This document shows, in pieces, positions 1 to 64,000 of a stretch of 64,000 nucleotides of DNA (its first letter is position 1; every line of letters begins with the position of its first letter). The position numbers and the translations under genes were made by a program. This DNA is from Streptomyces akebiae. Its GTDB lineage: Bacteria > Actinomycetota > Actinomycetes > Streptomycetales > Streptomycetaceae. The notes under the pieces were generated by a model that did not search any database, was not told where the DNA came from, and worked only from the letters and a program-made list of their open reading frames with translations. The stretch spans positions 2,542,001 through 2,606,000 of the forward strand of contig NZ_CP080647.1 in the NCBI RefSeq assembly GCF_019599145.1, read 5' to 3'.

Positions 1-474
1 CGTTCACCTGATGAGGCTGCACACCCGCAACACCCCCGTGGAACAGTCGGCACGGAGACTCATCCGGCGCGCAGCAAAGGATGACGACAGTCCCCGGGGG
101 CTCAGGCCCACCCGGGAGCGCCACACTCTCATCGAACACACGCGCTAATCAAGGCGATTTGAGCCAACTGCGCACCGCGGCGTGGTTGACGGGCAATAGG
201 CCACAAGCAGTAGCCCCCATCTACGTGAGCGGGCAGCCTCGCGCGGGCATGACGGACGGTTACGGAATCCCGCTGGGGTGGTCCTGGCCGGAGCCAACTG
301 CCCACGACTCGCCGCTGCTCGCCCTGGCTCTGGACCTGCTGGACGACTTCCGCCCGGCAACGACTCGGGCAGGATCCACAACACCCGCGACACGCGCGCG
401 GACTACGGGGCCGGATCACGTACAAGGGCGAGAAAGTCCTCATCCAGGCCGCCCAGGGCTCGCGGAGCGCACCC
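1..474. other. No intact gene; possible decayed coding sequence
   Basis: No complete gene is recognised here. Between about 250 and 470 on the plus strand, pieces of protein-like sequence appear in different frames: one frame reads GYGIPLGWSWPEPTAHDS, another RIHNTRDTRADYGAG, and a third ITYKGEKVLIQAAQ just before position 475. This is the pattern expected of an old gene broken by frameshifts. The pieces match no family I can name, so this is inference only. Confidence 0.3.
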
Positions 475-813
475 ATGCCTGACAGAACGCCGTCAATCGA
501 CTCACACGTATGTCATGAACGCCGCACCAGCGCCATCAATGCCTTCTTCGACCTCGCGGCCGCCGACAATGAGGTGCTGTTGATGCGCCATCTGGTGAGG
601 CTGGTCCGGGAGCAGCATCAGGTCGTCGACGAACAGCTCGCTCACCTTTTCGACATCGACCGCGCCGAGGTGTGGCGACGCCTGGACGCCGAGTCAGGGG
701 GTACGAGGGACCTCCTCGACGTGGCCAACCGGGTGGCCGCCGTGGACGGTGACGTCAACGGACGCGAGAGAGCTGTCATCTCCGAGCTTCAAGGTCGCTG
801 CCATCGAGGCTGA
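475..813 (+). CDS. Hypothetical protein, possibly TerB-like
   Basis: A frame of 112 residues with a GGAG motif about 7 bases before the ATG. It is helical and acidic. The C-terminal stretch VAAVDGDVNGRERAVISEL has the spacing of the acidic calcium-binding-like loops in TerB-type tellurite-resistance domains (DG followed by an E). That resemblance is by eye. The N-terminal 20 residues are poor in coding character and the true start may be internal. It stands alone in decayed sequence and may itself be a remnant. Function unknown. Confidence 0.3.
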   Translation: MPDRTPSIDSHVCHERRTSAINAFFDLAAADNEVLLMRHLVRLVREQHQVVDEQLAHLFDIDRAEVWRRLDAESGGTRDLLDVANRVAAVDGDVNGRERAVISELQGRCHRG

Positions 814-1160
814 CATCGTCATACGCCTCCTCCCACAAGCGCGGCCACAGACAGGTGACCGTCGCAAGGTGGAGGGGTAGCGGACGCCGATGGCTTCGGC
901 GGCGACTACGCGGTGCCCCGCCCGCCCCGCCCGCACCCCCGAAGTCGGCGGGCGACACACACCGCTCAGTGCCCCGGCGAAATCCGCATGAACCGCGCCC
1001 AGCCAGACGACGGCGGCGAACAGCGCCCCCGCGAACCTCTACACGACTGCCGCCATGCGCTGTAGCCGCACCTCAACCCGGCGAGCCCCGTCCCGCCGAT
1101 GGTCCACGTCGGCCCCGCCCATACCGTCTCGCCAGTGCGGACCGGGCCGAACACCGTACG
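814..1160. other. Gap with no recognisable gene
   Basis: GC-rich sequence with no supported gene. Open frames on both strands are arginine- and proline-rich, as expected of non-coding frames in high-GC DNA. No clear hairpin or promoter was found. Confidence 0.5.
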
Positions 1161-1433
1161 TCAGTCGGTGGACTCACCGCTCCCAGGCGCACTGGCGGGC
1201 GGCTGCTGGGCAACGAACGTGCCTCGCTGGGGAAGGGTGATCACCCACCCTTCGGAGCGCAGTAGCGCAACGGCCTGCCGCGCGGTGTCCCTGGCGATGC
1301 CGTAGTCGGAGACCATCTTCGACTCAGACGGGATCGGGTCCTTCGGTCGGAGTTCGCCGGACTCGATCCTGCCGCGGATAACTCGCGCCACCTGTTTGTA
1401 GATGGGTGTCGGATCGAAGCGATCAATTTCCAT
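1161..1433 (-). CDS. Short GntR-family transcriptional regulator
   Basis: A DNA-binding regulator of about 90 residues, essentially one GntR winged helix-turn-helix. It begins MEIDRFDPTPIYKQVARVIR, then shows the GntR helix pattern GELRPKDPIPSESKMVSDYG and the recognition-helix segment ARDTARQAVALLRSEGW. It has no effector-binding domain, as is usual for these single-domain Streptomyces regulators. The ATG at 1433 is preferred because the family begins at this point; an upstream ATG at 1469 would add 12 non-conserved residues. It is divergent from the small-protein cassette starting near 1598 and probably represses it and itself. Three TAGAC repeats lie in the intergenic region. Confidence 0.88.
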   Translation of the reverse strand: MEIDRFDPTPIYKQVARVIRGRIESGELRPKDPIPSESKMVSDYGIARDTARQAVALLRSEGWVITLPQRGTFVAQQPPASAPGSGESTD

Positions 1434-1482
1434 GACCTGGACGTTAGATATGTTCCATACGCTGCGCATATTGGCAACGTTG

Positions 1483-1508
1483 TAGACGTCCTAGACGAGG
1501 TAGACAAG
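1483..1508. promoter_or_regulatory. TAGAC direct repeats, likely GntR operator
   Basis: TAGAC occurs at 1483, 1492 and 1501, exactly 9 bases apart, in the divergent region between the GntR gene and the cassette at 1598. The position and regular spacing suggest the operator of the adjacent regulator. Binding is inferred. Confidence 0.45.
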
Positions 1509-1597
1509 TTGCCGGTACGGTCCTCATGACGCAAGGACCCCCGCGACGCGGCGAACGTCCGGGGGCATGGCCACCAGCCTCCAAGGAGCTGATGACA

Positions 1598-1948
1598 GTG
1601 AGCATTATCCACACCCTCACGCTGTGGATCCTGGGCGTGCTCGCGCCCGGTACCGGCAGGCGCCGGGCGGACACACGCCCCGCCGGGCGGACCCTCGCGC
1701 GTACGCCGGAGGCGCCCCGTGCGACGGTGCCGTGGCCTCCCCTGCGGCGGTCGCCGTACGGCGTCGAAGAGCCGCTGCCCGGCGAGGCGACGGCCGTGGT
1801 CCGACCGTACGTCGTTCTCGCTGAGCGGGAGCGCGAGCGGTCGGGTGAGCGGGCGCTGCAGCGGCAGCGCCGTATCGCCATGGTCCTGGCCGCCGACTTC
1901 GGCATCGACCTCGACCGGCATGTGGTCGGCGCCGAGGCGGTGGCCTGA
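1598..1948 (+). CDS. Conserved actinobacterial small protein
   Basis: A protein of about 116 residues. It opens with a short hydrophobic segment (IIHTLTLWILGVL) that could be a membrane anchor, followed by an Arg/Pro-rich linker, the motif RSPYGVEEPLPGEATAVVRPY, and a helical tail RRIAMVLAADFGIDLDRHVVG. Proteins of this layout commonly lie beside short GntR regulators in Streptomyces; their function is unknown. The GTG at 1598 sits 9 bases after AAGGAG and is preferred. An ATG at 1592 is only 3 bases from it, and an ATG at 1526 is also possible. The stop overlaps the next start as TGATG, so translation is probably coupled. Confidence 0.65.
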   Translation: MSIIHTLTLWILGVLAPGTGRRRADTRPAGRTLARTPEAPRATVPWPPLRRSPYGVEEPLPGEATAVVRPYVVLAERERERSGERALQRQRRIAMVLAADFGIDLDRHVVGAEAVA

Positions 1949-2199
1949 TGGAGACGGATGAGCGGAGTGAGCCGAGCGAGCGCCCCGAGTCCGTCCCGGG
2001 TGGGACGCGTGCGCCGGTGCGTATGTGTGTGCGCTGCTGTGCGATCACCGATACGCCCGTCGTCGTCTCCGAGGTGCACCAGGGCACCGGTCCCGGCTTC
2101 ACGGTGTACGCGTGCCGGGACTGCGCCCCGCACTTCCCGCGCGTGCCGGATGTGCTGTCGCTGCCGCCGACGTCCCGCCCCAGCGGCGGCGAGCGGTGA
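1948..2199 (+). CDS. Small zinc-ribbon-like protein
   Basis: An 83-residue protein whose ATG overlaps the previous stop (TGATG). The centre carries two cysteine pairs, CVRCC near residue 27 and CRDC near residue 56, about 28 residues apart, suggesting a zinc ribbon. Between them lies a beta-rich stretch (VVVSEVHQGTGPGFTVYA). The N-terminus is acidic and probably disordered. It is the second gene of the GntR-controlled cassette. Partners and function are unknown; nucleic-acid or protein binding would be usual for such a fold. Confidence 0.65.
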   Translation: METDERSEPSERPESVPGGTRAPVRMCVRCCAITDTPVVVSEVHQGTGPGFTVYACRDCAPHFPRVPDVLSLPPTSRPSGGER

Positions 2200-2206
2200 G
2201 CGCGCG

Positions 2207-2347
2207 GTGAGGGCGCCGGCCCTCGACCGCGCCCCGGTGCACGAGGTACGCCGCCGGACCCGCGACGCGCCCCGGCCCGGCTCGGCCGGCTTCCCGCCGA
2301 TCCGGCACTGCCTGTGCCCCTCCCACACGTCGGGCGGTGAGCGATGA
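2207..2347 (+). CDS. Very small protein with CxC/His C-terminus
   Basis: A possible 46-residue protein starting at GTG 2207, 7 bases after the previous stop. Its TGA overlaps the ATG of the next gene (ATGA at 2344-2347), the same coupling used elsewhere in this cassette and the main reason to believe it is translated. The C-terminus RHCLCPSHTSGGER has two Cys and two His, again suggesting metal binding. Arg/Pro-rich composition lowers confidence. Confidence 0.45.
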   Translation: MRAPALDRAPVHEVRRRTRDAPRPGSAGFPPIRHCLCPSHTSGGER

Positions 2348-2547
2348 TCGCCGGAACCCGCCCCGAACCGGGCAAGTCCCGCCTGACCATCAGCACCTAC
2401 CACCTCGACGGCGACGGGCGCCGGGTCGGCGCGGCGGAGCCGACCGCGTACGCCCCGGGCACGGCCGCCCTCCCGCCGGTGTCCCTCGCATGGCCCCCGT
2501 GCCGCTGCCCACGCTGCCGGACCGGCCACGGTCCACGCGGCCTGTAG
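2344..2547 (+). CDS. Small protein with CxCPxC C-terminus
   Basis: A 67-residue protein overlapping the preceding frame by four bases. The N-terminus SRLTISTYHLDGDGRRVG looks like a short beta-hairpin and the C-terminus PPCRCPRCRTGHGPRG carries three clustered cysteines and a histidine, suggesting metal binding. It closes the GntR-controlled cassette and is followed within 30 bases by a strong hairpin terminator. Function unknown. Confidence 0.6.
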   Translation: MIAGTRPEPGKSRLTISTYHLDGDGRRVGAAEPTAYAPGTAALPPVSLAWPPCRCPRCRTGHGPRGL

Positions 2548-2574
2548 CGCCTAGCGCCCCCTGCGGACGGCCCG

Positions 2575-2609
2575 CCGGGGGCCCGTGGACAGCGTCCACG
2601 GGCCCCCGG
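2575..2609. terminator. Strong bidirectional hairpin
   Basis: A perfect 16-bp stem (CCGGGGGCCCGTGGAC and its complement) with loop AGC. It sits between the plus-strand cassette and the converging regulator remnant, and can serve both strands. Confidence 0.85.
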
Positions 2610-2610
2610 G

Positions 2611-2990
2611 TCAGCTCAGGGCTTCGATGGCCTGCACGATCAGGGCCCGCGCATCAGCCCCGTACACGGCCAGTTCTGTGAGCCGAGCGAACGCCCGCAG
2701 GTACATGTCCAGTTCCCCCGGCGCCGTGACGGTCACCTTCGCGGCGAGCAACTCCACATGGATCCGCGAGTCGTCGAAGACCGTGAACTGCTCCAGCGGC
2801 CACATGACCGCCTCCCACGCGGTCGCAGCCAGGCTGATGCCGAGCGACATGGACGGCAGGGACATCGCGGCGAGCAGGTTGCCATCACGCCCTGATCGCC
2901 GATCCGGTGATGGAGGACGTTCTCCTCGACCAGGGTCGCGAACCGGTGGTCTCCCTCGTGGATGACGCGCGCGCGACGCATGTCAGCTGC
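2611..2990 (-). pseudogene. Remnant of DUF5753 (XRE-type) regulator
   Basis: This is the C-terminal half of a Streptomyces DUF5753 regulator in two frames. The upstream part (around 2990-2885) reads MRRARVIHEGDHRFATLVEE followed by NVLHHRIGDQGVMA, the usual core of the domain. The sequence then continues in another frame as NLLAAMSLPSMSLGI and ends FARLTELAVYGADARALI, the typical family C-terminus. The frame changes near 2880. No helix-turn-helix N-terminal domain is recognisable upstream, so the gene is both frameshifted and truncated. Such regulators usually sit beside an anti-sigma-like ATP-binding protein, and a remnant of one lies at 3196-3429. Confidence 0.7.
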
Positions 2991-3195
2991 CGGCCACGCT
3001 CCCCAACTCACCGCCTCCCCGCTCACCTTCACGCAGCTGTTCCCCTCCTTACGGCGCGGCGCTCGGCTCGCCCGCTGCTCACCATGAGCCAACTCCAGTC
3101 CTGGGACGCCCGCAGAACCTCACGGAGCGTCCTGAAATCGTCGGTGCGGAGCTTGCGCGAACGCCGTACTCCCCGGGCGCCTGCCCGGTCACAGC

Positions 3196-3429
3196 TTTCG
3201 GTTGACTCTCTTGTTCGACGCTTCAACCGGTCGCCTTCGCGTCGATGTCACCGACGCACGTGGAGACAGATGGCCGTTGGTTCGCCCCACGAGCGCCGTA
3301 CCTGGCGCAGCGCTTCACGACGACGGACACGGCCTCTCGCTCGTCGCCGCGCCCGTCGACCACCAGGAGACACTCCCCTGTCCGCCCAGCGGCCAGACCG
3401 TGCGGACCGAGCTGGCCTGTCCCGCCTGA
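3196..3429 (+). pseudogene. Remnant of anti-sigma-type ATP-binding protein
   Basis: About 75 residues resembling the C-terminal half of a Streptomyces HATPase_c (RsbW-like) protein. The segment LLFDASTGRLRVDVTDARGD matches the strand before the Mg-binding D-x-G region, and GHGLSLVAAPVDHQ matches the G-x-GL ATP-lid box (usually G-x-GL-x-LV-x-A). The N-terminal N-box helix is not found upstream in this frame. With the adjacent DUF5753 remnant it looks like a decayed divergent regulator/ATPase pair, an arrangement common in Streptomyces. Confidence 0.5.
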
Positions 3430-3685
3430 AGGGCCACCCCGCGACAACCAGCCACCCCACCCGATCACGCATTGACCTCGCCGCCGCGCCACATCCGGGC
3501 TCGATCAGATTCCGGAACGCCGCGGCGTCGAATGCGCGTGGAGATGGAGGTTCGGGCGAGCATGGCAGCAGGGCCAACTGTCACACCTGAGGCCGTACTG
3601 CAAAGAAGCGCAAAATCGGCAGATTCACCCGGATTGCCCGTCCACCGGATTTCGTGATCCTCCGACTCACTATCCGTGCCCCTCG

Positions 3686-3691
3686 TATGCT
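3686..3691 (+). promoter_or_regulatory. Possible -10 box of a leaderless transcript
   Basis: TATGCT fits the actinobacterial TAnnnT -10 consensus and ends 6 bases before the ATG at 3698. No Shine-Dalgarno sequence is visible there, so the transcript may start at or next to the ATG. No good -35 is seen. Confidence 0.4.
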
Positions 3692-3697
3692 CCACTC

Positions 3698-3982
3698 ATG
3701 ATCAAGCTGATGTACCGCGGAGGGGCCGCCAACCTGCAACTCCTGGCCGAAGAGATCCGGGAAGCCCCAGAACTGAGCCGGCAATGCACGGTCGAAATCA
3801 CGTACCAAGAGACGCAGAGCGATTCACTGCACCACGGGCAGTTGGCGGACATTGCCATCTCGGTAGCGGCAGGAGTTGCCACCAATGGCCTGTATGAAGC
3901 GATCCGGGCTCTCATTGACCGAGCGCGTGACCGTGGCTCTGTAGAACCCGTCGATCCACTCGAACGCGAGGGCGGCGAGTAG
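3698..3982 (+). CDS. Small protein resembling effector-associated components
   Basis: A 94-residue protein of unknown function. It has a short N-terminal strand (MIKLMYRGG), a helix, a second strand region (CTVEITYQE), then a long weakly hydrophobic helix, LADIAISVAAGVATNGLYEA. The order resembles the effector-associated constant component (EACC1) family of actinobacterial conflict systems, small proteins encoded next to an effector gene; this is by layout only, not a proven match. The start lacks a ribosome site and may be leaderless. It lies 24 bases before the 487-residue HExxH gene and is probably co-transcribed. Base composition is visibly less GC-rich than the flanks, suggesting transfer. 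Confidence 0.6.
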   Translation: MIKLMYRGGAANLQLLAEEIREAPELSRQCTVEITYQETQSDSLHHGQLADIAISVAAGVATNGLYEAIRALIDRARDRGSVEPVDPLEREGGE

Positions 3983-4006
3983 CCGTAGCAGAGAACAGGA
4001 TTCCCA

Positions 4007-5470
4007 ATGAGCTCTCCGGTCCTGCACAGCACAACTGGCGCTCAACTCAATCTGAGAAGCCAGCTCTTATTCCACGACAATATGCGCGACAAGCCCAACG
4101 ACCTGGTCACGTCGCTCATGTCATGGAACTTGGTCCACGCGCACGAGACGAGCCACTGGGTCCGATTTCACGGCTCTACCATCGGCGTGCTTCTCACGTT
4201 TCTACGCGCTACCCGTGACACCCTGGCCGACTATTCGATCCGCAACCTCGACAGTAACGACCGAGCCGCTTTCGAGAAGCACCGCAACGATGGCATTCCC
4301 CTATTCGCCTGGAATACTAAGGCCAGCGCCTATTCACTCGGACGTGAAATAGCGAACAACTGCCTCACCTGGCTTTCCCTGCACCGCGCCTACACGATCC
4401 TCCTGGGCTTCGAGCCTCTCAACTGGTCGAACATTGACCAGGAAGCCATGCAGGACTCACTGACCTTGGCTCTCCATACCACCTGGAGCCAATGGACTGG
4501 AAGGGGAATGTTGCCTCTGGAAAGTGAGGACTACGCCCGCGTGCACAGTTTCGGACCCCTCCTTGGAGGCGACGAGCCGATCACAACGCGACTCCTCTTT
4601 GAATGCGCGGGCCTACTGGACGAGGGCTATCTCTTCCGCGGGCCTCATCCAGGAATCATGGATCGAGGACTCCAGAGAATGTGGGACATAAACCGGAGAG
4701 GAGAATACGGGAAACCTTACCGCCTCGCAGAATCCATGGCAGGCCGGAGCCTCTCTCATTCTGAAGTCCTGACCCTTATCGACTTCGCCTTGAACCCTCC
4801 ACTGCCTGGCCTACAAAAGGGCGTAAGCACTATTGACTGGCGCGAACTCTACCCGCCATATCGATTCCTCTTTGCCGCAGCAGAAATGGCAGAGCGACGC
4901 ACCTACAAGCATTCAGAGGCAGTCAATGCACGGCCCACAATTGACCACGTCAGCAATTTCTACAGCACGGTCACTCGAGAGACTGATATCCGCGTGGGGT
5001 CGATCGATTGCCAACTGACAGAGGACTCAGATCTGCGTGACATCGCGGACCCCAGACGCTCCTTTGCGCGAAGGATGATGGGCGTCCCACTTCTCTCAGC
5101 CGATCGACTTCACGGAGAGCGGCGCGCGGATGTCAGATCAATATCTCACTTCGGCTCCATGTTGATCGACATGGACGGATATCGCCTGCTGGACCCAGAA
5201 GCTCCGGACTACCCATGGTGGTTCTTCCCTCCCCTGAAAGTCATCAACGACGGAGTATACGGCTGGCCTGCCAAGCGCCTTTCTCTCGACGAAGCCTCTG
5301 ACCTACTCATCGGTTCCGCCATCTCATCGGCATACGACGACGTCGTGCACGGCGTCGGCCCTCTCGGCCGCGATCACCTACCGGCGGCCCCATTTCGTGA
5401 CCCAGATGAAACCGCAGCGCTGAACGACATGGCCCGCTATCACCTAGGAGTGAATATCGGATGGACGTAA
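4007..5470 (+). CDS. Hypothetical protein with HExxH motif
   Basis: A 487-residue protein with no family I recognise. Near the N-terminus it has LVHAHETSHW, an HExxH motif (HETSH, residues 46-50) as in zinc metallopeptidases. The preceding helix is consistent, but I cannot identify the third zinc ligand. The rest looks globular and helical, with aromatic-rich stretches such as YPWWFFPPLKV near residue 405; there is no signal peptide. An AGGA motif precedes the ATG. Together with the 94-residue gene just upstream it forms a two-gene unit that may pair a sensor/adaptor with a protease-like effector. That pairing is inference. The DNA is less GC-rich, with codons such as AAT, ATA and TAT that are rare in Streptomyces, which points to horizontal acquisition. 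Confidence 0.75.
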   Translation: MSSPVLHSTTGAQLNLRSQLLFHDNMRDKPNDLVTSLMSWNLVHAHETSHWVRFHGSTIGVLLTFLRATRDTLADYSIRNLDSNDRAAFEKHRNDGIPLFAWNTKASAYSLGREIANNCLTWLSLHRAYTILLGFEPLNWSNIDQEAMQDSLTLALHTTWSQWTGRGMLPLESEDYARVHSFGPLLGGDEPITTRLLFECAGLLDEGYLFRGPHPGIMDRGLQRMWDINRRGEYGKPYRLAESMAGRSLSHSEVLTLIDFALNPPLPGLQKGVSTIDWRELYPPYRFLFAAAEMAERRTYKHSEAVNARPTIDHVSNFYSTVTRETDIRVGSIDCQLTEDSDLRDIADPRRSFARRMMGVPLLSADRLHGERRADVRSISHFGSMLIDMDGYRLLDPEAPDYPWWFFPPLKVINDGVYGWPAKRLSLDEASDLLIGSAISSAYDDVVHGVGPLGRDHLPAAPFRDPDETAALNDMARYHLGVNIGWT

Positions 5471-5552
5471 GTCGAACGAACTCCGCCCGGGACATCACCC
5501 GCGACTCCTACCCCATATCGGGATAGGGGGTCCGTCACGACCCTGAGTCCTG

Positions 5553-6206
5553 TCAGGCGTGGTCGTCGTGGATCCGCGCCCCCAGGTCCTCCGCCCACTC
5601 CAGCGCCCACATCTTGAGTTCTTCGATCTGCTGGGCGGTGAGCCCGTATGCGGCGTAGTCCTCGTCCTCGTACCAGTCCGCACCGGTGAGCCGGCCATAG
5701 AGGTCCTCAAGGCTGAACTCGTGGTCACGGCGGCGGCCGAGAGATTCGAGGTCGGCGGTGGACCGGTGGCGGGAGGCCGCCTGGACGTCGATGAGGTCGC
5801 GGACGGTACCGCGGTCGGCGAGGGCCCTGGCCTTGGTACCGATCACGTCGTCGAGGAGGAGGACGGGACCGTAGGGGGTCTGGGCGGGTGGGGTCCAGAA
5901 CGCCTCTTTGAGGATGTCGACCTCGCACTCCTCGCCAGTGTCCGGGTCGGTGACGAGGAACCGTCCACTGAGCGGGTCGGTCTGGACATGCGTGGTCCGC
6001 CATCCGCGCGCTACGAGACCTGCTGTGAGGAGGCGACGATCTCGTCCATCGGGGCGGGGTTCTCGGTGGCGACGTCGAGATCGCGGCTGAAGCGTTCGAC
6101 CAGGCCGTGGGCCTGCACGGCGTATCCACCGGTGAGGAGCAGAGGGTAGGGAGCCGAGGTCGAGGATGTCGGAGAGGAAACGCTCGTGGAGCGGCGTGAG
6201 CTTCAC
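5553..6206 (-). pseudogene. AbiEii-type nucleotidyltransferase, double frameshift
   Basis: A gene of the AbiEii/AbiGii toxin family (nucleotidyltransferase fold). A 217-residue frame is open from GTG 6206 to 5553, but residues about 20-60 make no sense in it. Read one frame over, that stretch gives PYPLLLTGGYAVQAHGLVER and RFSRDLDVATENPAPMDEIV, exactly the family's catalytic region (GG followed by D-x-D). A shift near 6146 (GGCTCCCTACCC) leaves the family frame and a second near 6029 (GCCTCCTCACAG) restores it, so the rest (TAGLVARGWRTTHVQTDPLS onward) is normal. As written, the encoded protein lacks its active site. Either the gene is inactivated or two C-rich runs carry sequence errors. The start overlaps the stop of the upstream partner gene (GTGA). 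Confidence 0.8.
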
Positions 6207-6568
6207 GCGGCGGTCGCGTCAGCCGGAGCGGTGCGGGGGAGCTCCGGGAAGGCATCTTCCCAGACCTCGCGGATGTAGGGGCTGACCAAGCGACGTAGCA
6301 CGGGCCACTGCTCGGTGAGCAGCCTGTGGTGCAGGAAAGCCGCCAGGTCCTCGCGCAGGCCCTCGGCGAGGACGGTCCGGTAGAGCGTCATGCGGGACTT
6401 CGGGCGGTCCAGGCTGTAGCTCGTCCGCCCTGACCAGGCGATGTGAAGCGGCAGGTCGACGGTGCCCTCGACGGGGCCGGCCAGCTCCTGCAGGCGCTCG
6501 GGCAGCCGGCTGCGGTAGCGGTCCCTCAGCACCTGGGCGCGGGGGCGGTGGTCGTCGCATCCATGCAT
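6203..6568 (-). CDS. Partner protein of AbiEii-type gene
   Basis: A 121-residue protein encoded directly upstream of, and overlapping by four bases, the AbiEii-type gene. Similar small proteins, with a conserved core like AWSGRTSYSLDRPKSRMTLY and an ending like YIREVWEDAFPEL, precede actinobacterial AbiEii homologues. This one is not recognisably the winged-helix AbiEi antitoxin of lactococcal systems. An AGGAG motif lies about 10 bases before the ATG. By position it could be the antitoxin or a regulator. That role is inferred, and its own reading frame looks intact. Confidence 0.7.
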   Translation of the reverse strand: MHGCDDHRPRAQVLRDRYRSRLPERLQELAGPVEGTVDLPLHIAWSGRTSYSLDRPKSRMTLYRTVLAEGLREDLAAFLHHRLLTEQWPVLRRLVSPYIREVWEDAFPELPRTAPADATAA

Positions 6569-6799
6569 CCAGTATCGCTCCTAGGTGCTTTGACCGGGAA
6601 GCTTCGCCAGGCCGCTCGGGAGTGGGCACTGCTTGGCTGCACAGTGGCCTCGGCGCCGGTGCCCGCCTGGTGACCGTGGAGCGTGACGGGGAGCTGGCCC
6701 GTCGAGCGGCCGGTGTCAGGGCAGCGGCGCGCTGCGCTCCACGGCCAAGGAGCGCCTGCCGCCGACTCGACAAACCCACTCGGGCTGAGAGAAAGGTAC
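6569..6799. other. Gap with no recognisable gene
   Basis: About 230 bases between the AbiEii-type operon and the coiled-coil gene. No gene, clear terminator or promoter is seen. It may hold the promoter of the minus-strand AbiEii pair, whose start is at 6568. Confidence 0.4.
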
Positions 6800-8584
6800 T
6801 CAGTTCGTACGAGTGTTGGACAAATGCGGCCCCACGTAGCCGATTATCACCTTGCCCGTGGCGCCCGCTGTGTCGTCATAGAAGTGAACGCGAGGCGCAA
6901 TCCTTCCTTTGTTGTCGATCTTTATGTGGGCTTCCATGAACACCATGCCCGAAGTATCGACTTCCGCCGGTACAGGGAGCATTCGCTGCTGCCGGAACTT
7001 CTTGTCGTTGCGCACGGAATCGGACTCCACCATGGCCACACGCGTCACCGGATAGGTACGCATGCCCTGTGGGGAAGCCTCGCAGAAATCGCGAAAGGTT
7101 CCGTCGAATCCCTGGTCACTGGCACTGCTCGACCCGTAGGAATCCAGCGCCAGCAGCGCGTCCCACACCTTCGACGCCCAGGTCGAGCTCTTCATGTCGT
7201 CGTCGAGATCCTCGGCCTTGCTCGTGTCGTAGGTCAGAACGAGATGATTCATCCGCTCGTGCACGCGTTCGTTCAGTTCGGCGAAGGACATCGGTGTCGA
7301 CTCTTCGACGGGAGGTGTGTAGGCGTCCTCGGCCCGGCCGGCCTCCACCAGTCTCTGCTGAAGAAACGCCACTTGATGGCGCAGGGCGGACAGCTGCGCC
7401 TGGGTGGCATCGTGGTCGGCGATCTCGTCCTCGTAGCGGTCGGTCGCGTCCCTCAGCTGCTCATCGAGCGCGCGTCTGCCGCGCTCCGCCAGGTCCCGGG
7501 CACTGGCAGCCTCGCTCAGCTCTTCCAGCGCTTTGTCGATCGTCTCGTTCGCCGTGTTCAGCTGAGCACGCAGGGAGTCAACGGTCTCATTCCCCAAGGA
7601 CTCAGCCGTCTGGGACCGCGCCGCGCGCAGACCCTTGAGGACCTCCTCGATACCTGGAAACGCGGGCTCGGCGAGCAGGGCGGGCTGCGGTGTGGTGGCA
7701 GCGTGCTGGCGCGGGTACCTGGAGATCCGGATGTCCGCGTTACGGAAGGTCGGGTCGCTGAGCCGCCGGTACGTCAGCAGGCGGTGCCGCCGACTGTCCT
7801 CGGCGGAGCCGAGGACGACGCCCGGAAGATACGTGCGTATCTGGCCGGGGAACACGTCGTGCCGGTCTCCGGCCGCGTCGCGGAAGGCGGGGACGGCCTC
7901 CCGTTCCAACCGGAACACTGAGGCGATTCCGACCAGATTCCTGACAACCCTGGTCAGCAGTCCCTCCCAGGCCGGATCGTCGTGGGACGGCTCCGCCACG
8001 AGGACCAGTGGCAGTTGTCGCGTGGGATCGGTGAGGGCGGACGTGAGCTGGCCGACCGAGTCGGGGCCGATCAGGTGAGGCGCCGTGGAGAGCCGAATCG
8101 TCCCATCCGGCACGGTGAAGTGATCGAGAATCTCACGGACAAGCCGAGGAGGGACCGGTGTGGACTGCCGTCTGCCCGGGCTGGGGTAGTGCTCCAGGTC
8201 GACACCGACGTACGCCGCTGTCGACTCACGGTCGACTGCGGACGTGAGTGTCGTCTGCCAAGTCCCCTCCTGCTTGTCCTCCTTGCTCTCCCGTAGACGA
8301 AGCCGCAGCGCGGTCTGGTGGCCGTCGGTGTCGTAGGAGTCGGTCACGGTGAGGGTGTAGGTGTCCGTGAGCCGATGGACGCCCGAAGAGAGTTGCGTCG
8401 CCAGGTCCTTGCTCTCCAGCCAGGAGGTGAAGCACGAGCGGGCCCCGGCGAACATCTGCTCCTGCTCGTCCTCGGGGATCGGTAGTACCGCCCGGTAGAC
8501 CAGCGGGTTCTCAGCACGCGGCTCGTCTCGGACGAACCCGCTCCGACCCCATCGCGGAACCTGCGGCGCGGGCTTGCGGCTGGG
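6800..8584 (-). CDS. Large coiled-coil protein of defence island
   Basis: A protein of about 594 residues with no named family. The N-terminal 300 residues are mixed alpha/beta with a beta-rich segment (RLTDTYTLTVTDSYDTDG) and LPLVLVAEPSHDDPAWEGLL. Residues about 325-430 (RAQLNTANETIDKALEELSE and onward) form a long coiled coil. The C-terminal 150 residues include the segment RIAPRVHFYDDTAGATGKVI and end VGPHLSNTRTN. There is no signal peptide or membrane helix. The ATG at 8584 is chosen because the upstream 34 residues (possible start 8686) are Arg/Ser-rich and non-conserved in look. It follows the interrupted membrane gene on the same strand and may belong to the same defence operon. Role unknown. 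Confidence 0.7.
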   Translation of the reverse strand, partial: PSRKPAPQVPRWGRSGFVRDEPRAENPLVYRAVLPIPEDEQEQMFAGARSCFTSWLESKDLATQLSSGVHRLTDTYTLTVTDSYDTDGHQTALRLRLRESKEDKQEGTWQTTLTSAVDRESTAAYVGVDLEHYPSPGRRQSTPVPPRLVREILDHFTVPDGTIRLSTAPHLIGPDSVGQLTSALTDPTRQLPLVLVAEPSHDDPAWEGLLTRVVRNLVGIASVFRLEREAVPAFRDAAGDRHDVFPGQIRTYLPGVVLGSAEDSRRHRLLTYRRLSDPTFRNADIRISRYPRQHAATTPQPALLAEPAFPGIEEVLKGLRAARSQTAESLGNETVDSLRAQLNTANETIDKALEELSEAASARDLAERGRRALDEQLRDATDRYEDEIADHDATQAQLSALRHQVAFLQQRLVEAGRAEDAYTPPVEESTPMSFAELNERVHERMNHLVLTYDTSKAEDLDDDMKSSTWASKVWDALLALDSYGSSSASDQGFDGTFRDFCEASPQGMRTYPVTRVAMVESDSVRNDKKFRQQRMLPVPAEVDTSGMVFMEAHIKIDNKGRIAPRVHFYDDTAGATGKVIIGYVGPHLSNTRTN

Positions 8585-8745
8585 CATCACCAAGGGAGTG
8601 GGTCTCAACGCTGACCTCCGGCTTGATCGACGAATGGAAGCGATACCCCGCACACCAGTGATTCGCGAGCTTGAGAGCCACAGCAACCTTCGAGGTTTCC
8701 GGCAGCCTCACACCGCTCACCGAGTGAGTGCGAGCGCGACAACCC

Positions 8746-10056
8746 CTACACGGGCAGCGCGGGGAACACGACCACCGAGCCGTCCGTGTCGCGTGCGATC
8801 TCGATCGCCACGTCCGTCGCACGGCCGGTGGTCGTAACACCGTCGCCCAGCTGGCGAATCTGGTGTGCCACGCGCATCAGGCGGTCCACTTCGTTGCTCG
8901 TGAAGACGGGGCGCCTTCCGCTCGGGCGTGCCAGCTCCAGCGCCGACAGGCGTACCAGGACACCGGCGATGCCCGACTCCAGTTCATCGAGGCGCTGTTG
9001 GTCGCGCTTGAGTTCGCGGGTGAAGTTCTCGAACACGTTGTCGGGGTCGCTCTGGGCATGCTCGACAGCCTGCAGAATGATGACCCGACGCTGCAGCGCG
9101 ATGGCCAAGGCGGCGATTTCGAGATGCGTGCGGAACGTGCCACCGTGGTCGTCGATGCCGGGGAACGACTTCACCAGCGTCGCGATCTCAACGGCCTTGC
9201 CGTCGGGCAGTTCGTCGAGTGCGTCCTGCCATCCACCAAGACGGTCGGCGGCGTCGATCAGCGCCTTGCCGATGGCATGCGCCGCCGAGTCCAGTCCCAG
9301 CGAGACGCCGAGCTTGCCCTAGTCGAGCAGGATGGCGGTGGCTTTGTCGATGGCGAAGCGGCAGCCGTCGAGTTCGCGGCGCTCATCCTTGAGCTTGTCT
9401 TCCTGCAGCTGCTCCAGCAGTTCCGTGATGCGTTCGATGGCCTGCTGGCGCTGTCGGTCGGCATGCGCGCTCACCCCCACCGCCACGGCCATGAGCACGA
9501 GGGGCGCGGCCACGGTGAGCGCCGCACTGCCGGCGACCGCGACGCCGGCGGTGGCACCGGCGCCACCGGCCGCGCCTGCGGCTGCCGCTGGACCGACCGG
9601 CACGAGCTTCGCCTGGCTGACGATGCACCCCGTCGAGTTCACCAGTGCCGAATAGACCTCACCGTTCGCCCCCTTCACCGCCATCGGGCGCACGACGCCC
9701 TGCGCGACCTGGGCGGCCACCTTCGCCGGAATCACCATGCGATACAGGCACTCGCCGGAGGCGGTCGCCTTGGCAGCGGCGGAAGAACCTTGTGCCGTCT
9801 GCGTGATGAGCTGCGACAGGTGCTGCGCCAACGGACTCGCGGCATCGAGCGAAATGCCTCGGCTGCGGTCGACCTTTTCGGGCAGCGGATGTGCCTCAAG
9901 TGTGGCGATCGGCTGGTCGGCCAGGGCGGCCAGCACACCGCGGAGTTCAGTCAGACGCTCAGGCGTCATCGGCTCGTCCCCGATCAGTGCGGGCACCCGG
10001 ACATCGCCGGTCGCCAGCGTCCACACCGGCACGATCGCCTTGCTGTCGTCAGTCAT
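8746..10056 (-). pseudogene. Membrane-anchored coiled-coil protein split by amber codon
   Basis: A coding frame of about 436 codons interrupted by a single in-frame TAG at 9319-9321. The first part starts at ATG 10056 after a good AAGGGGAGA site (MTDDSKAIVPVWTLATGD) and contains a Gly/Ala-rich hydrophobic segment, probably two membrane helices (ALTVAAPLVLMAVAVGVSA), then a helix AIERITELLEQLQEDKLKD. After the TAG the same frame continues as GKLGVSLGLDSAAHAIGKAL to the end FPALPV, helical throughout. CAG (Gln) mutated to TAG by one C-to-T change would explain it. The frame has no other lesion, so the event is recent, an error, or a read-through site. The start is 46 bases after the SF1 helicase stop, in the DrmA/DrmB operon. 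Confidence 0.75.
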
Positions 10057-10102
10057 CGTCTCCCCTTGTTCTTCCCACATGTTCGTAGCCTCGGTGGCGT
10101 CG

Positions 10103-11224
10103 TCACCGCATCTGCACCCAGCCGTGCAGCCCCTCCAGATGCCGCGGCAACCGGCCTCCCTGCCAACCCAACACCAGCCGCTCCCGCGCACGGGTGATCA
10201 TCACGTAGTACGCCATGCGCAGCGTCGCAGACGTGGGGTCGGTGGCGGAGTCGGATTCCGCGTCGGCGACGACGACGGTGTCGAAGTCGAGGCCCTTGGC
10301 GCTGGCGCGATGGACGAGGACGACGCCCGGGCGGGCCAGGTCCAGGTCGCGGTAGCGGCCGGAGGAGGCCGCCGAGCTGTAGAGCTGGGGCTCGCGGGCG
10401 AGACCGGCCCGTTCGAGGCGCCTCATCAGATCGGCCGCGGTGGGCAGATGGTTGACGATCACGCCGATGCGCTGCCGCGGCTGTCGGGCGGCCATGGTCA
10501 CGATGTCGTCGGCGAGATCCTTGTTGCCCATGTAATGGCGCACCACGGGCAGGGAGCCGCCGCGCGAGGGCAGGTCGGGGCGGGCGCCGCCGGTGCGGAA
10601 GTACTCGGCGAGGGAAGCGATTTCGCGGGTGTTCCGGTGGTTGCCGGAGATCTCGGCACGTGCGGTGGAGCGGCCGAGGTTGTCGGTGATCTCGGTGAGG
10701 GTGGAGTTCGTCTCGGTGAGGCGCTGGCACTCGTCGGCGAAGACCGTGACGGAGGCGGCGGCGAGGCGGACCAATCGGTAGAAGCCCGGCGGCAGGTCCT
10801 GGCCCTCGTCGATGACGAGATGGGGGGTCGCCGCGTCGTCCTCCCCGAGGGTGGCGGCGGCTCGACGGGTGAGTTCCGCCCAGTCGAACCAGCCGTCCTC
10901 GGTGCGCGGTGCGTCGTGGCCGAAGCGGCGATGGATCCAGGTGTGTCCGGTGGCGGCGTCGACGGGCGCGCCCGGGACAGCGAGGCCCTGGAGGGTTCCG
11001 CGCAGGAGCTGGCGCAGGAGGTTGGAGCGCGAGATCAGGAAGGTGTGGCGGCCGGTGAGGGCGAGGTGCACGGCGCGGTGCGCGGCAAGCAGGCTCTTGC
11101 CGCTGCCGGGCGGGCCGCTGACGACGTAGTTGCCGGTCAGCGGCAGGGCGTCCAGGCAGTCGCGCTGGGCCGGGGTGAGGTCGGGGTGGAGCACGGGGGT
11201 GTTCGCGGTGGTCATGGGTGTCAT
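10103..11224 (-). CDS. Compact SF1 (UvrD/Rep-like) helicase
   Basis: An ATP-dependent superfamily 1 helicase-like protein of about 373 residues, much shorter than UvrD. It shows Walker A (VSGPPGSGKS, near residue 37), a Walker B variant HLVIDEGQDLPPGFY near residue 140 (UvrD has DExQD), a region resembling motif IV (EISGNHRNTREIA), and the C-terminal motifs KGLDFDTVVVADAE and YVMITRARERLVLGW. It lacks the large 1B/2B insertions of UvrD. The start at 11224 overlaps the DrmB stop (ATGA), so it is translationally coupled to DrmA-DrmB. In canonical DISARM this place is taken by the phospholipase-D protein DrmC; an SF1 helicase here is a departure. Confidence 0.85.
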   Translation of the reverse strand: MTPMTTANTPVLHPDLTPAQRDCLDALPLTGNYVVSGPPGSGKSLLAAHRAVHLALTGRHTFLISRSNLLRQLLRGTLQGLAVPGAPVDAATGHTWIHRRFGHDAPRTEDGWFDWAELTRRAAATLGEDDAATPHLVIDEGQDLPPGFYRLVRLAAASVTVFADECQRLTETNSTLTEITDNLGRSTARAEISGNHRNTREIASLAEYFRTGGARPDLPSRGGSLPVVRHYMGNKDLADDIVTMAARQPRQRIGVIVNHLPTAADLMRRLERAGLAREPQLYSSAASSGRYRDLDLARPGVVLVHRASAKGLDFDTVVVADAESDSATDPTSATLRMAYYVMITRARERLVLGWQGGRLPRHLEGLHGWVQMR

Positions 11225-13104
11225 CCCTGGGCGATGGCGGCGGCGGACTCGCGGCTCGCGGTGAGGACGTCGGTGAAGTAGCCGGGGACCCGGGCGGAGC
11301 CGACGACCAGGGCACGGTCGAGCAGGGTGTTGCCGGTCTGGCAGCTCGTCTCGGGCAGCAGGGTGCAGGCGTGGCAGGCGGCTCGGTTGAGGTTGCCGAA
11401 GCCCTGGCCGGTGTGCTCGGCGCACAGCGGGTCGGCGGAGCACCAGGCGGCCGCCTCCAGCATCCGGATGAGCGTCTCGGCGAAGTGCGGTGCCTCACCC
11501 TGCCGGACCAGGCCGCCGAGCGTTCCCTCCGCGTCGCCGGCGGCCGTGTAGATCAGAAGTCCGTGCTGGCCGTACTCGGGGCGGCCGTAGACGCGCTCGC
11601 GCAGGCTGGCGGTGGTGTAACCGGAGTCGAAGGAGAGCTGGCGGATGAGGAGGTGGGCGACGGTGTGCAGGAGCAAGAAGCGGGGCGAGAGCTCGCTGCC
11701 GGTCGTCTCGGCGAGCTGTTCGTCGCGGAACGACGCGTCGAGGTCCGTACGGACACCGTGGACGTGGGCCCGTACGCGGGGGTCGTTCTCCCAGGCGGTG
11801 AGGCGCTGTTCGTCGAGGGTGAGGACGATGCCCTCGCCGTATACCTCGGTCGCGGGCAGCCAGCGCAGACGGCCGCTGGTGTCGGCTCGTACGAGGGTGC
11901 CGCCCGGGGAATGGCGCCGGAAACCGGTCAGCGCCCGGACTTCGCGCAGACGGTCGGCCAGGACGATGCCGCCGATGTGCGTGTCGAGGGTGGCCCAGGG
12001 CTCCTCCTTCTCGCCGTCGAGGCCGAGTCCGCCGCGGCGGATCGCGAACTCCGTTGTGGGTTCGGGGAGTTGTACGGCGTCGAAGGCGTACCACTCGTCG
12101 CGGCTCAGGTCGACCTTTCCCGACTTCCCGAACTCGTGCCGGTCGGGGGACGGCTGCGCCGAGGCGCCGGTGGCCTCCGCGACGAGCTGGTCGATAAGGC
12201 TGTCCGGGGCTTCGGTGTCCTCCCTGATCATGTCGCGGAAGATGTCGGCCCTGGGCTTGCCGAGTGCGTCGAGCAGGAGCGGCCAGTAGTCGTGGCCCAG
12301 GACGGCCTCCGCCAGGTTCCGCTCCGCGCGCGGGGCTTCGGCGGTCTGCGGGATGTCGAGAGCCGAGTAGACGACCGGGTAGTAGACGTTTCCGGCGGTG
12401 CGCTGCACGTTGTGCACCTGCTGGCCGCAGGAAGTCCTCGCGTCCCAGTGCTGCCAGGGGTTGCGGCCGGAACAGCGTCCGCCCTGGGGTCCGAGGATGT
12501 CGAGGAGGTCGCGTTCGGCGCCGCAGGGCTTGCCGCCCTCCCTGATCGCGTCGCAGCGCACCGAGAGCGCTTCGAGTCCGGAGGCGCGGTCGGCGACGCG
12601 GAAGCTGAGCCGGCGCGCCCTCCATGCCTGCTTCGACTCGGAGCAGGAGTCGCGCAGTTCGGGCGCGAGCTTGAAGTGGGCCCAGTACCACCAGTCGACG
12701 TCGTCGAGGTGTCCGTCCGGGCAGATGCGGACGAACCGCATCGGGGTGAGACGGGGTGCGGCGGCGCAGGACGTGCAGACGGGTGGCTCGCCCGGCTTCT
12801 CGTGCTCGCGCAGAAAGCGGACCATGGCCCGGCAGGAGCCGCAGAACAGCCAGCCGGGGAAGCGCACATAGGGCACGCCGGGACGATCAGCCTTGTCGTA
12901 GCGGTCGTTGAGGGTGTGGGGCGCGGCGTAGAAGCCCTTGACGCCGAGACGGGTGGCGAGCCGTTCAGAAGGGACCGAGGTCTTGAGGTCCGGCCACCTC
13001 TCGATACCGGTGGCGACGAACGACTCTCCCTGGACGTCGAGTACCGCGCCCACGCCGAACGGCAGCACGGTCTGCGCCTGGCGGACCCGGAGTTTGCGCT
13101 TCAC
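11221..13104 (-). CDS. drmB: DrmB-like DUF1998 protein
   Basis: A 627-residue protein of the DUF1998 family that accompanies DrmA in DISARM phage defence. It opens VKRKLRVRQAQTVLPFGVGA and has Cys-rich metal-binding segments: CGSCRAM and CTSC near residues 80-110, and CPDGHLDDVDWW. The C-terminal DUF1998 region runs LLLHTVAHLLIRQLSFDSGY to the final CHACTLLPETSCQTGNTLLD. The GTG at 13104 overlaps the DrmA stop (GTGA), so synthesis is coupled. In DISARM, DrmA and DrmB act together on incoming unmodified DNA. Family assignment is firm; membership of a full DISARM system is not, because DrmC and a DISARM methylase are absent. Confidence 0.87.
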   Translation of the reverse strand: MKRKLRVRQAQTVLPFGVGAVLDVQGESFVATGIERWPDLKTSVPSERLATRLGVKGFYAAPHTLNDRYDKADRPGVPYVRFPGWLFCGSCRAMVRFLREHEKPGEPPVCTSCAAAPRLTPMRFVRICPDGHLDDVDWWYWAHFKLAPELRDSCSESKQAWRARRLSFRVADRASGLEALSVRCDAIREGGKPCGAERDLLDILGPQGGRCSGRNPWQHWDARTSCGQQVHNVQRTAGNVYYPVVYSALDIPQTAEAPRAERNLAEAVLGHDYWPLLLDALGKPRADIFRDMIREDTEAPDSLIDQLVAEATGASAQPSPDRHEFGKSGKVDLSRDEWYAFDAVQLPEPTTEFAIRRGGLGLDGEKEEPWATLDTHIGGIVLADRLREVRALTGFRRHSPGGTLVRADTSGRLRWLPATEVYGEGIVLTLDEQRLTAWENDPRVRAHVHGVRTDLDASFRDEQLAETTGSELSPRFLLLHTVAHLLIRQLSFDSGYTTASLRERVYGRPEYGQHGLLIYTAAGDAEGTLGGLVRQGEAPHFAETLIRMLEAAAWCSADPLCAEHTGQGFGNLNRAACHACTLLPETSCQTGNTLLDRALVVGSARVPGYFTDVLTASRESAAAIAQG

Positions 13105-16100
13105 TTTCCTGCTCCCGTCACGGTGATCTGGCACTCGCGGTCCACGCTGCGCATCGAGTTGAGGGTCTCCCACAGGCCGTAACGCTGCTCGAAGCCCTTG
13201 AGCAGGTTGTGCTGGCCCTTGCCCTGACTTCGGTAGTAGAGGTCCTTGCCCTCGGCGGCGGCGGTGTCGGCCTGCCGGTACCAGTCGTCCAGGAGGTAGC
13301 CGAGTTCCGCTCGTACGTCGGTGCGTACGGCGTCCGCGTCGGCTCCTGTGGCGCCGTGCTCGGCGGTCGCGGCGCGCTCGGCGAGGGCGTCGGCGATCTT
13401 CCCTGCCTCGTCCTTGTGGTCGGTGATCCGTCCGGCCCGGTTCTCGGCGGCCAGGCCGAGCCGGTGGCGGACCAGGATGACGAGCGCGGCGTGCAGGGCA
13501 CGGCGGCGGGCGGGCAGGGACCAGGGGGTGACGCTGGCGGGTTCGACGTAGCGGTAGAGCGCCCGGTGGTAGTCCATGAAGGTCTCGTAGTGGGACCGGT
13601 CGCGCGGGCGCGTGGCGTTGAAGTAGGTGACGACGAGTCCGGGCACCTGGTGGCGGCCGACGCGGCTGGTGGCCTGGATGTACTCGGCGGTGGTCTTGGG
13701 CTGCCCCTGCATGAGCATGTAGGCGAGCCGCTTCACGTCGACGCCGACGGAGAGCATGTTGGTGCACGGCAGGAAGGACACCGACCGGGGGTCCGTCCAG
13801 GGCTTTTCGAGGCGGTCGAGGAGGATGGGCTGATCGGCGCGCTTCACGCTGCTGTCGAGCTGCTGCACCTGTTCGCCGACCAGCTCGCGCGTGCCCGCGC
13901 CCTCGTTGAGGCCCCGGAGCTGGGCGGGGATGTCGTCTCCGGCCGCGGTGACCGTACGGCCGAGCTCACGCAGGCTGTGGTGGTAGGCGACCAGGGTCCA
14001 GTAGTCGTCGCGGTGTTCCTCGGGGAGCTGGTGAACGCCCTGGAGCATGGCCGCGGTGGTGGCGACGGCGCCTCGGCCGGCGGTGTGGCCCTGTGCCATG
14101 ACGCCGAGGTAGAGGCGGCCGGGGCTTCCGGTGTCGGGGACGGCGAAGAAGCTGTCGCGGGCGTCGAGCCCGGACGGCGGGAAGAGCTGGACGTCCTGGT
14201 GGTGCAGGGCTCGGACCTGTTCGGCGGAGCGCCGGATGGTGGCCGTGGCGGCGACGATCTTGGGCGGGCGGCCGTCCGGGCCGGTGCACATCTCCAGGAT
14301 GGCCGCCTCGTAGAGGCCGACCGTGGTGCCGAGCGGTCCGGTGAGCAGGTGCAGCTCGTCCTGGATGATCAGGGACGGGGGCCGGTGGCCGGTGCCCGCG
14401 CCGAAGAGGCTGCCGGAGTCGGGCTCCCAGGCGAGCCGGGCGAACTTGTCGACGGTGCCCAGGACGAAGGTGGGCGGATCCTCGTAGAGGTGCTGGTCGA
14501 CGACGGCGACGGGCAGGAGGTCGTGGAAGGCGCACTCGTCACGGGTGCAGTGGAAGGCGAACTCGCCCGGCTCGGCGCGGACTCCGTAGTCGGAGCGGAC
14601 GCTGGACTTGGTGGGCGGCAGGATGCGGGTGCCGCACCACGGGCAGCGGTCGAGAATGAAGACGTCCTCGGGGTGGCTGGCCTCGCGCTGCTCGTCGAAG
14701 GCGACTTTGGCCGCCTCGAACTTGTTCGGGGTGGTGGTGTCGCCGACCCACAGGCCGATGGTGATGGGTTCGCCGCCGAGGCCGAGTTGGGGTTCGGTGC
14801 GGCGAAGGTGCTCCAGGGCGCAGATCGTGGTGGCGGCGCGCTGGAACTGCTGGGTGGTGAGCAGACTGAGGGTGTAGCGGCTGAGCACGGTGGTCCCGCC
14901 GCCTTCGCCGCGGATCCGGCGCAGGGCGATGGTGAAGGCGGCCAGGAGCAGATACGCCTCGGTCTTGCCACCACCGGTGGGGAACCAGATCAGGTCGGTG
15001 GTCTCACGGTCGCGGTGTCCGGGTTCGGCGACGCCGTCGAGGGCGAGGAGGAAGAAGGCGAGCTGGAACGGACGCCAGGTGGCCTCGGGGTCGACGGGCG
15101 GGTCGAGTGCCACGGGGTCGGAGCGGTGCCATCTCTGCCCGGCCTGGTCGGGGGCGGAGTGCCGCATCTGCAGCAGCATGGCGCGCTGGGCGATACGGAA
15201 GGCGTCGAGAAGTTCGGGGCGGTCGGGGTCGCACAGGGTACGCACACCGGCCTCGATGCGGGTGACCGCCTGGCGGACGCGGTCGAGGATCCGCTCCGCG
15301 GCCTCGCGCCCCCAGGGCGGCACCTCGACGGATCGCTGGCCCACGTACCAGGCGTGGTACGAGGCGGCGAACTCGGCGAGTTCCTCGCGGAGTTGGTCCC
15401 TGCCGACGGCTGGGTCGGCCAGGTGGGCGATCGTGAGCGCGGGGGCGTCGAGCGGGCCGCCGGCCCGGACGGCGGGTACCTCGGCGCGCGGCAGAGCTTC
15501 GCAGGTGAGGAGTTCGACATCACCGTGCTCGCCGCGGTCCTCGCGGACGGCGCAGCCGTGGCCGACGGCATGGGTGACGACGTGCCGGTACTGAAGGCGC
15601 AGTTCGCGTTCCTCGGGATCGCGACTGGCGAGCCGGACGCTGGGATACGGCAGCACGGCGCCCTCGGCGGGGCGGACGCTGAGACGGCACTGGAACAGCA
15701 TGTCGTCCCAGTTCGGCGCCTTGTCGTCGGCACCGTCGTGGCGTTTCTCGTTGACCAGGGCCACGGTGATGAGCGTGCCCGCGCCGTAGGAGCGGCGGGT
15801 CAGCTGGATCTTCGCGCGGCGGTCGAAGACGGGCACCTCCTCCCGGTCGGGGCCGATGGTGTGTGTCTCGGCCGTGAGGGGGATGCGCTGCCAGCGCCGT
15901 CCGCGCCCGGCTTCGCCTCGCTGCGTCTCGTAGCGGGCGGCAGCACAGCTGACCTCGACGTCCACTGCGTCGGTGTAGAAGCTGATGCCGAGCGACGCGG
16001 GCAGCCAGCTGTTCGTCTCGGGCACGGGGTCGGCGGCCGGGTCCACATCGGGGGCGTCCTGCTCGGCGCCGGGTGCCTCGGGGTCGTCGGCGGCGAGGTC

Positions 16101-16250
16101 GAGCCGGCGCCGGCGGTCGGCCTGTTGCGGGTAGAGCGTGCCCATCAGGTACTGCCGGTCCGGTGGCGCGTCGAGCACCTCGTCGTCACCGCCGACGGGG
16201 CCGACGAGCTGGCGGGTGAGGTAGTCGACCAGCTCCTGGCGCGGGTCCAT
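13101..16250 (-). CDS. drmA: DrmA-like SF2 helicase
   Basis: A 1049-residue helicase-domain protein of the DrmA type. Walker A is in IWFPTGGGKTEAYL near residue 425. The DEAH-box equivalent is in LIIQDELHLLTGPLGT near residue 630, motif III in VAATATIRRS near 670, a late motif in NMLSVGVDVKRL near 835, and the arginine-finger motif QATSRVGR near 860. A Zn-ribbon-like CPWCG...C insert lies near residue 535. The ATG at 16250 has a GAAGGAA site; it starts MDPRQELVDYLTRQLVGPVG, the usual family N-terminus. It follows the sigma-factor gene by 58 bases and precedes DrmB with overlap. It is expected to unwind or translocate on DNA during phage defence; this is family knowledge, not shown here. Confidence 0.88.
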   Translation of the reverse strand: MDPRQELVDYLTRQLVGPVGGDDEVLDAPPDRQYLMGTLYPQQADRRRRLDLAADDPEAPGAEQDAPDVDPAADPVPETNSWLPASLGISFYTDAVDVEVSCAAARYETQRGEAGRGRRWQRIPLTAETHTIGPDREEVPVFDRRAKIQLTRRSYGAGTLITVALVNEKRHDGADDKAPNWDDMLFQCRLSVRPAEGAVLPYPSVRLASRDPEERELRLQYRHVVTHAVGHGCAVREDRGEHGDVELLTCEALPRAEVPAVRAGGPLDAPALTIAHLADPAVGRDQLREELAEFAASYHAWYVGQRSVEVPPWGREAAERILDRVRQAVTRIEAGVRTLCDPDRPELLDAFRIAQRAMLLQMRHSAPDQAGQRWHRSDPVALDPPVDPEATWRPFQLAFFLLALDGVAEPGHRDRETTDLIWFPTGGGKTEAYLLLAAFTIALRRIRGEGGGTTVLSRYTLSLLTTQQFQRAATTICALEHLRRTEPQLGLGGEPITIGLWVGDTTTPNKFEAAKVAFDEQREASHPEDVFILDRCPWCGTRILPPTKSSVRSDYGVRAEPGEFAFHCTRDECAFHDLLPVAVVDQHLYEDPPTFVLGTVDKFARLAWEPDSGSLFGAGTGHRPPSLIIQDELHLLTGPLGTTVGLYEAAILEMCTGPDGRPPKIVAATATIRRSAEQVRALHHQDVQLFPPSGLDARDSFFAVPDTGSPGRLYLGVMAQGHTAGRGAVATTAAMLQGVHQLPEEHRDDYWTLVAYHHSLRELGRTVTAAGDDIPAQLRGLNEGAGTRELVGEQVQQLDSSVKRADQPILLDRLEKPWTDPRSVSFLPCTNMLSVGVDVKRLAYMLMQGQPKTTAEYIQATSRVGRHQVPGLVVTYFNATRPRDRSHYETFMDYHRALYRYVEPASVTPWSLPARRRALHAALVILVRHRLGLAAENRAGRITDHKDEAGKIADALAERAATAEHGATGADADAVRTDVRAELGYLLDDWYRQADTAAAEGKDLYYRSQGKGQHNLLKGFEQRYGLWETLNSMRSVDRECQITVTGAGK

Positions 16251-16308
16251 GTGCGTTCCTTCGGACGAGAGTGGAGAGTGGAACGGGGGCGGCGGTGTGT
16301 GCGCGGGT

Positions 16309-17886
16309 TCAGGGGGGCGGCGGCACCAATCCGTGGCGGGCCGCGTGACCGTAGAACTTCGCCCTGGCCTTCGATTCGATCTGGCGGATGCGCTCACGGG
16401 TGACTCCGAAGACGACGCCGATCTCCTCCAACGTGTTGGGGTCGTCACCGTCGAGTCCGGTGCGCCGCACGAGCACATGCCGCTCGCGCTCGGAGAGTTC
16501 CTCCAGGACGACGCGCAGCCGCGCCATCAACTCCTTGCGGATCAGAACGACATCAGGGCCAGGCAGGCGGCTCGGCCCGATGATCAGGTCGCCAAGCGCG
16601 GTGTCGTCGCCGATGATCCGGTCCAGGGAGTCGGTGGGGCGGCTGATCCGGCGCACCTCCTCCACTTCGGCGAAGGTGAGGCCGCTGGCGTACGCCACGT
16701 TGTCGACGGTCCTGGGGCGGCCTTCGTTCAGGAGCTTGCGCTCGGCGACGGCGACCTTACTGACCCTTTCGTGGATGTACACGGGCAGTCGGATCAGGGT
16801 GCCTTCGTCGGCGATGGCCCTCGTGATGGCCTGCTTGATCCACCAGGTCGCGTAGGTCGAGAACTTGAAGCCCTTGGTGGCGTCGAACCGGCGCGCCGCG
16901 CGCAGGAGTCCGATGCTTCCGTGTTGGACCAGATCGTCGGCGTCCAGTCCGCGTCCCTGGTAGCCGAGAGCGATCTTCCAGACGAGCCGCTGGTTGTGCA
17001 GGACGAGGCACTCGTACGCACGCCACCGCTCGCCGTCGCGGGGCAGGGCGGCGATCTCCTCGACCGGAACATCGCGGCCAAGGCGGTCGCTACGGCCAAG
17101 GCGGTCTTCACCGCCGCGCAGGAGTACGGCAAGGCCGACCTCCTCTTCCGCCTTGAGCAGCACCTTGGCCCCGCCCCGCCGCCACCGATCCGCCTCCAGC
17201 ACCGCCCGGGCAGCGAGCACGGCCTCGGCCAGTCGCGGGGCTTCGGCGGAAACAGCGGAGCGGTCGGGCTTCCTACCGGCCGGCGCCTTCGCCGGTGCGG
17301 CGCTCGGCGACGCACCGGATGCGGGCGCCGTGGGCCGGGTGCGACCGGCCGTCACCGCCCGGACAGGCGCGACGGGCGGGCGGGGACGGGTGATCGGGAA
17401 GTCGGCGGACAACTCGCGCCCCTCGGCGGGGCTCAGCCCGTGGAGCCGTACGACACCGTCGTGGGCGAGCTTGCTGACGGTGCCGTCGGCGTCGGCGTAG
17501 CGGGACAGCATCCGCCGGGCCTGGGCCAGGCGTCGGGCTGCTTCACTAGGGACGGCCGCTGAATCAGGGACGGCCTTCCCCCGCGGCTCTGGGGGCAGCA
17601 CGGGCCTGGCGGCTCCCGTGTCCGGCACAGCGACGAGTGCCGCGGCGGAGGTCCGACCCGGTTTCCGGCGCGACGGCTTCACGTGAAGACCAACAGCGGC
17701 GAGCCCGTTGCGCAGCCTTCGCTGCTGCTCGTCGCTCGTGAGCCCTAGCCGATCCGCCTCCAGGGCGAAGGCCCGATGACTCACCAGGCCCGAACGAGAC
17801 GCGGAACGTCTCAACCTCTCCATGACCGACGGCAACTCCGCCTCGATCGTGCGCCGTCTGGCCTCGGCCGTCGACTCCCCACCCAT
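16309..17886 (-). CDS. Sigma-70 family factor in defence operon
   Basis: A sigma factor of about 525 residues heading the DrmA operon. The first 250 residues are low-complexity (Ala/Arg/Pro-rich) with no sigma region I can name. Region 2 follows: DADDLVQHGSIGLLRAARRF and FKFSTYATWWIKQAITRAI are the core-binding and -10 recognition helices almost exactly as in primary sigma factors. Region 3 has RLPVYIHERVSKV. Region 4 ends with LEEIGVVFGVTRERIRQIES, the -35 helix-turn-helix. It is therefore closer to RpoD-like than to ECF factors. The ATG at 17886 follows a GGGGGG stretch; a GTG at 17898 is also possible. A dedicated sigma factor suggests the downstream defence genes are switched on as a unit, possibly with autoregulation. 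That is inference. Confidence 0.9.
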   Translation of the reverse strand: MGGESTAEARRRTIEAELPSVMERLRRSASRSGLVSHRAFALEADRLGLTSDEQQRRLRNGLAAVGLHVKPSRRKPGRTSAAALVAVPDTGAARPVLPPEPRGKAVPDSAAVPSEAARRLAQARRMLSRYADADGTVSKLAHDGVVRLHGLSPAEGRELSADFPITRPRPPVAPVRAVTAGRTRPTAPASGASPSAAPAKAPAGRKPDRSAVSAEAPRLAEAVLAARAVLEADRWRRGGAKVLLKAEEEVGLAVLLRGGEDRLGRSDRLGRDVPVEEIAALPRDGERWRAYECLVLHNQRLVWKIALGYQGRGLDADDLVQHGSIGLLRAARRFDATKGFKFSTYATWWIKQAITRAIADEGTLIRLPVYIHERVSKVAVAERKLLNEGRPRTVDNVAYASGLTFAEVEEVRRISRPTDSLDRIIGDDTALGDLIIGPSRLPGPDVVLIRKELMARLRVVLEELSERERHVLVRRTGLDGDDPNTLEEIGVVFGVTRERIRQIESKARAKFYGHAARHGLVPPPP

Positions 17887-17952
17887 AGTGCCCCCCACTT
17901 GAGCGTTCGAGCACCCGGACTTCCCTCGAAGGGTTGGCCGGACACAACAAAC

Positions 17953-17982
17953 ACTCTAGAACCGGCACGTTTACACTGTCAA
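17953..17982 (-). promoter_or_regulatory. Predicted promoter of sigma factor operon
   Basis: On the minus strand TTGACA (17982-17977) and TAGAGT (17958-17953, TAnnnT type) are separated by 18 bases, about 65 bases before the sigma-factor start. The AT-rich divergent region supports it. Confidence 0.5.
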
Positions 17983-18019
17983 CGCGTTTCATTGATTTGT
18001 TTACTTACCGTAGGATCGC

Positions 18020-18032
18020 TTGACGACGTCAA
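18020..18032. promoter_or_regulatory. Palindrome TTGACGACGTCAA in divergent promoter
   Basis: A 13-base perfect palindrome (6-bp arms, 1-base centre) between the sigma-factor gene and mcrB, 53 bases before the mcrB start. Its left arm resembles a -35 box, so a protein bound here could control mcrBC and possibly the divergent operon. The binding protein is unknown. Confidence 0.4.
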
Positions 18033-18084
18033 CAGGTAGGCTGGGCGCGTTGGCCCAGGCCTCGCGACTCCCGGAAGGTCACCC

Positions 18085-19908
18085 GTGTCCCAGCCCGAAC
18101 TCCTCCCCGGTACACCCGAGTTCCGTATCAAGCTGCCCAAGGGCGGTGAGGCGCGCGGGCACCTCCTCGCCGAGTTCGGCGGCAACGGCACCCACAAGTT
18201 CCTTCTGCGGGAGGGTTCCGTGCTGGACGCCCACGCCTGGCCCGGGCTCGGCGACCATGCCCGCCGCAACCGCACGGAGCTGCGCGCGAGCGGCGGCCTC
18301 GTCGACGCTCCCGCCGATCCCAGCTTGCCGCAGGCGGAGCGCCGTTGGGTGGCGATTCGGGACATCGAGTGCAACTCTTCCTCGGCCGCCGCCGCGCTCG
18401 TGTACGGCTACGACGCCTCCGGTCCCGAGTCCTGGCGCACCGCGGAGGGCCACCCGCTCGCCGACTATCTGTCCACAGGCTGGCGCGCCCCGCGCAAGGC
18501 GTGGCTGGTGCGCGGCTCCAATGTCTCCGGGCACAACCTGGTACGGCAGCTGTGGCTGACGGAGGGTTTCGTCTCTCTCACGGCCGCGCATCTGCCACCC
18601 CTGGAGGAGACGGACCCGACCAAGAGCACGCTGCGCCGCTTCGTGGAGGACGGGTACGAGGGGGCTGCCTCGTACAACCAGAAGCGGGGCCTCGTCGACG
18701 AACTGCACGCCTTCCTGACGCAGATGCGCATCGGTGACACCGTCGCCACCATCGGCGACGGATGGCTGCACATCGGGCGGATCACCGGGGATGCAGTACA
18801 GACCTCGTCGCCGGGCGGGTTGTCTAATCTGCGGAGGGCCGTCGCCTGGACGCCGCGGAGCCATGCGTACGAGGAGCTGCCGGAGGAGGTCCAGCAGAAG
18901 CTGTCCGTCCAGCACGACGTCGTCGATCTGACCGGTGTCCTGGACGCGCTCGACGGACTCACAGGGCGCAGTGCCCCCCCGAACCAGGCTGCGGCCGGCG
19001 ACACCGGCGAGCACCCCGCCGTGGAACGACCGGGGCAACGCGAGCTGTCGCTGCCGCACATCACCGAGGAACTCGCCACCGACCTCCTCGTCCACGATCA
19101 CTCCTGGTTGGAGGAGATGCGCGAACTCCTCCTTGACGAGCGGCAGTTGGTGTTCTACGGCCCACCGGGCACCGGTAAGACGTATCTGGCGATGAAACTC
19201 GCCGAGTACTTCGGTGGCGGCCCGGAGCAGGTCAAGATCGTGCAGTTCCATCCCTCGTACGCCTACGAGGACTTCTTCGAGGGGTTCCGGCCCGTGGAGG
19301 ACCCCGAGACCAGGGAGGTGGCCTTCCGGCTGACGGCGGGCCCGCTCAGGGAACTCGCCGATCTCGCCCTCCGAGAGGGCAACCGGCACGTCCCGCACTT
19401 CCTGATCATCGACGAGATCAACCGTGCCAATCTGGCGAAGGTCTTCGGCGAGCTGTACTTCCTTCTGGAGTACCGGACGCGGTCGGTGCGTCTCACCTAC
19501 TCCGGAGACGACTTCGCGCTACCGCCCAACCTCTTCGTGATCGGCACGATGAACACCGCCGACCGGTCGATCGCCCTCGTGGACGCGGCGATGCGGCGCC
19601 GCTTCGCGTTCGTGGAGCTGTCCCCGCGCACCGAACCGACCGCCGGCCTGCTCGCGCGCTGGCTGAAGCGTGAAGGCCGGGACGTGGAGCCCGCCCGCCT
19701 TCTCGACGCTCTCAACGCCCGTATCGACGACGCCGACTTCGCCATCGGGCCGTCGTACCTGATGAAGCCGGGCGTGTACCGCGACGGCGGCCTCGAACGG
19801 ACCTGGCGCACGAAGATCCTGCCGCTCCTGGAGGAACACCACTACGGCGAGGGCCTCGACGTCACCGCACGCTACGGCCTCGACTCGCTGCGCGAGCAGC
19901 ACCCGTGA
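18085..19908 (+). CDS. mcrB: McrB-type AAA+ GTPase with DUF4357-like N-terminus
   Basis: A 607-residue motor subunit of a McrBC-type modification-dependent restriction system. Residues about 30-145 look like DUF4357: FLLREGSVLD, a basic RRNRTELRASGGLVD, then SSSAAAALVYGYDASGPESW. Residues about 155-265 (KAWLVRGSNVSGHNLVRQLW to VATIGDGWLHIGRITGDA) resemble an EVE/PUA-like modified-base reader. The AAA+ domain follows: Walker A FYGPPGTGKTYLA near residue 357, Walker B HFLIIDEINRANLAKVFGEL, and the McrB signature GTMNTADRSIALVDAAMRRR. The GTG at 18085 lies after GGAAGG. It overlaps mcrC by four bases. It is expected to drive McrC cleavage of DNA bearing modified bases; the recognised base is unknown. 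Confidence 0.9.
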   Translation: MSQPELLPGTPEFRIKLPKGGEARGHLLAEFGGNGTHKFLLREGSVLDAHAWPGLGDHARRNRTELRASGGLVDAPADPSLPQAERRWVAIRDIECNSSSAAAALVYGYDASGPESWRTAEGHPLADYLSTGWRAPRKAWLVRGSNVSGHNLVRQLWLTEGFVSLTAAHLPPLEETDPTKSTLRRFVEDGYEGAASYNQKRGLVDELHAFLTQMRIGDTVATIGDGWLHIGRITGDAVQTSSPGGLSNLRRAVAWTPRSHAYEELPEEVQQKLSVQHDVVDLTGVLDALDGLTGRSAPPNQAAAGDTGEHPAVERPGQRELSLPHITEELATDLLVHDHSWLEEMRELLLDERQLVFYGPPGTGKTYLAMKLAEYFGGGPEQVKIVQFHPSYAYEDFFEGFRPVEDPETREVAFRLTAGPLRELADLALREGNRHVPHFLIIDEINRANLAKVFGELYFLLEYRTRSVRLTYSGDDFALPPNLFVIGTMNTADRSIALVDAAMRRRFAFVELSPRTEPTAGLLARWLKREGRDVEPARLLDALNARIDDADFAIGPSYLMKPGVYRDGGLERTWRTKILPLLEEHHYGEGLDVTARYGLDSLREQHP

Positions 19909-21188
19909 CCGGGGGGTCCATGACCGGGTCCGCGGCCGTGCCCGCGGCCGAGGTGTCGCTGCGCGAGTACGGGCCCGCCGTCTCCGTCCCCCTGGGCGCC
20001 GAAGCCGGACAGGCCCTCGCTGCCTCCGGCATCCTCCAGAGCGCGACCCCTGATCCGCGCCGGAACGGGCACTGGCTGCTGCGGGCGGGCAGCCGGGTCG
20101 GCGCCGTGCGCATGCCTGAAGGTCCGGTCGTACGGATCATGCCCAAGACCTCGGTGAGCCGGCTGTTCTTCCTCCTCGGCTTCAGCCTCGACCCCGCCCG
20201 CGCCTGGCGTGACAGCCGGGAAGGCACCATCGACACCGGCGCGTACGCCGACGTCGTCCCCGCACTCGCCCACGCCGTGGAGCGGCAGATGGACGGGGCA
20301 CTGCGGCGGGGGGTCCTCCAGGGCTACCGGGAAGTGGAGGAGTCCGCGCTGGTCGTGCGCGGCAGACTGCGAGAGGCCGAGCAAATCCGGCGACACTTCG
20401 GCCGTACGCCGCCCGTGGAGATCGCCTACGACGCGTACACCGCCGACACGGCCGAGAACCGGATCCTGCGCGCCGCCGCCGAGCGGTTGCTGCGGCTGCC
20501 GGACGTTCCCGGTCCCGTCCGGCGGCGCCTCGCCCATCAGCGCGTACGTCTGGCCGACGCGCTGCCGTTGATACGAGGGCAGGAACTGCCGCGTTGGCAG
20601 CCCTCACGCCTCAACTCCCGCTACCATCCCGCGCTGCGGCTCGCCGAAGCAGTCCTGCACGGAACCTCTCCGGAGCACCGGCCGGCCGGGGCCGAGCCGC
20701 TCGCCATGGACGGCTTCCTGCTCGACATGAACAAGCTCTTCGAGGACTTCGTGACCGTCGCCCTGCGCGAGGCGCTCAGGGAGCACGGCCTGACCGCACG
20801 CCTCCAGGACCCCCATCACCTCGACATCGCGGGTCTCGTGGGCATGCGTCCCGACCTGGTCGTCCGCACCGGCGACGGCCGTACCCCGCTCGCCGTCGTC
20901 GATGCCAAGTACAAGGTCGAGAAGGCAGACGGACTCCTCAACGCCGACCTTTACCAGGCGCTCGCGTACGCCACCGTGCTCGGTCTGCGCGAGGCGCACC
21001 TGGTGTACGCGGCCGGACGACAGCCCGTGCGCTTCCACGAGGTGCGGGGAACGGCGGCGGGACCGGACGGACGGGGAGTGCGGATCCACCAGCACAGCCT
21101 CGACATCTCTCGCGAACCGGAACAACTCCTCACAGCTTTCCGGGAGATCGCCGGACAACTGGCGTCCGGAAGAAAGGAAGGGACCTGA
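19905..21188 (+). CDS. mcrC: McrC-type endonuclease subunit
   Basis: A 427-residue McrC family nuclease partner of McrB. The GTG start overlaps the mcrB stop (GTGA). The N-terminal beta domain includes VGAVRMPEGPVVRIMPKTSV, followed by the conserved helical segment ADTAENRILRAAAERLLRLP. The PD-(D/E)xK active site is MRPDLVVRTGDGRTPLAVVD followed directly by AKYK near residues 313-335 (D, then D-x-K). The core MDGFLLDMNKLFEDFV is the usual McrC helix before it. Its stop overlaps the next start as TGATG, so McrB, McrC and the RelE-helicase are made from one message. Confidence 0.9.
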   Translation: MTGGSMTGSAAVPAAEVSLREYGPAVSVPLGAEAGQALAASGILQSATPDPRRNGHWLLRAGSRVGAVRMPEGPVVRIMPKTSVSRLFFLLGFSLDPARAWRDSREGTIDTGAYADVVPALAHAVERQMDGALRRGVLQGYREVEESALVVRGRLREAEQIRRHFGRTPPVEIAYDAYTADTAENRILRAAAERLLRLPDVPGPVRRRLAHQRVRLADALPLIRGQELPRWQPSRLNSRYHPALRLAEAVLHGTSPEHRPAGAEPLAMDGFLLDMNKLFEDFVTVALREALREHGLTARLQDPHHLDIAGLVGMRPDLVVRTGDGRTPLAVVDAKYKVEKADGLLNADLYQALAYATVLGLREAHLVYAAGRQPVRFHEVRGTAAGPDGRGVRIHQHSLDISREPEQLLTAFREIAGQLASGRKEGT

Positions 21189-23332
21189 TGCCCCGGCTCG
21201 CCTTCGCCCAGAGCTTCTGGGACGGCTACGACACCTTGGAGAAGCCGGTCCGGGCCGGAGTGCGCAAGGCCATGGCGAAATTCCAGGCCATGAGCGCCGC
21301 CGAACTCAACGCGGACAAGGGACTGCACCTGGAGTCCGTCCAGAACGCCCGTGACCCGCGGATGCGCACCATTCGCATCACCGACTTCTGGCGCGGGGTC
21401 GTTCTCGCCCCGGACGACGGCAGCGACATGTTCCTCCTCGTCAATGTCCTGCCGCACGACGATGCCTATACCTGGGCGGCGAAGCGTCTGTACAGCGCGA
21501 ACTCCGCGACACGGGCCCTGGAGGTGCGCAACGCCGTCGCCCTGGACGAGCTGACACCGCTGTACGAGACGGCCGCACGCACGGCTCCCCGGCTGCTGTT
21601 CGCGGACGTCTCCGACGGCACACTGCGCGAACTCGGTATCGACGACCAGGTACTGCGCGCCGCGCGTTCACTGGTGGACAAGGCTCAACTGGAGGCTTTC
21701 TCCACTCTGCTGCCGGAGGACCAGCTGGAGGTGCTCCAGTACCTCGCCGAGGGCTTCAGCCCGGAAGAGGTCTACCGGGATGTCGTGGCGGTACGTCGCC
21801 CCGCCGACGCGCCCGCCGAACCGGTCGAGGACCTGGCCACGGTGATCACCAACACGTCCGCCCGCATCCGACTGGTCACCGGGCCACGGGAGTTGGAGGA
21901 GATGCTGGCGAAACCGTTCGCTGCCTGGCGCGTCTTCCTCCACCCCTCCCAGCGGCGCGTCGCCTACCGCACCTCGTACGGCGGTCCCGTCCAGGTCACC
22001 GGGGGACCCGGCACGGGCAAGACCGTGGCTGCCCTGCACCGGGTCAGGCATCTGCTCGACCGCTCCGAGGACGGCCGCATCCTGCTCACCACGTACACGA
22101 ACGCGCTCGCCGCCGGACTGCGCGAGATGCTCGGCCTGCTCCTCGACGAGGACGAGAAGCTGCTGGCGCGGGTCGATGTGACGACGGTCGACGCCTGTGC
22201 GAACGGCGTCGTGCGCGCGCACTCGGCGGCCGTGCCCAAACCGATCGGGGACCGGGAACAGCGGCAGTTGTGGGAGAAGGCGGTCAGGCAACTCGACCTG
22301 CCGTTCACCGCCCAGTTCCTGGCCCAGGAGTACCGGCACGTCGTGCTCGGCCAGAACCTCCGCGACCTCGACGCCTACCTCGGCGCCAGCCGCCGTGGCC
22401 GCGGTACCGGTCTCGGTCCCGCGCGCCGGCGGGAGGTGTGGAGCGGCGTGGAACGGTTCGAACAGTTGCTGCGCGACCGCGGCGAGACCACACACCTGCG
22501 CATCTGCTCCCGCGCGGCCGAGCTCCTGGCCGACGCGCCGACTCCGTACGCCCATGTCGTCGTCGACGAGGCACAGGACCTGCATCCCGCGCAGTGGCGG
22601 GTGCTGCGCGCCGCCGTCTCCCCCGGCCCCGACGACCTGTTCGTCACCGGCGACCCGCATCAGCGGATCTACGACTCCCGGGTGTCGCTGGGCTCGTTGG
22701 GCATCGCCACGGTCGGCCGCAGCTTCCGGTTGCGCGTCAACTACCGCTCCACGGAGGAGATCCTCGCCTGGTCGGCCCGGCTCCTCGCATCCGTCACCGT
22801 CGACGCGCTGGAGGGCGAGGGAACGGACTCGCTGGCCGGCTACCGCTCCCTGCTCCACGGCAGCCGCCCTCGGGTGCGGGGCTACGCCACCCGGCAGGAG
22901 GAGACCGAAGCGCTGGTGGAGCGGGTCCGAACCCTGCTCGCCGAGGGCCTCGCACCGCACGAGATCGGGGTGTGCGCACGCTTCAACCTCGCCCTGGACA
23001 CGGCGGAGGAGAAACTGAAGGCCGCGGGCATCCCGGTACTACGGGTCAAAGGGCAGGTCACGCAGGTCACTCAGGGATCCGAGGGGGTGCGGCTGGCGAC
23101 CATGCACGCGATGAAGGGGCTGGAGTTCCGGGCGGTGTCCGTGCTAGGTGTCGCCGAGGGCACCGTCCCGTTCGCCCGTGAGATCACTCCGCGTGAGGCG
23201 GACCCGCTCCAGCACAATGCCGACCTGCTCCGTGAGCGCTGTCTGCTCTTCGTCGCCTGCACGCGTGCTCGCGAAACCCTGAGTGTCACGTGGAGCGGGA
23301 CCGCGAGTCCCTTCCTTCCGCCCGTCGTCTGA
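21188..23332 (+). CDS. SF1 helicase with RelE/ParE-like N-terminal domain
   Basis: A 714-residue UvrD-type helicase. Residues 1-100 resemble a RelE/ParE toxin fold: KPVRAGVRKAMAKFQAMSAA, then LHLESVQNARDPRMRTIRIT, FWRGVVLAPDDGSDMFLLVN and LPHDDAYTWAAKRL, with the final HDDAY typical of the fold. The helicase follows with Walker A VTGGPGTGKTVAALH near residue 274, Walker B AHVVVDEAQDLHPAQW near 457, motif III FVTGDPHQRIYD, motif IV LRVNYRSTEE, and the C-terminal LATMHAMKGLEFRAV and LFVACTRARETLSV. ATG 21188 overlaps the mcrC stop. This fusion is a known actinobacterial form often annotated simply as UvrD-like; whether the toxin-like part cleaves RNA or acts as an adaptor is unknown. Its link to McrBC here suggests an accessory role in restriction. 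Confidence 0.85.
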   Translation: MPRLAFAQSFWDGYDTLEKPVRAGVRKAMAKFQAMSAAELNADKGLHLESVQNARDPRMRTIRITDFWRGVVLAPDDGSDMFLLVNVLPHDDAYTWAAKRLYSANSATRALEVRNAVALDELTPLYETAARTAPRLLFADVSDGTLRELGIDDQVLRAARSLVDKAQLEAFSTLLPEDQLEVLQYLAEGFSPEEVYRDVVAVRRPADAPAEPVEDLATVITNTSARIRLVTGPRELEEMLAKPFAAWRVFLHPSQRRVAYRTSYGGPVQVTGGPGTGKTVAALHRVRHLLDRSEDGRILLTTYTNALAAGLREMLGLLLDEDEKLLARVDVTTVDACANGVVRAHSAAVPKPIGDREQRQLWEKAVRQLDLPFTAQFLAQEYRHVVLGQNLRDLDAYLGASRRGRGTGLGPARRREVWSGVERFEQLLRDRGETTHLRICSRAAELLADAPTPYAHVVVDEAQDLHPAQWRVLRAAVSPGPDDLFVTGDPHQRIYDSRVSLGSLGIATVGRSFRLRVNYRSTEEILAWSARLLASVTVDALEGEGTDSLAGYRSLLHGSRPRVRGYATRQEETEALVERVRTLLAEGLAPHEIGVCARFNLALDTAEEKLKAAGIPVLRVKGQVTQVTQGSEGVRLATMHAMKGLEFRAVSVLGVAEGTVPFAREITPREADPLQHNADLLRERCLLFVACTRARETLSVTWSGTASPFLPPVV

Positions 23333-23352
23333 TCGGCAGCCCGGCTCGGTCC

Positions 23353-25023
23353 TCATTCCTCCGGCGTCAGGGCGCCCGTTGCGAGACCGTCACGGGCGAC
23401 CTCGGCGAGCTGCCGACTCAGCTCGTCGACCTTGCGCATTCCCTCCTCGAACGCGGACAGGGCCCGGAAGGCAGAGCCGTACCGACGCTGCTCGTCGATG
23501 CCCATACGGGGGATGCGTGAGCCCCTGCCGTCAAAGCGGTAGGTCCCGCTCGCGCTCGTGGATCTGCGGACGTTGGCGGAGCTGCGCAGGAAGCCCTGCA
23601 GATAGTCCGTGTCGAGCTGCTCGCTCGCCGAGACCGGCTCCGGACCGTCGTACGCCACGAGCCCGGCGCGGGCGAGATCCGCGACGCTGGTGGTGGCTCC
23701 GTCCAGTGACCCCGGCCCGCCGCCCGTCGCCAGCTCGGGCAGAAGGGCGGCGAGTCGACGGATCTGGTCCTCCAGTTCCTTGCGCAAAGCAGCGTACTCA
23801 CCGGGGTAGTCGCGATGCCGGGAACGAAGATGGCTCCCGGGTGTCAGGTCGACGGTGTCGTCGAGGAGTTCGATCAGCGGTACGTCGGCAACCTGGTCGG
23901 GGCGTGGTTCCAGGTCCCCGTCGGGGCTGTTGTCCGTCAGGTCGACCATGCGCACCGTGTGCTGCGTGTCCGCCCCTCCCGGACTCTCGGGACGCTGCAG
24001 ACACCACAGATGGACAGGCAGGGCGTGCGAGGTCGCCGTACCTGGCGGCAGGGCGACCACTTGGCGCACGATGCCCCGGCGCACGAGTTCCGATCGGATG
24101 CGGCGACCTGCCTTGCGGTAGGCGACCGAAGCCGGCATGACCATGAGGACCTGGCCGCCGGCCACGGTGTGGGCGTAAGCGTGCTGAAGCCACGCGAGCT
24201 CACCTTCGGCCTTGGACGGGGTGCCGAGGTCCCAGCGGGCGTCGAGCAGCAGTTCCTCCCGCCCCCACTCGGTCACGCCGGCCGGAGGGTCGCAGACGAC
24301 CAGATCCGCCTTGAGGTCCTGCCATTCATCCGCGCGCAGGGAATCGCCGGCCACGATGCGCACGCCCGATCGGCCCAGCAGGTCGGCGCGGAGCTGCGCG
24401 AAGCGGGCACTGTCGGTATCCAGCTCCTGGCCGCGGCAGAGAATCCCGGCCTCGGAAGCGACGGACAGGAGCAGCACCCCGATTCCACAGGCCGGATCGA
24501 AGACCGTGGCATCGGACGGCAGCTCGGGAGCGAAGTGGCACACGGCACGCACCACACGCTCGGAAGTCACCTGGTCGGACCCCGCGCGCCGAGCGGAGTC
24601 CATGAACCGTTCGGTCAGTCCGTTCACAAGGTCGACGGGCGATCCGGTTCGGGCGAGCTCGCGTACCCGGGCGGCGACGTCGTCCGGCAGCTCCGGTCCG
24701 GTTCGGTCGGCCAGCGCCGCGGCGACCTGCGCCAGGCCCGCGACCATCTGCTCCCCGTAGGCGGCCCTCATGGCCTGCCACAACTCGACCTCGGGTGACA
24801 CCTCCTGGCCCTTGCGTTGCCGGTCCAGCCATTCCTGGACCTCCGCGAGTGCGTAGAGCGGACTGTTCGCGCCACCTCCCGCCGGCGCGGGGAAGTCGTC
24901 GTAGCGCCGACGCCAGTTGGAGACAGCGGCCCGAGTGACTCCGGCCAGCCGGGCGATCTCGGCGCCGGTGACCAGTGGGCCGACCGATGGAGCGGCATTG
25001 TCCGTCATAGCCTCAGCGTACAC
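23353..25023 (-). CDS. N6-adenine DNA methylase-like protein with HTH N-terminus
   Basis: A 556-residue class I DNA methyltransferase-like protein. The N-terminus is a helix-turn-helix of the MerR/excisionase kind (TGAEIARLAGVTRAAVSNWR, then PLYALAEVQEWLD). The methylase core has motif I VFDPACGIGVLLLSVASEAG and motif IV as VVCDPPAGVTEW, where NPPF/Y or DPPY would be expected; the missing aromatic residue may impair catalysis. A C-terminal HsdS-like target-recognition part is possible (SASEQLDTDYLQGFLRSS). The GTG at 25023 has AGAAGG 9 bases upstream; ATG 25008 is the alternative. It converges on the RelE-helicase gene (20-base gap) and is divergent from the DUF6119 gene. It could protect host DNA or act as a regulator. 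Confidence 0.82.
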   Translation of the reverse strand: MYAEAMTDNAAPSVGPLVTGAEIARLAGVTRAAVSNWRRRYDDFPAPAGGGANSPLYALAEVQEWLDRQRKGQEVSPEVELWQAMRAAYGEQMVAGLAQVAAALADRTGPELPDDVAARVRELARTGSPVDLVNGLTERFMDSARRAGSDQVTSERVVRAVCHFAPELPSDATVFDPACGIGVLLLSVASEAGILCRGQELDTDSARFAQLRADLLGRSGVRIVAGDSLRADEWQDLKADLVVCDPPAGVTEWGREELLLDARWDLGTPSKAEGELAWLQHAYAHTVAGGQVLMVMPASVAYRKAGRRIRSELVRRGIVRQVVALPPGTATSHALPVHLWCLQRPESPGGADTQHTVRMVDLTDNSPDGDLEPRPDQVADVPLIELLDDTVDLTPGSHLRSRHRDYPGEYAALRKELEDQIRRLAALLPELATGGGPGSLDGATTSVADLARAGLVAYDGPEPVSASEQLDTDYLQGFLRSSANVRRSTSASGTYRFDGRGSRIPRMGIDEQRRYGSAFRALSAFEEGMRKVDELSRQLAEVARDGLATGALTPEE

Positions 25024-25050
25024 GGACCGGCACCTTCTTTCCAGAGTCGA

Positions 25051-25073
25051 CTACGTTGACAATGTACACATGC
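25051..25073. promoter_or_regulatory. AT-rich divergent control region
   Basis: The 140 bases between the methylase and DUF6119 genes hold TTGACA (25056-25061) running into the palindrome TGTACA. TTGACA could be a -35 box for the plus strand, but no TAnnnT -10 is correctly spaced. On the minus strand TACATT fits a -10. Assignment is uncertain. Confidence 0.3.
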
Positions 25074-25163
25074 CGATGCCACTCTCATCCGTGTACTTGA
25101 TTCGCCCCTGAACCCGCACGCCGCAGAGCGTGTCCCGGTCACAGTTGTCCACGGAGGCACCCC

Positions 25164-26870
25164 TTGGCATCGAACACCGCAGTACGCACCGTTTACCGAC
25201 TGTCCGGCGTCACCCCCACCACGGAAGCCATGCTGTACGCCCTCGACCTCGAACTTCTGGACAGACTCGGTGCCGATCCGCATTTACCGGAGGCGCTCGG
25301 GGTCCCGGCCGTGTACATCACCTGCGGAATGGAGCACACCGAGGCCCCTTGGTGCGAACCCATGTCGCGCAGCACCGGCATCACGGTCAGCGAGAGTGTC
25401 CGGCGCACCGCCGCCGTGCTTCTGCTCGCCGTCGACGACACGGTGTACGCCATCGGCTGTGACCAGGGGTACCGGCTGATCCCCGACCACCTCAAGGACA
25501 GGCGCTTCGGCCTCTCGTTCGCCATCCGGCAGATGGACCCGAGCCTGATCCGCGGAGCCGTGTCGAGGTCTCTCGGGCAGGCACGCACCGACATCTCCTT
25601 GGTTCCGGGCGGCGCCCCGGTCCCGCTGCTGGGCATCCGTGACCACTCGCGCATCGTGCGCAGCCTGGGCGGATACCTCGACGACCTGCCGCTCACCCGG
25701 TCGCGCTACTCGCGCGGAAAGGCCGTGAGTGCCCAGGGCGGGTGCGGACTGCGGATCGCCCTCGGAGTCGAGCCCGAGGCCCTGCTCTCCGACCTGCGGA
25801 CCATCACCAGAATCTGCCGCGAGGACATCCCGAACCAGGAACTGGAGTTCGTCGACCACATCGTCCCGGTCAGCGCTCCGACGACCCTCGACGCGCTCGA
25901 CGAGGCCCTGGACGACCGTCTCGGCCGACCCGCCGACGGAAGCATCTCCGTCTGTGTCCCCTCCGAACATCACATGGCTTACGCGGAGGCCACCACGTAC
26001 ATGACGCAGATCAACAGCAGCAACGGTGCCCTGCGCTCCGACGACTTCGACCTCGGGTACGTACTCACCCGGGCCCGCCTCGCACAGCCTGGGCAACGCC
26101 TCAAGGCGCTGCGCGAGGGAACCGTGACCCTTGCCAGGGACCGCCGAGTGAGGGCCGCCGACACTCTCGCCGTCACCAGCGCGCTGACGTGGCTGGAGAC
26201 CGGCGTCTCGCTCGGCCCCAGACGGTTCTTCCTGATGGACGGCGAGTGGTACGAGGCAGGGGCCGCCTATGTCGAAGAGTGCCAGGCCGCCGTACGGGCG
26301 CTGTTCTCACCTTCACCCTCCGTCTCCCTTCCCTCCTGGGCGGACGGTGAGTCGGAGAACACCTACAACAACAGGGTGGCTGCCGACCGGCCCGACTGGC
26401 TCTGCCTCGACACCAAGAACGTCGCCAATCCTCTCCGGCCCAGGGACCAGGTCGAGATCTGCGATCTGCTCACGCCTGACGGCACCCTGATCCTCGTCAA
26501 GCGCGCAGGCGGTTCCGGTCCGCTGAGTCACCTGTTCAGCCAGGCCAGGGTGGCGGTGGAACTGCTCCAGGAGTCCGCCCAGGTCCGCGCGGACTTCACC
26601 GCGAAGGTGGCCGGGCTGAGTGGCGGCGCACGCCTGCTTCCGAATGACTACACGCCCAAGCGGATCGTCCTTGCGATGCTCCTCAAGAAGCGCGAGAACC
26701 TGACCCCGGATTCCGTCTTCGGGTTCTCCCAGATCACCATCGCCCAGACCTCGAAGGCCCTGGCAGCACGCGGAGTGACTGTCGAGGTCGTCGGCATCCC
26801 GCAAGTCGATACTGACCCACTTTCTCCACCTTTGCACGACGCGGGAATGCGTACGGCAGTCCCTGGCTGA
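25164..26870 (+). CDS. DUF6119 / TIGR04141 sporadically distributed protein
   Basis: A 568-residue protein of the TIGR04141 (DUF6119) family, known for patchy occurrence in defence and restriction islands but without an assigned activity. The diagnostic C-terminal block is present: DRPDWLCLDTKN near residue 407, QVEICDLLTPDGTLILVKRA and GSGPLSHLFSQARVAVELLQ. The N-terminal MASNTAVRTVYRLSGVTPTT and a Gly-rich YLDDLPLTRSRYSRGK region are also typical. The conserved D-x-K and H residues in the C-terminal block hint at an enzyme core. The start is TTG 25164, 6 bases after GGAGG, which decides it. It is divergent from the methylase and is the last gene of the island. Confidence 0.85.
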   Translation: MASNTAVRTVYRLSGVTPTTEAMLYALDLELLDRLGADPHLPEALGVPAVYITCGMEHTEAPWCEPMSRSTGITVSESVRRTAAVLLLAVDDTVYAIGCDQGYRLIPDHLKDRRFGLSFAIRQMDPSLIRGAVSRSLGQARTDISLVPGGAPVPLLGIRDHSRIVRSLGGYLDDLPLTRSRYSRGKAVSAQGGCGLRIALGVEPEALLSDLRTITRICREDIPNQELEFVDHIVPVSAPTTLDALDEALDDRLGRPADGSISVCVPSEHHMAYAEATTYMTQINSSNGALRSDDFDLGYVLTRARLAQPGQRLKALREGTVTLARDRRVRAADTLAVTSALTWLETGVSLGPRRFFLMDGEWYEAGAAYVEECQAAVRALFSPSPSVSLPSWADGESENTYNNRVAADRPDWLCLDTKNVANPLRPRDQVEICDLLTPDGTLILVKRAGGSGPLSHLFSQARVAVELLQESAQVRADFTAKVAGLSGGARLLPNDYTPKRIVLAMLLKKRENLTPDSVFGFSQITIAQTSKALAARGVTVEVVGIPQVDTDPLSPPLHDAGMRTAVPG

Positions 26871-26927
26871 GTCCTACAAACCACCCCTCCGCACGCCAGA
26901 GCGACCGTTCACATCATGTGCGGGTGT

Positions 26928-26957
26928 CGCCCCACCCCGGCCGGACGGGGCGGGGCG
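26928..26957. terminator. Bidirectional hairpin terminator
   Basis: A 12-bp stem (CGCCCCACCCCG with CGGGGCGGGGCG, one mismatch) and loop GCCGGA. It lies between the converging DUF6119 and GH63 genes and separates the defence island from the carbohydrate locus. Confidence 0.6.
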
Positions 26958-26991
26958 GCGCGTCGGCTCTCCTGAGCCGTCGCCGGTCGGC

Positions 26992-28734
26992 TCAGTCCTC
27001 GTCGGTGCCGCGCAGGTGGTGTTCCCGAGCGAGCAGGAGGTAGCTGCTCGCGGTCCAGGTGTAGGCGCGGTCGCGCAGGCCGGTGCCGGTGAGGGCGTCG
27101 AAGTTCTCGGCGAACCCGTGGGTCTCGCACAGGGCGCGGAAGCGGGCGCTGACGTCGTCCGCGAGGCGTTCGTGGCCGGCGCGGCGCAGGCCGTCCTCGA
27201 CGAGGACGGTGGCAGGGGCCCAGATCGGGCCGCGCCAGTACCCGTCGGCGAGGTAGTGCGGTGAGGTGGGCAGTTCGGTGGCGAGACCGTACGGGGTCAG
27301 GTGGGCCTTGATGTGGTCGGCGAGCGCGCCGGCGACCTCGGCGGGTAGATGCTCGCCCAGCGCGATGGGCATCAGGTCGAGGAGGCCGGCGCTGCTCCAG
27401 GTGTCCCCGGTGACGGCCGAGCGGGCGACGAACCTGTCCCCGTTCCACAGCTGGTCCAACAGCGCGGCCTGGATCTCCGCGGCCGTGCGCCTCCACCGTG
27501 CGGCCTCGTTTTCCATTCCCAACTCCTTTGCCAGAAAGGTGAGTTCATGGAGCTGGAGGACGAGGAAGGCCGCGAGATCGGCGGTGACGACGACCCGCTC
27601 GGGGTCGAAGGTGGTGGCGTTGTCCCAGCCGCTGTCGTTGCCGTGCTGGTAGTGGGGCAGATCGGCACCGGGGACGCGCCGGGCGGTGAGCCAGAAGCCG
27701 GTCCAGCGCTCCAGGCGCTCGTACGTCAGGGTCAGTTCGGTGCGGTCCGGAGGTGTCGGCAGGGTGCGGCGCAGCCGGCCGAAGGCCCAGCCGTGGATGG
27801 GTGGCTTGACAAAGTTGTGGAGGACCTCGGAGTGGGTGACCGAGTCCGGCAGGGCGCCGCTCTCGTCCTGGTGGTCGAAAGGCAGGTGGAATTGGTCCCG
27901 GGCCAGCTCGGGCCGACCGGGCGCGAGGGCAAGGGCGTTGAAGCAGTGGTCCCAGCTCCAGACCTTGTCCATCCAGTGCTTGGACATCAGCACGCCCGGC
28001 CGGGTGACCAGGCCCTTCGCCGCCACGGTCGCCGACCAGACGACGTAGGCGGCGAGTTCCGCGGCCGGGGTGTCATCCGAACGCCAGGGAGCCACGGCGT
28101 CGACGAAGTCCGCGAAGGCGGTGCGCGCGGCGGCCACGACGGCGTCGAAGGGCGCCGAGGACACGTACGGGGGGCGGGCGGTGTCGAACTCCTCGATCGC
28201 GATCTCCCAGTCGCCGTCCCCCCGCGCGGACACGGTGACACCTCGGTCGGCGCCGCCCAGGGCCTGTGCCCCGACCGTGTCGGCGAGGACGCCGGACAGC
28301 AGGGTGACGCGGTAGCGGCGGCCGGTCTCGTACGAGGTGAAGACGTGCGCGTTCGCCGCCGGGTCGTGGAAGAAGTACGTGCCGCTGAACGGGGTCAGGG
28401 TCCGCGCGGCGGCGAGGACGGCGAAGTCCGGGCCGCTGCCCCGCAGGCGTACGGTGTCCGGTGTCTCGTAGGCGAGTTCGACCCGTCCCTTCCCGTCGGT
28501 CCAGGTGAGCAGGCCCGGTACCGCCTCGACGCGGGTCTCGGCCCGCTCGCCCGTCGCCGGGTCCACGGGGACCAGGCGCAGGACGCCGTGCATGCCGTTC
28601 TGGTGCGAGACGAGGTGGAGGTCCTCGGCGTAGGTCTTCTCCGCCACCACGGGGGAGATGTCGAACCAGGATCCGTACGCGCTGAACGGGATGTCGTGGA
28701 CGGAGAAGGCCGGGCCGGATCGGGCGGCGGTCAT
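26992..28734 (-). CDS. GH63-type glycoside hydrolase
   Basis: A cytoplasmic hydrolase of about 580 residues with a GH63/trehalase-like (alpha/alpha)6 barrel. Residues about 30-200 form a beta domain. The barrel carries the diagnostic MDKVWSWDHCFNALAL, YQHGNDSGWDNATTFDPERV and GYWRGPIWAPATVLVEDGLR segments; the Asp and Glu in these are the likely catalytic acid and base. Bacterial relatives hydrolyse mannosylglycerate, glucosylglycerate or alpha-glucosides; the substrate here is unknown. ATG 28734 is chosen (start of MTAARSGPAFSVHDIPFSAY). It is the last gene of the ABC-importer operon, so it probably acts on the imported sugar after uptake. There is no signal peptide, in keeping with that. 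Confidence 0.85.
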   Translation of the reverse strand: MTAARSGPAFSVHDIPFSAYGSWFDISPVVAEKTYAEDLHLVSHQNGMHGVLRLVPVDPATGERAETRVEAVPGLLTWTDGKGRVELAYETPDTVRLRGSGPDFAVLAAARTLTPFSGTYFFHDPAANAHVFTSYETGRRYRVTLLSGVLADTVGAQALGGADRGVTVSARGDGDWEIAIEEFDTARPPYVSSAPFDAVVAAARTAFADFVDAVAPWRSDDTPAAELAAYVVWSATVAAKGLVTRPGVLMSKHWMDKVWSWDHCFNALALAPGRPELARDQFHLPFDHQDESGALPDSVTHSEVLHNFVKPPIHGWAFGRLRRTLPTPPDRTELTLTYERLERWTGFWLTARRVPGADLPHYQHGNDSGWDNATTFDPERVVVTADLAAFLVLQLHELTFLAKELGMENEAARWRRTAAEIQAALLDQLWNGDRFVARSAVTGDTWSSAGLLDLMPIALGEHLPAEVAGALADHIKAHLTPYGLATELPTSPHYLADGYWRGPIWAPATVLVEDGLRRAGHERLADDVSARFRALCETHGFAENFDALTGTGLRDRAYTWTASSYLLLAREHHLRGTDED

Positions 28735-28812
28735 GTGGCGTGACTCGTTTCTGGAGCAGGGGGTGCCGACCGGCCGGCGCGGGAGGGCGCCGGTCGTCAT
28801 GGCGGGTCGGGG

Positions 28813-28848
28813 GGCTCAGTCCTTGACGGTGGCTCAGTCCTTGACGGC
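28813..28848. repeat. 18-bp tandem duplication at permease stop codon
   Basis: GGCTCAGTCCTTGACGG occurs twice in tandem (28813 and 28831). The second copy contains the stop of the permease gene; the first lies just beyond it and repeats the same last codons and stop. It looks like a recent slippage event with no effect on the protein. Confidence 0.8.
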
Positions 28849-29658
28849 GCCGGTGGTGACACCGGCCGCCACATAGCGCTGGGCGAGGACGAGGATGACC
28901 GCGGCGGGCAGTGACGCCACGACGGCGGTGGCCATGATGGCGTTCCACTCCTGGTTGTTGTTGCCGATGTAGTGGTAGATGCCGAGGGTGATCGGTTCGT
29001 GGGCGCCGCCGTTGACCAGGGTGTTGGCGAAGACGAAGTCCGACCAGGACCACAGGAACGCGAACAGCGAGACCGTGACGACGGCGTTGCGGCTCATCGG
29101 CAGGACGATCGACCAGAAGGTGCGCAGTGCCCGTGCTCCGTCCATCTGCGCGGCCTGGAGCAGTTCGCCGGGGATGCCGGACATGAACGCGGTGAAGATG
29201 AGCACCGCGAAGGGGACGGCCAGGGTGGAGTCGGCGACGATCAGGCCGGGGACGGACTGGAGCAGGCCGAGCTGGAGGTAGATGGCGTAGAAGCCCATCG
29301 CCATGATGATGCCGGGGATCATCTGGGCGGCCAGCAGGACGAAGCTCAGCAGACCGCCGCCGCGTGGGCGCAGCTTGGCCAGGGCGTAGCCGGCGGGCGC
29401 GGCCAGGGCCACGGTCAGTACGACGGTGCCGAGGGCGACGACAAGGCTGGTGCCGAGGTAGGGCAGTTGCTCGTCGAGCACGGTGCGGTAGCCGGCCAGG
29501 GTGCCGTGGGTCGGGAACAGGTCGGGTGGGCTCTTGCGCATGTCCTGGTCGCGGGTGAAGGACACGTTGACCATCCAGTAGACCGGGAACAGCATGACCC
29601 CGGTCAGCAGCAGGCCGACGGCCGTCTTCCACCAGGAGCGTGCGGCGCTTCGGTTCAT
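28834..29658 (-). CDS. Sugar ABC transporter permease (MalG-like)
   Basis: A 274-residue inner-membrane permease with six predicted transmembrane segments, the first being TAVGLLLTGVMLFPVYWMVN. The ATPase-docking EAA loop appears as LLQAAQMDGARALRTFWSIV followed by LP. It is of the MalG class (CUT1 family), the usual second permease of oligosaccharide importers. The start overlaps the MalF-like gene by four bases (ATGA). No ATPase gene lies in this operon; Streptomyces CUT1 importers normally share the MsiK ATPase encoded elsewhere, which probably applies here. Confidence 0.9.
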   Translation of the reverse strand: MNRSAARSWWKTAVGLLLTGVMLFPVYWMVNVSFTRDQDMRKSPPDLFPTHGTLAGYRTVLDEQLPYLGTSLVVALGTVVLTVALAAPAGYALAKLRPRGGGLLSFVLLAAQMIPGIIMAMGFYAIYLQLGLLQSVPGLIVADSTLAVPFAVLIFTAFMSGIPGELLQAAQMDGARALRTFWSIVLPMSRNAVVTVSLFAFLWSWSDFVFANTLVNGGAHEPITLGIYHYIGNNNQEWNAIMATAVVASLPAAVILVLAQRYVAAGVTTGAVKD

Positions 29659-30638
29659 GACAGTGCCTGCTTCCGCTGGACCCGGACGTACACCAGGCCG
29701 AACACCAGGGCGGCGACCACGAGCAGGTTGCCGACGGCCGCGCCGGGGCCGAAGGCGGGCAGAAGGTTGCCGAAGCCGAGTTGGTAGGACCAGGTGGCGA
29801 AGGTGGTGGACGAGTCCGCCGGGCCGCCCTTGGTCATGATCCAGATGATGTCGAAGACCTTGAGGGTGTAGACGAGGCCCAGCAGCAGGGTGATCGCGGA
29901 GACCGGGCGCAGCAGGGGGAAGGTGATGCGCCAGAAGCGCTGCCAGGCGTTCGCCCCGTCAAGGGCCGCGGCCTCGTACAGCGATCCGGGGACGGACTGC
30001 AGACCGCTGTAGAGCACCACCAGGTTGAACGGGACGCCGATCCAGATGTTCGCGATGATCACCGAGGGCAGTGACCAGTCCGGTGAGGTCAGCCAGTTCA
30101 CCGGGCCGATACCGACGGCGTGCAGGGCGGTGTTGACGATGCCGGAGTCGCTGTTGAGCATCCACGACCAGGTGGAGGCCGACACGATCAGCGGCAGCAG
30201 CCAGGGCACCAGGAACAGGGCCCGCAGGGTGGTGGAGAGCCGGAAGTGCTGGTTGAAGAAGACCGCGAGGGCCAGGCCGATGGCGTACTGGAGGACCAGG
30301 CACACGGTGGTGAAGACGACGGTGTGCAGCAGGGCGGACGCGAAGGTCGGGTCGTCGAAGACCTTCTGGTAGTTCGCCAGGCCGGTGAAGGGCGCGTCGC
30401 CCTCGACGAAGGAGCGGACGGTGTAGTCGCGCAGGCTCAGGTCGAGGTTGCGGTAGAGGGGATAGGCGTAGAAGAGGGCGAGGTAGAGGGTGACCGGGGC
30501 GAGGAAGGCCCAGGCGGCCCACTGCGAGGAGGTCGGACGGCGCCTCTCTCGCGCGCGGGCCCGTGGCGGGGCGGCGGTGGCCGCCCCGCTCAGGTCGTGC
30601 GCGGACCGGCGGTCCGAGAGCTGTTTCGTGTCGTTCAT
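29655..30638 (-). CDS. Sugar ABC transporter permease (MalF-like)
   Basis: A 327-residue inner-membrane permease. After a 40-residue Arg/Ala-rich cytoplasmic tail comes the first membrane helix (AAWAFLAPVTLYLALFYAYP), then a large outer loop and five further helices. The EAA motif is LYEAAALDGANAWQRFWRIT followed by FPLL. It forms the channel with the MalG-like partner whose gene overlaps its stop. It lies 21 bases after the binding-lipoprotein gene. The start at 30638 is supported by length; an AAGGA motif lies rather far upstream. Confidence 0.9.
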   Translation of the reverse strand: MNDTKQLSDRRSAHDLSGAATAAPPRARARERRRPTSSQWAAWAFLAPVTLYLALFYAYPLYRNLDLSLRDYTVRSFVEGDAPFTGLANYQKVFDDPTFASALLHTVVFTTVCLVLQYAIGLALAVFFNQHFRLSTTLRALFLVPWLLPLIVSASTWSWMLNSDSGIVNTALHAVGIGPVNWLTSPDWSLPSVIIANIWIGVPFNLVVLYSGLQSVPGSLYEAAALDGANAWQRFWRITFPLLRPVSAITLLLGLVYTLKVFDIIWIMTKGGPADSSTTFATWSYQLGFGNLLPAFGPGAAVGNLLVVAALVFGLVYVRVQRKQALS

Positions 30639-30659
30639 CGTCGGCCCGCGAATCCTTGG

Positions 30660-31907
30660 TTACTTGACGGCCGACTGGGCCTTGGCCAGCGCGTCCTTCG
30701 GCGACTCGGCGCCGCTGAGGGCGGACTGGACGGCCTTCCACATCTGCTCGGAGATCTTGGGGTACTTGGTGCCCAGGTCGTCACTGGTACGGCCCTTGGC
30801 CGCCTTGACCGCCTCGACCCACGGCTTCAGGTCGGCGTTCGCCGCGACCTGCTTGTCCTGGACTTCGGTGGTGGGAGCGACGTAGGACAGGGTGGTGTCG
30901 GTGTCGTAGAGGTTGTCGGTGCTGGTGAGGCAGGTGACCAGCTTCTGCGAGGTGGCGTAGCGGGCGGCGTCCTTCTGGACCGGGACGGTCACGAACTCGC
31001 CACCGGTCGGGGCCGCCGCGTTGCCGCCCGTGGCGGCCGGGACGGGTATCACGCCGTAGTCGAAGCCTGCCTTGTCGGCGCCTGCGAGCTGCCAGGTGCC
31101 GTTCTCGCTGAACGCGTAGTCACCGGTGGCGAACTCCTGCCAGCTGGTGGTCTGGGTGTTGTTGATGACCGAGTTGGGGGCGTAGCCCTTGTCGAGCCAG
31201 CCCTTCCAGAGGGACAGCGCGGAGGCGGCCTCGGCGGAGTCGAGTGCGGTGAGCTGTGCGCCCGAGCCCCAGAACCAGGGCAGGAACTGGAAGCTGCCCT
31301 CCTCCGTGCCGATCGCCGAGAAGGTGATCCCCTTCTTGCCGGCCTTCTTGACCTTCGCCAGCGCCGCCGTCAGCGACTTCCAGTCCTTGACCGAGGCGAT
31401 GTCGACGCCCGCCTTCTTCAGCACCTCCTTGTTGTAGTAGAGGGCGAGGGTGTTGGCGCCGATCGGCATGCCGTAGGTCTTGCCGCCGGACTGGCCGGCC
31501 GCGAGCAGGTTGGGGTCCACCGCCGAGGTGTCGAGCTTGTTGTCGTCGGTCGTGGTGAGCACGCCCGCCTCGGCCAGGGTCGAGACCACCGGGTTGTCGA
31601 CGATGAGGACGTCCGGGGAGTTGCCCTGCTGTGCCGCCAGCAGGGTCTTGTTGGGCAGGTCGCTGGTGTCGAAGCCGGTCCGCTTGATCTTCACGCCCGC
31701 GTCGGTGCCGCACTTGTCCAGCAGCTTCGTCCACGCCGAGCCCTTTGCGAACTGCGGGTACGGGTCCCAGACGGTGTACGTGCCGCTGTCCGCGTCCTTG
31801 GCGCCGGTGCTGCCCGAGCCGGAGGAGCAGGCGGTGGCGCTGACGGCCACGGCCAGGGCCGTCAGCGCCGCGGCGGTCAGACGGCGCTGTCTGGAGGTGC
31901 TGTGCAT
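30660..31907 (-). CDS. Sugar-binding lipoprotein of ABC importer
   Basis: A solute-binding protein of about 415 residues that captures the sugar outside the membrane. The signal sequence MHSTSRQRRLTAAALTALAV ends in a lipobox with Cys (VSATACSSGSG), so it should be a lipoprotein. The mature part is of the CUT1 extracellular binding fold, for example YGMPIGANTLALYYNKEVLK and FATGDYAFSENGTWQLAGAD. ATG 31907 follows AAGGAA by 6 bases and is preferred to the upstream ATG at 31931. First structural gene of the importer operon; the LacI gene on the same strand precedes it by 240 bases. Confidence 0.92.
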   Translation of the reverse strand: MHSTSRQRRLTAAALTALAVAVSATACSSGSGSTGAKDADSGTYTVWDPYPQFAKGSAWTKLLDKCGTDAGVKIKRTGFDTSDLPNKTLLAAQQGNSPDVLIVDNPVVSTLAEAGVLTTTDDNKLDTSAVDPNLLAAGQSGGKTYGMPIGANTLALYYNKEVLKKAGVDIASVKDWKSLTAALAKVKKAGKKGITFSAIGTEEGSFQFLPWFWGSGAQLTALDSAEAASALSLWKGWLDKGYAPNSVINNTQTTSWQEFATGDYAFSENGTWQLAGADKAGFDYGVIPVPAATGGNAAAPTGGEFVTVPVQKDAARYATSQKLVTCLTSTDNLYDTDTTLSYVAPTTEVQDKQVAANADLKPWVEAVKAAKGRTSDDLGTKYPKISEQMWKAVQSALSGAESPKDALAKAQSAVK

Positions 31908-32013
31908 GGCGGGTTCCTTAGTTTCTGGCATGGGTGTGCCGTGAGAGGGAGGGATGACGGGGGAACCGGGGTACGCCGAACGGCGGCGGTGGGGCCGGTG
32001 GGGCCTTCGGTAC

Positions 32014-32138
32014 GTCAGGAGGTTGACGCCCTGGGCCGGTCAGGAGGTGCAGGCCTTCGGCAGGTCAGGAGGCCGGCGTGGCGGGAAGTCGGGGCCTGCG
32101 GCGGGCGGGAGGTCAGGGCCGGTGGCGGGCGGGAGGTC
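32014..32138. repeat. Short repeats between lacI-type and importer genes
   Basis: The 240-base gap 31908-32147 has no gene. GTCAGGAGG occurs at 32014, 32039 and 32064 (25-base period), and GCGGGCGGGAGGTC at 32101 and 32125. No CGAACCGGTTCG operator is seen here. The repeat looks like a decayed tandem array; a regulatory role is not shown. Confidence 0.55.
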
Positions 32139-32147
32139 GGGTCGGGT

Positions 32148-33164
32148 TCAGGTGAGGCCGAGGGCGGGGCCGGTGCTGGCCCGCAGGGAGATCGGCGGTA
32201 CGAGCAGGTGGTTACGGGGTGACGCCTCGGGGTCGTCCAGCCGCTCGACGAGGAGGTCGACGGCGAGACGGCCCATCTCCTCCGCCGGTACGTCCGCCGC
32301 GGTGAGCTGCGGGGTCACCGTCTCCGCCCACCGGCCGGCGACCACCCCGGTGACGGAGAAGTCGCGCGGCACATGGCGGCCGGCCTGGGCGAGCCCCCGG
32401 TACAAGCCGCCCAGCGCCGCCTCGTTCAGCGTGACCAGGCCCGTGGTCGCCGGGTCGTCGCGCAGGATCCGCTCCAGGCACGCCTGCCCGGAGCGGGCGT
32501 CGTCCCCGCAGGTGTACGACCGCACGGTCAGTCCACGCTCGGCCGCGGCCTTGGTGAACCCGTCCAGCCCGCGGTGCGCGGACTCGTACCCGGCCCGCAG
32601 GAGCTGTTCGGGGCGGTTGACGAAGGCGACCCTGCGATGGCCGAGGTCCGCGAGGTGATGGACGCACGCCTCCGCCAGCGCGGTGTGGTCCAGGCCCACC
32701 CACCAGCCGCCCTCCGGCCGTGCGGTGCGGCCGATGGCGACGGAGGGGAAGTCCAGGTCGGCCAGGTGATCGACCCGGTCGTCCTCCAGCCTGATCTCCA
32801 TGAGGATCGCGCCGTCGACCCGCCGCTCCCCCAGCAGCCGCTGGAAGGAACGGTCGCTGTCGACGCCGCTGGGCGACAGCAGCACGTCGTAGTCGTGGGC
32901 CGCGGCGGCCTCCACCACGCTGCCGATGAAGTCCAGTTGCATGCCCGTGTAGTGGTTGCCGGCCGGTGGGAAGACCAGGCCGATCGTGCTGGTCCGCCCG
33001 TTGGCCAGGGCCCGGGCGCTGGCGTTGGGCCGGTAGCCCAGCTGGTCGATGACCTGCTGGATCTTCCGGCGGGTGTCGTCCGACACGGGGCGTTTGCCGC
33101 TCAGCGCGTAGGACACGGTGCTCCGCGAGACACCGGCTCGCCGGGCGATCTCACCGATGTTCAC
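32148..33164 (-). CDS. LacI-family transcriptional regulator
   Basis: A repressor of about 338 residues. The N-terminal helix-turn-helix NIGEIARRAGVSRSTVSYAL and hinge NASARALANGRTSTIGLVFP are classic LacI, followed by a periplasmic-binding-fold sugar sensor (LVTLNEAALGGLYRGLAQAG; DFSVTGVVAGRWAETVTPQL). The GTG at 33164 is fixed by AAGGAG 6 bases upstream. It lies between the importer operon and the divergent 1217-residue glycosidase. Three CGAACCGGTTCG palindromes, the form expected for a LacI operator, sit in the intergenic region, the nearest 16 bases from its start. It probably represses itself and both flanking units until a sugar product binds. Confidence 0.92.
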   Translation of the reverse strand: MNIGEIARRAGVSRSTVSYALSGKRPVSDDTRRKIQQVIDQLGYRPNASARALANGRTSTIGLVFPPAGNHYTGMQLDFIGSVVEAAAAHDYDVLLSPSGVDSDRSFQRLLGERRVDGAILMEIRLEDDRVDHLADLDFPSVAIGRTARPEGGWWVGLDHTALAEACVHHLADLGHRRVAFVNRPEQLLRAGYESAHRGLDGFTKAAAERGLTVRSYTCGDDARSGQACLERILRDDPATTGLVTLNEAALGGLYRGLAQAGRHVPRDFSVTGVVAGRWAETVTPQLTAADVPAEEMGRLAVDLLVERLDDPEASPRNHLLVPPISLRASTGPALGLT

Positions 33165-33179
33165 GGAGGGCTCCTTGCT

Positions 33180-33191
33180 CGAACCGGTTCG
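33180..33191. promoter_or_regulatory. LacI-type operator, copy 1
   Basis: Perfect 12-bp palindrome CGAACCGGTTCG, 16 bases upstream of the regulator start; well placed for autorepression. Confidence 0.75.
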
Positions 33192-33261
33192 GCGCTCCAC
33201 GGTAGCGGAGCTCGCGAACCGCGTGGATGGGTGGGCCGAGGAGGGCGCGCTCCCCGGTTGT

Positions 33262-33273
33262 CGAACCGGTTCG
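33262..33273. promoter_or_regulatory. LacI-type operator, copy 2
   Basis: Identical palindrome CGAACCGGTTCG, 82 bases (about eight DNA turns) from copy 1, which would suit cooperative or looped binding. Confidence 0.75.
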
Positions 33274-33425
33274 CGTGAAGTGAAGGTAGGAACAGGCCGG
33301 GCGGCTGTCAACACCTCGCACGGCACTTCGCATCACAGCGCGGCAATCCGGACGTCCCCTGCGCCGCCGCAGCCTTGCCCGTGTCGAAGGTATTGCTGCG
33401 CGATTTCTCCGGTGCTAACTTCCTG

Positions 33426-33437
33426 CGAACCGGTTCG
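33426..33437. promoter_or_regulatory. LacI-type operator, copy 3
   Basis: Third identical copy, nearer the divergent glycosidase gene (233 bases before its start) and probably controlling it. A weaker match, CGAACCGATTCC, lies at 33545. The rest of the 505-base region 33165-33669 holds no gene. Confidence 0.7.
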
Positions 33438-33669
33438 ACGAAGTGATCCTCCGGCGGCCGGGGCCCCGCTCCGCACAACTCCTGGTGTGCGGAGCGCCGT
33501 CACGGCCAGTCGGGCCGGCAGCCCCGCCGCGGAGCGTGGCCGATCGAACCGATTCCGCATCGCCCGCCCCTCGAACCCGCCTCACCGCCCCGGCGCGCGC
33601 ACGAACAGCCGGGCCGGGCCGAGGCGGGCCGACCGGACCCCGTCACTCAAAGGATCGAGGAAGCACTCC

Positions 33670-36600
33670 ATGTCATCCGCTGACAGATCTGCCCGGCGCC
33701 GGGCCCCGGCCGCCGTGGCACTGGCCCTCGGCGCGGGCGTGCTGGTAGCGCCGGCCGTCCCCGCCCAGGCGGCCGACGCGCCCGAGCCCACGGCCCGCTA
33801 CACCTTCGACGAGGACGACCTCACGTCCGGGAGGATCACGGATGTCTCCGGCAACGGTCTGACGGCGAGCCTGGTCAACGGCTCCACCGCGCGGTCCGTC
33901 GAGGGCACGGGCGGCGGCAAGGCGCTCGCCCTGCCCGGCGGAGCGCCCACCTCCGACGGCGCGTACGTGCGCCTGCCCCGGGGCGTGGTCGGCGACGCGA
34001 CCGACCTGACGGTGTCGGCACGCCTGAAATGGGGCGGCGACAACTCGTCCTGGCAGCGGATCTTCGACCTGGGCACCGACACCACGAAGTACCTCTTCAC
34101 CACCCCCTCCAACAACGGCGGCGTGCTGCGCACCGCCGTGACCACCGGCGGCGGGGGCGCGGAGTCCCAGGTCTCCGGGTACGCGGCGCTCCCCGCCGAT
34201 GCCTGGCGGACGGTCACGGTCACCCTCGACACCGCCGCCGGACGGGTCACCACCTACCTCGACGGTGTGGCCGTCTCCTCCGCGAAGACCGGTATCAAGG
34301 CCAAGGAGCTGCTGGACGCCTCGGCCACCGCGGCCGGTTACATCGGCAAGTCCTTCTGGCCGGACCCGCTGCTCAAGGGCGTGATCGACGACTTCACGGT
34401 GTGGCACTCGGCGCTGAGCGCCGAGCAGGTGGCGCAGGTGGTCGGCGACGTCCCCGCACTCCGGGCCCTGTCACGGACGTCCTTCGAGGTGCGCACCACC
34501 ACCGGCACCGCTCCGTCCCTGCCCGCGTCGGTCCGCTCCTCCTACTCCGACGACTACGACCGTGACACACCGATCGTCTGGGACGCCGTGCCCGAGGAGA
34601 AGTACGCCCGGCCCGGTACGTTCACGGTGGCCGGACTCGCGGCCGGACGGGAGGTGAGGGCGACCGTGGCCGTGGTGCGGGAGGGTCAGCTCACCGTCGA
34701 CCTCGCCTCGGACACCGGCGCGTTCCACGGCGGCGCCTCCGGCACCCTCTACGGCGTGTACGGGCCGGACGTGCCCACCAACAACCTCATCGAGGGCATG
34801 GGGCTGCGCACGGTCTCCACCAAGGCGCAGGACGGCCCGCAGCACCCGGGCGCCGACGCGCTGGAGGTGGTGAAGCCGCTGGCGGACTCCACCGACGGCG
34901 ATGTGTACATCTACATGACCGACATCCACCGCGGCTTCCCGTACCAGTGGCCGGGCGACACCCCCGCCGAGAAGGTCGGCCTCTACGAGGAGAAGATCGC
35001 CCACCAGGTCGACCAGGTTCTCCGACTGCCCGAGGAGTACCAGGACAACATCGTCTTCGTGCCGTTCAACGAGCCCGAAGGCAACATGTTCGGCACCGGC
35101 GAGTGGAGCTACGACAAGGTCAGCTGGCTCGACGACCCCGACGCCTTCTTCGCCGCCTGGGACTCCGCGTACAGGCTGATCAAGAAGAAGATGCCGGACG
35201 CCCGGATCGCGGGCCCCAACACCAGCGTCCTGTACGACCAGGTGAAGGGCTTCATGGCGCACGCCCTGGCCGAAGGCACCCTCCCCGAGGTCGTCACCTG
35301 GCACGAGCTGAGCCACCCGGAGGCGGTGCGCGACAGCGTCGCCAAGTACCGGGGATGGGAGAAGGACCTGTTCGAGGGCACCTCGCGCGAGGGCACCGAA
35401 CTGCCCATCAACATCAACGAGTACGCCTTCAACTACCACACCTCGGTCCCCGGCCAGATGATCCAGTGGGTGTCCGCGATCGAGGAGTCCAAGGTGGACG
35501 CCGACATCGCGTACTGGAACATCGACGGCAACCTCTCCGACTCCGCCGTGCAGTCGGGCCGCGGCAACGGCCAGTGGTGGCTGCTCAACGCGTACGCCTC
35601 GATGAGCGGGCACACGGTGAAGGTGGACCCGCCGTTCCCCGGCGAGAACTACACCATGCAGGGCGTCGGCACGCTCGACGAGAGGAAGAAGCAGGCCCGG
35701 CTGATCTTCGGCGGTTCCACCGGCAAGGGACACATCACCTTCGCCGGCGTCCCGAAGAAGATCTTCGGCAGCGCTGTCCACGCCTGGGTCCGCGAGATCG
35801 AGTGGAGCGGGCAGCTCGGCGACAGCTCCGGCCCGAAGCTGCTCACGGAGACGGACCTGGAGGTCGCCGACGACGGCACGGTCTCCGTCGACTTCGGCGA
35901 CGGCACCCTGCCGTCCCTGAAGGAGTCCTCGGCGTACGAGATCGTGCTCAGCCCCGTCGGGAAGGCCAGGGCCACCCAGGACGCGCCCGTGCGCTGGCAG
36001 CACTCGTACGAGGCGGAGGACGCCGCCCACACCGGGTCCGGCTACTCGAAGAACGGCCCCGAGGGCTCCCCGCGCGACGTGTCGAAGTTCTACACCTCGG
36101 GCGGCTACAACGTCGGCGGCCTGCGCACCGGTTCGGACATGACGCTCGACTTCACCGTGGACGTGCCCGAGGACGGCACCTACGACCTGAGCGTCTTCGC
36201 CAACTCCCTCAACACCTTCGACAAGGTCAAGGACCAGGGTCCCACCCATGTCTTCCTCCGCGTCGACGGCGGGTCGGACGACGAGCAGGAGCTGCATCTC
36301 CCGCTGGGATACAAGTGGGTGGTGTGGGACCACACCGACACCACGGTCCGTCTCACCAAGGGCAAGCACACCCTGACGCTCGCCGCGAGGAGCGCCGACG
36401 GCGAGCGCGCCACCAAGGGCGACGCCATCGTCGACCGCCTCGTCCTCACCCTGCCCGACGCCTCCGCCCGCACCCAGGTGTACGAGGGCGAACTCGCCTG
36501 GCTGGGCGGCGGGGCACGTCCCGTCTACGACCCGCCGAAGCGGGCGGCCACCGGATCGGGCGCGGCCCGGCTCCCGAAGAAGGGGACCGCCACGTTCTGG

Positions 36601-37323
36601 GTGTACTCCCCCGCCGACCGCGAGGCCACCCTCCGGGTCGACACCCTGAAGGGGTCGGGCGCCCGGGTCGCCGTCAACGGCCAGGACGTCCTGCGGCTGG
36701 ACAAGGGCGGCAACAGCGTCGCGGTCTCCCTCTCCGGGGGCGTCAACAAGGTGACGGTGACCGGGAGTTCGTCCACCACTCTCGTCGACCGTCTCACGGT
36801 CACCGCCACCGAGGGCGCGCTCCCGACGCGTACGTACGAGGCCAAGGACGCCGAACTCGCCGGCTCGGCCGCTCTCAGCCCCCTCTCCCTGGCCACGGGC
36901 GGCACCGCGATCACCGGAATCGGCGGCGACCCCGGCAACGGCAACACCGCCACGTTCACCGTCACCGCGGACCGGGCGGGCACTCACGCGCTGCGCATCC
37001 GCTACTCCAACCCCGAGCAGTCGCCGGCCACCCACTACAACCCGGACCCGCTCGCCCGCCACGCCGACCTCGCCGTCAACGGTGGTCAGACGCGGCGGGT
37101 CACCTTCCCGCACACCTTCCACCAGAACAACTTCTGGGAGCTGACCGTCCCCGTCCAGCTGAAGAAGGGTCAGAACACGCTCACCTTCCGCTCCGAGGAA
37201 CTCCCCAATTTCGACGGCACCACCTACGCCTCGGACACCTTCCCCGGTGTGCTGCTCCGCTCCCGCTACGCCCCGCTGATCGACCGGATCACGGTCGCGC
37301 CGTACGCGAAGGAGGTGCGATGA
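33670..37323 (+). CDS. Large secreted multidomain glycoside hydrolase
   Basis: A secreted protein of 1217 residues. The signal peptide (RRRAPAAVALALGAGVLVAP, cut after AQA) is followed by a LamG/concanavalin-like jelly roll (residues about 40-250). Residues about 355-700 form a clan GH-A (beta/alpha)8 domain resembling GH39-like enzymes: VFVPFNEPEGNMFG carries the likely acid/base Glu after Asn, and LPININEYAFNYH the likely nucleophile Glu. After a beta domain, two CBM6/CBM35-like modules follow (starting YEAEDAAHTGSGYSKNGPEG and YEAKDAELAGSAALSPLSLA) around a third Gly-rich segment. ATG 33670 follows AGGAAG. It is divergent from the LacI gene with shared operators, so it probably releases the sugar taken up by the neighbouring importer. 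Exact polysaccharide unknown. Confidence 0.85.
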   Translation: MSSADRSARRRAPAAVALALGAGVLVAPAVPAQAADAPEPTARYTFDEDDLTSGRITDVSGNGLTASLVNGSTARSVEGTGGGKALALPGGAPTSDGAYVRLPRGVVGDATDLTVSARLKWGGDNSSWQRIFDLGTDTTKYLFTTPSNNGGVLRTAVTTGGGGAESQVSGYAALPADAWRTVTVTLDTAAGRVTTYLDGVAVSSAKTGIKAKELLDASATAAGYIGKSFWPDPLLKGVIDDFTVWHSALSAEQVAQVVGDVPALRALSRTSFEVRTTTGTAPSLPASVRSSYSDDYDRDTPIVWDAVPEEKYARPGTFTVAGLAAGREVRATVAVVREGQLTVDLASDTGAFHGGASGTLYGVYGPDVPTNNLIEGMGLRTVSTKAQDGPQHPGADALEVVKPLADSTDGDVYIYMTDIHRGFPYQWPGDTPAEKVGLYEEKIAHQVDQVLRLPEEYQDNIVFVPFNEPEGNMFGTGEWSYDKVSWLDDPDAFFAAWDSAYRLIKKKMPDARIAGPNTSVLYDQVKGFMAHALAEGTLPEVVTWHELSHPEAVRDSVAKYRGWEKDLFEGTSREGTELPININEYAFNYHTSVPGQMIQWVSAIEESKVDADIAYWNIDGNLSDSAVQSGRGNGQWWLLNAYASMSGHTVKVDPPFPGENYTMQGVGTLDERKKQARLIFGGSTGKGHITFAGVPKKIFGSAVHAWVREIEWSGQLGDSSGPKLLTETDLEVADDGTVSVDFGDGTLPSLKESSAYEIVLSPVGKARATQDAPVRWQHSYEAEDAAHTGSGYSKNGPEGSPRDVSKFYTSGGYNVGGLRTGSDMTLDFTVDVPEDGTYDLSVFANSLNTFDKVKDQGPTHVFLRVDGGSDDEQELHLPLGYKWVVWDHTDTTVRLTKGKHTLTLAARSADGERATKGDAIVDRLVLTLPDASARTQVYEGELAWLGGGARPVYDPPKRAATGSGAARLPKKGTATFWVYSPADREATLRVDTLKGSGARVAVNGQDVLRLDKGGNSVAVSLSGGVNKVTVTGSSSTTLVDRLTVTATEGALPTRTYEAKDAELAGSAALSPLSLATGGTAITGIGGDPGNGNTATFTVTADRAGTHALRIRYSNPEQSPATHYNPDPLARHADLAVNGGQTRRVTFPHTFHQNNFWELTVPVQLKKGQNTLTFRSEELPNFDGTTYASDTFPGVLLRSRYAPLIDRITVAPYAKEVR

Positions 37324-37435
37324 GCCGAGCGGCGCCGGCGGTGAGATGACCCGCACGAGGACCGGGTAGTGGAGCGTCGCCTCCCACCCGCCGCCCGGCA
37401 CAGTGCGCGCACCCCGTCAGCGATGCCGCGAGCAG

Positions 37436-37470
37436 GCGCCCGGGTCCGTCGGAGCGACGGACCCGGGCGC
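37436..37470. terminator. Perfect 16-bp hairpin terminator
   Basis: Stem GCGCCCGGGTCCGTCG with its exact complement and loop GAG, between the converging glycosidase and binding-protein genes. No other feature is seen in 37324-37535. Confidence 0.85.
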
Positions 37471-37535
37471 TTCGCCACCCTGGTCGGCATGAAGGCTGGC
37501 GGAGGCGCCGACCGCGGCCGGAGGAGAGGAGGGGT

Positions 37536-38675
37536 TCAGCGGCCGGGGTGCAGGCCGGGCCAGCCGGGCGTCGGGTCGCCCTTGACCTCGCCGAAGTAGA
37601 GGGCGAACGTCTGCTTCCACCGCTCGACAGCTGCGCGGTCCTCCATGAAGCGGGGGAAACCGTCCACGTTGGCCTCGGGGTACTCCCAGATCGGCTTCAG
37701 ACCGGCGGGCGGGGCGACGTCCGTGCGTACCGACCAACCGCCCGAGCTCTGACGCTCGGTCGAGATCTGCCAGCTCAGGAAGAGCTTGGCCGCGGTCGGG
37801 TTGGCGGCCTGCTTGAGGATCGCGATGCGCTGGCCCCACGCCATGAACGGATGCCCCTCGGACAACCCCATGCGGATCGGGCCGGTGCTGGTCGGGCTGC
37901 TACCCGTACCGACCCCCACGACCGCCCGCTTGTTGTTGATCGCGGTGCTGGGCGAGAACGAGCCCCGGGCGAACTGCGGCTGCTGGGCGGCGAGTGCGGC
38001 CACCCAGTCCCAGCCGTAGGTCTGCGCGTAGAGGGCGTAGAGGTAGAGCACCGCGTCGTCGTCGTGCGGGTAGGACGAGGCGATCGCGTTCTTCCAGCGC
38101 GGGTCGACCAGATCCAGCGGGGTCCTCGGCGCGTTCGCTCCGGCCGCCACCACGTCGTAGACGTAGCTGAAGGCGATGACCGCGCCGGCGACCCAGGCGC
38201 CGTCGGGGTCCCGGAACTTCTTGTACAGCTTGCCGAACCCGGCGGGCTTGTAGCGCAGCAGTCGTCCCTCGCGCTTCCAGCGGGTGAAGTCGTGCAGGGT
38301 CTGCAGCTGTACGACGTCGGGGACCAGGGTGTCGGTGGCGAACTGGTTGTCCACGCGGACGTCGTGGTACTTGCTGTAGTCGACGATCAGCTGGAGGTCG
38401 ATCTCGGGGAACCGCTGGCGGAAGGCGGCCCGGGCGTTGGCGCCGCTGCCCGAGTCGGCGAGGTCGCCGCCCGCGTAGACGACGAGCTTGCCGCCTTCTG
38501 CGATCGCGTCCCGGTACAGCTCGTCGAGGGTCCTGGTGTCCTCGGCCACGGAGCCGCGCGTCGATTCGGCGGGGGCGGCCGAGGCCGACGACGCGGTGGC
38601 GCCGAGCGCGCCGAGACCGAGCGCGGTGCCCGCTCCGGTCACCAGGAGACGTCGTCGGCTGGGAAGGCTGGTCAC
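37536..38675 (-). CDS. Tat-exported ABC substrate-binding protein
   Basis: A 379-residue extracellular solute-binding protein. The N-terminus SLPSRRRLLVTGAGTALGLG is a twin-arginine signal cut near ASA. The mature part has the iron(III)/polyamine-type binding fold (ELYRDAIAEGGKLVVYAGGD; FRQRFPEIDLQLIVDYSKYH; PIRMGLSEGHPFMAWGQRIA). The ligand is unknown; there is no Cys lipobox. No permease or ATPase gene is adjacent, so it is an orphan. GTG 38675 is chosen because it gives the proper signal peptide. An inverted repeat 85 bases upstream (38760-38786) probably marks its operator. Confidence 0.82.
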   Translation of the reverse strand: MTSLPSRRRLLVTGAGTALGLGALGATASSASAAPAESTRGSVAEDTRTLDELYRDAIAEGGKLVVYAGGDLADSGSGANARAAFRQRFPEIDLQLIVDYSKYHDVRVDNQFATDTLVPDVVQLQTLHDFTRWKREGRLLRYKPAGFGKLYKKFRDPDGAWVAGAVIAFSYVYDVVAAGANAPRTPLDLVDPRWKNAIASSYPHDDDAVLYLYALYAQTYGWDWVAALAAQQPQFARGSFSPSTAINNKRAVVGVGTGSSPTSTGPIRMGLSEGHPFMAWGQRIAILKQAANPTAAKLFLSWQISTERQSSGGWSVRTDVAPPAGLKPIWEYPEANVDGFPRFMEDRAAVERWKQTFALYFGEVKGDPTPGWPGLHPGR

Positions 38676-38759
38676 GGGGGGTGCCCTTTCTCTGTGGGGG
38701 TGGGGGCTCGATGAACGCGGGGCCCGAGGGGCACGGGGCTGCCTGAGCGGCCGGTACAT

Positions 38760-38786
38760 CTGACGAAACAGTATCTGCTTCGTCAG
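38760..38786. promoter_or_regulatory. Inverted repeat, likely operator
   Basis: CTGACGAA and TTCGTCAG, perfect 8-bp arms around an 11-base centre, upstream of the Tat-exported binding-protein gene in an AT-richer stretch. A second half site, GTCGACGAAAG, follows at 38797. Size and symmetry suit a dimeric repressor of unknown identity. Confidence 0.5.
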
Positions 38787-38856
38787 ATAAATCTGTCGAC
38801 GAAAGCCATGCGACAGCCACGCGATAACCACATGACAGCCGAGTGACAGGTGGTTC

Positions 38857-39640
38857 TCATGTGCGCGCCTGGCGATTCCGGCGAAGGGGACGCACGGCCA
38901 CCGCCCAGCGGAACGGGCGCGCCCGGGGCGCCGTCTCGGTGGAACTCAGGGGTCCGGTCCGCCAGTCGGGGAGGCGGGCGCCGATGACCGCGGTCTGGAG
39001 CGTGCAGCGGTCGACGGGGTCGGTCGGGTCGACGCCGGTGAGGGTGCGGCCGCGGGTCGGCCGGCAGGTGCGGGCGCGCACGCCCAGGGAGAGCCGCCGG
39101 GCGGTCGAGGCGGCCACGCGACCCGCGTCGAAGCACGCCGTGAGCGTGTCGAGCAGAGGGCGGGCCCCGCCGCGCGCCTGCTCCAGCAGGCACAGTGCGC
39201 TGCTCACCAGGTCGACGAGGGCCTCCCGGTCCCGGGCCAGTACGGGAAAGACCAGCAGGTCCAAGGCGCGCGGCAGCGGTTCGTCGAGGCCCATGCGCTG
39301 GTCCACGTCCAGGACGTTGAGGGCCTCCTCGTAGCTGTGGCCGATACCGACGGTGCCGGGCCGGGAGCGGCCGATGGCGACCTGGACGCGGCCGATGGCG
39401 GCTCAGGAGCGCCTGGCGAGGTGGGTGAGGACGTCGTCCGGCGAACAGGTCGGCCGCCACCTCCCGGAGCACGGGGTCGGTCGCGTCGTACTTTTCCGGG
39501 CCCCCGGCCACGGCGACCGCGCAGGCGCGGGACAGGCGCGGGCCGGACCGTTCGGAGTGGGCGGCGAGTTGGCCCTGGTCGCCGCGGCCGTGCAGGAGGT
39601 CGTCGGTGAAGTCCCGGCGGGCGGCCTTCCCTTGCGCACC
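38857..39640 (-). pseudogene. Wrecked PucR-type transcriptional regulator
   Basis: Pieces of one PucR/CdaR-like regulator lie in three frames. From the 5' side: TDDLLHGRGDQGQLAAHSER and AGGPEKYDATDPVLREVAAD in one frame, then DDVLTHLARRS with a stop in a second. The third frame gives VGIGHSYEEALNVLDVDQRM and on to LLDTLTACFDAGRVAASTAR, DPVDRCTLQTAVIGA, the C-terminal PucR helix-turn-helix. At least two frameshifts separate them and the N-terminal half is missing beside the copper chaperone. It cannot give a working regulator. Confidence 0.72.
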
Positions 39641-39656
39641 ACGAGCCGCCGAGCGT

Positions 39657-39881
39657 TCAGGCCGCTGCCCGCCGTACGACCTCCGCGACCTCGTAGCCCG
39701 CCTCGACGATCGCGGTGCGCACCGCCGCGTCGTCGACCTTCTCCCCGCGCACGGTCACCAGGCCGGCCCGTACGTCGACATCGACCTCGGTGACGCCGGG
39801 CACCGCGACGACCTCCTCGGTGACACTCGCGGCGCAGTGGCCACAGCTCATGCCGGACACGGTGAAGTACTTCTCGGCCAT
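39657..39881 (-). CDS. Heavy-metal-associated copper chaperone (CopZ-like)
   Basis: A 74-residue HMA-fold protein with the copper-binding GMSCGHCAASV near residue 10 and the usual beta-alpha-beta ending (VRTAIVEAGYEVAEV). It should bind Cu(I) through the two cysteines and pass it to a P-type ATPase, which is not in this window. ATG 39881 is fixed by AGGAG 8 bases upstream. The gene adjoins a wrecked regulator on one side and a 230-base gap to mutA on the other. Confidence 0.9.
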   Translation of the reverse strand: MAEKYFTVSGMSCGHCAASVTEEVVAVPGVTEVDVDVRAGLVTVRGEKVDDAAVRTAIVEAGYEVAEVVRRAAA

Positions 39882-40112
39882 GGGGTCGCTCCTGTCCTCG
39901 GTCGGCCCGGTGACTGTGCCGTGGGGGCGCACGGGCCGCTCGGCACGAGGTACGGCGCACGCCTCCGCCGTGTTCAGGTGTCGTTCGGCGCCGCTCGACG
40001 ACGCTACATGTCGCTCGATGTCGCTCGATATCGTTCAGTGGCCGCCAGGAGAGGGCAAGGTCACAGCCGTGCCCCCTGCTGCTCCTTTGTACCTCTGGCC
40101 TAGCATCCGAGC
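39882..40112. other. Intergenic region upstream of mutA
   Basis: The divergent region between the copper chaperone and mutA holds no gene. TGTCGCTCGATGTCGCTCGA near 40012-40031 is an imperfect direct repeat (period 10), continued by TATCGTTCAG. TAGCAT at 40099 could be a -10 box close to the mutA start. Confidence 0.35.
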
Positions 40113-41921
40113 ATGACGGTCCTGCCTGACGACGGGCTTGAGCTGGCCGCCGAGTTCCCTGACGCAACCCACGAGCAGTGGCAGCGCCTCGTTGCGGGCG
40201 TGCTGCGCAAGTCGGGCAAGGACGTCGAGGGCGCTCAGGCCGAGGAAGCCCTGTCCACCGCGCTGGAGGACGGGCTGCGCACCCGTCCTCTCTACACCGC
40301 GCACGACACCGCGCCGCCCTCCGGCCACCCCGGCTTCGCGCCCTTCGTACGAGGAGGACGGGCCGCCGGCACCTCCGTCGGCGGCTGGGACGTACGCCAG
40401 CGGCACACGGCGGCGGACGGCGAGGCGGTGCTGTCGGATCTGGAGAACGGCGTCACCTCCCTGTGGCTGGTGCTCGGCGGGGGCGGCTTCCCGGTGGAGT
40501 CGCTCGGCCGGGTCCTCGACGGCGTCCACCTCGACCTCGCGCCCGTCGTCCTGGACGCGGGTGCCGAAGTGGAAGGCGCCGCAAGGGAGTTGCTGCGGCT
40601 GTACACCGAGCGGGGTGTCACCGGGGCGGCGGCGCGCGGCAACCTGGGCGCGGATCCCCTCGGCCACGAGGCCCGCACCGGACAGACCTACGACGTCGCA
40701 CCCGTGGTCGACCTCGCCCGCCGGTGCGCCGAGGAGTACCCGGGGCTGCGCGCCCTGACCGTGGACGCCCTGCCGTACCACGAGGCCGGTGGCTCGGCGG
40801 CGCAGGAGCTGGGCGCCTCGCTCGCGACCGGTGTCGCGTACCTGCGGGAGCTGACCGGGGGCGGGCTGAGCGTCGAACAGGCCTGTGGGCAGCTGGAGTT
40901 CCGCTACGCGGCCACTGCCGACCAGTTCCTGACGATCGCCAAGCTGCGCGCCGCGCGCCGCCTCTGGGCCCGGGTGGCCGAGGTGTGCGGGGTGCCCGCC
41001 GCCGGGGCGCAGACCCAGCACGCGGTGACCTCGACGGTGATGATGACGCGCCGCGACCCGTGGGTGAACATGCTGCGCACGACCATCGCCACGCTGGCCG
41101 CCGGCGCGGGCGGCGCCGACTCCGTCACCGTACTGCCCTTCGACCACAGGCTGGGCCTGCCGGACGCGTTCGCGCGGCGCATCGCCCGCAACACCTCGAC
41201 GATCCTGATCGAGGAGTCCCACCTCGCCCGGGTGATCGATCCGGCGGGCGGCTCCTGGTACGTGGAACGGCTCACCGACGAACTCGCCCACGCGGGCTGG
41301 GAGTTCTTCCAGCGGATCGAGCGACTCGGCGGCCAGGCGGCCGCGTTGCGCTCGGGAGAGCTGGGCGGGGACCTCGCCGCCACCTGGGCGGCGCGCGGCG
41401 ACAAGCTCGCCAGGCGGCGCGAACCGGTCACCGGTGTCAGCGAGTTCCCGCACCTGGCCGAGAAGCCGGTCGTCCGCGGGCCCGCTCCCGAGCCGCTCTC
41501 CGGCGGTCTCCCCCGCGTCACGCGCGACGAGGCGTACGAGGCACTGCGGGCCCGGTCGGACACCCACCTCGCCGCGACGGGCTCCCGCCCCCGGATCTAC
41601 CTGGCCGCCCTCGGTCCGGCCGCCGCCCACACCGCCCGGCTCACCTTCGCCGCCAACCTCTTCCAGGCGGGCGGCATCGAGCCCGTCACGGAGGGCACGT
41701 TCGAGGAGAGCGGCGCCACCGAGGTCTGCCTGTGCTCCAGCGACGCCCTGTACGAGGAGCGCGCCGCGACCGAGGCCGCCGGGCTGAAGGCCACCGGCGC
41801 CACGCACGTGTTCCTCGCCGGCCGCCCCGGGCAGTACGCCGATGTCGACGCGTACGTCTTCGCGGGCTGTGACGCCGTGGCCGTCCTGTCCGCCACCCTC
41901 GACCGCATGGGAGTGTCCTGA
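40113..41921 (+). CDS. mutA: Methylmalonyl-CoA mutase small subunit
   Basis: A 602-residue beta subunit of B12-dependent methylmalonyl-CoA mutase, which interconverts methylmalonyl-CoA and succinyl-CoA with MutB. It shows the mutase barrel in degenerate form ([60 protein letters not shown]) and a C-terminal B12-like domain without the D-x-H-x-x-G cobalamin motif, as expected of the non-catalytic subunit. ATG 40113. The stop overlaps the mutB start (TGATG), giving equal production. Confidence 0.94.
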
Positions 41922-44113
41922 TGTCCGCCCCTTCCGGCCCCTCCGTCCCCGACTTCACCGGGATCGAGCTGGGTTCCCCGTCCGTCGACGGCGGCGCCGA
42001 CGAGTGGCGTACGGCGGTTGAGAAGACGGCCGGCGGTGACGAGCCGCTGTGGGAGACCCCGGAGGGCATCCCGGTCAAGCCGCTCTACACGGGGCGGGAC
42101 CTGGAGGGCCTGGACTTCCTGGACACCTACCCGGGCATGGCACCGTATCTGCGCGGCCCGTACCCGACGATGTACGTCAACCAGCCCTGGACGATCCGCC
42201 AGTACGCGGGCTTCTCCACGGCCGAGGAGTCGAACGCCTTCTACCGCCGCAACCTGGCGGCCGGTCAGAAGGGCCTGTCGGTCGCCTTCGACCTGCCCAC
42301 CCACCGGGGCTACGACAGCGACCACCCGCGGGTGACCGGTGACGTCGGCATGGCGGGCGTGGCGATCGACTCGATCCTCGACATGCGCCAGCTTTTCGAC
42401 GGCATCCCGCTCGACCGGATGACCGTGTCGATGACGATGAACGGCGCGGTGCTGCCCGTGCTCGCGCTCTACATCGTGGCGGCCGAGGAGCAGGGCGTAC
42501 CGCCCGAGAAGCTGGCCGGGACCATCCAGAACGACATCCTCAAGGAGTTCATGGTCCGCAACACCTACATCTATCCGCCGAAGCCGTCGATGCGGATCAT
42601 CTCCGACATCTTCGCCTTCACCTCGCAGAAGATGCCCCGCTACAACTCCATCTCGATCTCCGGCTACCACATCCAGGAAGCGGGCGCGACGGCCGACCTG
42701 GAGCTGGCGTACACGCTTGCGGACGGCGTCGAGTACATCCGGGCGGGCCGGGAGGCCGGCCTGGACGTGGACGCGTTCGCGCCCCGGCTGTCGTTCTTCT
42801 GGGCGATCGGCATGAACTTCTTCATGGAGGTCGCCAAGCTGCGCGCGGCCCGTCTGCTGTGGGCCAAGCTGGTCAGGCAGTTCGACCCGAAGAACAGCAA
42901 GTCGCTGTCGCTGCGCACCCATTCGCAGACCTCGGGCTGGTCTCTGACCGCGCAGGACGTCTTCAACAACGTCACCCGTACCTGTGTGGAGGCGATGGCG
43001 GCCACGCAGGGCCACACCCAGTCGCTGCACACCAACGCGCTGGACGAGGCCCTGGCCCTGCCGACCGACTTCTCCGCGCGCATCGCCCGCAACACCCAGC
43101 TCCTCATCCAGCAGGAGTCCGGCACCACCCGCGTGATCGACCCGTGGGGCGGCAGCGCCTACGTGGAGAAGCTGACGTACGACCTCGCCCGCCGGGCCTG
43201 GCAGCACATCCAGGAGGTCGAGCAGGCGGGCGGCATGGCCAAGGCCATCGACGCGGGCATCCCCAAGCTGCGCATCGAGGAGGCCGCGGCCCGCACCCAG
43301 GCGCGGATCGACTCCGGACGGCAGCCGGTCATCGGCGTCAACAAGTACCGGGTCGACAGCGACGAGCAGATCGACGTCCTCAAGGTCGACAACTCCTCCG
43401 TCCGGTCCCAGCAGATCGAGAAGCTGCGGCGGTTGCGCGCGGAGCGCGACGAGACCGCCTGCCAGGACGCGCTGGACGCGCTCACCCGGGCGGCCGGCGG
43501 CGAGGGCAACCTGCTGGAGCTGGCCGTGCGCGCGGCCCGCGCCAAGGCCACGGTCGGCGAGATCTCCGACGCCCTGGAGAAGGTGTACGGCAGGCACGCG
43601 AGCCAGATCCGTACGATCTCCGGCGTGTACCGCAACGAAGCCGGGGAGTCCCCGAACGTGGAGCGCACCCGGAGTCTCGTGGAGTCCTTCGCCGAGGCCG
43701 AGGGCCGCCGACCGCGCATCCTGGTCGCCAAGATGGGCCAGGACGGCCACGACCGGGGCCAGAAGGTGATCGCGACCGCCTTCGCCGACCTCGGCTTCGA
43801 CGTGGACGTCGGCCCGTTGTTCCAGACCCCGGCCGAGGTGGCCCGTCAGGCTGTCGAGGCGGACGTCCACATCGTCGGGGTGTCGTCGCTGGCCGCGGGG
43901 CACCTCACCCTCGTACCGGCGCTCAAGGAGCAGCTGGCCGAGGAGGGGCGGGAGGACATCATGATCGTGGTCGGCGGGGTGATCCCGCCCCAGGACGTGC
44001 CCACGCTCCTGTCGATGGGAGCGGCGGCCGTCTTCCCGCCCGGGACGGTGATCCCGGACGCGGCCCACGACCTGGTGAAGCGGTTGTCGGACGACCTCGG
44101 GCACGACCTGTGA
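41921..44113 (+). CDS. mutB: Methylmalonyl-CoA mutase large subunit
   Basis: A 730-residue catalytic alpha subunit. The substrate barrel shows [20 protein letters not shown], the segment [20 protein letters not shown] and [20 protein letters not shown]. The C-terminal B12 domain has [20 protein letters not shown] near residue 605, where the His ligates cobalt, followed by VGGVIPPQD. It works with MutA in propionyl-CoA, valine and isoleucine breakdown and in supplying methylmalonyl-CoA for polyketides. The stop overlaps the meaB GTG start (GTGA). Confidence 0.96.
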
Positions 44114-45105
44114 TCGATGTCGACGCCTACGCCGAGGGTGTGCTCGACGGGAAGCGGGCGATCGTCGCCCGCGCCATCACCCTCGTCGAGTCCACCCGGC
44201 CCCAGCACCGCGCCCTGGCCCAGGAACTGCTGACCGCGCTGCTGCCGCACAGCGGCCGGGCCCGGCGGATCGGGGTCAGCGGGGTGCCGGGCGTCGGCAA
44301 GTCCACGTTCATCGACGCGTTCGGCACGATGCTGACCTCGCTCGGACACCGGGTGGCGGTGCTGGCGGTGGACCCGTCGTCGAGCCGTACGGGCGGCTCG
44401 ATCCTCGGCGACAAGACCCGGATGGAGCGGCTGGCCGTCGACCCGGCGGCCTTCGTCCGGCCCTCGCCGACGGCCGGGACGCTCGGCGGGGTGGCCAGGG
44501 CGACCCGCGAGTCGATGGTGGTGATGGAGGCGGCCGGCTACGACGTGGTGCTGGTGGAGACGGTGGGGGTCGGCCAGTCCGAGACGGCGGTCGCGAACAT
44601 GGTCGACTCCTTCCTGCTCCTCACGCTCGCCCGCACCGGCGACCAGCTCCAGGGCATCAAGAAGGGCGTCCTGGAACTGGCCGACGTGCTCGCCGTCAAC
44701 AAGGCGGACGGCCCTCACGAGCGGGACGCCCGCACGGCGGCACGGGAGCTGGCGGGCGCCCTGCGGTTGATGCACGGGAAGGACGCGGTCTGGACGCCGC
44801 CGGTGCTGAGCTGCAGCGCCCGCGAGTCGACCGGCCTGGACACCGTCTGGGAGCGCCTGGAGCAGCACCGCACGCTCCTGGACTCCACCGGCCGCCTCAC
44901 CGCCAAGCGCCGGGACCAGCAGATCGACTGGACCTGGTCGATGGTCCGCGACGAGCTCCTCGGCCGGCTGCGCACCCACCCCGGCGTACGCTCCCTCGCG
45001 CCCGGCCTCGAACAGCGGGTCAGGGACGGCGAGTTGACGGCGACGTTGGCCGCCGAACGCATCCTGGAGGCATTCGGGGACCGGCCCCCCGGTTCACCCG
45101 GCTGA
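44110..45105 (+). CDS. meaB: Methylmalonyl-CoA mutase-associated GTPase MeaB
   Basis: A 331-residue G3E-family GTPase that guards mutase and gates loading of adenosylcobalamin. Motifs: G1 [18 protein letters not shown] near residue 57, [21 protein letters not shown]3 region [20 protein letters not shown], and G4 VLAVNKADG. The start is GTG 44110, overlapping the mutB stop, which makes the three genes a tight operon. Confidence 0.95.
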
Positions 45106-45217
45106 GCGCCCCGAGTGGTGGCGGAGTGCGATTCGACTGACGGTGGATCACGTCGGGGTCGGGTCAAGTCAGCTGACGAAGCACCAGCTGCCCGGCCGCC
45201 GGCGGAAGGACCATCAG

Positions 45218-45736
45218 ATGCGTTCTGCCCGCATGCTGCTCGTCACCGGGGCGGCGGCCGCCGTCCTCGCCGTCACCGCACCCGGCGCGTACGCCGACGG
45301 TGACGAGTGGGAGCACAAGGACAATGGCTACAGCAAGGAGCACGGCAAGGACAGCAGCCACGACGGCCCGCGCGGCGGGATTCACACGGGTGGCGGTGCC
45401 CTGACCTCGTCGGCAGGCGGCGAGGAGTGGGGCTCCGAGCGCTCCGGCAAGCCCGGGGCCGGTGGCTACGACAAGGAGGAGTCCACCAAGGAGTCCTGGA
45501 ACGGCGACCAGGCCAAGGACTCGTGGAAGGACGACCACGGCAAGGGTTCCTGGAAGGACGGCGAGGACGCGGGAGCCTGGAAGGGCGACCACGACAAGCC
45601 GCGCGGCGGGATGCACACCGGTGGCGGCGCGCTCGCCTCCCCGGCGGCGACCGCGGGCGGGATGGCGGTCCTCGCGGTGGCCGGTACGGGCATGTACGCC
45701 CTGCGTCGCAAGAAGACCACCGGAAGCGTGGCCTGA
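45218..45736 (+). CDS. Secreted low-complexity protein with C-terminal anchor
   Basis: A 172-residue exported protein. Signal peptide MRSARMLLVTGAAAAVLAVT, cut near AYA; then a hydrophilic Lys/Asp/Gly/Trp-rich middle with repeated SWKDD/SWKDG units and two copies of a PRGG-x-HTGGGAL motif (residues about 53 and 127). A C-terminal membrane helix (GGMAVLAVAGTGMYALRRKK) with basic tail follows. This sortase-substrate-like end lacks a clear LPxTG or LAxTG; ASPAATAGG lies at the expected place. ATG 45218 follows GGAAGGA by 7 bases. A class F sortase gene is next, so it may be its substrate or simply a membrane protein. Function unknown. Confidence 0.75.
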   Translation: MRSARMLLVTGAAAAVLAVTAPGAYADGDEWEHKDNGYSKEHGKDSSHDGPRGGIHTGGGALTSSAGGEEWGSERSGKPGAGGYDKEESTKESWNGDQAKDSWKDDHGKGSWKDGEDAGAWKGDHDKPRGGMHTGGGALASPAATAGGMAVLAVAGTGMYALRRKKTTGSVA

Positions 45737-45821
45737 GCCCATGCCGGGCGCGATACCTGGCGCGATAGCGGCCGCGGCCGCCACACCGTGTGTCGTGTGG
45801 CGGCCCGGCCGGCGTTCCGGC

Positions 45822-45933
45822 GTGCGGGCCCGTACCTCCCCGCGCTGCGAGCCCCGTACCTCCCCGCGGCGTGCGAGCCCCGTACCTCCCCGCGGCGTGC
45901 GGGCCCCGTACCTCCCTACGGCGTGCGGGCCCG
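45822..45933. repeat. Tandem 26-bp repeats before sortase gene
   Basis: About four units of a 26-base sequence (GTGCGAGCCCCGTACCTCCC plus CGCGGC, with variants) starting at 45822, about 45845, 45871, 45897 and 45923. They fill much of the 253-base gap between the secreted protein and the sortase. Unit number probably varies between strains. Confidence 0.75.
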
Positions 45934-45989
45934 TCCGCCCGTCCTTTCCGTCTGTTTCGTTCTGCTGCCGTACCTGTGAGGTGGTTCCG

Positions 45990-46658
45990 ATGGCAGCCCA
46001 GCCTTCTCCCCCCGGCACCCGCGTCAATCTGACCGTGTTGTGCGGCGTGGTCCTGCTGATCCTGGCGGTGAGCCTGTTCGGCGGCGAGGACTCCTCGTCC
46101 GACACCTCCCGCCCGCCGGACGCCCGCCACGCCCCGCAGGCCGCGCCCGCCTCCTCCGACGAGGAGGCCGCGCCCGCCGAGCGGCCGGCGGACCGGCGCC
46201 GGCGGGCACCCCGGGCCGAACCGGTCCGTCTGCTCATCCCCGAGATCCGGGTGAGCGCCCCCTTCGTCCCCCTCTCCGTCGGCCGCTCGGGGCAGCTCGA
46301 CGCCCCGCCCGCCGACGACGTGAACCTCGTCGGCTGGCACGCCGAGGGCGCCGTCCCCGGGGAGACGGGCACCGCGATCATCGCCGGGCACGTCGACACG
46401 GCGACCTCACCGGCGGTCTTCGCGGAGCTCGGCGAACTGGAGAAGGGGGACGTCTTCCACGTGGTGCGCTCGGACCGGACCAGGGTGTCCTTCGTGGTCG
46501 ACGCCCTGGAGACGTTCGAGAAGGACGACTTCCCCGACGAGCGGGTGTACGCCGACGCGTCCCGGCCCGAGGTCCGGCTGATCACCTGCGCGGGCGACTA
46601 CGACCGCAAGGTCATGGACTACACGGAGAACCTGGTGGTCTTCGCGCACCGGACCTGA
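45990..46658 (+). CDS. Class F sortase
   Basis: A 222-residue sortase with an N-terminal membrane anchor (VLCGVVLLILAVSLFGG) and a disordered Pro/Ala/Arg linker to about residue 75. The sortase barrel follows: RLLIPEIRVSAPFVPLSVGR, the catalytic His in TAIIAGHVDTATSPAVF near residue 134, and the catalytic Cys in VRLITCAGDYD near residue 199. Size and anchor fit class F of actinobacteria, which are less studied than class E. ATG 45990 follows GAGGTGG. It probably attaches proteins to the wall; the neighbouring exported protein is a candidate substrate. Confidence 0.88.
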   Translation: MAAQPSPPGTRVNLTVLCGVVLLILAVSLFGGEDSSSDTSRPPDARHAPQAAPASSDEEAAPAERPADRRRRAPRAEPVRLLIPEIRVSAPFVPLSVGRSGQLDAPPADDVNLVGWHAEGAVPGETGTAIIAGHVDTATSPAVFAELGELEKGDVFHVVRSDRTRVSFVVDALETFEKDDFPDERVYADASRPEVRLITCAGDYDRKVMDYTENLVVFAHRT

Positions 46659-46833
46659 GGCCGGGGCGGAGAGCGCTCCCGCGCCGTAGGCGAACAGCAG
46701 GCGACGGGCTGTCCAAAAACCCTTCTCGGAGTGACCAAGAACGGTTCAAGGGACGGCCATGATTGATCAACGCACGTCCATGATTCCGCAACTTGAACGT
46801 TTGAGTGTTTAGCCCGGACGTACGTTCCTGCCC

Positions 46834-47655
46834 GTGAACTCTGACGCAACACCCCACAGAGGCGACGACGCCGAGGCGACCGCCACCGGCGCGGACGCCC
46901 CGATATCCCACGTCAAGCCGCGCGGCCGACGCTCCCTCCTGCGCGCCGCGCTGGCCGGTACCGCGGTCCTCGGCGGTGGCCTCGCGGTCGGCGCGTTCCC
47001 GGCCGACGCCGAGCCCGTGTCCCGCTCCTCCCGCACCACCCCCTCGTCCCCCGCCGCCACCCGTACGCGGCCGAAGACGGCGGACGAGGCGCTGACGGAG
47101 CTGTCAAAGGGCAACCGCCGCTGGCGGACCTTCCACGAGCAGCACCCCGACGAGGACTACGCCGTGCGCAAGGCCCTGACGACCGGTCAGCAGCCCTTCG
47201 CGCTCGTCCTCGGCTGCATCGACTCCCGTGTCCCCCCGGAGCTGGTCTTCGACCAGGGCCTCGGCGACCTGATGACCGTGCGCAGCGCGGGCGAGGTGCT
47301 GGACCGGTCCGTACTCGGCAGCGTCAAGTACGGCGTCCTCGAACTGAAGATCCCGCTGGTCGTGGTGCTCGGTCACCAGTCCTGTGGCGCCGTGAAGGCG
47401 GCCGTCGCGGTGGACGAGAGCGGTGAGGAACTGCCGAGCGGCATCCAGTACATCGCGGACGAGATCGCTCCGGCCATCGACCACAGCGTGACCGGCGACG
47501 CCCGGGTCGCGGCGACCATCGACGCGAACGTGCGGCTCGTCCGCTCCAAGCTCATGGCCGACCCCGACATCGCCGCCAAGCTGAAGGCGGGCGAGGTGGC
47601 CGTCGTCGGCTCCCGCTACGACCTGACGACCCAGCGGGTGCATCTGCTCAAGTAG
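46834..47655 (+). CDS. Exported beta-carbonic anhydrase
   Basis: A 273-residue beta-class carbonic anhydrase with a Tat-type signal: PRGRRSLLRAALAGTAVLGG, cut near PADA. The zinc site is formed by Cys and Asp-Arg in LVLGCIDSRVPPELVFDQGL near residue 129 and by His and Cys in VVLGHQSCGAVKAAV near residue 182, all present. It should hydrate CO2 on the outside of the membrane. Start GTG 46834; no strong ribosome site is visible, and the transcript may have a short leader (46659-46833 holds no gene). A good terminator follows. Confidence 0.92.
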   Translation: MNSDATPHRGDDAEATATGADAPISHVKPRGRRSLLRAALAGTAVLGGGLAVGAFPADAEPVSRSSRTTPSSPAATRTRPKTADEALTELSKGNRRWRTFHEQHPDEDYAVRKALTTGQQPFALVLGCIDSRVPPELVFDQGLGDLMTVRSAGEVLDRSVLGSVKYGVLELKIPLVVVLGHQSCGAVKAAVAVDESGEELPSGIQYIADEIAPAIDHSVTGDARVAATIDANVRLVRSKLMADPDIAAKLKAGEVAVVGSRYDLTTQRVHLLK

Positions 47656-47671
47656 CGGGCCCGGACAGGGA

Positions 47672-47713
47672 GAAGGCGGCTCCGGTGCACCACCCACCAC
47701 CGGGGCCGCCTTC
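47672..47713. terminator. Hairpin terminator
   Basis: A 16-bp stem, GAAGGCGGCTCCGGTG with CACCGGGGCCGCCTTC (one G-T pair), between the converging carbonic anhydrase and DUF6299 genes. Confidence 0.82.
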
Positions 47714-47758
47714 GCGTCCGTCGTGCGTCACCGGACCGCGCCCGGCGGCCGGCGGGGC

Positions 47759-48286
<528 letters not shown>

Positions 48287-48495
48287 TCATCACCCTTTTG
48301 TCGGCGCGCCGTTCCGCCGTCCTCACCACCGCGCGCGATCCGCGCGGGCGGGGTTATGTCCGCGTCCTGTCACGGCACGTCCGGGTGCTGTCACGTCTCG
48401 CGCGAGGGTGTGGCGATGAGTTGCGGGCGCGGGCATGGTCTGTAGTGCGAGGCGGTGACGCACCGCCGGCACTCACCACGACGTGGAGGCGCGCC

Positions 48496-48684
48496 ATGTG
48501 TTCACACCAGCCCCTGTGCCCCTCGGCCGACAGCTCCGACCGCGACGCCGCGCGCATCGTCGCCTTCCACCCCGAACAGGGCTGGAACCTGCTCTGCAAC
48601 GGGGCGATCGTCTTCGACGACACCGGCGAGCTGCTGCCCGACGGCAGCATCGTCGCGCCGAGCCGGCTCGCGGTCGCGGCCTGA
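48496..48684 (+). CDS. Small DUF5999-like protein
   Basis: A 62-residue protein (MCSHQPLCPSADSSDRDAAR, then VAFHPEQGWNLLCNGAIVFD and GELLPDGSIVAPSR). The Cys-His-Cys N-terminus and the GWNLLCNGAIVFDDTGELLP core match the DUF5999 family, widespread in Streptomyces and of unknown function. GGAGG precedes the ATG by 7 bases. The 287 bases upstream hold no gene. Confidence 0.82.
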   Translation: MCSHQPLCPSADSSDRDAARIVAFHPEQGWNLLCNGAIVFDDTGELLPDGSIVAPSRLAVAA

Positions 48685-48697
48685 CACCCCACCGGGG

Positions 48698-49096
48698 CTA
48701 CGGCAGGACCGCGAAGCCGTCCAGCTCCACCCACGCCCGCTCGTCCCAGAGCCGTACGACGCCGACGACCGCCATCGCGGGATAGTCGCGGCCCGCCAAC
48801 CTCCTCCAGATACGGCCCAGTTGCGGAGCGCGGCGCCGATAGTCGGCGACATCCGTCGCGTAGACCGTGACCCGGGCGAGGTCGGCCGGTGTACCGCCGG
48901 CCGCCTCCAGCGCGGCCAGCAGATTGCCCAGGGCCCGCTCGAACTGCTCCTCCAGCGTCTCCCCCACGACCTTGCCGTCCGCGTCCAGCGCGGTCTGGCC
49001 CGCCAGGAACACGACCCGGCTCCCGGTGGCGACGACGGCGTGGGAGAAGCCGGTGGGCGGCGACAGCCCGGCCGGGTTCACCCGCTCGGCGCTCAT
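48698..49096 (-). CDS. RidA-family enamine/imine deaminase
   Basis: A 132-residue RidA/YjgF protein (FSHAVVATGSRVVFLAGQTA; ALGNLLAALEAAGGTPADLA; VTVYATDVADYRRRAP). RidA enzymes hydrolyse reactive imines. Beside an acyl-CoA dehydrogenase and an aryl-CoA ligase it probably removes amino groups from dearomatised 2-aminobenzoyl-CoA-type intermediates, which is inference from context. ATG 49096 overlaps the dehydrogenase stop (ATGA). The family's usual C-terminal Arg and Glu region appears as DYPAMAVVGVVRLWDERAWV. Confidence 0.88.
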   Translation of the reverse strand: MSAERVNPAGLSPPTGFSHAVVATGSRVVFLAGQTALDADGKVVGETLEEQFERALGNLLAALEAAGGTPADLARVTVYATDVADYRRRAPQLGRIWRRLAGRDYPAMAVVGVVRLWDERAWVELDGFAVLP

Positions 49097-50232
49097 GCCG
49101 ACCTCCCCGGCGCCCCGGTCCGCCGGTACAACTCCTTGGCGATGACCGTCCGTTGCACCTCGCTCGCCCCTTCGTAGATGCGTGGCGCCCGAACCTCCCG
49201 GTAGAGGTGTTCGAGCAGATGGCCGCGCCGCAGCGCCCGTGCCCCGTGCAACTGGACGGCCGCGTCGACGACGTACTGCGCGGTCTCCGTGGCCAGCAGC
49301 TTCGCCATCGCGGCCCGTCGTGGCACGTCCGGGTCCCCCGAGTCGTACGCCGTCGCCGCCGCGTAGACCATGAGCCGGGCGGCCTCCGTGCGCAGCGCCA
49401 TCTCGGCGACCTGGTGGGAGACGGTCTGGAGGTCCCTCAGCTTGCCGCCGAACGCGTCCCGTCGGGCGGTGTGCGCGAGTGTGGCGTCGAGGGCCGCCTC
49501 GGCCATGCCGACCGCGAAGGCGCCGACGCTCGGGCGGAAGAGGTTGAGGGTGGCCATGGCGACGTGGAAGCCCTGGTCGGGGGTGCCGAGCACGTCGTCG
49601 GCGGTGACGGGGACGGCGTCGAGGCGCAGCGCGCCGATGGGGTGCGGCGAGAGCATGTCGAGGGGGGTGCCGGTGAGACCGGGGCGGTCGGCCGGGAGCA
49701 GGAAGGCGGTCACTCCGCGGGAGCCCGCGTCCGGGGTGGTGCGGGCGAAGACGGTGTAGAGGTCGGCCTCGGGGGCGTTGGAGATCCAGCACTTCTCACC
49801 GGTGAGCCGCCAGCGGCCGGGGCCGTCGGGTTCCGCGCGCAGGGAGAGGGCGGCCGCGTCCGATCCGGCGCCCGGCTCACTGAGCGCGAAGGCCGCGACC
49901 GCGTCGCCGTCGCTCACCCGGGGCAGCCAACGGGCCCGCTGCGCCTCGGTGCCGTGGGCGTGCACCGGGTGGGCGCCCAGCCCCTGGAGGGCCAGCGCCG
50001 TCTCCGCCTCGGTGCAGACGTACGCCAGCGACTCCCGCATCAGGCACAGGTCGAGCGCCCCCGAGGTGAACAGCCGGGAGAGCAGCCCCAGTCGGCCGAG
50101 TTCCGCGACGAGGGGGCGGTTGACGTGGCCGGGCTCGCCCTTGTCGGCCAGGGGGCGCAGGCGTTCGACGGCCAGCGCGCGTAGCTCGGCGCGCCAAGCG
50201 AGTTGTGCCGTTTCGAGCGAGAATGCGGTCAT
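49093..50232 (-). CDS. Acyl-CoA dehydrogenase
   Basis: A 379-residue FAD-dependent acyl-CoA dehydrogenase with full-length three-domain layout. Conserved stretches: ALQGLGAHPVHAHGTEAQRA, VAAFALSEPGAGSDAAALSL (FAD-binding loop) and GEKCWISNAPEADLYTVFAR. The C-terminal part LLATETAQYVVDAAVQLHGA then ends with LYREVRAPRIYEGASEVQRT, where Glu near the end is the usual catalytic base. It overlaps ridA and is divergent from the CoA ligase, within an aryl-CoA degradation locus. Confidence 0.92.
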   Translation of the reverse strand: MTAFSLETAQLAWRAELRALAVERLRPLADKGEPGHVNRPLVAELGRLGLLSRLFTSGALDLCLMRESLAYVCTEAETALALQGLGAHPVHAHGTEAQRARWLPRVSDGDAVAAFALSEPGAGSDAAALSLRAEPDGPGRWRLTGEKCWISNAPEADLYTVFARTTPDAGSRGVTAFLLPADRPGLTGTPLDMLSPHPIGALRLDAVPVTADDVLGTPDQGFHVAMATLNLFRPSVGAFAVGMAEAALDATLAHTARRDAFGGKLRDLQTVSHQVAEMALRTEAARLMVYAAATAYDSGDPDVPRRAAMAKLLATETAQYVVDAAVQLHGARALRRGHLLEHLYREVRAPRIYEGASEVQRTVIAKELYRRTGAPGRSA

Positions 50233-50397
50233 TGCCCGTCCCTTCTCCCCCAGGGGGCCACCGCCGAGGTTATCGCGAACTGTTGACTGCCGTCACCAAG
50301 GCGATACGCTCGCTGGTGCGAGCCCACCCACGGCATGCCAGCCCGGCACTCCATTGCGAGCCCACTTCGGCAGGGACCACAGCAGGGGGCGAACGTC

Positions 50398-52008
50398 ATG
50401 AACTCCAGGGTCAGCGCCCATGTCGACACCTTCGCCCGGGACCGTCTCCCGCCGCCGGACCAGTGGCCCGAGCTGTCGTTCGACCTCCCCGAGCTGCGCT
50501 ATCCGGACCGGCTGAACGCCGCCGCCGAGCTGCTCGACGGCGGTGAGCCCGGGCGGCCCGTGTTCCGCACGCCGGCCGGGGAGACCTGGACCTACGGCGA
50601 ACTCCGGGTCCGTGTCGACCGGATCGCGCACACCCTCACGTCCACCCTCGGGGTGGTCCCCGGCAACCGGGTCCTGCTGCGCGGGCCCAGCACGCCCCTG
50701 CTGGCCGCGTGCTGGCTGGCGGTGCTCAAGGCGGGCGCGGTCGCGGTGACGGTGCTGGCGCAGCAGCGCCCGCAGGAGCTGGCGACCATCTGCGAACTGG
50801 CGCGGGTGTCCTTCGCGCTGTGCGATGTGCGGCATGTGGACGACCTCGTGCAGGCGGACGTCCCGGGGCTGAGGATCGCCACCTTCGGCGGGGACGGGCC
50901 CGACGACCTGCTCGGGCTGCCGTCGGCGAACGGGGCGCGCGGCCCGTACGAGGCGGTGGACACGGCGGCCGACGACGTGGCGCTGATCGCGTTCACGTCC
51001 GGGACGACCGGGCGCCCCAAGGGGTGTGTCCACTTCCACCGGGATCTGCTGGCGATCGCGGACACCTTCTCCAGCCATGTGCTGCGGCCCCGGGCGGACG
51101 ACGTGTTCACGGGTTCTCCCCCGCTCGGCTTCACGTTCGGCCTCGGCGGTCTCGTCGTCTTCCCAATGCGGGTCGGCGCCAGCGCGCTGCTGCTCGAACA
51201 GGCGGGCCCCAAGCAGCTGCTGCCGGCGATCGCCGAGCACGGGGTGTCGGTGCTGTTCACCGCGCCGACCGCCTACCGCGCGATGCTCGGCGAACTGTCC
51301 GGCCGGTACGACATCTCGTCACTCAGGCGGTGTGTGTCGGCGGGCGAGAACCTGCCGGAGGCCACCTGGCGGTCCTGGCACGAGCGGACCGGGCTGCGGA
51401 TCATCAACGGCATCGGCGCGACCGAGCTGCTGCACATCTTCATCTCGGCGGCCGACGACGCCGTACGGCCGGGGACGACGGGCGTGCCCGTGCCGGGATG
51501 GCGGGCGCGGGTGCAGGACACGGAGGGGAAGCCGGTGCCCGACGGGCAGCGGGGGCTGCTCGCGGTGCGTGGGCCGGTCGGGTGCCGATATCTGGCGGAC
51601 GAGCGGCAGCGGGAGTACGTTCGCGACGGCTGGAACGTCACGGGCGACACGTACGTCCGTGAGCCGGACGGGTACTTCCGCTATGTCGCCCGCGCCGACG
51701 ACATGATCATCTCGGCCGGGTACAACATCGCGGGCCCCGAGGTCGAGGAGGCGCTGATGCGCCATCCGGACGTGGTGGAGACGGCGGTGGTGGGACGGCC
51801 GGACGAGGCGCGCGGCCAGGTCGTCGTCGCCCATGTGGTCGTCGCGGCGGGTGCGCGCCGGGACGGCGAGGCGCTGCGCGCCTTCCTCAAGTCGGAGCTG
51901 GCGCCGTACAAATGTCCGCGCGAGTTCGTGTTCCTGGACGCGCTGCCGCGCACGGCGACCGGCAAACTCCAGCGGTTCCGTCTGCGCACCCTAGGTGACC
52001 AGCAGTGA
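50398..52008 (+). CDS. Benzoate/2-aminobenzoate-type CoA ligase
   Basis: A 536-residue acyl-adenylate-forming enzyme that should activate an aromatic acid to its CoA thioester. The AMP-binding P-loop is LIAFTSGTTGRPKGCVHFHR near residue 200. INGIGATELLHIFISA is the A5 motif of benzoate/aminobenzoate ligases, with the His-Ile-Phe typical of that group. The hinge and C-terminus are RADDMIISAGYNIAGPEVEE and PRTATGKLQR with the catalytic Lys. ATG 50398; PaaX follows after 15 bases. The pathway is inferred from the aminobenzoyl-CoA-type monooxygenase/reductase at 58155. Confidence 0.88.
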   Translation: MNSRVSAHVDTFARDRLPPPDQWPELSFDLPELRYPDRLNAAAELLDGGEPGRPVFRTPAGETWTYGELRVRVDRIAHTLTSTLGVVPGNRVLLRGPSTPLLAACWLAVLKAGAVAVTVLAQQRPQELATICELARVSFALCDVRHVDDLVQADVPGLRIATFGGDGPDDLLGLPSANGARGPYEAVDTAADDVALIAFTSGTTGRPKGCVHFHRDLLAIADTFSSHVLRPRADDVFTGSPPLGFTFGLGGLVVFPMRVGASALLLEQAGPKQLLPAIAEHGVSVLFTAPTAYRAMLGELSGRYDISSLRRCVSAGENLPEATWRSWHERTGLRIINGIGATELLHIFISAADDAVRPGTTGVPVPGWRARVQDTEGKPVPDGQRGLLAVRGPVGCRYLADERQREYVRDGWNVTGDTYVREPDGYFRYVARADDMIISAGYNIAGPEVEEALMRHPDVVETAVVGRPDEARGQVVVAHVVVAAGARRDGEALRAFLKSELAPYKCPREFVFLDALPRTATGKLQRFRLRTLGDQQ

Positions 52009-52023
52009 TACTGAAGACCTAAA

Positions 52024-52842
52024 ATGATCAACGTGTCCGAACAGCACGCACCACGTTCGCTCATCGTCACCCTCTACGGCGCCTACGGGCGTTCGGTGCC
52101 GGGCCCCGTGCCCGTCTCCGAGCTGATCCGGCTGCTCGCCGCGGTCGGTGTCGACGCACCCTCCGTCCGCTCCTCGGTGTCCCGGCTGAAGCGGCGCGGC
52201 CTGCTGCTGCCGGCCCGCACCGCGACGGGGGCGGCCGGGTACGCGCTGTCGCGGGACGCGCGGCAGCTCCTGGAGGACGGCGACCGGCGGATCTACGCGA
52301 CGGCGCCCGAGCGGGACGAGGGCTGGGTGCTGGCCGTGTTCTCGGTGCCGGAGTCGGAGCGGCAGAAGCGGCACGTGCTGCGCTCCCGGCTGGCCGGACT
52401 GGGTTTCGGCACGGCGGCGCCGGGCGTGTGGATCGCGCCGGCCCGGCTGTACGAGGAGACCCGTCACACCCTGACCCGGCTGCGGCTCGACCCGTACGTG
52501 GACCTGTTCCGGGGCGAGCACCTCGGGTTCGCGGCGACCGCCGAGGCGGTGGCGCGGTGGTGGGACCTGGCCGGGATCGCCAAGCAGCACGAGGCGTTCC
52601 TCGACCGGCACGCGCCCGTGCTGCACGACTGGGAACGGCGCGACGAGACCCGGCCGGAAGAGGCCTACCGGGACTATCTGCTGGCCCTGGACTCCTGGCG
52701 CCATCTGCCGTACGCCGACCCCGGACTGCCCGCCGAACTGTTGCCCGCGGACTGGCCGGGGGTGCGCTCGGCGGCCGTGTTCCGGGCTTTGCACGCACGG
52801 CTGAGGGACGCGGGAGAGGCGTTCGTGCGCAGCGGATCGTAA
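52024..52842 (+). CDS. PaaX-family transcriptional repressor
   Basis: A 272-residue PaaX-like regulator. The winged helix (SVRSSVSRLKRRGLLLPART) is followed by the PaaX core (DEGWVLAVFSVPESERQKRH; RSRLAGLGFGTAAPGVWIAP) and the C-terminal half (RDYLLALDSWRHLPYADPGL, PAELLPADWPG). PaaX proteins sense aryl-CoA thioesters and release catabolic promoters. Its position after the CoA ligase suggests it controls this locus. The start may be ATG 52024 or GTG 52033. Confidence 0.92.
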   Translation: MINVSEQHAPRSLIVTLYGAYGRSVPGPVPVSELIRLLAAVGVDAPSVRSSVSRLKRRGLLLPARTATGAAGYALSRDARQLLEDGDRRIYATAPERDEGWVLAVFSVPESERQKRHVLRSRLAGLGFGTAAPGVWIAPARLYEETRHTLTRLRLDPYVDLFRGEHLGFAATAEAVARWWDLAGIAKQHEAFLDRHAPVLHDWERRDETRPEEAYRDYLLALDSWRHLPYADPGLPAELLPADWPGVRSAAVFRALHARLRDAGEAFVRSGS

Positions 52843-52926
52843 AGACCTGTAACAATTTTGCCCACTCAGGGAACCCTCAGGTTACTGCTCCAGTCTTCTC
52901 ATAATCTTTACTTACCATCCTGACGC

Positions 52927-53823
52927 ATGAGTCTCATGCGCAACCTGAATCGCGCCCTCACCGCCACCACCGGTCTGCAGGTACGCAAGGCCGCCCCGGT
53001 CGCGCCCGCCGCGCCCAAGGCCACGGCGCCGAAGCAGACCGCGAAGAAGCCCACGGCGGTGTACCGATGTCCGGCTCCCGAGGACCTCGCCACGGACCGG
53101 CTGCTCAGGCGGCCGGTCTTCATCATGTCGCCCGTGCGCTCGGGCTCCACCCTGCTGCGCATGCTCCTGAACGCGCACCCGCGGCTGCACTCGCCGCACG
53201 AGTTGCACATACGCCGCCTGGAGGTCGGCTACGGCAGCAAGCTCTCCCAGAAGGCCATGAGCGCCCTCGACCTGGAGCGCGGTGACCTGGAGCATCTGCT
53301 GTGGGACCGGGTCATGCACCGCGAACTGGTCAAGTCGGGCAAGGACTTCATCGTCGAGAAGACCCCGAGCAACGCCTTCGTGTACGAGCGCATCCGGGAC
53401 TGCTGGCCGGACGCCCGCTTCGTCTTCCTGCTGCGCCACCCGGTCTCCATCGCCCAGTCCTGGCACGAGGGCGACCCCGACAAGCGCACCTACGACGAGG
53501 CCGCCGCCGACGCGCTGCGCTACATGAAGGCCGTCGAGAAGGCGCGCAAGGGCACCACCGGCGGCCACACCGTGCGCTACGAGGACATCACCGCCGACGC
53601 CGAGAAGGAGCTGCGGGGCCTGTGCGCGTACCTCGACATCGACTTCGAGCCCACCATGCTCGACTACGGCAAGAAGGACGACGCCCAGGTCGTCAAGGGC
53701 CTCGGCGACTGGCGGGACAAGATCAGGACCGGTCAGGTGCAGGCCGGGCGGGCGCTGCCCACCGAGGACGACATCCCCGACCTGCTGCGGCCCATGTGCG
53801 AGGCGTGGGGCTACAGCCGGTGA
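52927..53823 (+). CDS. PAPS-dependent sulfotransferase
   Basis: A 298-residue sulfotransferase. After a Pro/Ala/Lys-rich N-terminal linker (residues about 20-45) comes the 5'-phosphosulfate loop PVFIMSPVRSGSTLLRMLLN, Arg-Ser-Gly-Ser-Thr at 71-75, and the 3'-phosphate motif ARFVFLLRHPVSIAQSWHEG near residue 155. The acceptor is unknown. No signal peptide; a peripheral membrane association is possible. It heads a tightly overlapping run through cysD, with the genes for making its donor, PAPS, at the end (CysD, CysN, CysC). The stop overlaps the next start (GTGA). Confidence 0.88.
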   Translation: MSLMRNLNRALTATTGLQVRKAAPVAPAAPKATAPKQTAKKPTAVYRCPAPEDLATDRLLRRPVFIMSPVRSGSTLLRMLLNAHPRLHSPHELHIRRLEVGYGSKLSQKAMSALDLERGDLEHLLWDRVMHRELVKSGKDFIVEKTPSNAFVYERIRDCWPDARFVFLLRHPVSIAQSWHEGDPDKRTYDEAAADALRYMKAVEKARKGTTGGHTVRYEDITADAEKELRGLCAYLDIDFEPTMLDYGKKDDAQVVKGLGDWRDKIRTGQVQAGRALPTEDDIPDLLRPMCEAWGYSR

Positions 53824-54230
53824 AGCCGCACGCCGAGATAGCCGAGGTCTGGCCGCGCGACGGACACATCAGACTCGTCGGCCGCATCCACGGGGTCCCG
53901 GCGGACGGGACCTGGCAACTCGTCCTCACCCGCCGCGCGCGCACCAGCCGGACGCTGCGCTACGACGCCGACGTCAAGGGCGACCGTTTCGAGACAGAGC
54001 TGCCCGTCGGCGACCTCGCCGCCGCGGACTACGCGCCCGTCGAGGAGTGGGACATCCACCTCACCGACGGCGAGGTCGAACTGCGTGCCGGGAAGCACCT
54101 CGACGACGTGCGCGGCAAGAAGAAGATCTTCGTGTATCCGGAGCAGCGCATCGGAGACCTCCGGGTGCGGCCCTACTACACGATCAAGGACAACCTGTCT
54201 CTGGAGTGCCGTACGGGAGGCTCCGCATGA
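53820..54230 (+). CDS. Hypothetical protein of sulfation cassette
   Basis: A 136-residue protein that looks all-beta: IAEVWPRDGHIRLVGRIHGV, WQLVLTRRARTSRTLRYDAD, VEEWDIHLTDGEVELRAGKH, then a basic KKKIFVYPEQR and a C-terminus RPYYTIKDNLSLECR. The GTG start overlaps the sulfotransferase stop and the stop overlaps the glycosyltransferase start, so it is a full member of the operon. It has no family I recognise. Position suggests a carbohydrate-binding or accessory role in making a sulfated glycan; that is inference only. Confidence 0.72.
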   Translation: MKPHAEIAEVWPRDGHIRLVGRIHGVPADGTWQLVLTRRARTSRTLRYDADVKGDRFETELPVGDLAAADYAPVEEWDIHLTDGEVELRAGKHLDDVRGKKKIFVYPEQRIGDLRVRPYYTIKDNLSLECRTGGSA

Positions 54231-55471
54231 CCGACCCTCGACCACTCCCCCGGCGTCCCCGCATCCGCTATCTGCTGCTGCACGCGTACGGCCGGGGCGG
54301 GACCATCCGCACGGTGATGAACCAGGCCAACTCCCTGGTGGCGGCGGGCTGGACCGTGGAGATCGTCAGCGCCCTGCGCCGCCGCGACGACCTCCAGTTC
54401 CCGCTCGACCCCCGGGTGCGGGTCACCACCGTCGTCGACCTGCGCGAGGGCGTCCACACCCCGCCCACCGGGCTCCTCGCCCGCTGGCGCGACCGCAGGC
54501 GCGGCGAACAACTGGAGGCACCCGCCCGGCACATCCCCAAGGGCGAGTTCGGCTACCGCTACTTCAACCGGTACGTCGAGGACCGACTCATCGCGTACCT
54601 GCGGTCGTTGACCGACGGAGTCCTCGTCACCACCCGTCCCGCGCTCAACTTCCTGGCCGCGGAACACGCCACCGGCGGTGTGGTCCGGGTCGCCCAGGAG
54701 CACATGAACCTCGGCACCCACAAGCGGGACGTGCAGCGGCGCATCCAGGAGACGTACCCGAGCTTCGCCGCGGTCGCCGTGCTGACCGAACGCGACCGCG
54801 ACGAGTACGCCGAACTCCTGCCCGGCACCCGGGTCGTCCGCATCCCCAACGCCGTGCACTCCCTCGACCAGGTCCCCGCCGACCCCGCGTCGAAGATCGC
54901 GGTGGCGGCCGGCCGGCTCTTCCCGCAGAAGGGCTTCGACCTGCTGATCCCGGCCTGGGCGAAGCTCGTCGAGGCCCACCCCGACTGGCAGCTGAGAATT
55001 TACGGCAGCGGCGAGAAGAAGTCGGAACTACGCCACCTCATCGAAGAACACCATCTCTACAATCACGTGTTCCTCATGGGACACACCGACCGCTTGGACG
55101 ACGAACTCGCCAAGGCCTCCTTCTACGTGCTCAGTTCGCGCTTCGAGGGACTGCCGATGGTGATGATCGAGGCGATGAGCCACGCCCTCCCCGTGGTGAG
55201 CTTCGACTGCCCGACCGGCCCGGCCGATGTGCTGACGCACGGCGTGGACGGACTGCTCGTCGCGCCCGAGGACCCCGACGCGCTCGCCGACGCCATGGCC
55301 AGGCTGATGGCCGACGAGGTGCTGCGCGCCGACATGGGCGTGGCCGCGCTCCTGACGGCCGCCTCCTACGGCCCGGACTCCGTCCACCATCGCTGGGAGT
55401 CCCTCTTCACCTCCCTCCACGAGCAACGGCACGGCATCGCCGCCGACGCCGCGAAAGGAACCCACGCATGA
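54227..55471 (+). CDS. GT4-family glycosyltransferase
   Basis: A 414-residue retaining glycosyltransferase of the GT-B fold. The N-terminal half has RYLLLHAYGRGGTIRTVMNQ (donor-side Gly loop, as in teichoic-acid-type GT4 enzymes). The C-terminal half has VAAGRLFPQKGFDLLIPAWA and the E-x7-E donor motif SRFEGLPMVMIEAMSHALPV. The ATG overlaps the previous stop and the stop overlaps cysC. It probably builds a sugar polymer or glycolipid that the adjacent sulfotransferase then modifies. Confidence 0.88.
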   Translation: MTDPRPLPRRPRIRYLLLHAYGRGGTIRTVMNQANSLVAAGWTVEIVSALRRRDDLQFPLDPRVRVTTVVDLREGVHTPPTGLLARWRDRRRGEQLEAPARHIPKGEFGYRYFNRYVEDRLIAYLRSLTDGVLVTTRPALNFLAAEHATGGVVRVAQEHMNLGTHKRDVQRRIQETYPSFAAVAVLTERDRDEYAELLPGTRVVRIPNAVHSLDQVPADPASKIAVAAGRLFPQKGFDLLIPAWAKLVEAHPDWQLRIYGSGEKKSELRHLIEEHHLYNHVFLMGHTDRLDDELAKASFYVLSSRFEGLPMVMIEAMSHALPVVSFDCPTGPADVLTHGVDGLLVAPEDPDALADAMARLMADEVLRADMGVAALLTAASYGPDSVHHRWESLFTSLHEQRHGIAADAAKGTHA

Positions 55472-56028
55472 CCACCTCGTCCAGGGCCGCCAAGGCCCGG
55501 GGAGCCACGGTCTGGCTCACCGGACTGCCGAGTGCGGGCAAGACCACGATCGCCCGCGTCCTCGCCGGCCGGCTGCGGTCCGAGGGGCACCGGGTGGAGG
55601 TCCTCGACGGTGACGAGATCCGCCGCTTCCTCTCCGCCGGCCTGGGCTTCTCCCGCGCGGACCGCAACACCAACGTGCAGCGCATCGGCCTGGTCGCCGA
55701 GGTACTCGCCCGCAACGGCGTCCTGGCACTGGTGCCGGTCATCGCGCCGTACGCCGACAGCCGGGAGGCCGTCCGCAAGCGCCACGACGTGAGCGGCACC
55801 CCGTACGTCGAGGTGCATGTCGCCACCCCCGTCGAGGTGTGCAGCGAGCGCGACGTGAAGGGGCTCTACGCAAGGCAGGCCGCGGGCCGGCTCAAGGGCC
55901 TCACCGGCGTCGACGACCCCTACGAGCCGCCGGTCGACCCCGCGCTCTGTCTTCCCACGCAGGACCAGACGCCCGACGAGTCGGCCGCTGCCGTGTACGC
56001 GCTGCTGGCGGAGCGGGGGCTCGTATGA
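55468..56028 (+). CDS. cysC: Adenylylsulfate kinase
   Basis: A 186-residue APS kinase that phosphorylates APS to PAPS, the sulfotransferase donor. Walker A GLPSAGKTTIARVLAGRL near residue 18, VLDGDEIRRFLSAGLGFSRA with the RNTNVQRIG APS-binding segment, and KGLYARQAAGRLKGLTGVDD followed by PYEPP are all typical. ATG 55468 overlaps the glycosyltransferase stop and cysD overlaps its own stop. Confidence 0.94.
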   Translation: MTTSSRAAKARGATVWLTGLPSAGKTTIARVLAGRLRSEGHRVEVLDGDEIRRFLSAGLGFSRADRNTNVQRIGLVAEVLARNGVLALVPVIAPYADSREAVRKRHDVSGTPYVEVHVATPVEVCSERDVKGLYARQAAGRLKGLTGVDDPYEPPVDPALCLPTQDQTPDESAAAVYALLAERGLV

Positions 56029-56933
56029 CCGGCACCCCGTACACCCTGTCGCACCTGGACGCGCTGGAGTCCGAGGCGGTGCACATCTTCCGCGAGGTGG
56101 CGGGCGAGTTCGAACGGCCGGTGGTCCTCTTCTCCGGCGGCAAGGACTCCATCGTCATGCTGCACCTGGCGCTGAAGGCCTTCGCGCCCGCGGCGGTCCC
56201 CTTCTCGCTGCTGCACGTGGACACCGGACACAACTTCCCCGAGGTCCTCGACTACCGCGACCGCACCGTGGCCCGCCACGGACTGCGGCTGCACGTGGCC
56301 TCCGTCCAGGACTACATCGACCGCGGGGTCCTGCGCGAGCGCCCCGACGGCACCCGCAACCCCCTGCAGACCGTGCCGCTGACCGAGAAGATCCAGGCGG
56401 AGAAGTTCGACGCCGTCTTCGGCGGTGGCCGCCGGGACGAGGAGAAGGCGCGCGCCAAGGAGCGGGTGTTCTCGCTGCGGGACGAGTTCTCCCAGTGGGA
56501 CCCGCGCCGTCAGCGCCCCGAGCTGTGGAACCTCTACAACGGCCGCCACGCGCCCGGCGAGCACGTCCGCGTCTTCCCGCTCTCCAACTGGACCGAGCTG
56601 GACGTCTGGCAGTACATCGCCCGCGAGGGCATCGAACTGCCGGAGATCTACTTCGCCCACGAGCGCGAGGTGTTCCGGCGGGCCGGGATGTGGCTGACCG
56701 CCGGCGAGTGGGGCGGCCCCAAGGACGGCGAGACCGTCGAGAAGCGCCAGGTGCGGTACCGGACGGTCGGCGACATGTCCTGCACGGGTGCCGTCGATTC
56801 GGACGCGGTGACGCTCGACCAGGTGATCACCGAGATCGCGGCCTCCCGGCTCACCGAGCGGGGCGCGACCCGCGCCGACGACAAGATGTCCGAGGCCGCG
56901 ATGGAAGACCGTAAGCGCGAGGGGTACTTCTAG
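56025..56933 (+). CDS. cysD: Sulfate adenylyltransferase subunit 2
   Basis: A 302-residue ATP-sulfurylase small subunit which, with CysN, makes APS from sulfate and ATP. The PP-loop VVLFSGGKDSIVMLHLALKA lies near residue 35. Other signatures are LLHVDTGHNFPEVLDYRDRT, FGGGRRDEEKARAKERVFSL and PLSNWTELDVWQYIAREGIE. It overlaps cysC by four bases and precedes cysN by 2 bases. Confidence 0.95.
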   Translation: MTGTPYTLSHLDALESEAVHIFREVAGEFERPVVLFSGGKDSIVMLHLALKAFAPAAVPFSLLHVDTGHNFPEVLDYRDRTVARHGLRLHVASVQDYIDRGVLRERPDGTRNPLQTVPLTEKIQAEKFDAVFGGGRRDEEKARAKERVFSLRDEFSQWDPRRQRPELWNLYNGRHAPGEHVRVFPLSNWTELDVWQYIAREGIELPEIYFAHEREVFRRAGMWLTAGEWGGPKDGETVEKRQVRYRTVGDMSCTGAVDSDAVTLDQVITEIAASRLTERGATRADDKMSEAAMEDRKREGYF

Positions 56934-56935
56934 GC

Positions 56936-58168
56936 ATGAGCACCACCACCATCGACACGCTGCGCTTCGCGACAGCCGGGTCGGTCGACGACGGCAAGTC
57001 CACCCTGGTGGGCCGGCTGCTGCACGACTCCAAGTCGATCCTCACCGATCAACTGGAGGCCGTGGAACGGGTATCGGCCGACCGCGGCCAGGCAGGCCCC
57101 GACCTCGCGCTGCTCACCGACGGCCTGCGGGCCGAACGCGAACAGGGCATCACCATCGACGTGGCCTACCGCTACTTCGCCACCACCCGCCGCCGCTTCA
57201 TCCTCGCCGACACCCCCGGCCACGTGCAGTACACCCGCAACATGGTCACCGGCGCCTCCACCGCCGAACTGGCGATCGTCCTCGTCGACGCGCGCAACGG
57301 CGTCGTCGAGCAGACCCGGCGGCACGCGGCCGTGGCGGCGCTGCTGCGGGTGCCGCACGTCGTGCTGGCCGTCAACAAGATGGACCTCGTCGGGTACGCG
57401 GAGCGGGAGTTCCGCAGGATCGTCGACGACTTCACCCGGCACGCCGACGCGCTGGGACTGTCCGGCTTCACGTCGATCCCGGTCTCCGCGCTCGTCGGTG
57501 ACAACGTCGTCGACCGGTCCGGGCGGATGGACTGGTACGACGGTCCGGCGCTCCTGGAGTTCCTGGAGACCGTGCCGGTGGGGGCGGAGGCGACGGACGC
57601 CCCGGCCCGCTTCCCCGTGCAGTACGTGATCCGGCACGGCGAAGTCCGTCACTACGCGGGGCAGTTGGTGTCGGGGACGCTGCGGGTCGGTGACCCGGTG
57701 ACCGTCCATCCGTCCGGTGAGACCTCCGAGATCACGGGCATCGACGTCCTCGGCGAGACGGCGGAGGCCGCGTACGCGCCGCAGTCGATCAGCGTGCGGC
57801 TGGCGGACCAGCGGGATGTGTCGCGAGGGGACATGATCACGACGGCCGCGGCCGGTACGCCGACGCTCACGCGGGACGTCCGCGCCGCCGTCTGCCATCT
57901 GGCCGAGCGACCGCTGAGCGTGGGAGACCGCGTACTGCTCCGGCACACCACCCGCACCGTCAAGGCCGTCGTCAAGGACCTCGGCGGCCACCCGGAGCTG
58001 ACCACGAACGACCTCGGCCGGATCGTCCTGCGCACGGCCGAGCCGTTGGCCGTGGACGACTACGCGGCGGTACGGCGCACCGGGTCGTTCATCCTGGTCG
58101 ACCCGGTGGACGGCGCGACACTGACGGCGGGCATGGTGGACCTCTCGTCGCCCCCTACGACAGGGTGA
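56936..58168 (+). CDS. cysN: Sulfate adenylyltransferase subunit 1
   Basis: A 410-residue GTPase subunit of ATP sulfurylase. G1 is FATAGSVDDGKSTLVGRLLH near residue 12, G3 ILADTPGHVQYTRNMVTGAS near 88, and G4 VVLAVNKMDLVGYAEREF; beta-barrel domains follow as in EF-Tu relatives. It is at the short end for CysN and carries no CysC fusion, in keeping with the separate cysC. Its 3' end overlaps the converging monooxygenase gene by 14 bases. No cysH reductase lies nearby, so the PAPS made here probably feeds sulfation. Confidence 0.94.
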   Translation: MSTTTIDTLRFATAGSVDDGKSTLVGRLLHDSKSILTDQLEAVERVSADRGQAGPDLALLTDGLRAEREQGITIDVAYRYFATTRRRFILADTPGHVQYTRNMVTGASTAELAIVLVDARNGVVEQTRRHAAVAALLRVPHVVLAVNKMDLVGYAEREFRRIVDDFTRHADALGLSGFTSIPVSALVGDNVVDRSGRMDWYDGPALLEFLETVPVGAEATDAPARFPVQYVIRHGEVRHYAGQLVSGTLRVGDPVTVHPSGETSEITGIDVLGETAEAAYAPQSISVRLADQRDVSRGDMITTAAAGTPTLTRDVRAAVCHLAERPLSVGDRVLLRHTTRTVKAVVKDLGGHPELTTNDLGRIVLRTAEPLAVDDYAAVRRTGSFILVDPVDGATLTAGMVDLSSPPTTG

Positions 58169-60452
58169 GCCGGGGTTTGGGGGCGTCGGTGCGGCCCGTG
58201 GCGGGGCGGCGGCTGCCGGCCCGGTAGGGGGCGGGCCAGGGTGCGCCCGGTCCCTCGTAGCCCTGTTCGGCGGCCGCGTGGAGCGTCCAGTGGGGGTCGT
58301 AGAGGTGGGGTCGGGCCAGGGCGCAGAGGTCGGTGCGGCCGGCCAGGATCAGGGAGTTGACGTCGTCCCAGGAGGAGATGGCGCCGACGGCGATCACCGG
58401 AACTCGCACCTCGTGCCGGATGCGGTCCGCGTACGGGGTCTGGTAGGAGCGGCCGTACTGGGGCTGCTCGTCGGCGACGACCTGCCCCGTCGAGACGTCG
58501 ATCGCGTCGGCGCCGTGCGCGGCGAAGGCACGGGCGATCGCGACGGCGTCGTCGCCGGTGGTGCCCCCGTCCGCCCAGTCGGTCGCGGAGATGCGGACGG
58601 TCATGGGCCGTTCCTCCGGCCACACCGCCCGTACGGCGTCGAAGACTTCGAGCGGGTAGCGGAGCCGGTGGTCGAGCGAGCCGCCGTAGCGGTCGGTGCG
58701 GTGGTTGGTCAGCGGTGAGAGGAAGCCGGAGAGCAAGTAGCCGTGGGCGCAGTGGAGTTCGAGGAGGTCGAAACCGCTGCGGGCGGCCCTGAGCGCGGCT
58801 GAGGCGAACTGCTCCCGGATGTCGGTGAGTTGGGCGCGAGAAAGGGCGCGCGGCGTCTGGCTGCCCGGCTTGTACGGGAGCGGGGAGGCCGCGGTCAGGG
58901 GCCAGTTGCCGGTCTCCAGCGGTTCGTCGATGCCCTCCCACATCAGCTTGGTCGAGCCCTTGCGACCGGAGTGGCCGAGCTGCACCCCGATGGCCGTGCC
59001 CGGCGCCTGCTCGTGCACGAAGTTCACCGTGCGGCGCCATGCGTCGGCCTGCCGGGTGTTCCAGAGCCCGGCGCAGCCCGGGGTGATCCGCCCCTCGGGG
59101 CTGACGCACACCATCTCGGTCATCACCAGCCCGGCGCCGCCGAGGGCGCGGGCGCCCAGATGCACGAGGTGGAAGTCGCCGGGGACGCCGTCGGTCGCCG
59201 AGTACATGTCCATCGGGGAGACGACGACCCGGTTGCGCAGGGTCAGCCCGCGCAGCCGGAAGGGGGTGAACATCGGCGGTGTGCCGGGCGGGCAGCCGAA
59301 CTCCCGCTCCACCGCGCCGGTGAAGTGAGCGTCACGCAGGCGGAGGTTGTCGTGGGTGACGCGGCGGCTGCGGGTGAGGAGGTTGAAGGCGAACTGGCGG
59401 GAGGGCTGGTCGAGATGGAGCCCGATGTTCTCGAACCACTCCAGACTGGCCCGCGCGGCACGCTGGGTGGAGGCGACCACCGGGCGCCGTTCCTCCTCGT
59501 ACGCCCTCAACGCCCGCTCCTGATCGGGCTGTTCCTCCAGACACGCCACCAGTGCCAGCGCGTCCTCGACGGCCAGCTTCGTCCCCGAACCGATGGAGAA
59601 GTGCGCGGTGTGCGCGGCGTCGCCGAGCAGGACCAGGTTGCCGTGCGACCAGCGCTCGTTGACGACCGTGCGGAAGGTCGTCCAGGTGGAGTTGTTGGAG
59701 CGCAGGGGCCGTCCGCCGAGCGCGTCCGCGAAGAGCTTCGCGCACCGTTCGACCGACTCCCGTTCGTCCGCCCGGTCCAGCCCGGCGGCCCGCCACACCT
59801 CCTCGCGCATCTCCACGATGACGGTGGACGCGTCAGGCGCGTACGGGTAGCCGTGCAGCTGCGCCACGCCGTGCTCGGTCTCGGCGATCTCGAAACGGAA
59901 CGCCTCGAAGGCGAAGTCGGCGGCGAGCCAGATGTAGCGGCAGCGATGCGTCTCGATGGTCGGCCGGAACACCTCCGCGTACGCCTCGCGCGTCGCGCTG
60001 TGCACGCCGTCCGCAGCGATGACCAGGTCGTACGTCTCGCAGAGCCAGGAGGGGTACGGGGCCTCCGTGCCGAAGCGGAGGTCCACGCCGAGGGAGCGGC
60101 AGCGGTCGTGGAGGACCTGGAGGAGGGTGCGGCGGCCGAGGGCGGCGAAGCCGTGTCCTGAGGAGGTGTGGCGGGTGCCTCGGTGGACGATGTCGATGTC
60201 GTCCCAGCGGGTGAAGTGCGCCTGTAGTGCCTCGTAGACCTGGGGGTCGGCGTGTTCTATGCCGCCGAGGGTCTCGTCGGAGAGGACCACGCCGAAGCCG
60301 AAGGTGTCGTTCGGGGGGTTGCGTTCCCAGAGGGTGATCTCGCGGGTGGCGTCGAGGCGCTTGAGGAGGGCGGCGGCGTAGAGGCCGCCGGGGCCGCCGC
60401 CGATGATCGCTATGCGGGTGGGCGTCGCAGGTGAGGTCGGCGGGGGTGGCAT
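58155..60452 (-). CDS. Aminobenzoyl/salicylyl-CoA monooxygenase-reductase fusion
   Basis: A two-part enzyme of about 765 residues. The N-terminal half is a class A flavin monooxygenase: RIAIIGGGPGGLYAAALLKR near residue 10, then LVIAADGVHSATREAYAEVF and LVLLGDAAHTAHFSIGSGTK (second FAD motif). The C-terminal half, from about residue 390, is an old-yellow-enzyme barrel (FTPFRLRGLTLRNRVVVSPM; GTAIGVQLGHSGRKGSTKLM). This fusion is the layout of 2-aminobenzoyl-CoA monooxygenase/reductase and of proteins annotated as salicylyl-CoA 5-hydroxylase/oxidoreductase. It should hydroxylate and partly reduce the ring of the CoA ester. ATG 60452 overlaps the hydratase stop (TGATG); ATG 60467 is the alternative. 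Confidence 0.9.
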   Translation of the reverse strand: MPPPPTSPATPTRIAIIGGGPGGLYAAALLKRLDATREITLWERNPPNDTFGFGVVLSDETLGGIEHADPQVYEALQAHFTRWDDIDIVHRGTRHTSSGHGFAALGRRTLLQVLHDRCRSLGVDLRFGTEAPYPSWLCETYDLVIAADGVHSATREAYAEVFRPTIETHRCRYIWLAADFAFEAFRFEIAETEHGVAQLHGYPYAPDASTVIVEMREEVWRAAGLDRADERESVERCAKLFADALGGRPLRSNNSTWTTFRTVVNERWSHGNLVLLGDAAHTAHFSIGSGTKLAVEDALALVACLEEQPDQERALRAYEEERRPVVASTQRAARASLEWFENIGLHLDQPSRQFAFNLLTRSRRVTHDNLRLRDAHFTGAVEREFGCPPGTPPMFTPFRLRGLTLRNRVVVSPMDMYSATDGVPGDFHLVHLGARALGGAGLVMTEMVCVSPEGRITPGCAGLWNTRQADAWRRTVNFVHEQAPGTAIGVQLGHSGRKGSTKLMWEGIDEPLETGNWPLTAASPLPYKPGSQTPRALSRAQLTDIREQFASAALRAARSGFDLLELHCAHGYLLSGFLSPLTNHRTDRYGGSLDHRLRYPLEVFDAVRAVWPEERPMTVRISATDWADGGTTGDDAVAIARAFAAHGADAIDVSTGQVVADEQPQYGRSYQTPYADRIRHEVRVPVIAVGAISSWDDVNSLILAGRTDLCALARPHLYDPHWTLHAAAEQGYEGPGAPWPAPYRAGSRRPATGRTDAPKPRLTLS

Positions 60453-61279
60453 CAGCGGCCCTGCCATTTCGGGGGGCGCTTCTCCGTGAACGCCGCGTGG
60501 AATTCCCTGTAGTCCTCGCCGGTCATCAGCAGGGCCTGGGTCGCCGCGTCGAGTTCCACGGCGGCCGACAGGGGCATGTCCAGCTCGGCCGTCAGCAGGG
60601 CCTTCGTCTGGGCGTGGGCCAGGGCCGGGCCCTCGGCCAGACGGCGGGCCAGGGTCCGCGCGGCACCGTCGGCGCCGCCCTCGTCGGCGAGTTGGCTGAT
60701 GAGGCCGATCCGCTCGGCCTCGGCGGCACGGACGGGTTCGCCGAGCATGAGGAGGCGGGTGGCGTGGCCGAGGCCGACGACGCGGGGCAGGAGGTAGGCG
60801 GCGCCCATGTCACCGCCGGAGAGGCCCACGCGGGTGAAGAGGAAGGAGAAGCGGGCGGTGGGATCGGCCACCCGGAAGTCGGCGGCCAGGGCGAGGACCG
60901 CGCCGGCGCCCGCCGCCACGCCGTGCACCGCGGCGATCACGGGGAAGGGGCATTCGCGGACGGCTCGTACGACCTGCCCGGTCATGCGGTTGAAGTCGAG
61001 CAGCTGGGCGGTGTCCATGGCGAGGGTGGCGCCGATGATCTCGTCGACGTCCCCGCCGGAGCAGAAGCCGCGGCCGGCGCCCGCCAGCACCAGGGCCCGT
61101 ACGGATCTCTCCCGGGAGAGTTCGGCGAGCAGATCGCGCAGGTCGGCGTAGGCGCCGAAGGTGAGGGCGTTCAGCTTCTCCGGGCGGGCGAGGGTGACGG
61201 TGGCGACGCCGTCGGTGATCTCGCACCGCAGATGCCGCCAGTCGGAGGTGCGGGCGGCGGAGCCGGTGAAGGGACTCAT
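60452..61279 (-). CDS. Enoyl-CoA hydratase/isomerase family protein
   Basis: A 275-residue crotonase-fold protein. The oxyanion-hole segment is VLAGAGRGFCSGGDVDEIIG near residue 65; the second is VAAGAGAVLALAADFRVADP near residue 122. FLFTRVGLSGGDMGAAYLLP follows with a Gly-Gly-Asp in place of the usual Glu-containing loop, as in ring-modifying relatives. It is translationally coupled to the monooxygenase-reductase and probably hydrates its ring-reduced product. ATG 61279 heads this two-gene operon; no strong promoter is seen upstream. Confidence 0.9.
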   Translation of the reverse strand: MSPFTGSAARTSDWRHLRCEITDGVATVTLARPEKLNALTFGAYADLRDLLAELSRERSVRALVLAGAGRGFCSGGDVDEIIGATLAMDTAQLLDFNRMTGQVVRAVRECPFPVIAAVHGVAAGAGAVLALAADFRVADPTARFSFLFTRVGLSGGDMGAAYLLPRVVGLGHATRLLMLGEPVRAAEAERIGLISQLADEGGADGAARTLARRLAEGPALAHAQTKALLTAELDMPLSAAVELDAATQALLMTGEDYREFHAAFTEKRPPKWQGR

Positions 61280-61397
61280 ACGGGCGGCCTCCTCGGGGGC
61301 TGGCCGCAGCGCTGCGGCTCCTTCCCTGCCTCATGAAGTTATCACTGATATCTGACCATCGTCACGAGTGCGCGATAGACCGATCGGGCCGCCGCGG

Positions 61398-61466
61398 GAG
61401 GGGCGGGGCACCTCGGCAGGGAGGGGCGGGGGACCTCGGCCGAGAGGGGCGGGGGACCTCGGCCGG
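61398..61466. repeat. Three tandem 23-bp repeats
   Basis: GAGGGGCGGGGGACCTCGGC-type units begin at 61398, 61421 and 61444 (period 23). They lie in the 402-base gap 61280-61681, which otherwise shows no gene. No CRISPR-like spacers are present. Confidence 0.75.
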
Positions 61467-61681
61467 GGCAGGGCGACACGAGGGCGCCAGGAGGGCGGGC
61501 GGGCCTCCGTGACTCGGTCACGGACGTTCGACAAGCCGGTAACGACGGGCTCGGTCGGGCGCGGCCGGACGTTGGCGTGGGTAGACCGCCGTCAACGGGG
61601 CCGACGGTCCCTCGCGGCGCCCGCCGAGCGGCTTCGCCGGTCCGCGCCGTACCATTCGTCACGTTGAAAGCAGGACGAGCC

Positions 61682-62149
61682 ATGACCTGCTCCATGAACG
61701 GATCCGCCGCCTTGCAAGAACCCTCCGCCCCCGCCTCCTGGCGCATCGCGCTGCCGCACACCGCCGCGGCCGTGCCCGTGGCCCGCGCGTTGGTGCGGAC
61801 GGCGCTGACCGAGCTGGAGCACGGGGCGGACTGCGACACGGCGGAGCTGCTCACGGCGGAACTGGTCGCGAACGCGATCGAGCACGCCGCCGGGGAGGGC
61901 CCCATAGAGCTGGTCGTCGAGCTGGTGCCGAGCGGCTGCAAGGTGGAGGTCCACGACCCCGATCCCGCTCCCCCGGGCGACCTCACCGCCCCGGGGCACC
62001 TGGACCCGGACCCCTGGCAGGAGCACGGACGCGGTCTGCTCCTGATCCGCGCCCTCAGCTCCGCCTGCGGTCACCGCCCCACGGACTCGGGCAAGGCGGT
62101 GTGGTTCCGGTTGCCGACGGTGCCGCCGCAGCGGCGTCGGCACGCGTAG
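61682..62149 (+). CDS. Anti-sigma-type ATP-binding protein (HATPase)
   Basis: A 155-residue protein of the RsbW-like HATPase_c family, abundant in Streptomyces. The N-box is CDTAELLTAELVANAIEHAA near residue 55, the Mg/ATP box KVEVHDPDPAPPGDL (D-x-D in place of the common D-x-G), and the ATP lid QEHGRGLLLIRALSSACGHR. Such proteins regulate sigma factors by binding or phosphorylating partner proteins; the partner is not encoded nearby. ATG 61682 follows AGGACGAG. Confidence 0.85.
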   Translation: MTCSMNGSAALQEPSAPASWRIALPHTAAAVPVARALVRTALTELEHGADCDTAELLTAELVANAIEHAAGEGPIELVVELVPSGCKVEVHDPDPAPPGDLTAPGHLDPDPWQEHGRGLLLIRALSSACGHRPTDSGKAVWFRLPTVPPQRRRHA

Positions 62150-62179
62150 TTCCCGGCCCGGCGTCGCCGGGCACCGGCC

Positions 62180-63187
62180 TCAGGCCAGGGTCGCCACCAG
62201 GACCGCCTTGATCGTGTGCAGCCGGTTCTCCGCCTCGTCGAAGACGACGGAGTGCGACGACTCGAACACCTCGTCCGTGACCTCCAGCGAGTCCAGTCCG
62301 TGCCGCTCGTGGATCTCGCGGCCCACCTTGGTGCCGAGGTCGTGGAAGGCCGGCAGGCAGTGCAGGAACTTGACGTCCGCGTTGCCGGTGGCCCGCAGCA
62401 CGTCCATGGTCACGGCGTACGGGGAGAGCGCCCCGATGCGCTCGTCCCAGACCTCCTTGGGCTCGCCCATGGAGACCCAGACGTCGGTGGCGACGAAGTC
62501 GGCACGCTCGACCCCGTCGTGGACGTGCTCGGTGAGGGTGATCCGCGCGCCGCTGATCTCGGCGAGCTTGCGGGCGTGGGTGACGATCTCCTCGGCCGGC
62601 CAGTAGGCCTGCGGGGCGACGATCCGGACGTCCATGCCGAGCAGGGCCCCCGTCACCAGGTACGAGTTGCCCATGTTGAAGCGGGCGTCGCCGAGGTAGG
62701 CGAAGACCATCTCGTCGAGCGGCTTGTCGCTGTGCTCGGTCATGGTCATCACGTCGGCCAGCATCTGGGTGGGGTGCCAGTCGTCGGTGAGCCCGTTGTA
62801 GACCGGCACTCCGGCGTATGCCGCCAGCTCCTCGACGTTCGCCTGGCTCTCGCCCCGGTACTCGATCGCGTCGAACATCCGGCCGAGCACCCGCGCGGTG
62901 TCCTTGACCGACTCCTTGTGACCCATCTGGGAGCCGGACGGATCCAGGTAGGTCGTTTGGGCGCCCTGGTCGGCCGCGGCGACCTCGAACGCGCAGCGGG
63001 TGCGCGTCGAGGTCTTCTCGAAGATGAGCGCGATGTTCCTGCCCAGCAGGTGCCGGGTCTCCGTCCCGGCCTTCTTGGCCGCCTTCAGCTCCACGGCCAG
63101 CTCGATCAGCCCGCGGAACTCCTCGGCGGTGAAGTCCAGCTCCTTGAGGAAGTGGCGCCCGGCGAGGGCGTGGGGAACGGTCGCCAT
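62180..63187 (-). CDS. argF: Ornithine carbamoyltransferase
   Basis: A 335-residue ornithine carbamoyltransferase. The carbamoyl-phosphate site is [20 protein letters not shown] near residue 55, then [40 protein letters not shown] binds ornithine, and the catalytic Cys loop is [11 protein letters not shown] near residue 272. Length and its place directly after arginine deiminase suggest the catabolic enzyme (arcB) of the arginine deiminase pathway, cleaving citrulline to carbamoyl phosphate and ornithine. Start ATG 63187. It lies 117 bases after arcA on the same strand. Confidence 0.93.
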
Positions 63188-63237
63188 GGGGCGCTCCTGG
63201 GTCGACGGGACGGGGACAGCGATAGGAAGACTGGAAG

Positions 63238-63268
63238 TCTATACGATGTTCCACATTTCTATACGGTG
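63238..63268. promoter_or_regulatory. AT-rich element between arcA and argF
   Basis: In the 117-base gap TCTATACG occurs at 63238 and again at 63261, flanking the palindrome ATGTTCCACAT (63246-63256). The symmetry and AT-richness against the local background suggest a promoter or operator for argF, perhaps for an arginine-responsive regulator. No confident -10/-35 pair. Confidence 0.4.
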
Positions 63269-63304
63269 CCCTCCGCGCCGCCCGGATCCCCGCGTCGCGG
63301 ATCC

Positions 63305-64000
63305 CTACACCGCGGATCTCTCCACCGGGCAGCTCATGCAACGCGGCCCGCCCCTCCCCCGCCCCAGCTCGCTGCCCGGGATCTCGATCACCTCGATACC
63401 CTGCTTGCGCAGATGCGTGTTGGTGGTGGCGTTGCGCTCGTAGGCGACGACGACGCCGGGCTCGACGGCGAGCACGTTGCAGCCGTCGTCCCACTGCTCT
63501 CGCTCGGCGGCGTGGACGTCCTGTGTGGCGGTGAGCACCCGGACGGCGTCGAGGCCGAGCGCGGCGGCGATCGCGCGGTGCATGTGCTCCGGCGGGTGGT
63601 CGGTGACCTTGAGCTCCTTCTCCCCGACGCCGGGTTCGATGGTGTACGAGCGGAGCATGCCAAGTCCGGCGTACTGGGTGAAGGTGTCGCCGTCGACCAT
63701 GGTCATGACGGTGTCGAGGTGCATGAAGGCCCGGCGCTTGGGCATGTCGAGGGCCACGATGGTCCGCGCGGAGCCGGCGGCGAAGAGCTTGTGCGCGAGC
63801 ATCTCGACGGCCTGCGGGGTGGTGCGCTCGCTCATGCCGATGAGGACGGCCCCGTTGCCGATGACGAGCACGTCGCCGCCCTCGATGGTGGACGGGTAGT
63901 CGGCCTGACCCTCCGACCAGACATGGAACGTCTCGGCGCGGAACAGCGGGTGGTGCCGGTAGATCGCCTCGAAGTGGACGGTCTCGCGCCGGCGGGCCGG
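63305..64000 (-). CDS. arcA: Arginine deiminase (5' end beyond window)
   Basis: The C-terminal 231 residues of arginine deiminase; the gene continues past the window edge. Visible: [20 protein letters not shown], then [20 protein letters not shown] (catalytic His/Asp region), [16 protein letters not shown], and the C-terminal loop [19 protein letters not shown] with the catalytic Cys (GPRCMSCP). The enzyme converts arginine to citrulline and ammonia, feeding the ornithine carbamoyltransferase encoded downstream. Confidence 0.93.

Follow-up and report, generated by a model that had tools for sequence, protein, structure and literature searches.

A shared operator palindrome and a putative multi-arm defence regulon in a DISARM-related island of Streptomyces

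The defence island of Streptomyces akebiae (GCF_019599145.1, NZ_CP080647.1) described here is best explained, in our judgement and with somewhat better than even confidence, as a multi-arm defence regulon that carries its own sigma factor and is probably governed by a degenerate methylase-fold protein with an HTH. The window, that is the whole stretch of DNA analysed, covers 64,000 nt (2,542,001 to 2,606,000 of the forward strand), and the island segment lies at 6800..26870 of it and continues leftward past the window edge. The genes, strands and overlaps that a sequence-only reading had given for this segment all match our re-examination, and the features are as follows.

16309..17886, minus strand: Sig, a sigma-70 protein of 525 aa at the head of the Drm arm, with Pfam regions 2, 3 and 4
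13101..16250, minus strand: DrmA-type YprA-family helicase of 1049 aa (PADLOC DrmA, 669 bits; NF038325, 871 bits)
11221..13104, minus strand: DrmB, a DUF1998/MZB protein (NF038324, 400 bits, cut-off 240; MZB)
10103..11224, minus strand: small SF1 helicase, fourth gene of the Drm arm (Walker A GPPGSGKS; DEGQD)
18085..19908, plus strand: McrB, N-terminal DUF4357 and AAA+ GTPase (AAA_5, DUF4357, MNTAD signature)
19905..21188, plus strand: McrC (PF10117, E=2.4e-50), with the PD...DAKYK nuclease motif intact
21188..23332, plus strand: UvrD-family helicase, its N-terminal 110 aa of unproven, perhaps RelE-like, fold
23353..25008, minus strand: HTH and N6-methylase fold with degenerate motif IV (DPPA), from family match and motif survey; proposed island regulator
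25164..26870, plus strand: DUF6119/TIGR04141 protein (365 bits), divergent from the methylase gene
17969..17982, minus strand: operator of the Sig promoter, TTGACAGTGTAAAC, overlapping the -35, with a -10 TAGAGT at 17958-17953
18020..18033, plus strand: operator of the mcrB promoter, TTGACGACGTCAAC-AGG-TAGGCT, from the palindrome search
25056..25069, plus strand: operator with one mismatch (TTGACAATGTACAC), between the methylase and DUF6119 genes
8746..10056, minus strand: cargo gene with a hydrophobic Gly/Ala-rich segment and an in-frame stop at 9319
6800..8590, minus strand: cargo gene, a HEC-07-like PADLOC match with an NsnC-like C-terminus

Overlaps of 1-4 bases join DrmA to DrmB, DrmB to the helicase, McrB to McrC and McrC to UvrD, and 58 bases separate the end of Sig from DrmA. 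The divergence of the Sig-DrmA-DrmB-SF1 helicase arm from the McrB-McrC-UvrD arm is borne out, and as this adjacency is kept in 20 of 29 named DrmA relatives, the pairing is not due to chance. Beyond the Mcr arm follow the methylase-like gene and then DUF6119. A third operon, 4-17 kb to the left of the window, is made up of a YprA helicase to which a Ser/Thr kinase is fused, an SNF2 ATPase and a PglX-like methylase, and is similar to ARMADA type I, whose defining order of YprA, SNF2/BrxHII-like and PglX-like genes it shows (L078, 2934-16391); it contains an intact NPPW methylase.

The earlier suggestion that the two divergent arms share one control region is supported by a palindrome, TTGAC-N3-GTMAAC, which stands at fixed distances from the -10 in both promoters and also precedes the third operon, and by the co-occurrence and co-divergence of the arms. 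The palindrome is found at 4 places in the 10.5 Mb genome, 3 of them at island arms. Alignment of 16 divergent spacers shows an exact site on the Mcr side in every one and on the Sig side in 14, while among 29 loci the Sig-type site occurs in 19, with a spacing to the -10 of 10 in 18, and the Mcr-type site in 23, with a spacing of 3. A promoter scan at a match of at least 9/10 recovered the site before Sig (30/35), the methylase (29/37), McrB (27/47) and YprA (26/30, about half of these promoters having been selected for the site), compared with 3 of 220 for the other operon genes, a control count that omits McrC (2 of 47 at 9 and 34 at 8, with conserved mcrB coding sequence lying upstream) and DUF6119 (12 of 13 at 9, its promoter region being common with the methylase). 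The methylase's own promoter has the operator in silico at 8/10 or better in 37 of 37 cases. Eight YprA promoters fetched regardless of the site gave 3 full matches, with 6 reaching 9/10; the site also precedes YprA in 15 of 16 stretches picked by the operator, a selection that makes this figure no test of frequency. A PafBC/RecA-NDp-type promoter, whose layout we take to resemble the Mcr-side spacing, was raised for that side by the spacing and dropped when the palindrome, with its connection to HTH-methylases, had emerged.

Linkage of the arms was surveyed in 392 genomes with identity cut-offs of at least 67% for DrmA, 55% for McrC and 65% for YprA. DrmA was found in 34 genomes, all Streptomyces, McrC in 65 and YprA in 52; DrmA occurs with McrC in 32 genomes and with YprA in 30, McrC with YprA in 50, and all three together in 29. 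In 48 of 53 cases no more than 80 kb separate YprA from McrC, and where all three arms are linked their order is constant within each clade (14/14 and 11/11). Across 14 loci DrmA and McrC co-diverge (r=0.69, 0 of 500 permutations, species descent uncontrolled), and the agreement between the SF1 helicase and DrmA, both in the Drm arm, is weaker (r=0.35, 30 of 500). Of 24 McrC matches of at least 69% identity, 14 are linked to DrmA, one has DrmA on another contig, and nine have no such DrmA anywhere in the genome. The arms of this DrmA clade thus do not stand mostly apart, the finding that was to speak against the sequence-only reading: 14 of 15 are linked and the fifteenth lies on a contig break.

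Outside this clade the picture differs. McrBC accompanies none of 10 distant Drm arms at 50-66% DrmA identity and none of those examined in other genera, and these arms have Sig but no operator or methylase nearby, which counts against the regulon model, as does the absence of the operator from McrB promoters of the 57-66% clade. The operator is also absent from nine McrBC stretches (G227, G246, G076, G222, G002, G337, G118, G178 and G238), an unfair test in that these genomes also lack the island YprA and methylase and so present a different context. The proposal that the two operons may be one system therefore survives in part. The common operator and the linkage speak for it, and the arms are separable; since nine of the 24 close McrC matches lack DrmA and distant Drm arms lack McrBC, the arms look like modules of one regulon and not like an obligate machine.

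It is also conceivable, though we hold it unlikely, that the island is a defence hotspot in which independent systems have gathered and borrowed a pre-existing host operator without joint function. The McrC matches that have no such DrmA fit this, as do the solitary arms of other clades and the cargo between the arms, which varies strongly among loci and here includes the genes at 6800-8590 and 8746-10056. The near absence of the operator elsewhere in the genome argues the other way, as do the constant order and co-divergence of the arms. DUF6119 was dropped as a core part because tblastn matches of any size occur in 12 of 29 named loci, many of them clipped by the 10 kb flank. Phage records held no DrmA relative at E<=1e-20, and plasmid records gave 54 matches, including a Streptomyces megaplasmid with 69% identity.

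Under the regulon model, the palindrome is probably read by the methylase-like protein. Its motif IV has no aromatic residue in 33 of 33 loci or in the 120 best of 4645 matches, and the catalytic form [DNS]PP[FYW] occurs in none of the 120 closest homologues listed. The SAM motif is retained, and the HTH helix is identical in all 120, a conservation that does not by itself single out the island protein, as the HTH is common to the paralogues too. The protein seems to have lost its catalytic site and, judged by its motifs, probably does not methylate; its AlphaFold model (pLDDT 49) was set aside. Paralogues elsewhere have a related palindrome upstream in every one of the 24 loci that were resolved: the pattern TTGACnnnGTnnA, defined on four of these (L118-L121), was found upstream at all 20 further resolved loci to which it was applied, against a background of 17 in 767 genes. 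Alternatively, the palindrome may be read by another regulator, either a separate protein or Sig in the course of promoter recognition, with the methylase gene as one target. Two genomes are consistent with this and count against the regulon model. G391 has operators at mcrB and YprA and no such methylase at E<=1e-60, and in G284 the pseudo-methylase is missing and a related HTH-methylase with NPPY (L109) has no such palindrome upstream. A search of the G284 promoters for a common replacement palindrome found none, and its YprA promoter has a 9/10 site. In addition, the Sig-side TTGAC lies 18 bp from TAnnnT and resembles a plain -35/-10 pair. Sig itself is a less likely reader, since 20 kb stretches of five genomes (G108, G111, G029, G130 and G269) contain operators and no Sig, and the palindromes of HTH-methylase paralogues far from the island argue against any other regulator, a reading we consider rather improbable.

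DISARM comprises DrmA, DrmB, DrmC and a methylase, and McrBC cuts modified DNA. The island is DISARM-related, not DISARM. As in DISARM, overlapping genes encode a DrmA helicase and, as a split DUF1998 protein, DrmB, whereas DrmC and an active methylase are replaced by a sigma-70 head gene and the SF1 helicase, which also follows DrmB in distant Sig-Drm arms (L027-L029, L031 and L053-L062). A scan of the genes between 4007 and 25023 found no PLD family protein, the broken gene at 8746-10056 being judged through an intact relative. The DrmA score against NCBIfam DISARM_DrmAS (NF038325) is below the curated cut-off of 950, and the protein is shorter than the solved DrmA by about 130 residues at the N-terminus, its alignment to PDB 7s9v beginning only at residue 146 of the latter. 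A plain DISARM variant with an adjacent self-marking methylase and McrBC as a mere neighbour, suggested by the DrmA and DrmB homology, is already weakened by this divergence of DrmA, the lack of the PLD nuclease DrmC and the missing catalytic aromatic, and is very unlikely.

The Mcr arm has both the GTPase motifs of McrB and the nuclease motifs of McrC that define McrBC type IV restriction; it differs in its UvrD third gene, the DUF4357 N-terminus, the convergent HTH-methylase gene and an operator common to other arms. A RelE domain once assigned to the UvrD N-terminus could not be confirmed, with no Pfam match up to E=1, a sole PDB match at E=0.56 and an AlphaFold model (pLDDT 41) too poor for use. 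That McrBC often lies beside a DISARM-like YprA cassette has been published (PMC11090510, eLife 2024; PMC12458937, bioRxiv 2025), and the third arm resembles these systems, in the passages compared, in its YprA-SNF2-PglX order and canonical McrBC association. Its YprA differs in being fused to a Ser/Thr kinase, the word "kinase" being absent from the main text of PMC12458937, and the Sig-DrmAB-helicase arm and common operator are likewise absent from the published passages compared. Sig aligns over residues 215-515 with the SigA structure 8dy7 and over 216-515 with HrdB, leaving about 210 N-terminal residues. In being a sigma-70 protein that has a long N-terminus and is encoded within a defence operon, Sig recalls MzaA as described in the parts of PMC9523054 consulted, but it scores 234.8 bits against the MzaA cut-off of 800, and no other mza genes are among the PADLOC hits shown for the island. 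Some methylases use an N-terminal HTH to repress the gene that encodes them, according to the sections consulted of a review (PMC3874152), and the island protein shares with these the HTH and the palindrome at its own promoter; unlike them, it has a degenerate motif IV and its site stands before several defence operons at distances of up to 35 kb. RptR (PMC12255303) and BrxR (PMC9122589), in the parts consulted, are local repressors that control defence islands through a palindromic site, but the one is a small regulator and the other a WYL protein, and a methylase fold is found in neither. The portion consulted of PMC8565348 offers, in a BREX and type IV island, a precedent for the conjectured division of labour in which the Drm arm would act on unmodified and the Mcr arm on modified DNA. 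The literature searched, with subscription papers and supplements outside its scope, gave no match for the Sig-DrmAB-McrBC set or the operator.

The sequence itself shows where the operators lie, how the arms are linked, that the HTH is conserved and that motif IV has lost its aromatic residue. From this we infer an inducible Streptomyces regulon in which as many as three effector arms take part: Sig-DrmA-DrmB-helicase, McrB-McrC-UvrD and kinase-YprA/SNF2/PglX. The HTH-methylase fold protein would probably dimerise on TTGAC-N3-GTMAA palindromes and repress the promoters, including its own. Infection may release it, for example by titration on phage DNA or by depletion of SAM, a possible signal because the SAM motif is kept, and the arms would then be transcribed. 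The housekeeping-like Sig could sustain this transcription if the phage takes over the host sigma factor. In a working model drawn from the known families, DrmAB and the SF1 helicases would engage phage DNA bearing ssDNA, McrBC would cut modified DNA, and the YprA/SNF2/PglX arm would act on DNA without PglX marks. The full form of this scheme, in which a catalytically dead methylase is the master repressor, senses SAM or competing phage DNA and frees the DISARM-like, McrBC and kinase-YprA arms together while the island sigma keeps them transcribed, is offered as a tentative possibility.

The switching of defence islands and the joint action of neighbouring systems are a largely open field. The present analysis describes a Sig-DrmAB-helicase arm that falls outside DISARM and a YprA arm with a fused kinase. 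In this island a rare, strictly placed operator links operons as far as 35 kb from one another in a single putative regulon with a candidate regulator, which makes their co-regulation directly testable.

The island had been read from the sequence alone as a Drm arm facing an Mcr arm, with methylase-family and DUF6119 genes beside them, and this gene set and layout are present, with the arms on opposite strands:

17886-16309, minus strand: Sig, head of the Drm arm
16250-13101, minus strand: DrmA, starting 58 bases after the end of Sig
13104-11221, minus strand: DrmB, Drm arm
11224-10103, minus strand: SF1 helicase, Drm arm
18085-19908, plus strand: McrB, opposite the Drm arm
19905-21188, plus strand: McrC, Mcr arm
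21188-23332, plus strand: UvrD, Mcr arm

The DrmA, DrmB and SF1 helicase genes overlap one another, as do McrB, McrC and UvrD, and beyond UvrD lie the methylase-family gene on the minus strand and then DUF6119 on the plus strand. DrmA, the SF1 helicase, McrB, McrC and UvrD all keep their motor and nuclease motifs intact. For an arm described as McrB-McrC-RelE/helicase, McrB, McrC and the UvrD helicase held up, while the RelE domain sought on the UvrD protein was not confirmed.

Used as a query against named genomes, the DrmA protein found 29 loci; in 20 of them the Sig-Drm and Mcr arms sit back to back. One of these 20 has mcrB and mcrC only in part (L022) and another has no methylase adjoining UvrD (L020). 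Elsewhere, other genes separate the arms (L016), UvrD alone is kept of the Mcr arm (L030), the Mcr arm is absent (L015), or the locus is a fragment (L018 and L032). The stretches examined of L027, L028, L029 and L031, from Microtetraspora, Nocardiopsis, Kitasatospora and Herbidospora, contain the Drm arm and Sig with no Mcr arm; Sig is divergent from DrmA in L027, L028 and L031.

In six fetched genomes of the clade with DrmA at about 70% identity, this back-to-back layout is spread apart, 5-30 kb of variable cargo sitting between Sig and mcrB. In three of the six (G379, G296 and G124) the cargo includes a 2100-residue protein that joins a Ser/Thr kinase, at its N-terminus, to a YprA-type helicase bearing an MZB domain; genes for an SNF2 ATPase and a PglX-like methylase come after it. 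The genome of the window has this third-arm operon at 2524934-2538391 (L078), left of the window start at 2542001, and it is in this copy that the domains were profiled. When 392 Streptomyces genomes were searched with DrmA, McrC and a 750-residue segment of YprA (a combined count, rows typed by hand), DrmA at 67% identity or more was matched in 34, McrC at 55% or more in 65, and YprA at 65% or more in 52. Joint presence was found in 32 for DrmA and McrC, 30 for DrmA and YprA, 50 for McrC and YprA, and 29 for all three; Fisher values, such as 1.7e-26 for DrmA and McrC, overstate independence because the genomes are related.

In this DrmA clade the arms are not nearly always apart, the outcome that would have told against a single system: with DrmA at 80% or more, McrC is linked in 14 of 15 cases, at 4.5-7.1 kb, and YprA in 14 of 15, at 17-33 kb, the unlinked case (G099) having DrmA on a 3 kb contig. 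At 67-79%, DrmA is linked to McrC in 14 of 19 and to YprA in 13 of 19; at 50-66%, to either in 0 of 10. YprA copies are linked to McrC in 48/53 and to DrmA in 27/53. Loci with all three linked follow the order YprA..DrmA-McrC throughout the first clade (14/14) and DrmA-YprA..McrC throughout the second (11/11).

Alignment of the Sig-mcrB spacers of 16 loci gave two elements, the Mcr-side one exact in all 16 and the Sig-side one in 14, with L010 and L024 deviating. Across 29 loci (the window plus L004-L031), 23 have TTGAC-N3-GTCAAC-N3-TAnnnT on the Mcr side and 18 have TTGAC-N3-GTAAAC-N10-TAnnnT on the Sig side, where 1 further locus has a spacing of 9; with this layout the palindrome in the Sig promoter overlaps the predicted -35. 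TTGACNNNGTMAAC occurs at four places in the window's genome: in each of the two island promoters, ahead of kinase-YprA, and at a single site elsewhere. Arm promoters account for 21 of 26 operator places in a hand count of nine genomes (G000, G013, G049, G057, G124, G166, G273, G296 and G360), picked for having every match listed and the arms on a main contig, other listed genomes being uncounted.

In a promoter scan, a match of at least 9/10 was found for Sig in 30/35, methylase in 29/37, McrB in 27/47 and YprA in 26/30, about half of the YprA stretches having been chosen for having the site. Control starts (DrmA, DrmB, SF1 helicase, UvrD, SNF2 and PglX, excluding McrC and DUF6119) gave 3/220. 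Eight YprA stretches fetched separately, several of them chosen because exact sites were missing, showed a full match in three and a match of at least 9/10 in six. The 20 McrB promoters that miss are all at 57-66% identity except that of G284.

Among the arm proteins, an HTH was seen in the methylase-family protein alone (residues 14-40), where Pfam gives only a weak HTH_28 match. Its catalytic motif IV is DPPA, DPPV, DPPS, DPPT or EPPA in 33/33 loci; in the best 120 of 4645 database matches it is DPPA/T/V/S/G, with the SAM motif kept and the recognition helix identical. The counterpart in type I methylases of known structure is NPPF or NPPY. Genome G284 keeps YprA at 91% and McrC at 86% without the pseudo-methylase; the exact operator is absent from the whole genome, and its YprA promoter retains a 9/10 site. 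The HTH-methylase beside YprA in G284 (L109) has NPPY, with no TTGAC-N3-GTnnA-type site upstream. G391 is an exception, with operators present and the methylase absent.

Outside the island, paralogues whose HTH is similar have TTGAC-N3-GTnnA palindromes within 300 bp upstream, a pattern first noticed on L118-L121 and then tested on 30 more loci (34 in total). The palindrome is present at 24/24 loci resolved by script, 20/20 among the new ones, against a background of 17/767 genes. It is also present at L131, resolved separately, and at L149 and L150, where the reading frame was wrongly picked; seven others were unresolved. Of the 24, nine have NPPF and so look active, two have NPPS, and in the 13 more distant ones a pattern search gave no motif IV of the usual type. 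These HTH-methylases outside the island, L118-L152 and, in this genome, L153 (G000:C1:6063517), have a TTGACnnnGTtcA-like palindrome upstream and appear to be methylases of the genus that regulate themselves.

Several cargo genes and variants were also observed. At 8746-10056 (minus strand) an in-frame stop at 9319 breaks a cargo gene; ten other loci have intact relatives, about 436 aa long (family f13), and in G111 and G029 the f13 gene faces mcrB in place of the Drm arm, with an operator upstream. The gene at 4007-5470 (plus strand) encodes a Pfam-blank 487-aa protein with a HETSH stretch, and its relatives have an operator near the start in L025 (18562) and L032 (12734). An AbiEii-like gene with a small partner, at 5553-6568 (minus strand), recurs beside the island in several genomes. 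A 3-4 gene cargo with a DnaK/Hsp70-like protein (families f11, f12, f15 and f16) also adjoins the island, at L004, L006, L011, L013, L014, L016, L019, L023, L030 and L050-L052.

A second sigma-Drm variant (L053-L060, from G088, G247, G165, G366, G322, G090, G073 and G150; gene labels read from sequence) has long Sig proteins of 1161-1645 aa, DrmA, DrmB and the SF1 helicase, with a putative cytosine-C5 methylase gene in 8/8, a NERD/UvrD-like helicase in 7/8 and no McrBC of its own type in these stretches. At L063-L066, L070 and L071, a helicase of about 1600 aa, whose N-terminus reads as GHKL-like, precedes DrmA-DrmB of the ~42% group; these loci also have a UvrD or NERD-UvrD helicase, and L063 an SNF2-like gene after DrmB. 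A 927 kb plasmid of Streptomyces fungicidicus (L154, NZ_CP023408.1 38378-81497) bears a long-Sig Drm arm and, some 15-20 kb from it, an N-6 methylase gene; by eye, the Sig promoter of this arm has a one-mismatch operator.

That McrBC is associated with a YprA or DISARM-like cassette has already been published (PMC11090510, PMC12458937). Searches of open-licence literature turned up no description of the Sig-DrmA-DrmB-helicase arm together with McrBC, of a kinase-YprA fusion as part of such a set, or of the operator. Membership of DISARM is not claimed, tests for two of its defining features having come out negative.

Linkage, operators, promoter geometry, the HTH and the lost motif are established at the level of sequence. 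N-terminal HTH methylases that repress their own genes are established (PMC3874152), and RptR (PMC12255303) and BrxR (PMC9122589) are known examples of repressors that act locally on defence islands. The structure and activation of DrmAB have been described (PMC9142583). The DrmA found here aligns with that structurally solved DrmA only from residue 146 of the latter on, and thus lacks its N-terminal part. The alignment of Sig with SigA/HrdB runs from region 1.2 through 4.2 and takes in the conserved segments that contact the -10 and -35; Sig could therefore act at promoters of the housekeeping type, the island's own among them, while the host sigma is blocked. The HTH-methylase probably represses the operator promoters; infection would lift this repression, and the arms, once released, would act jointly.
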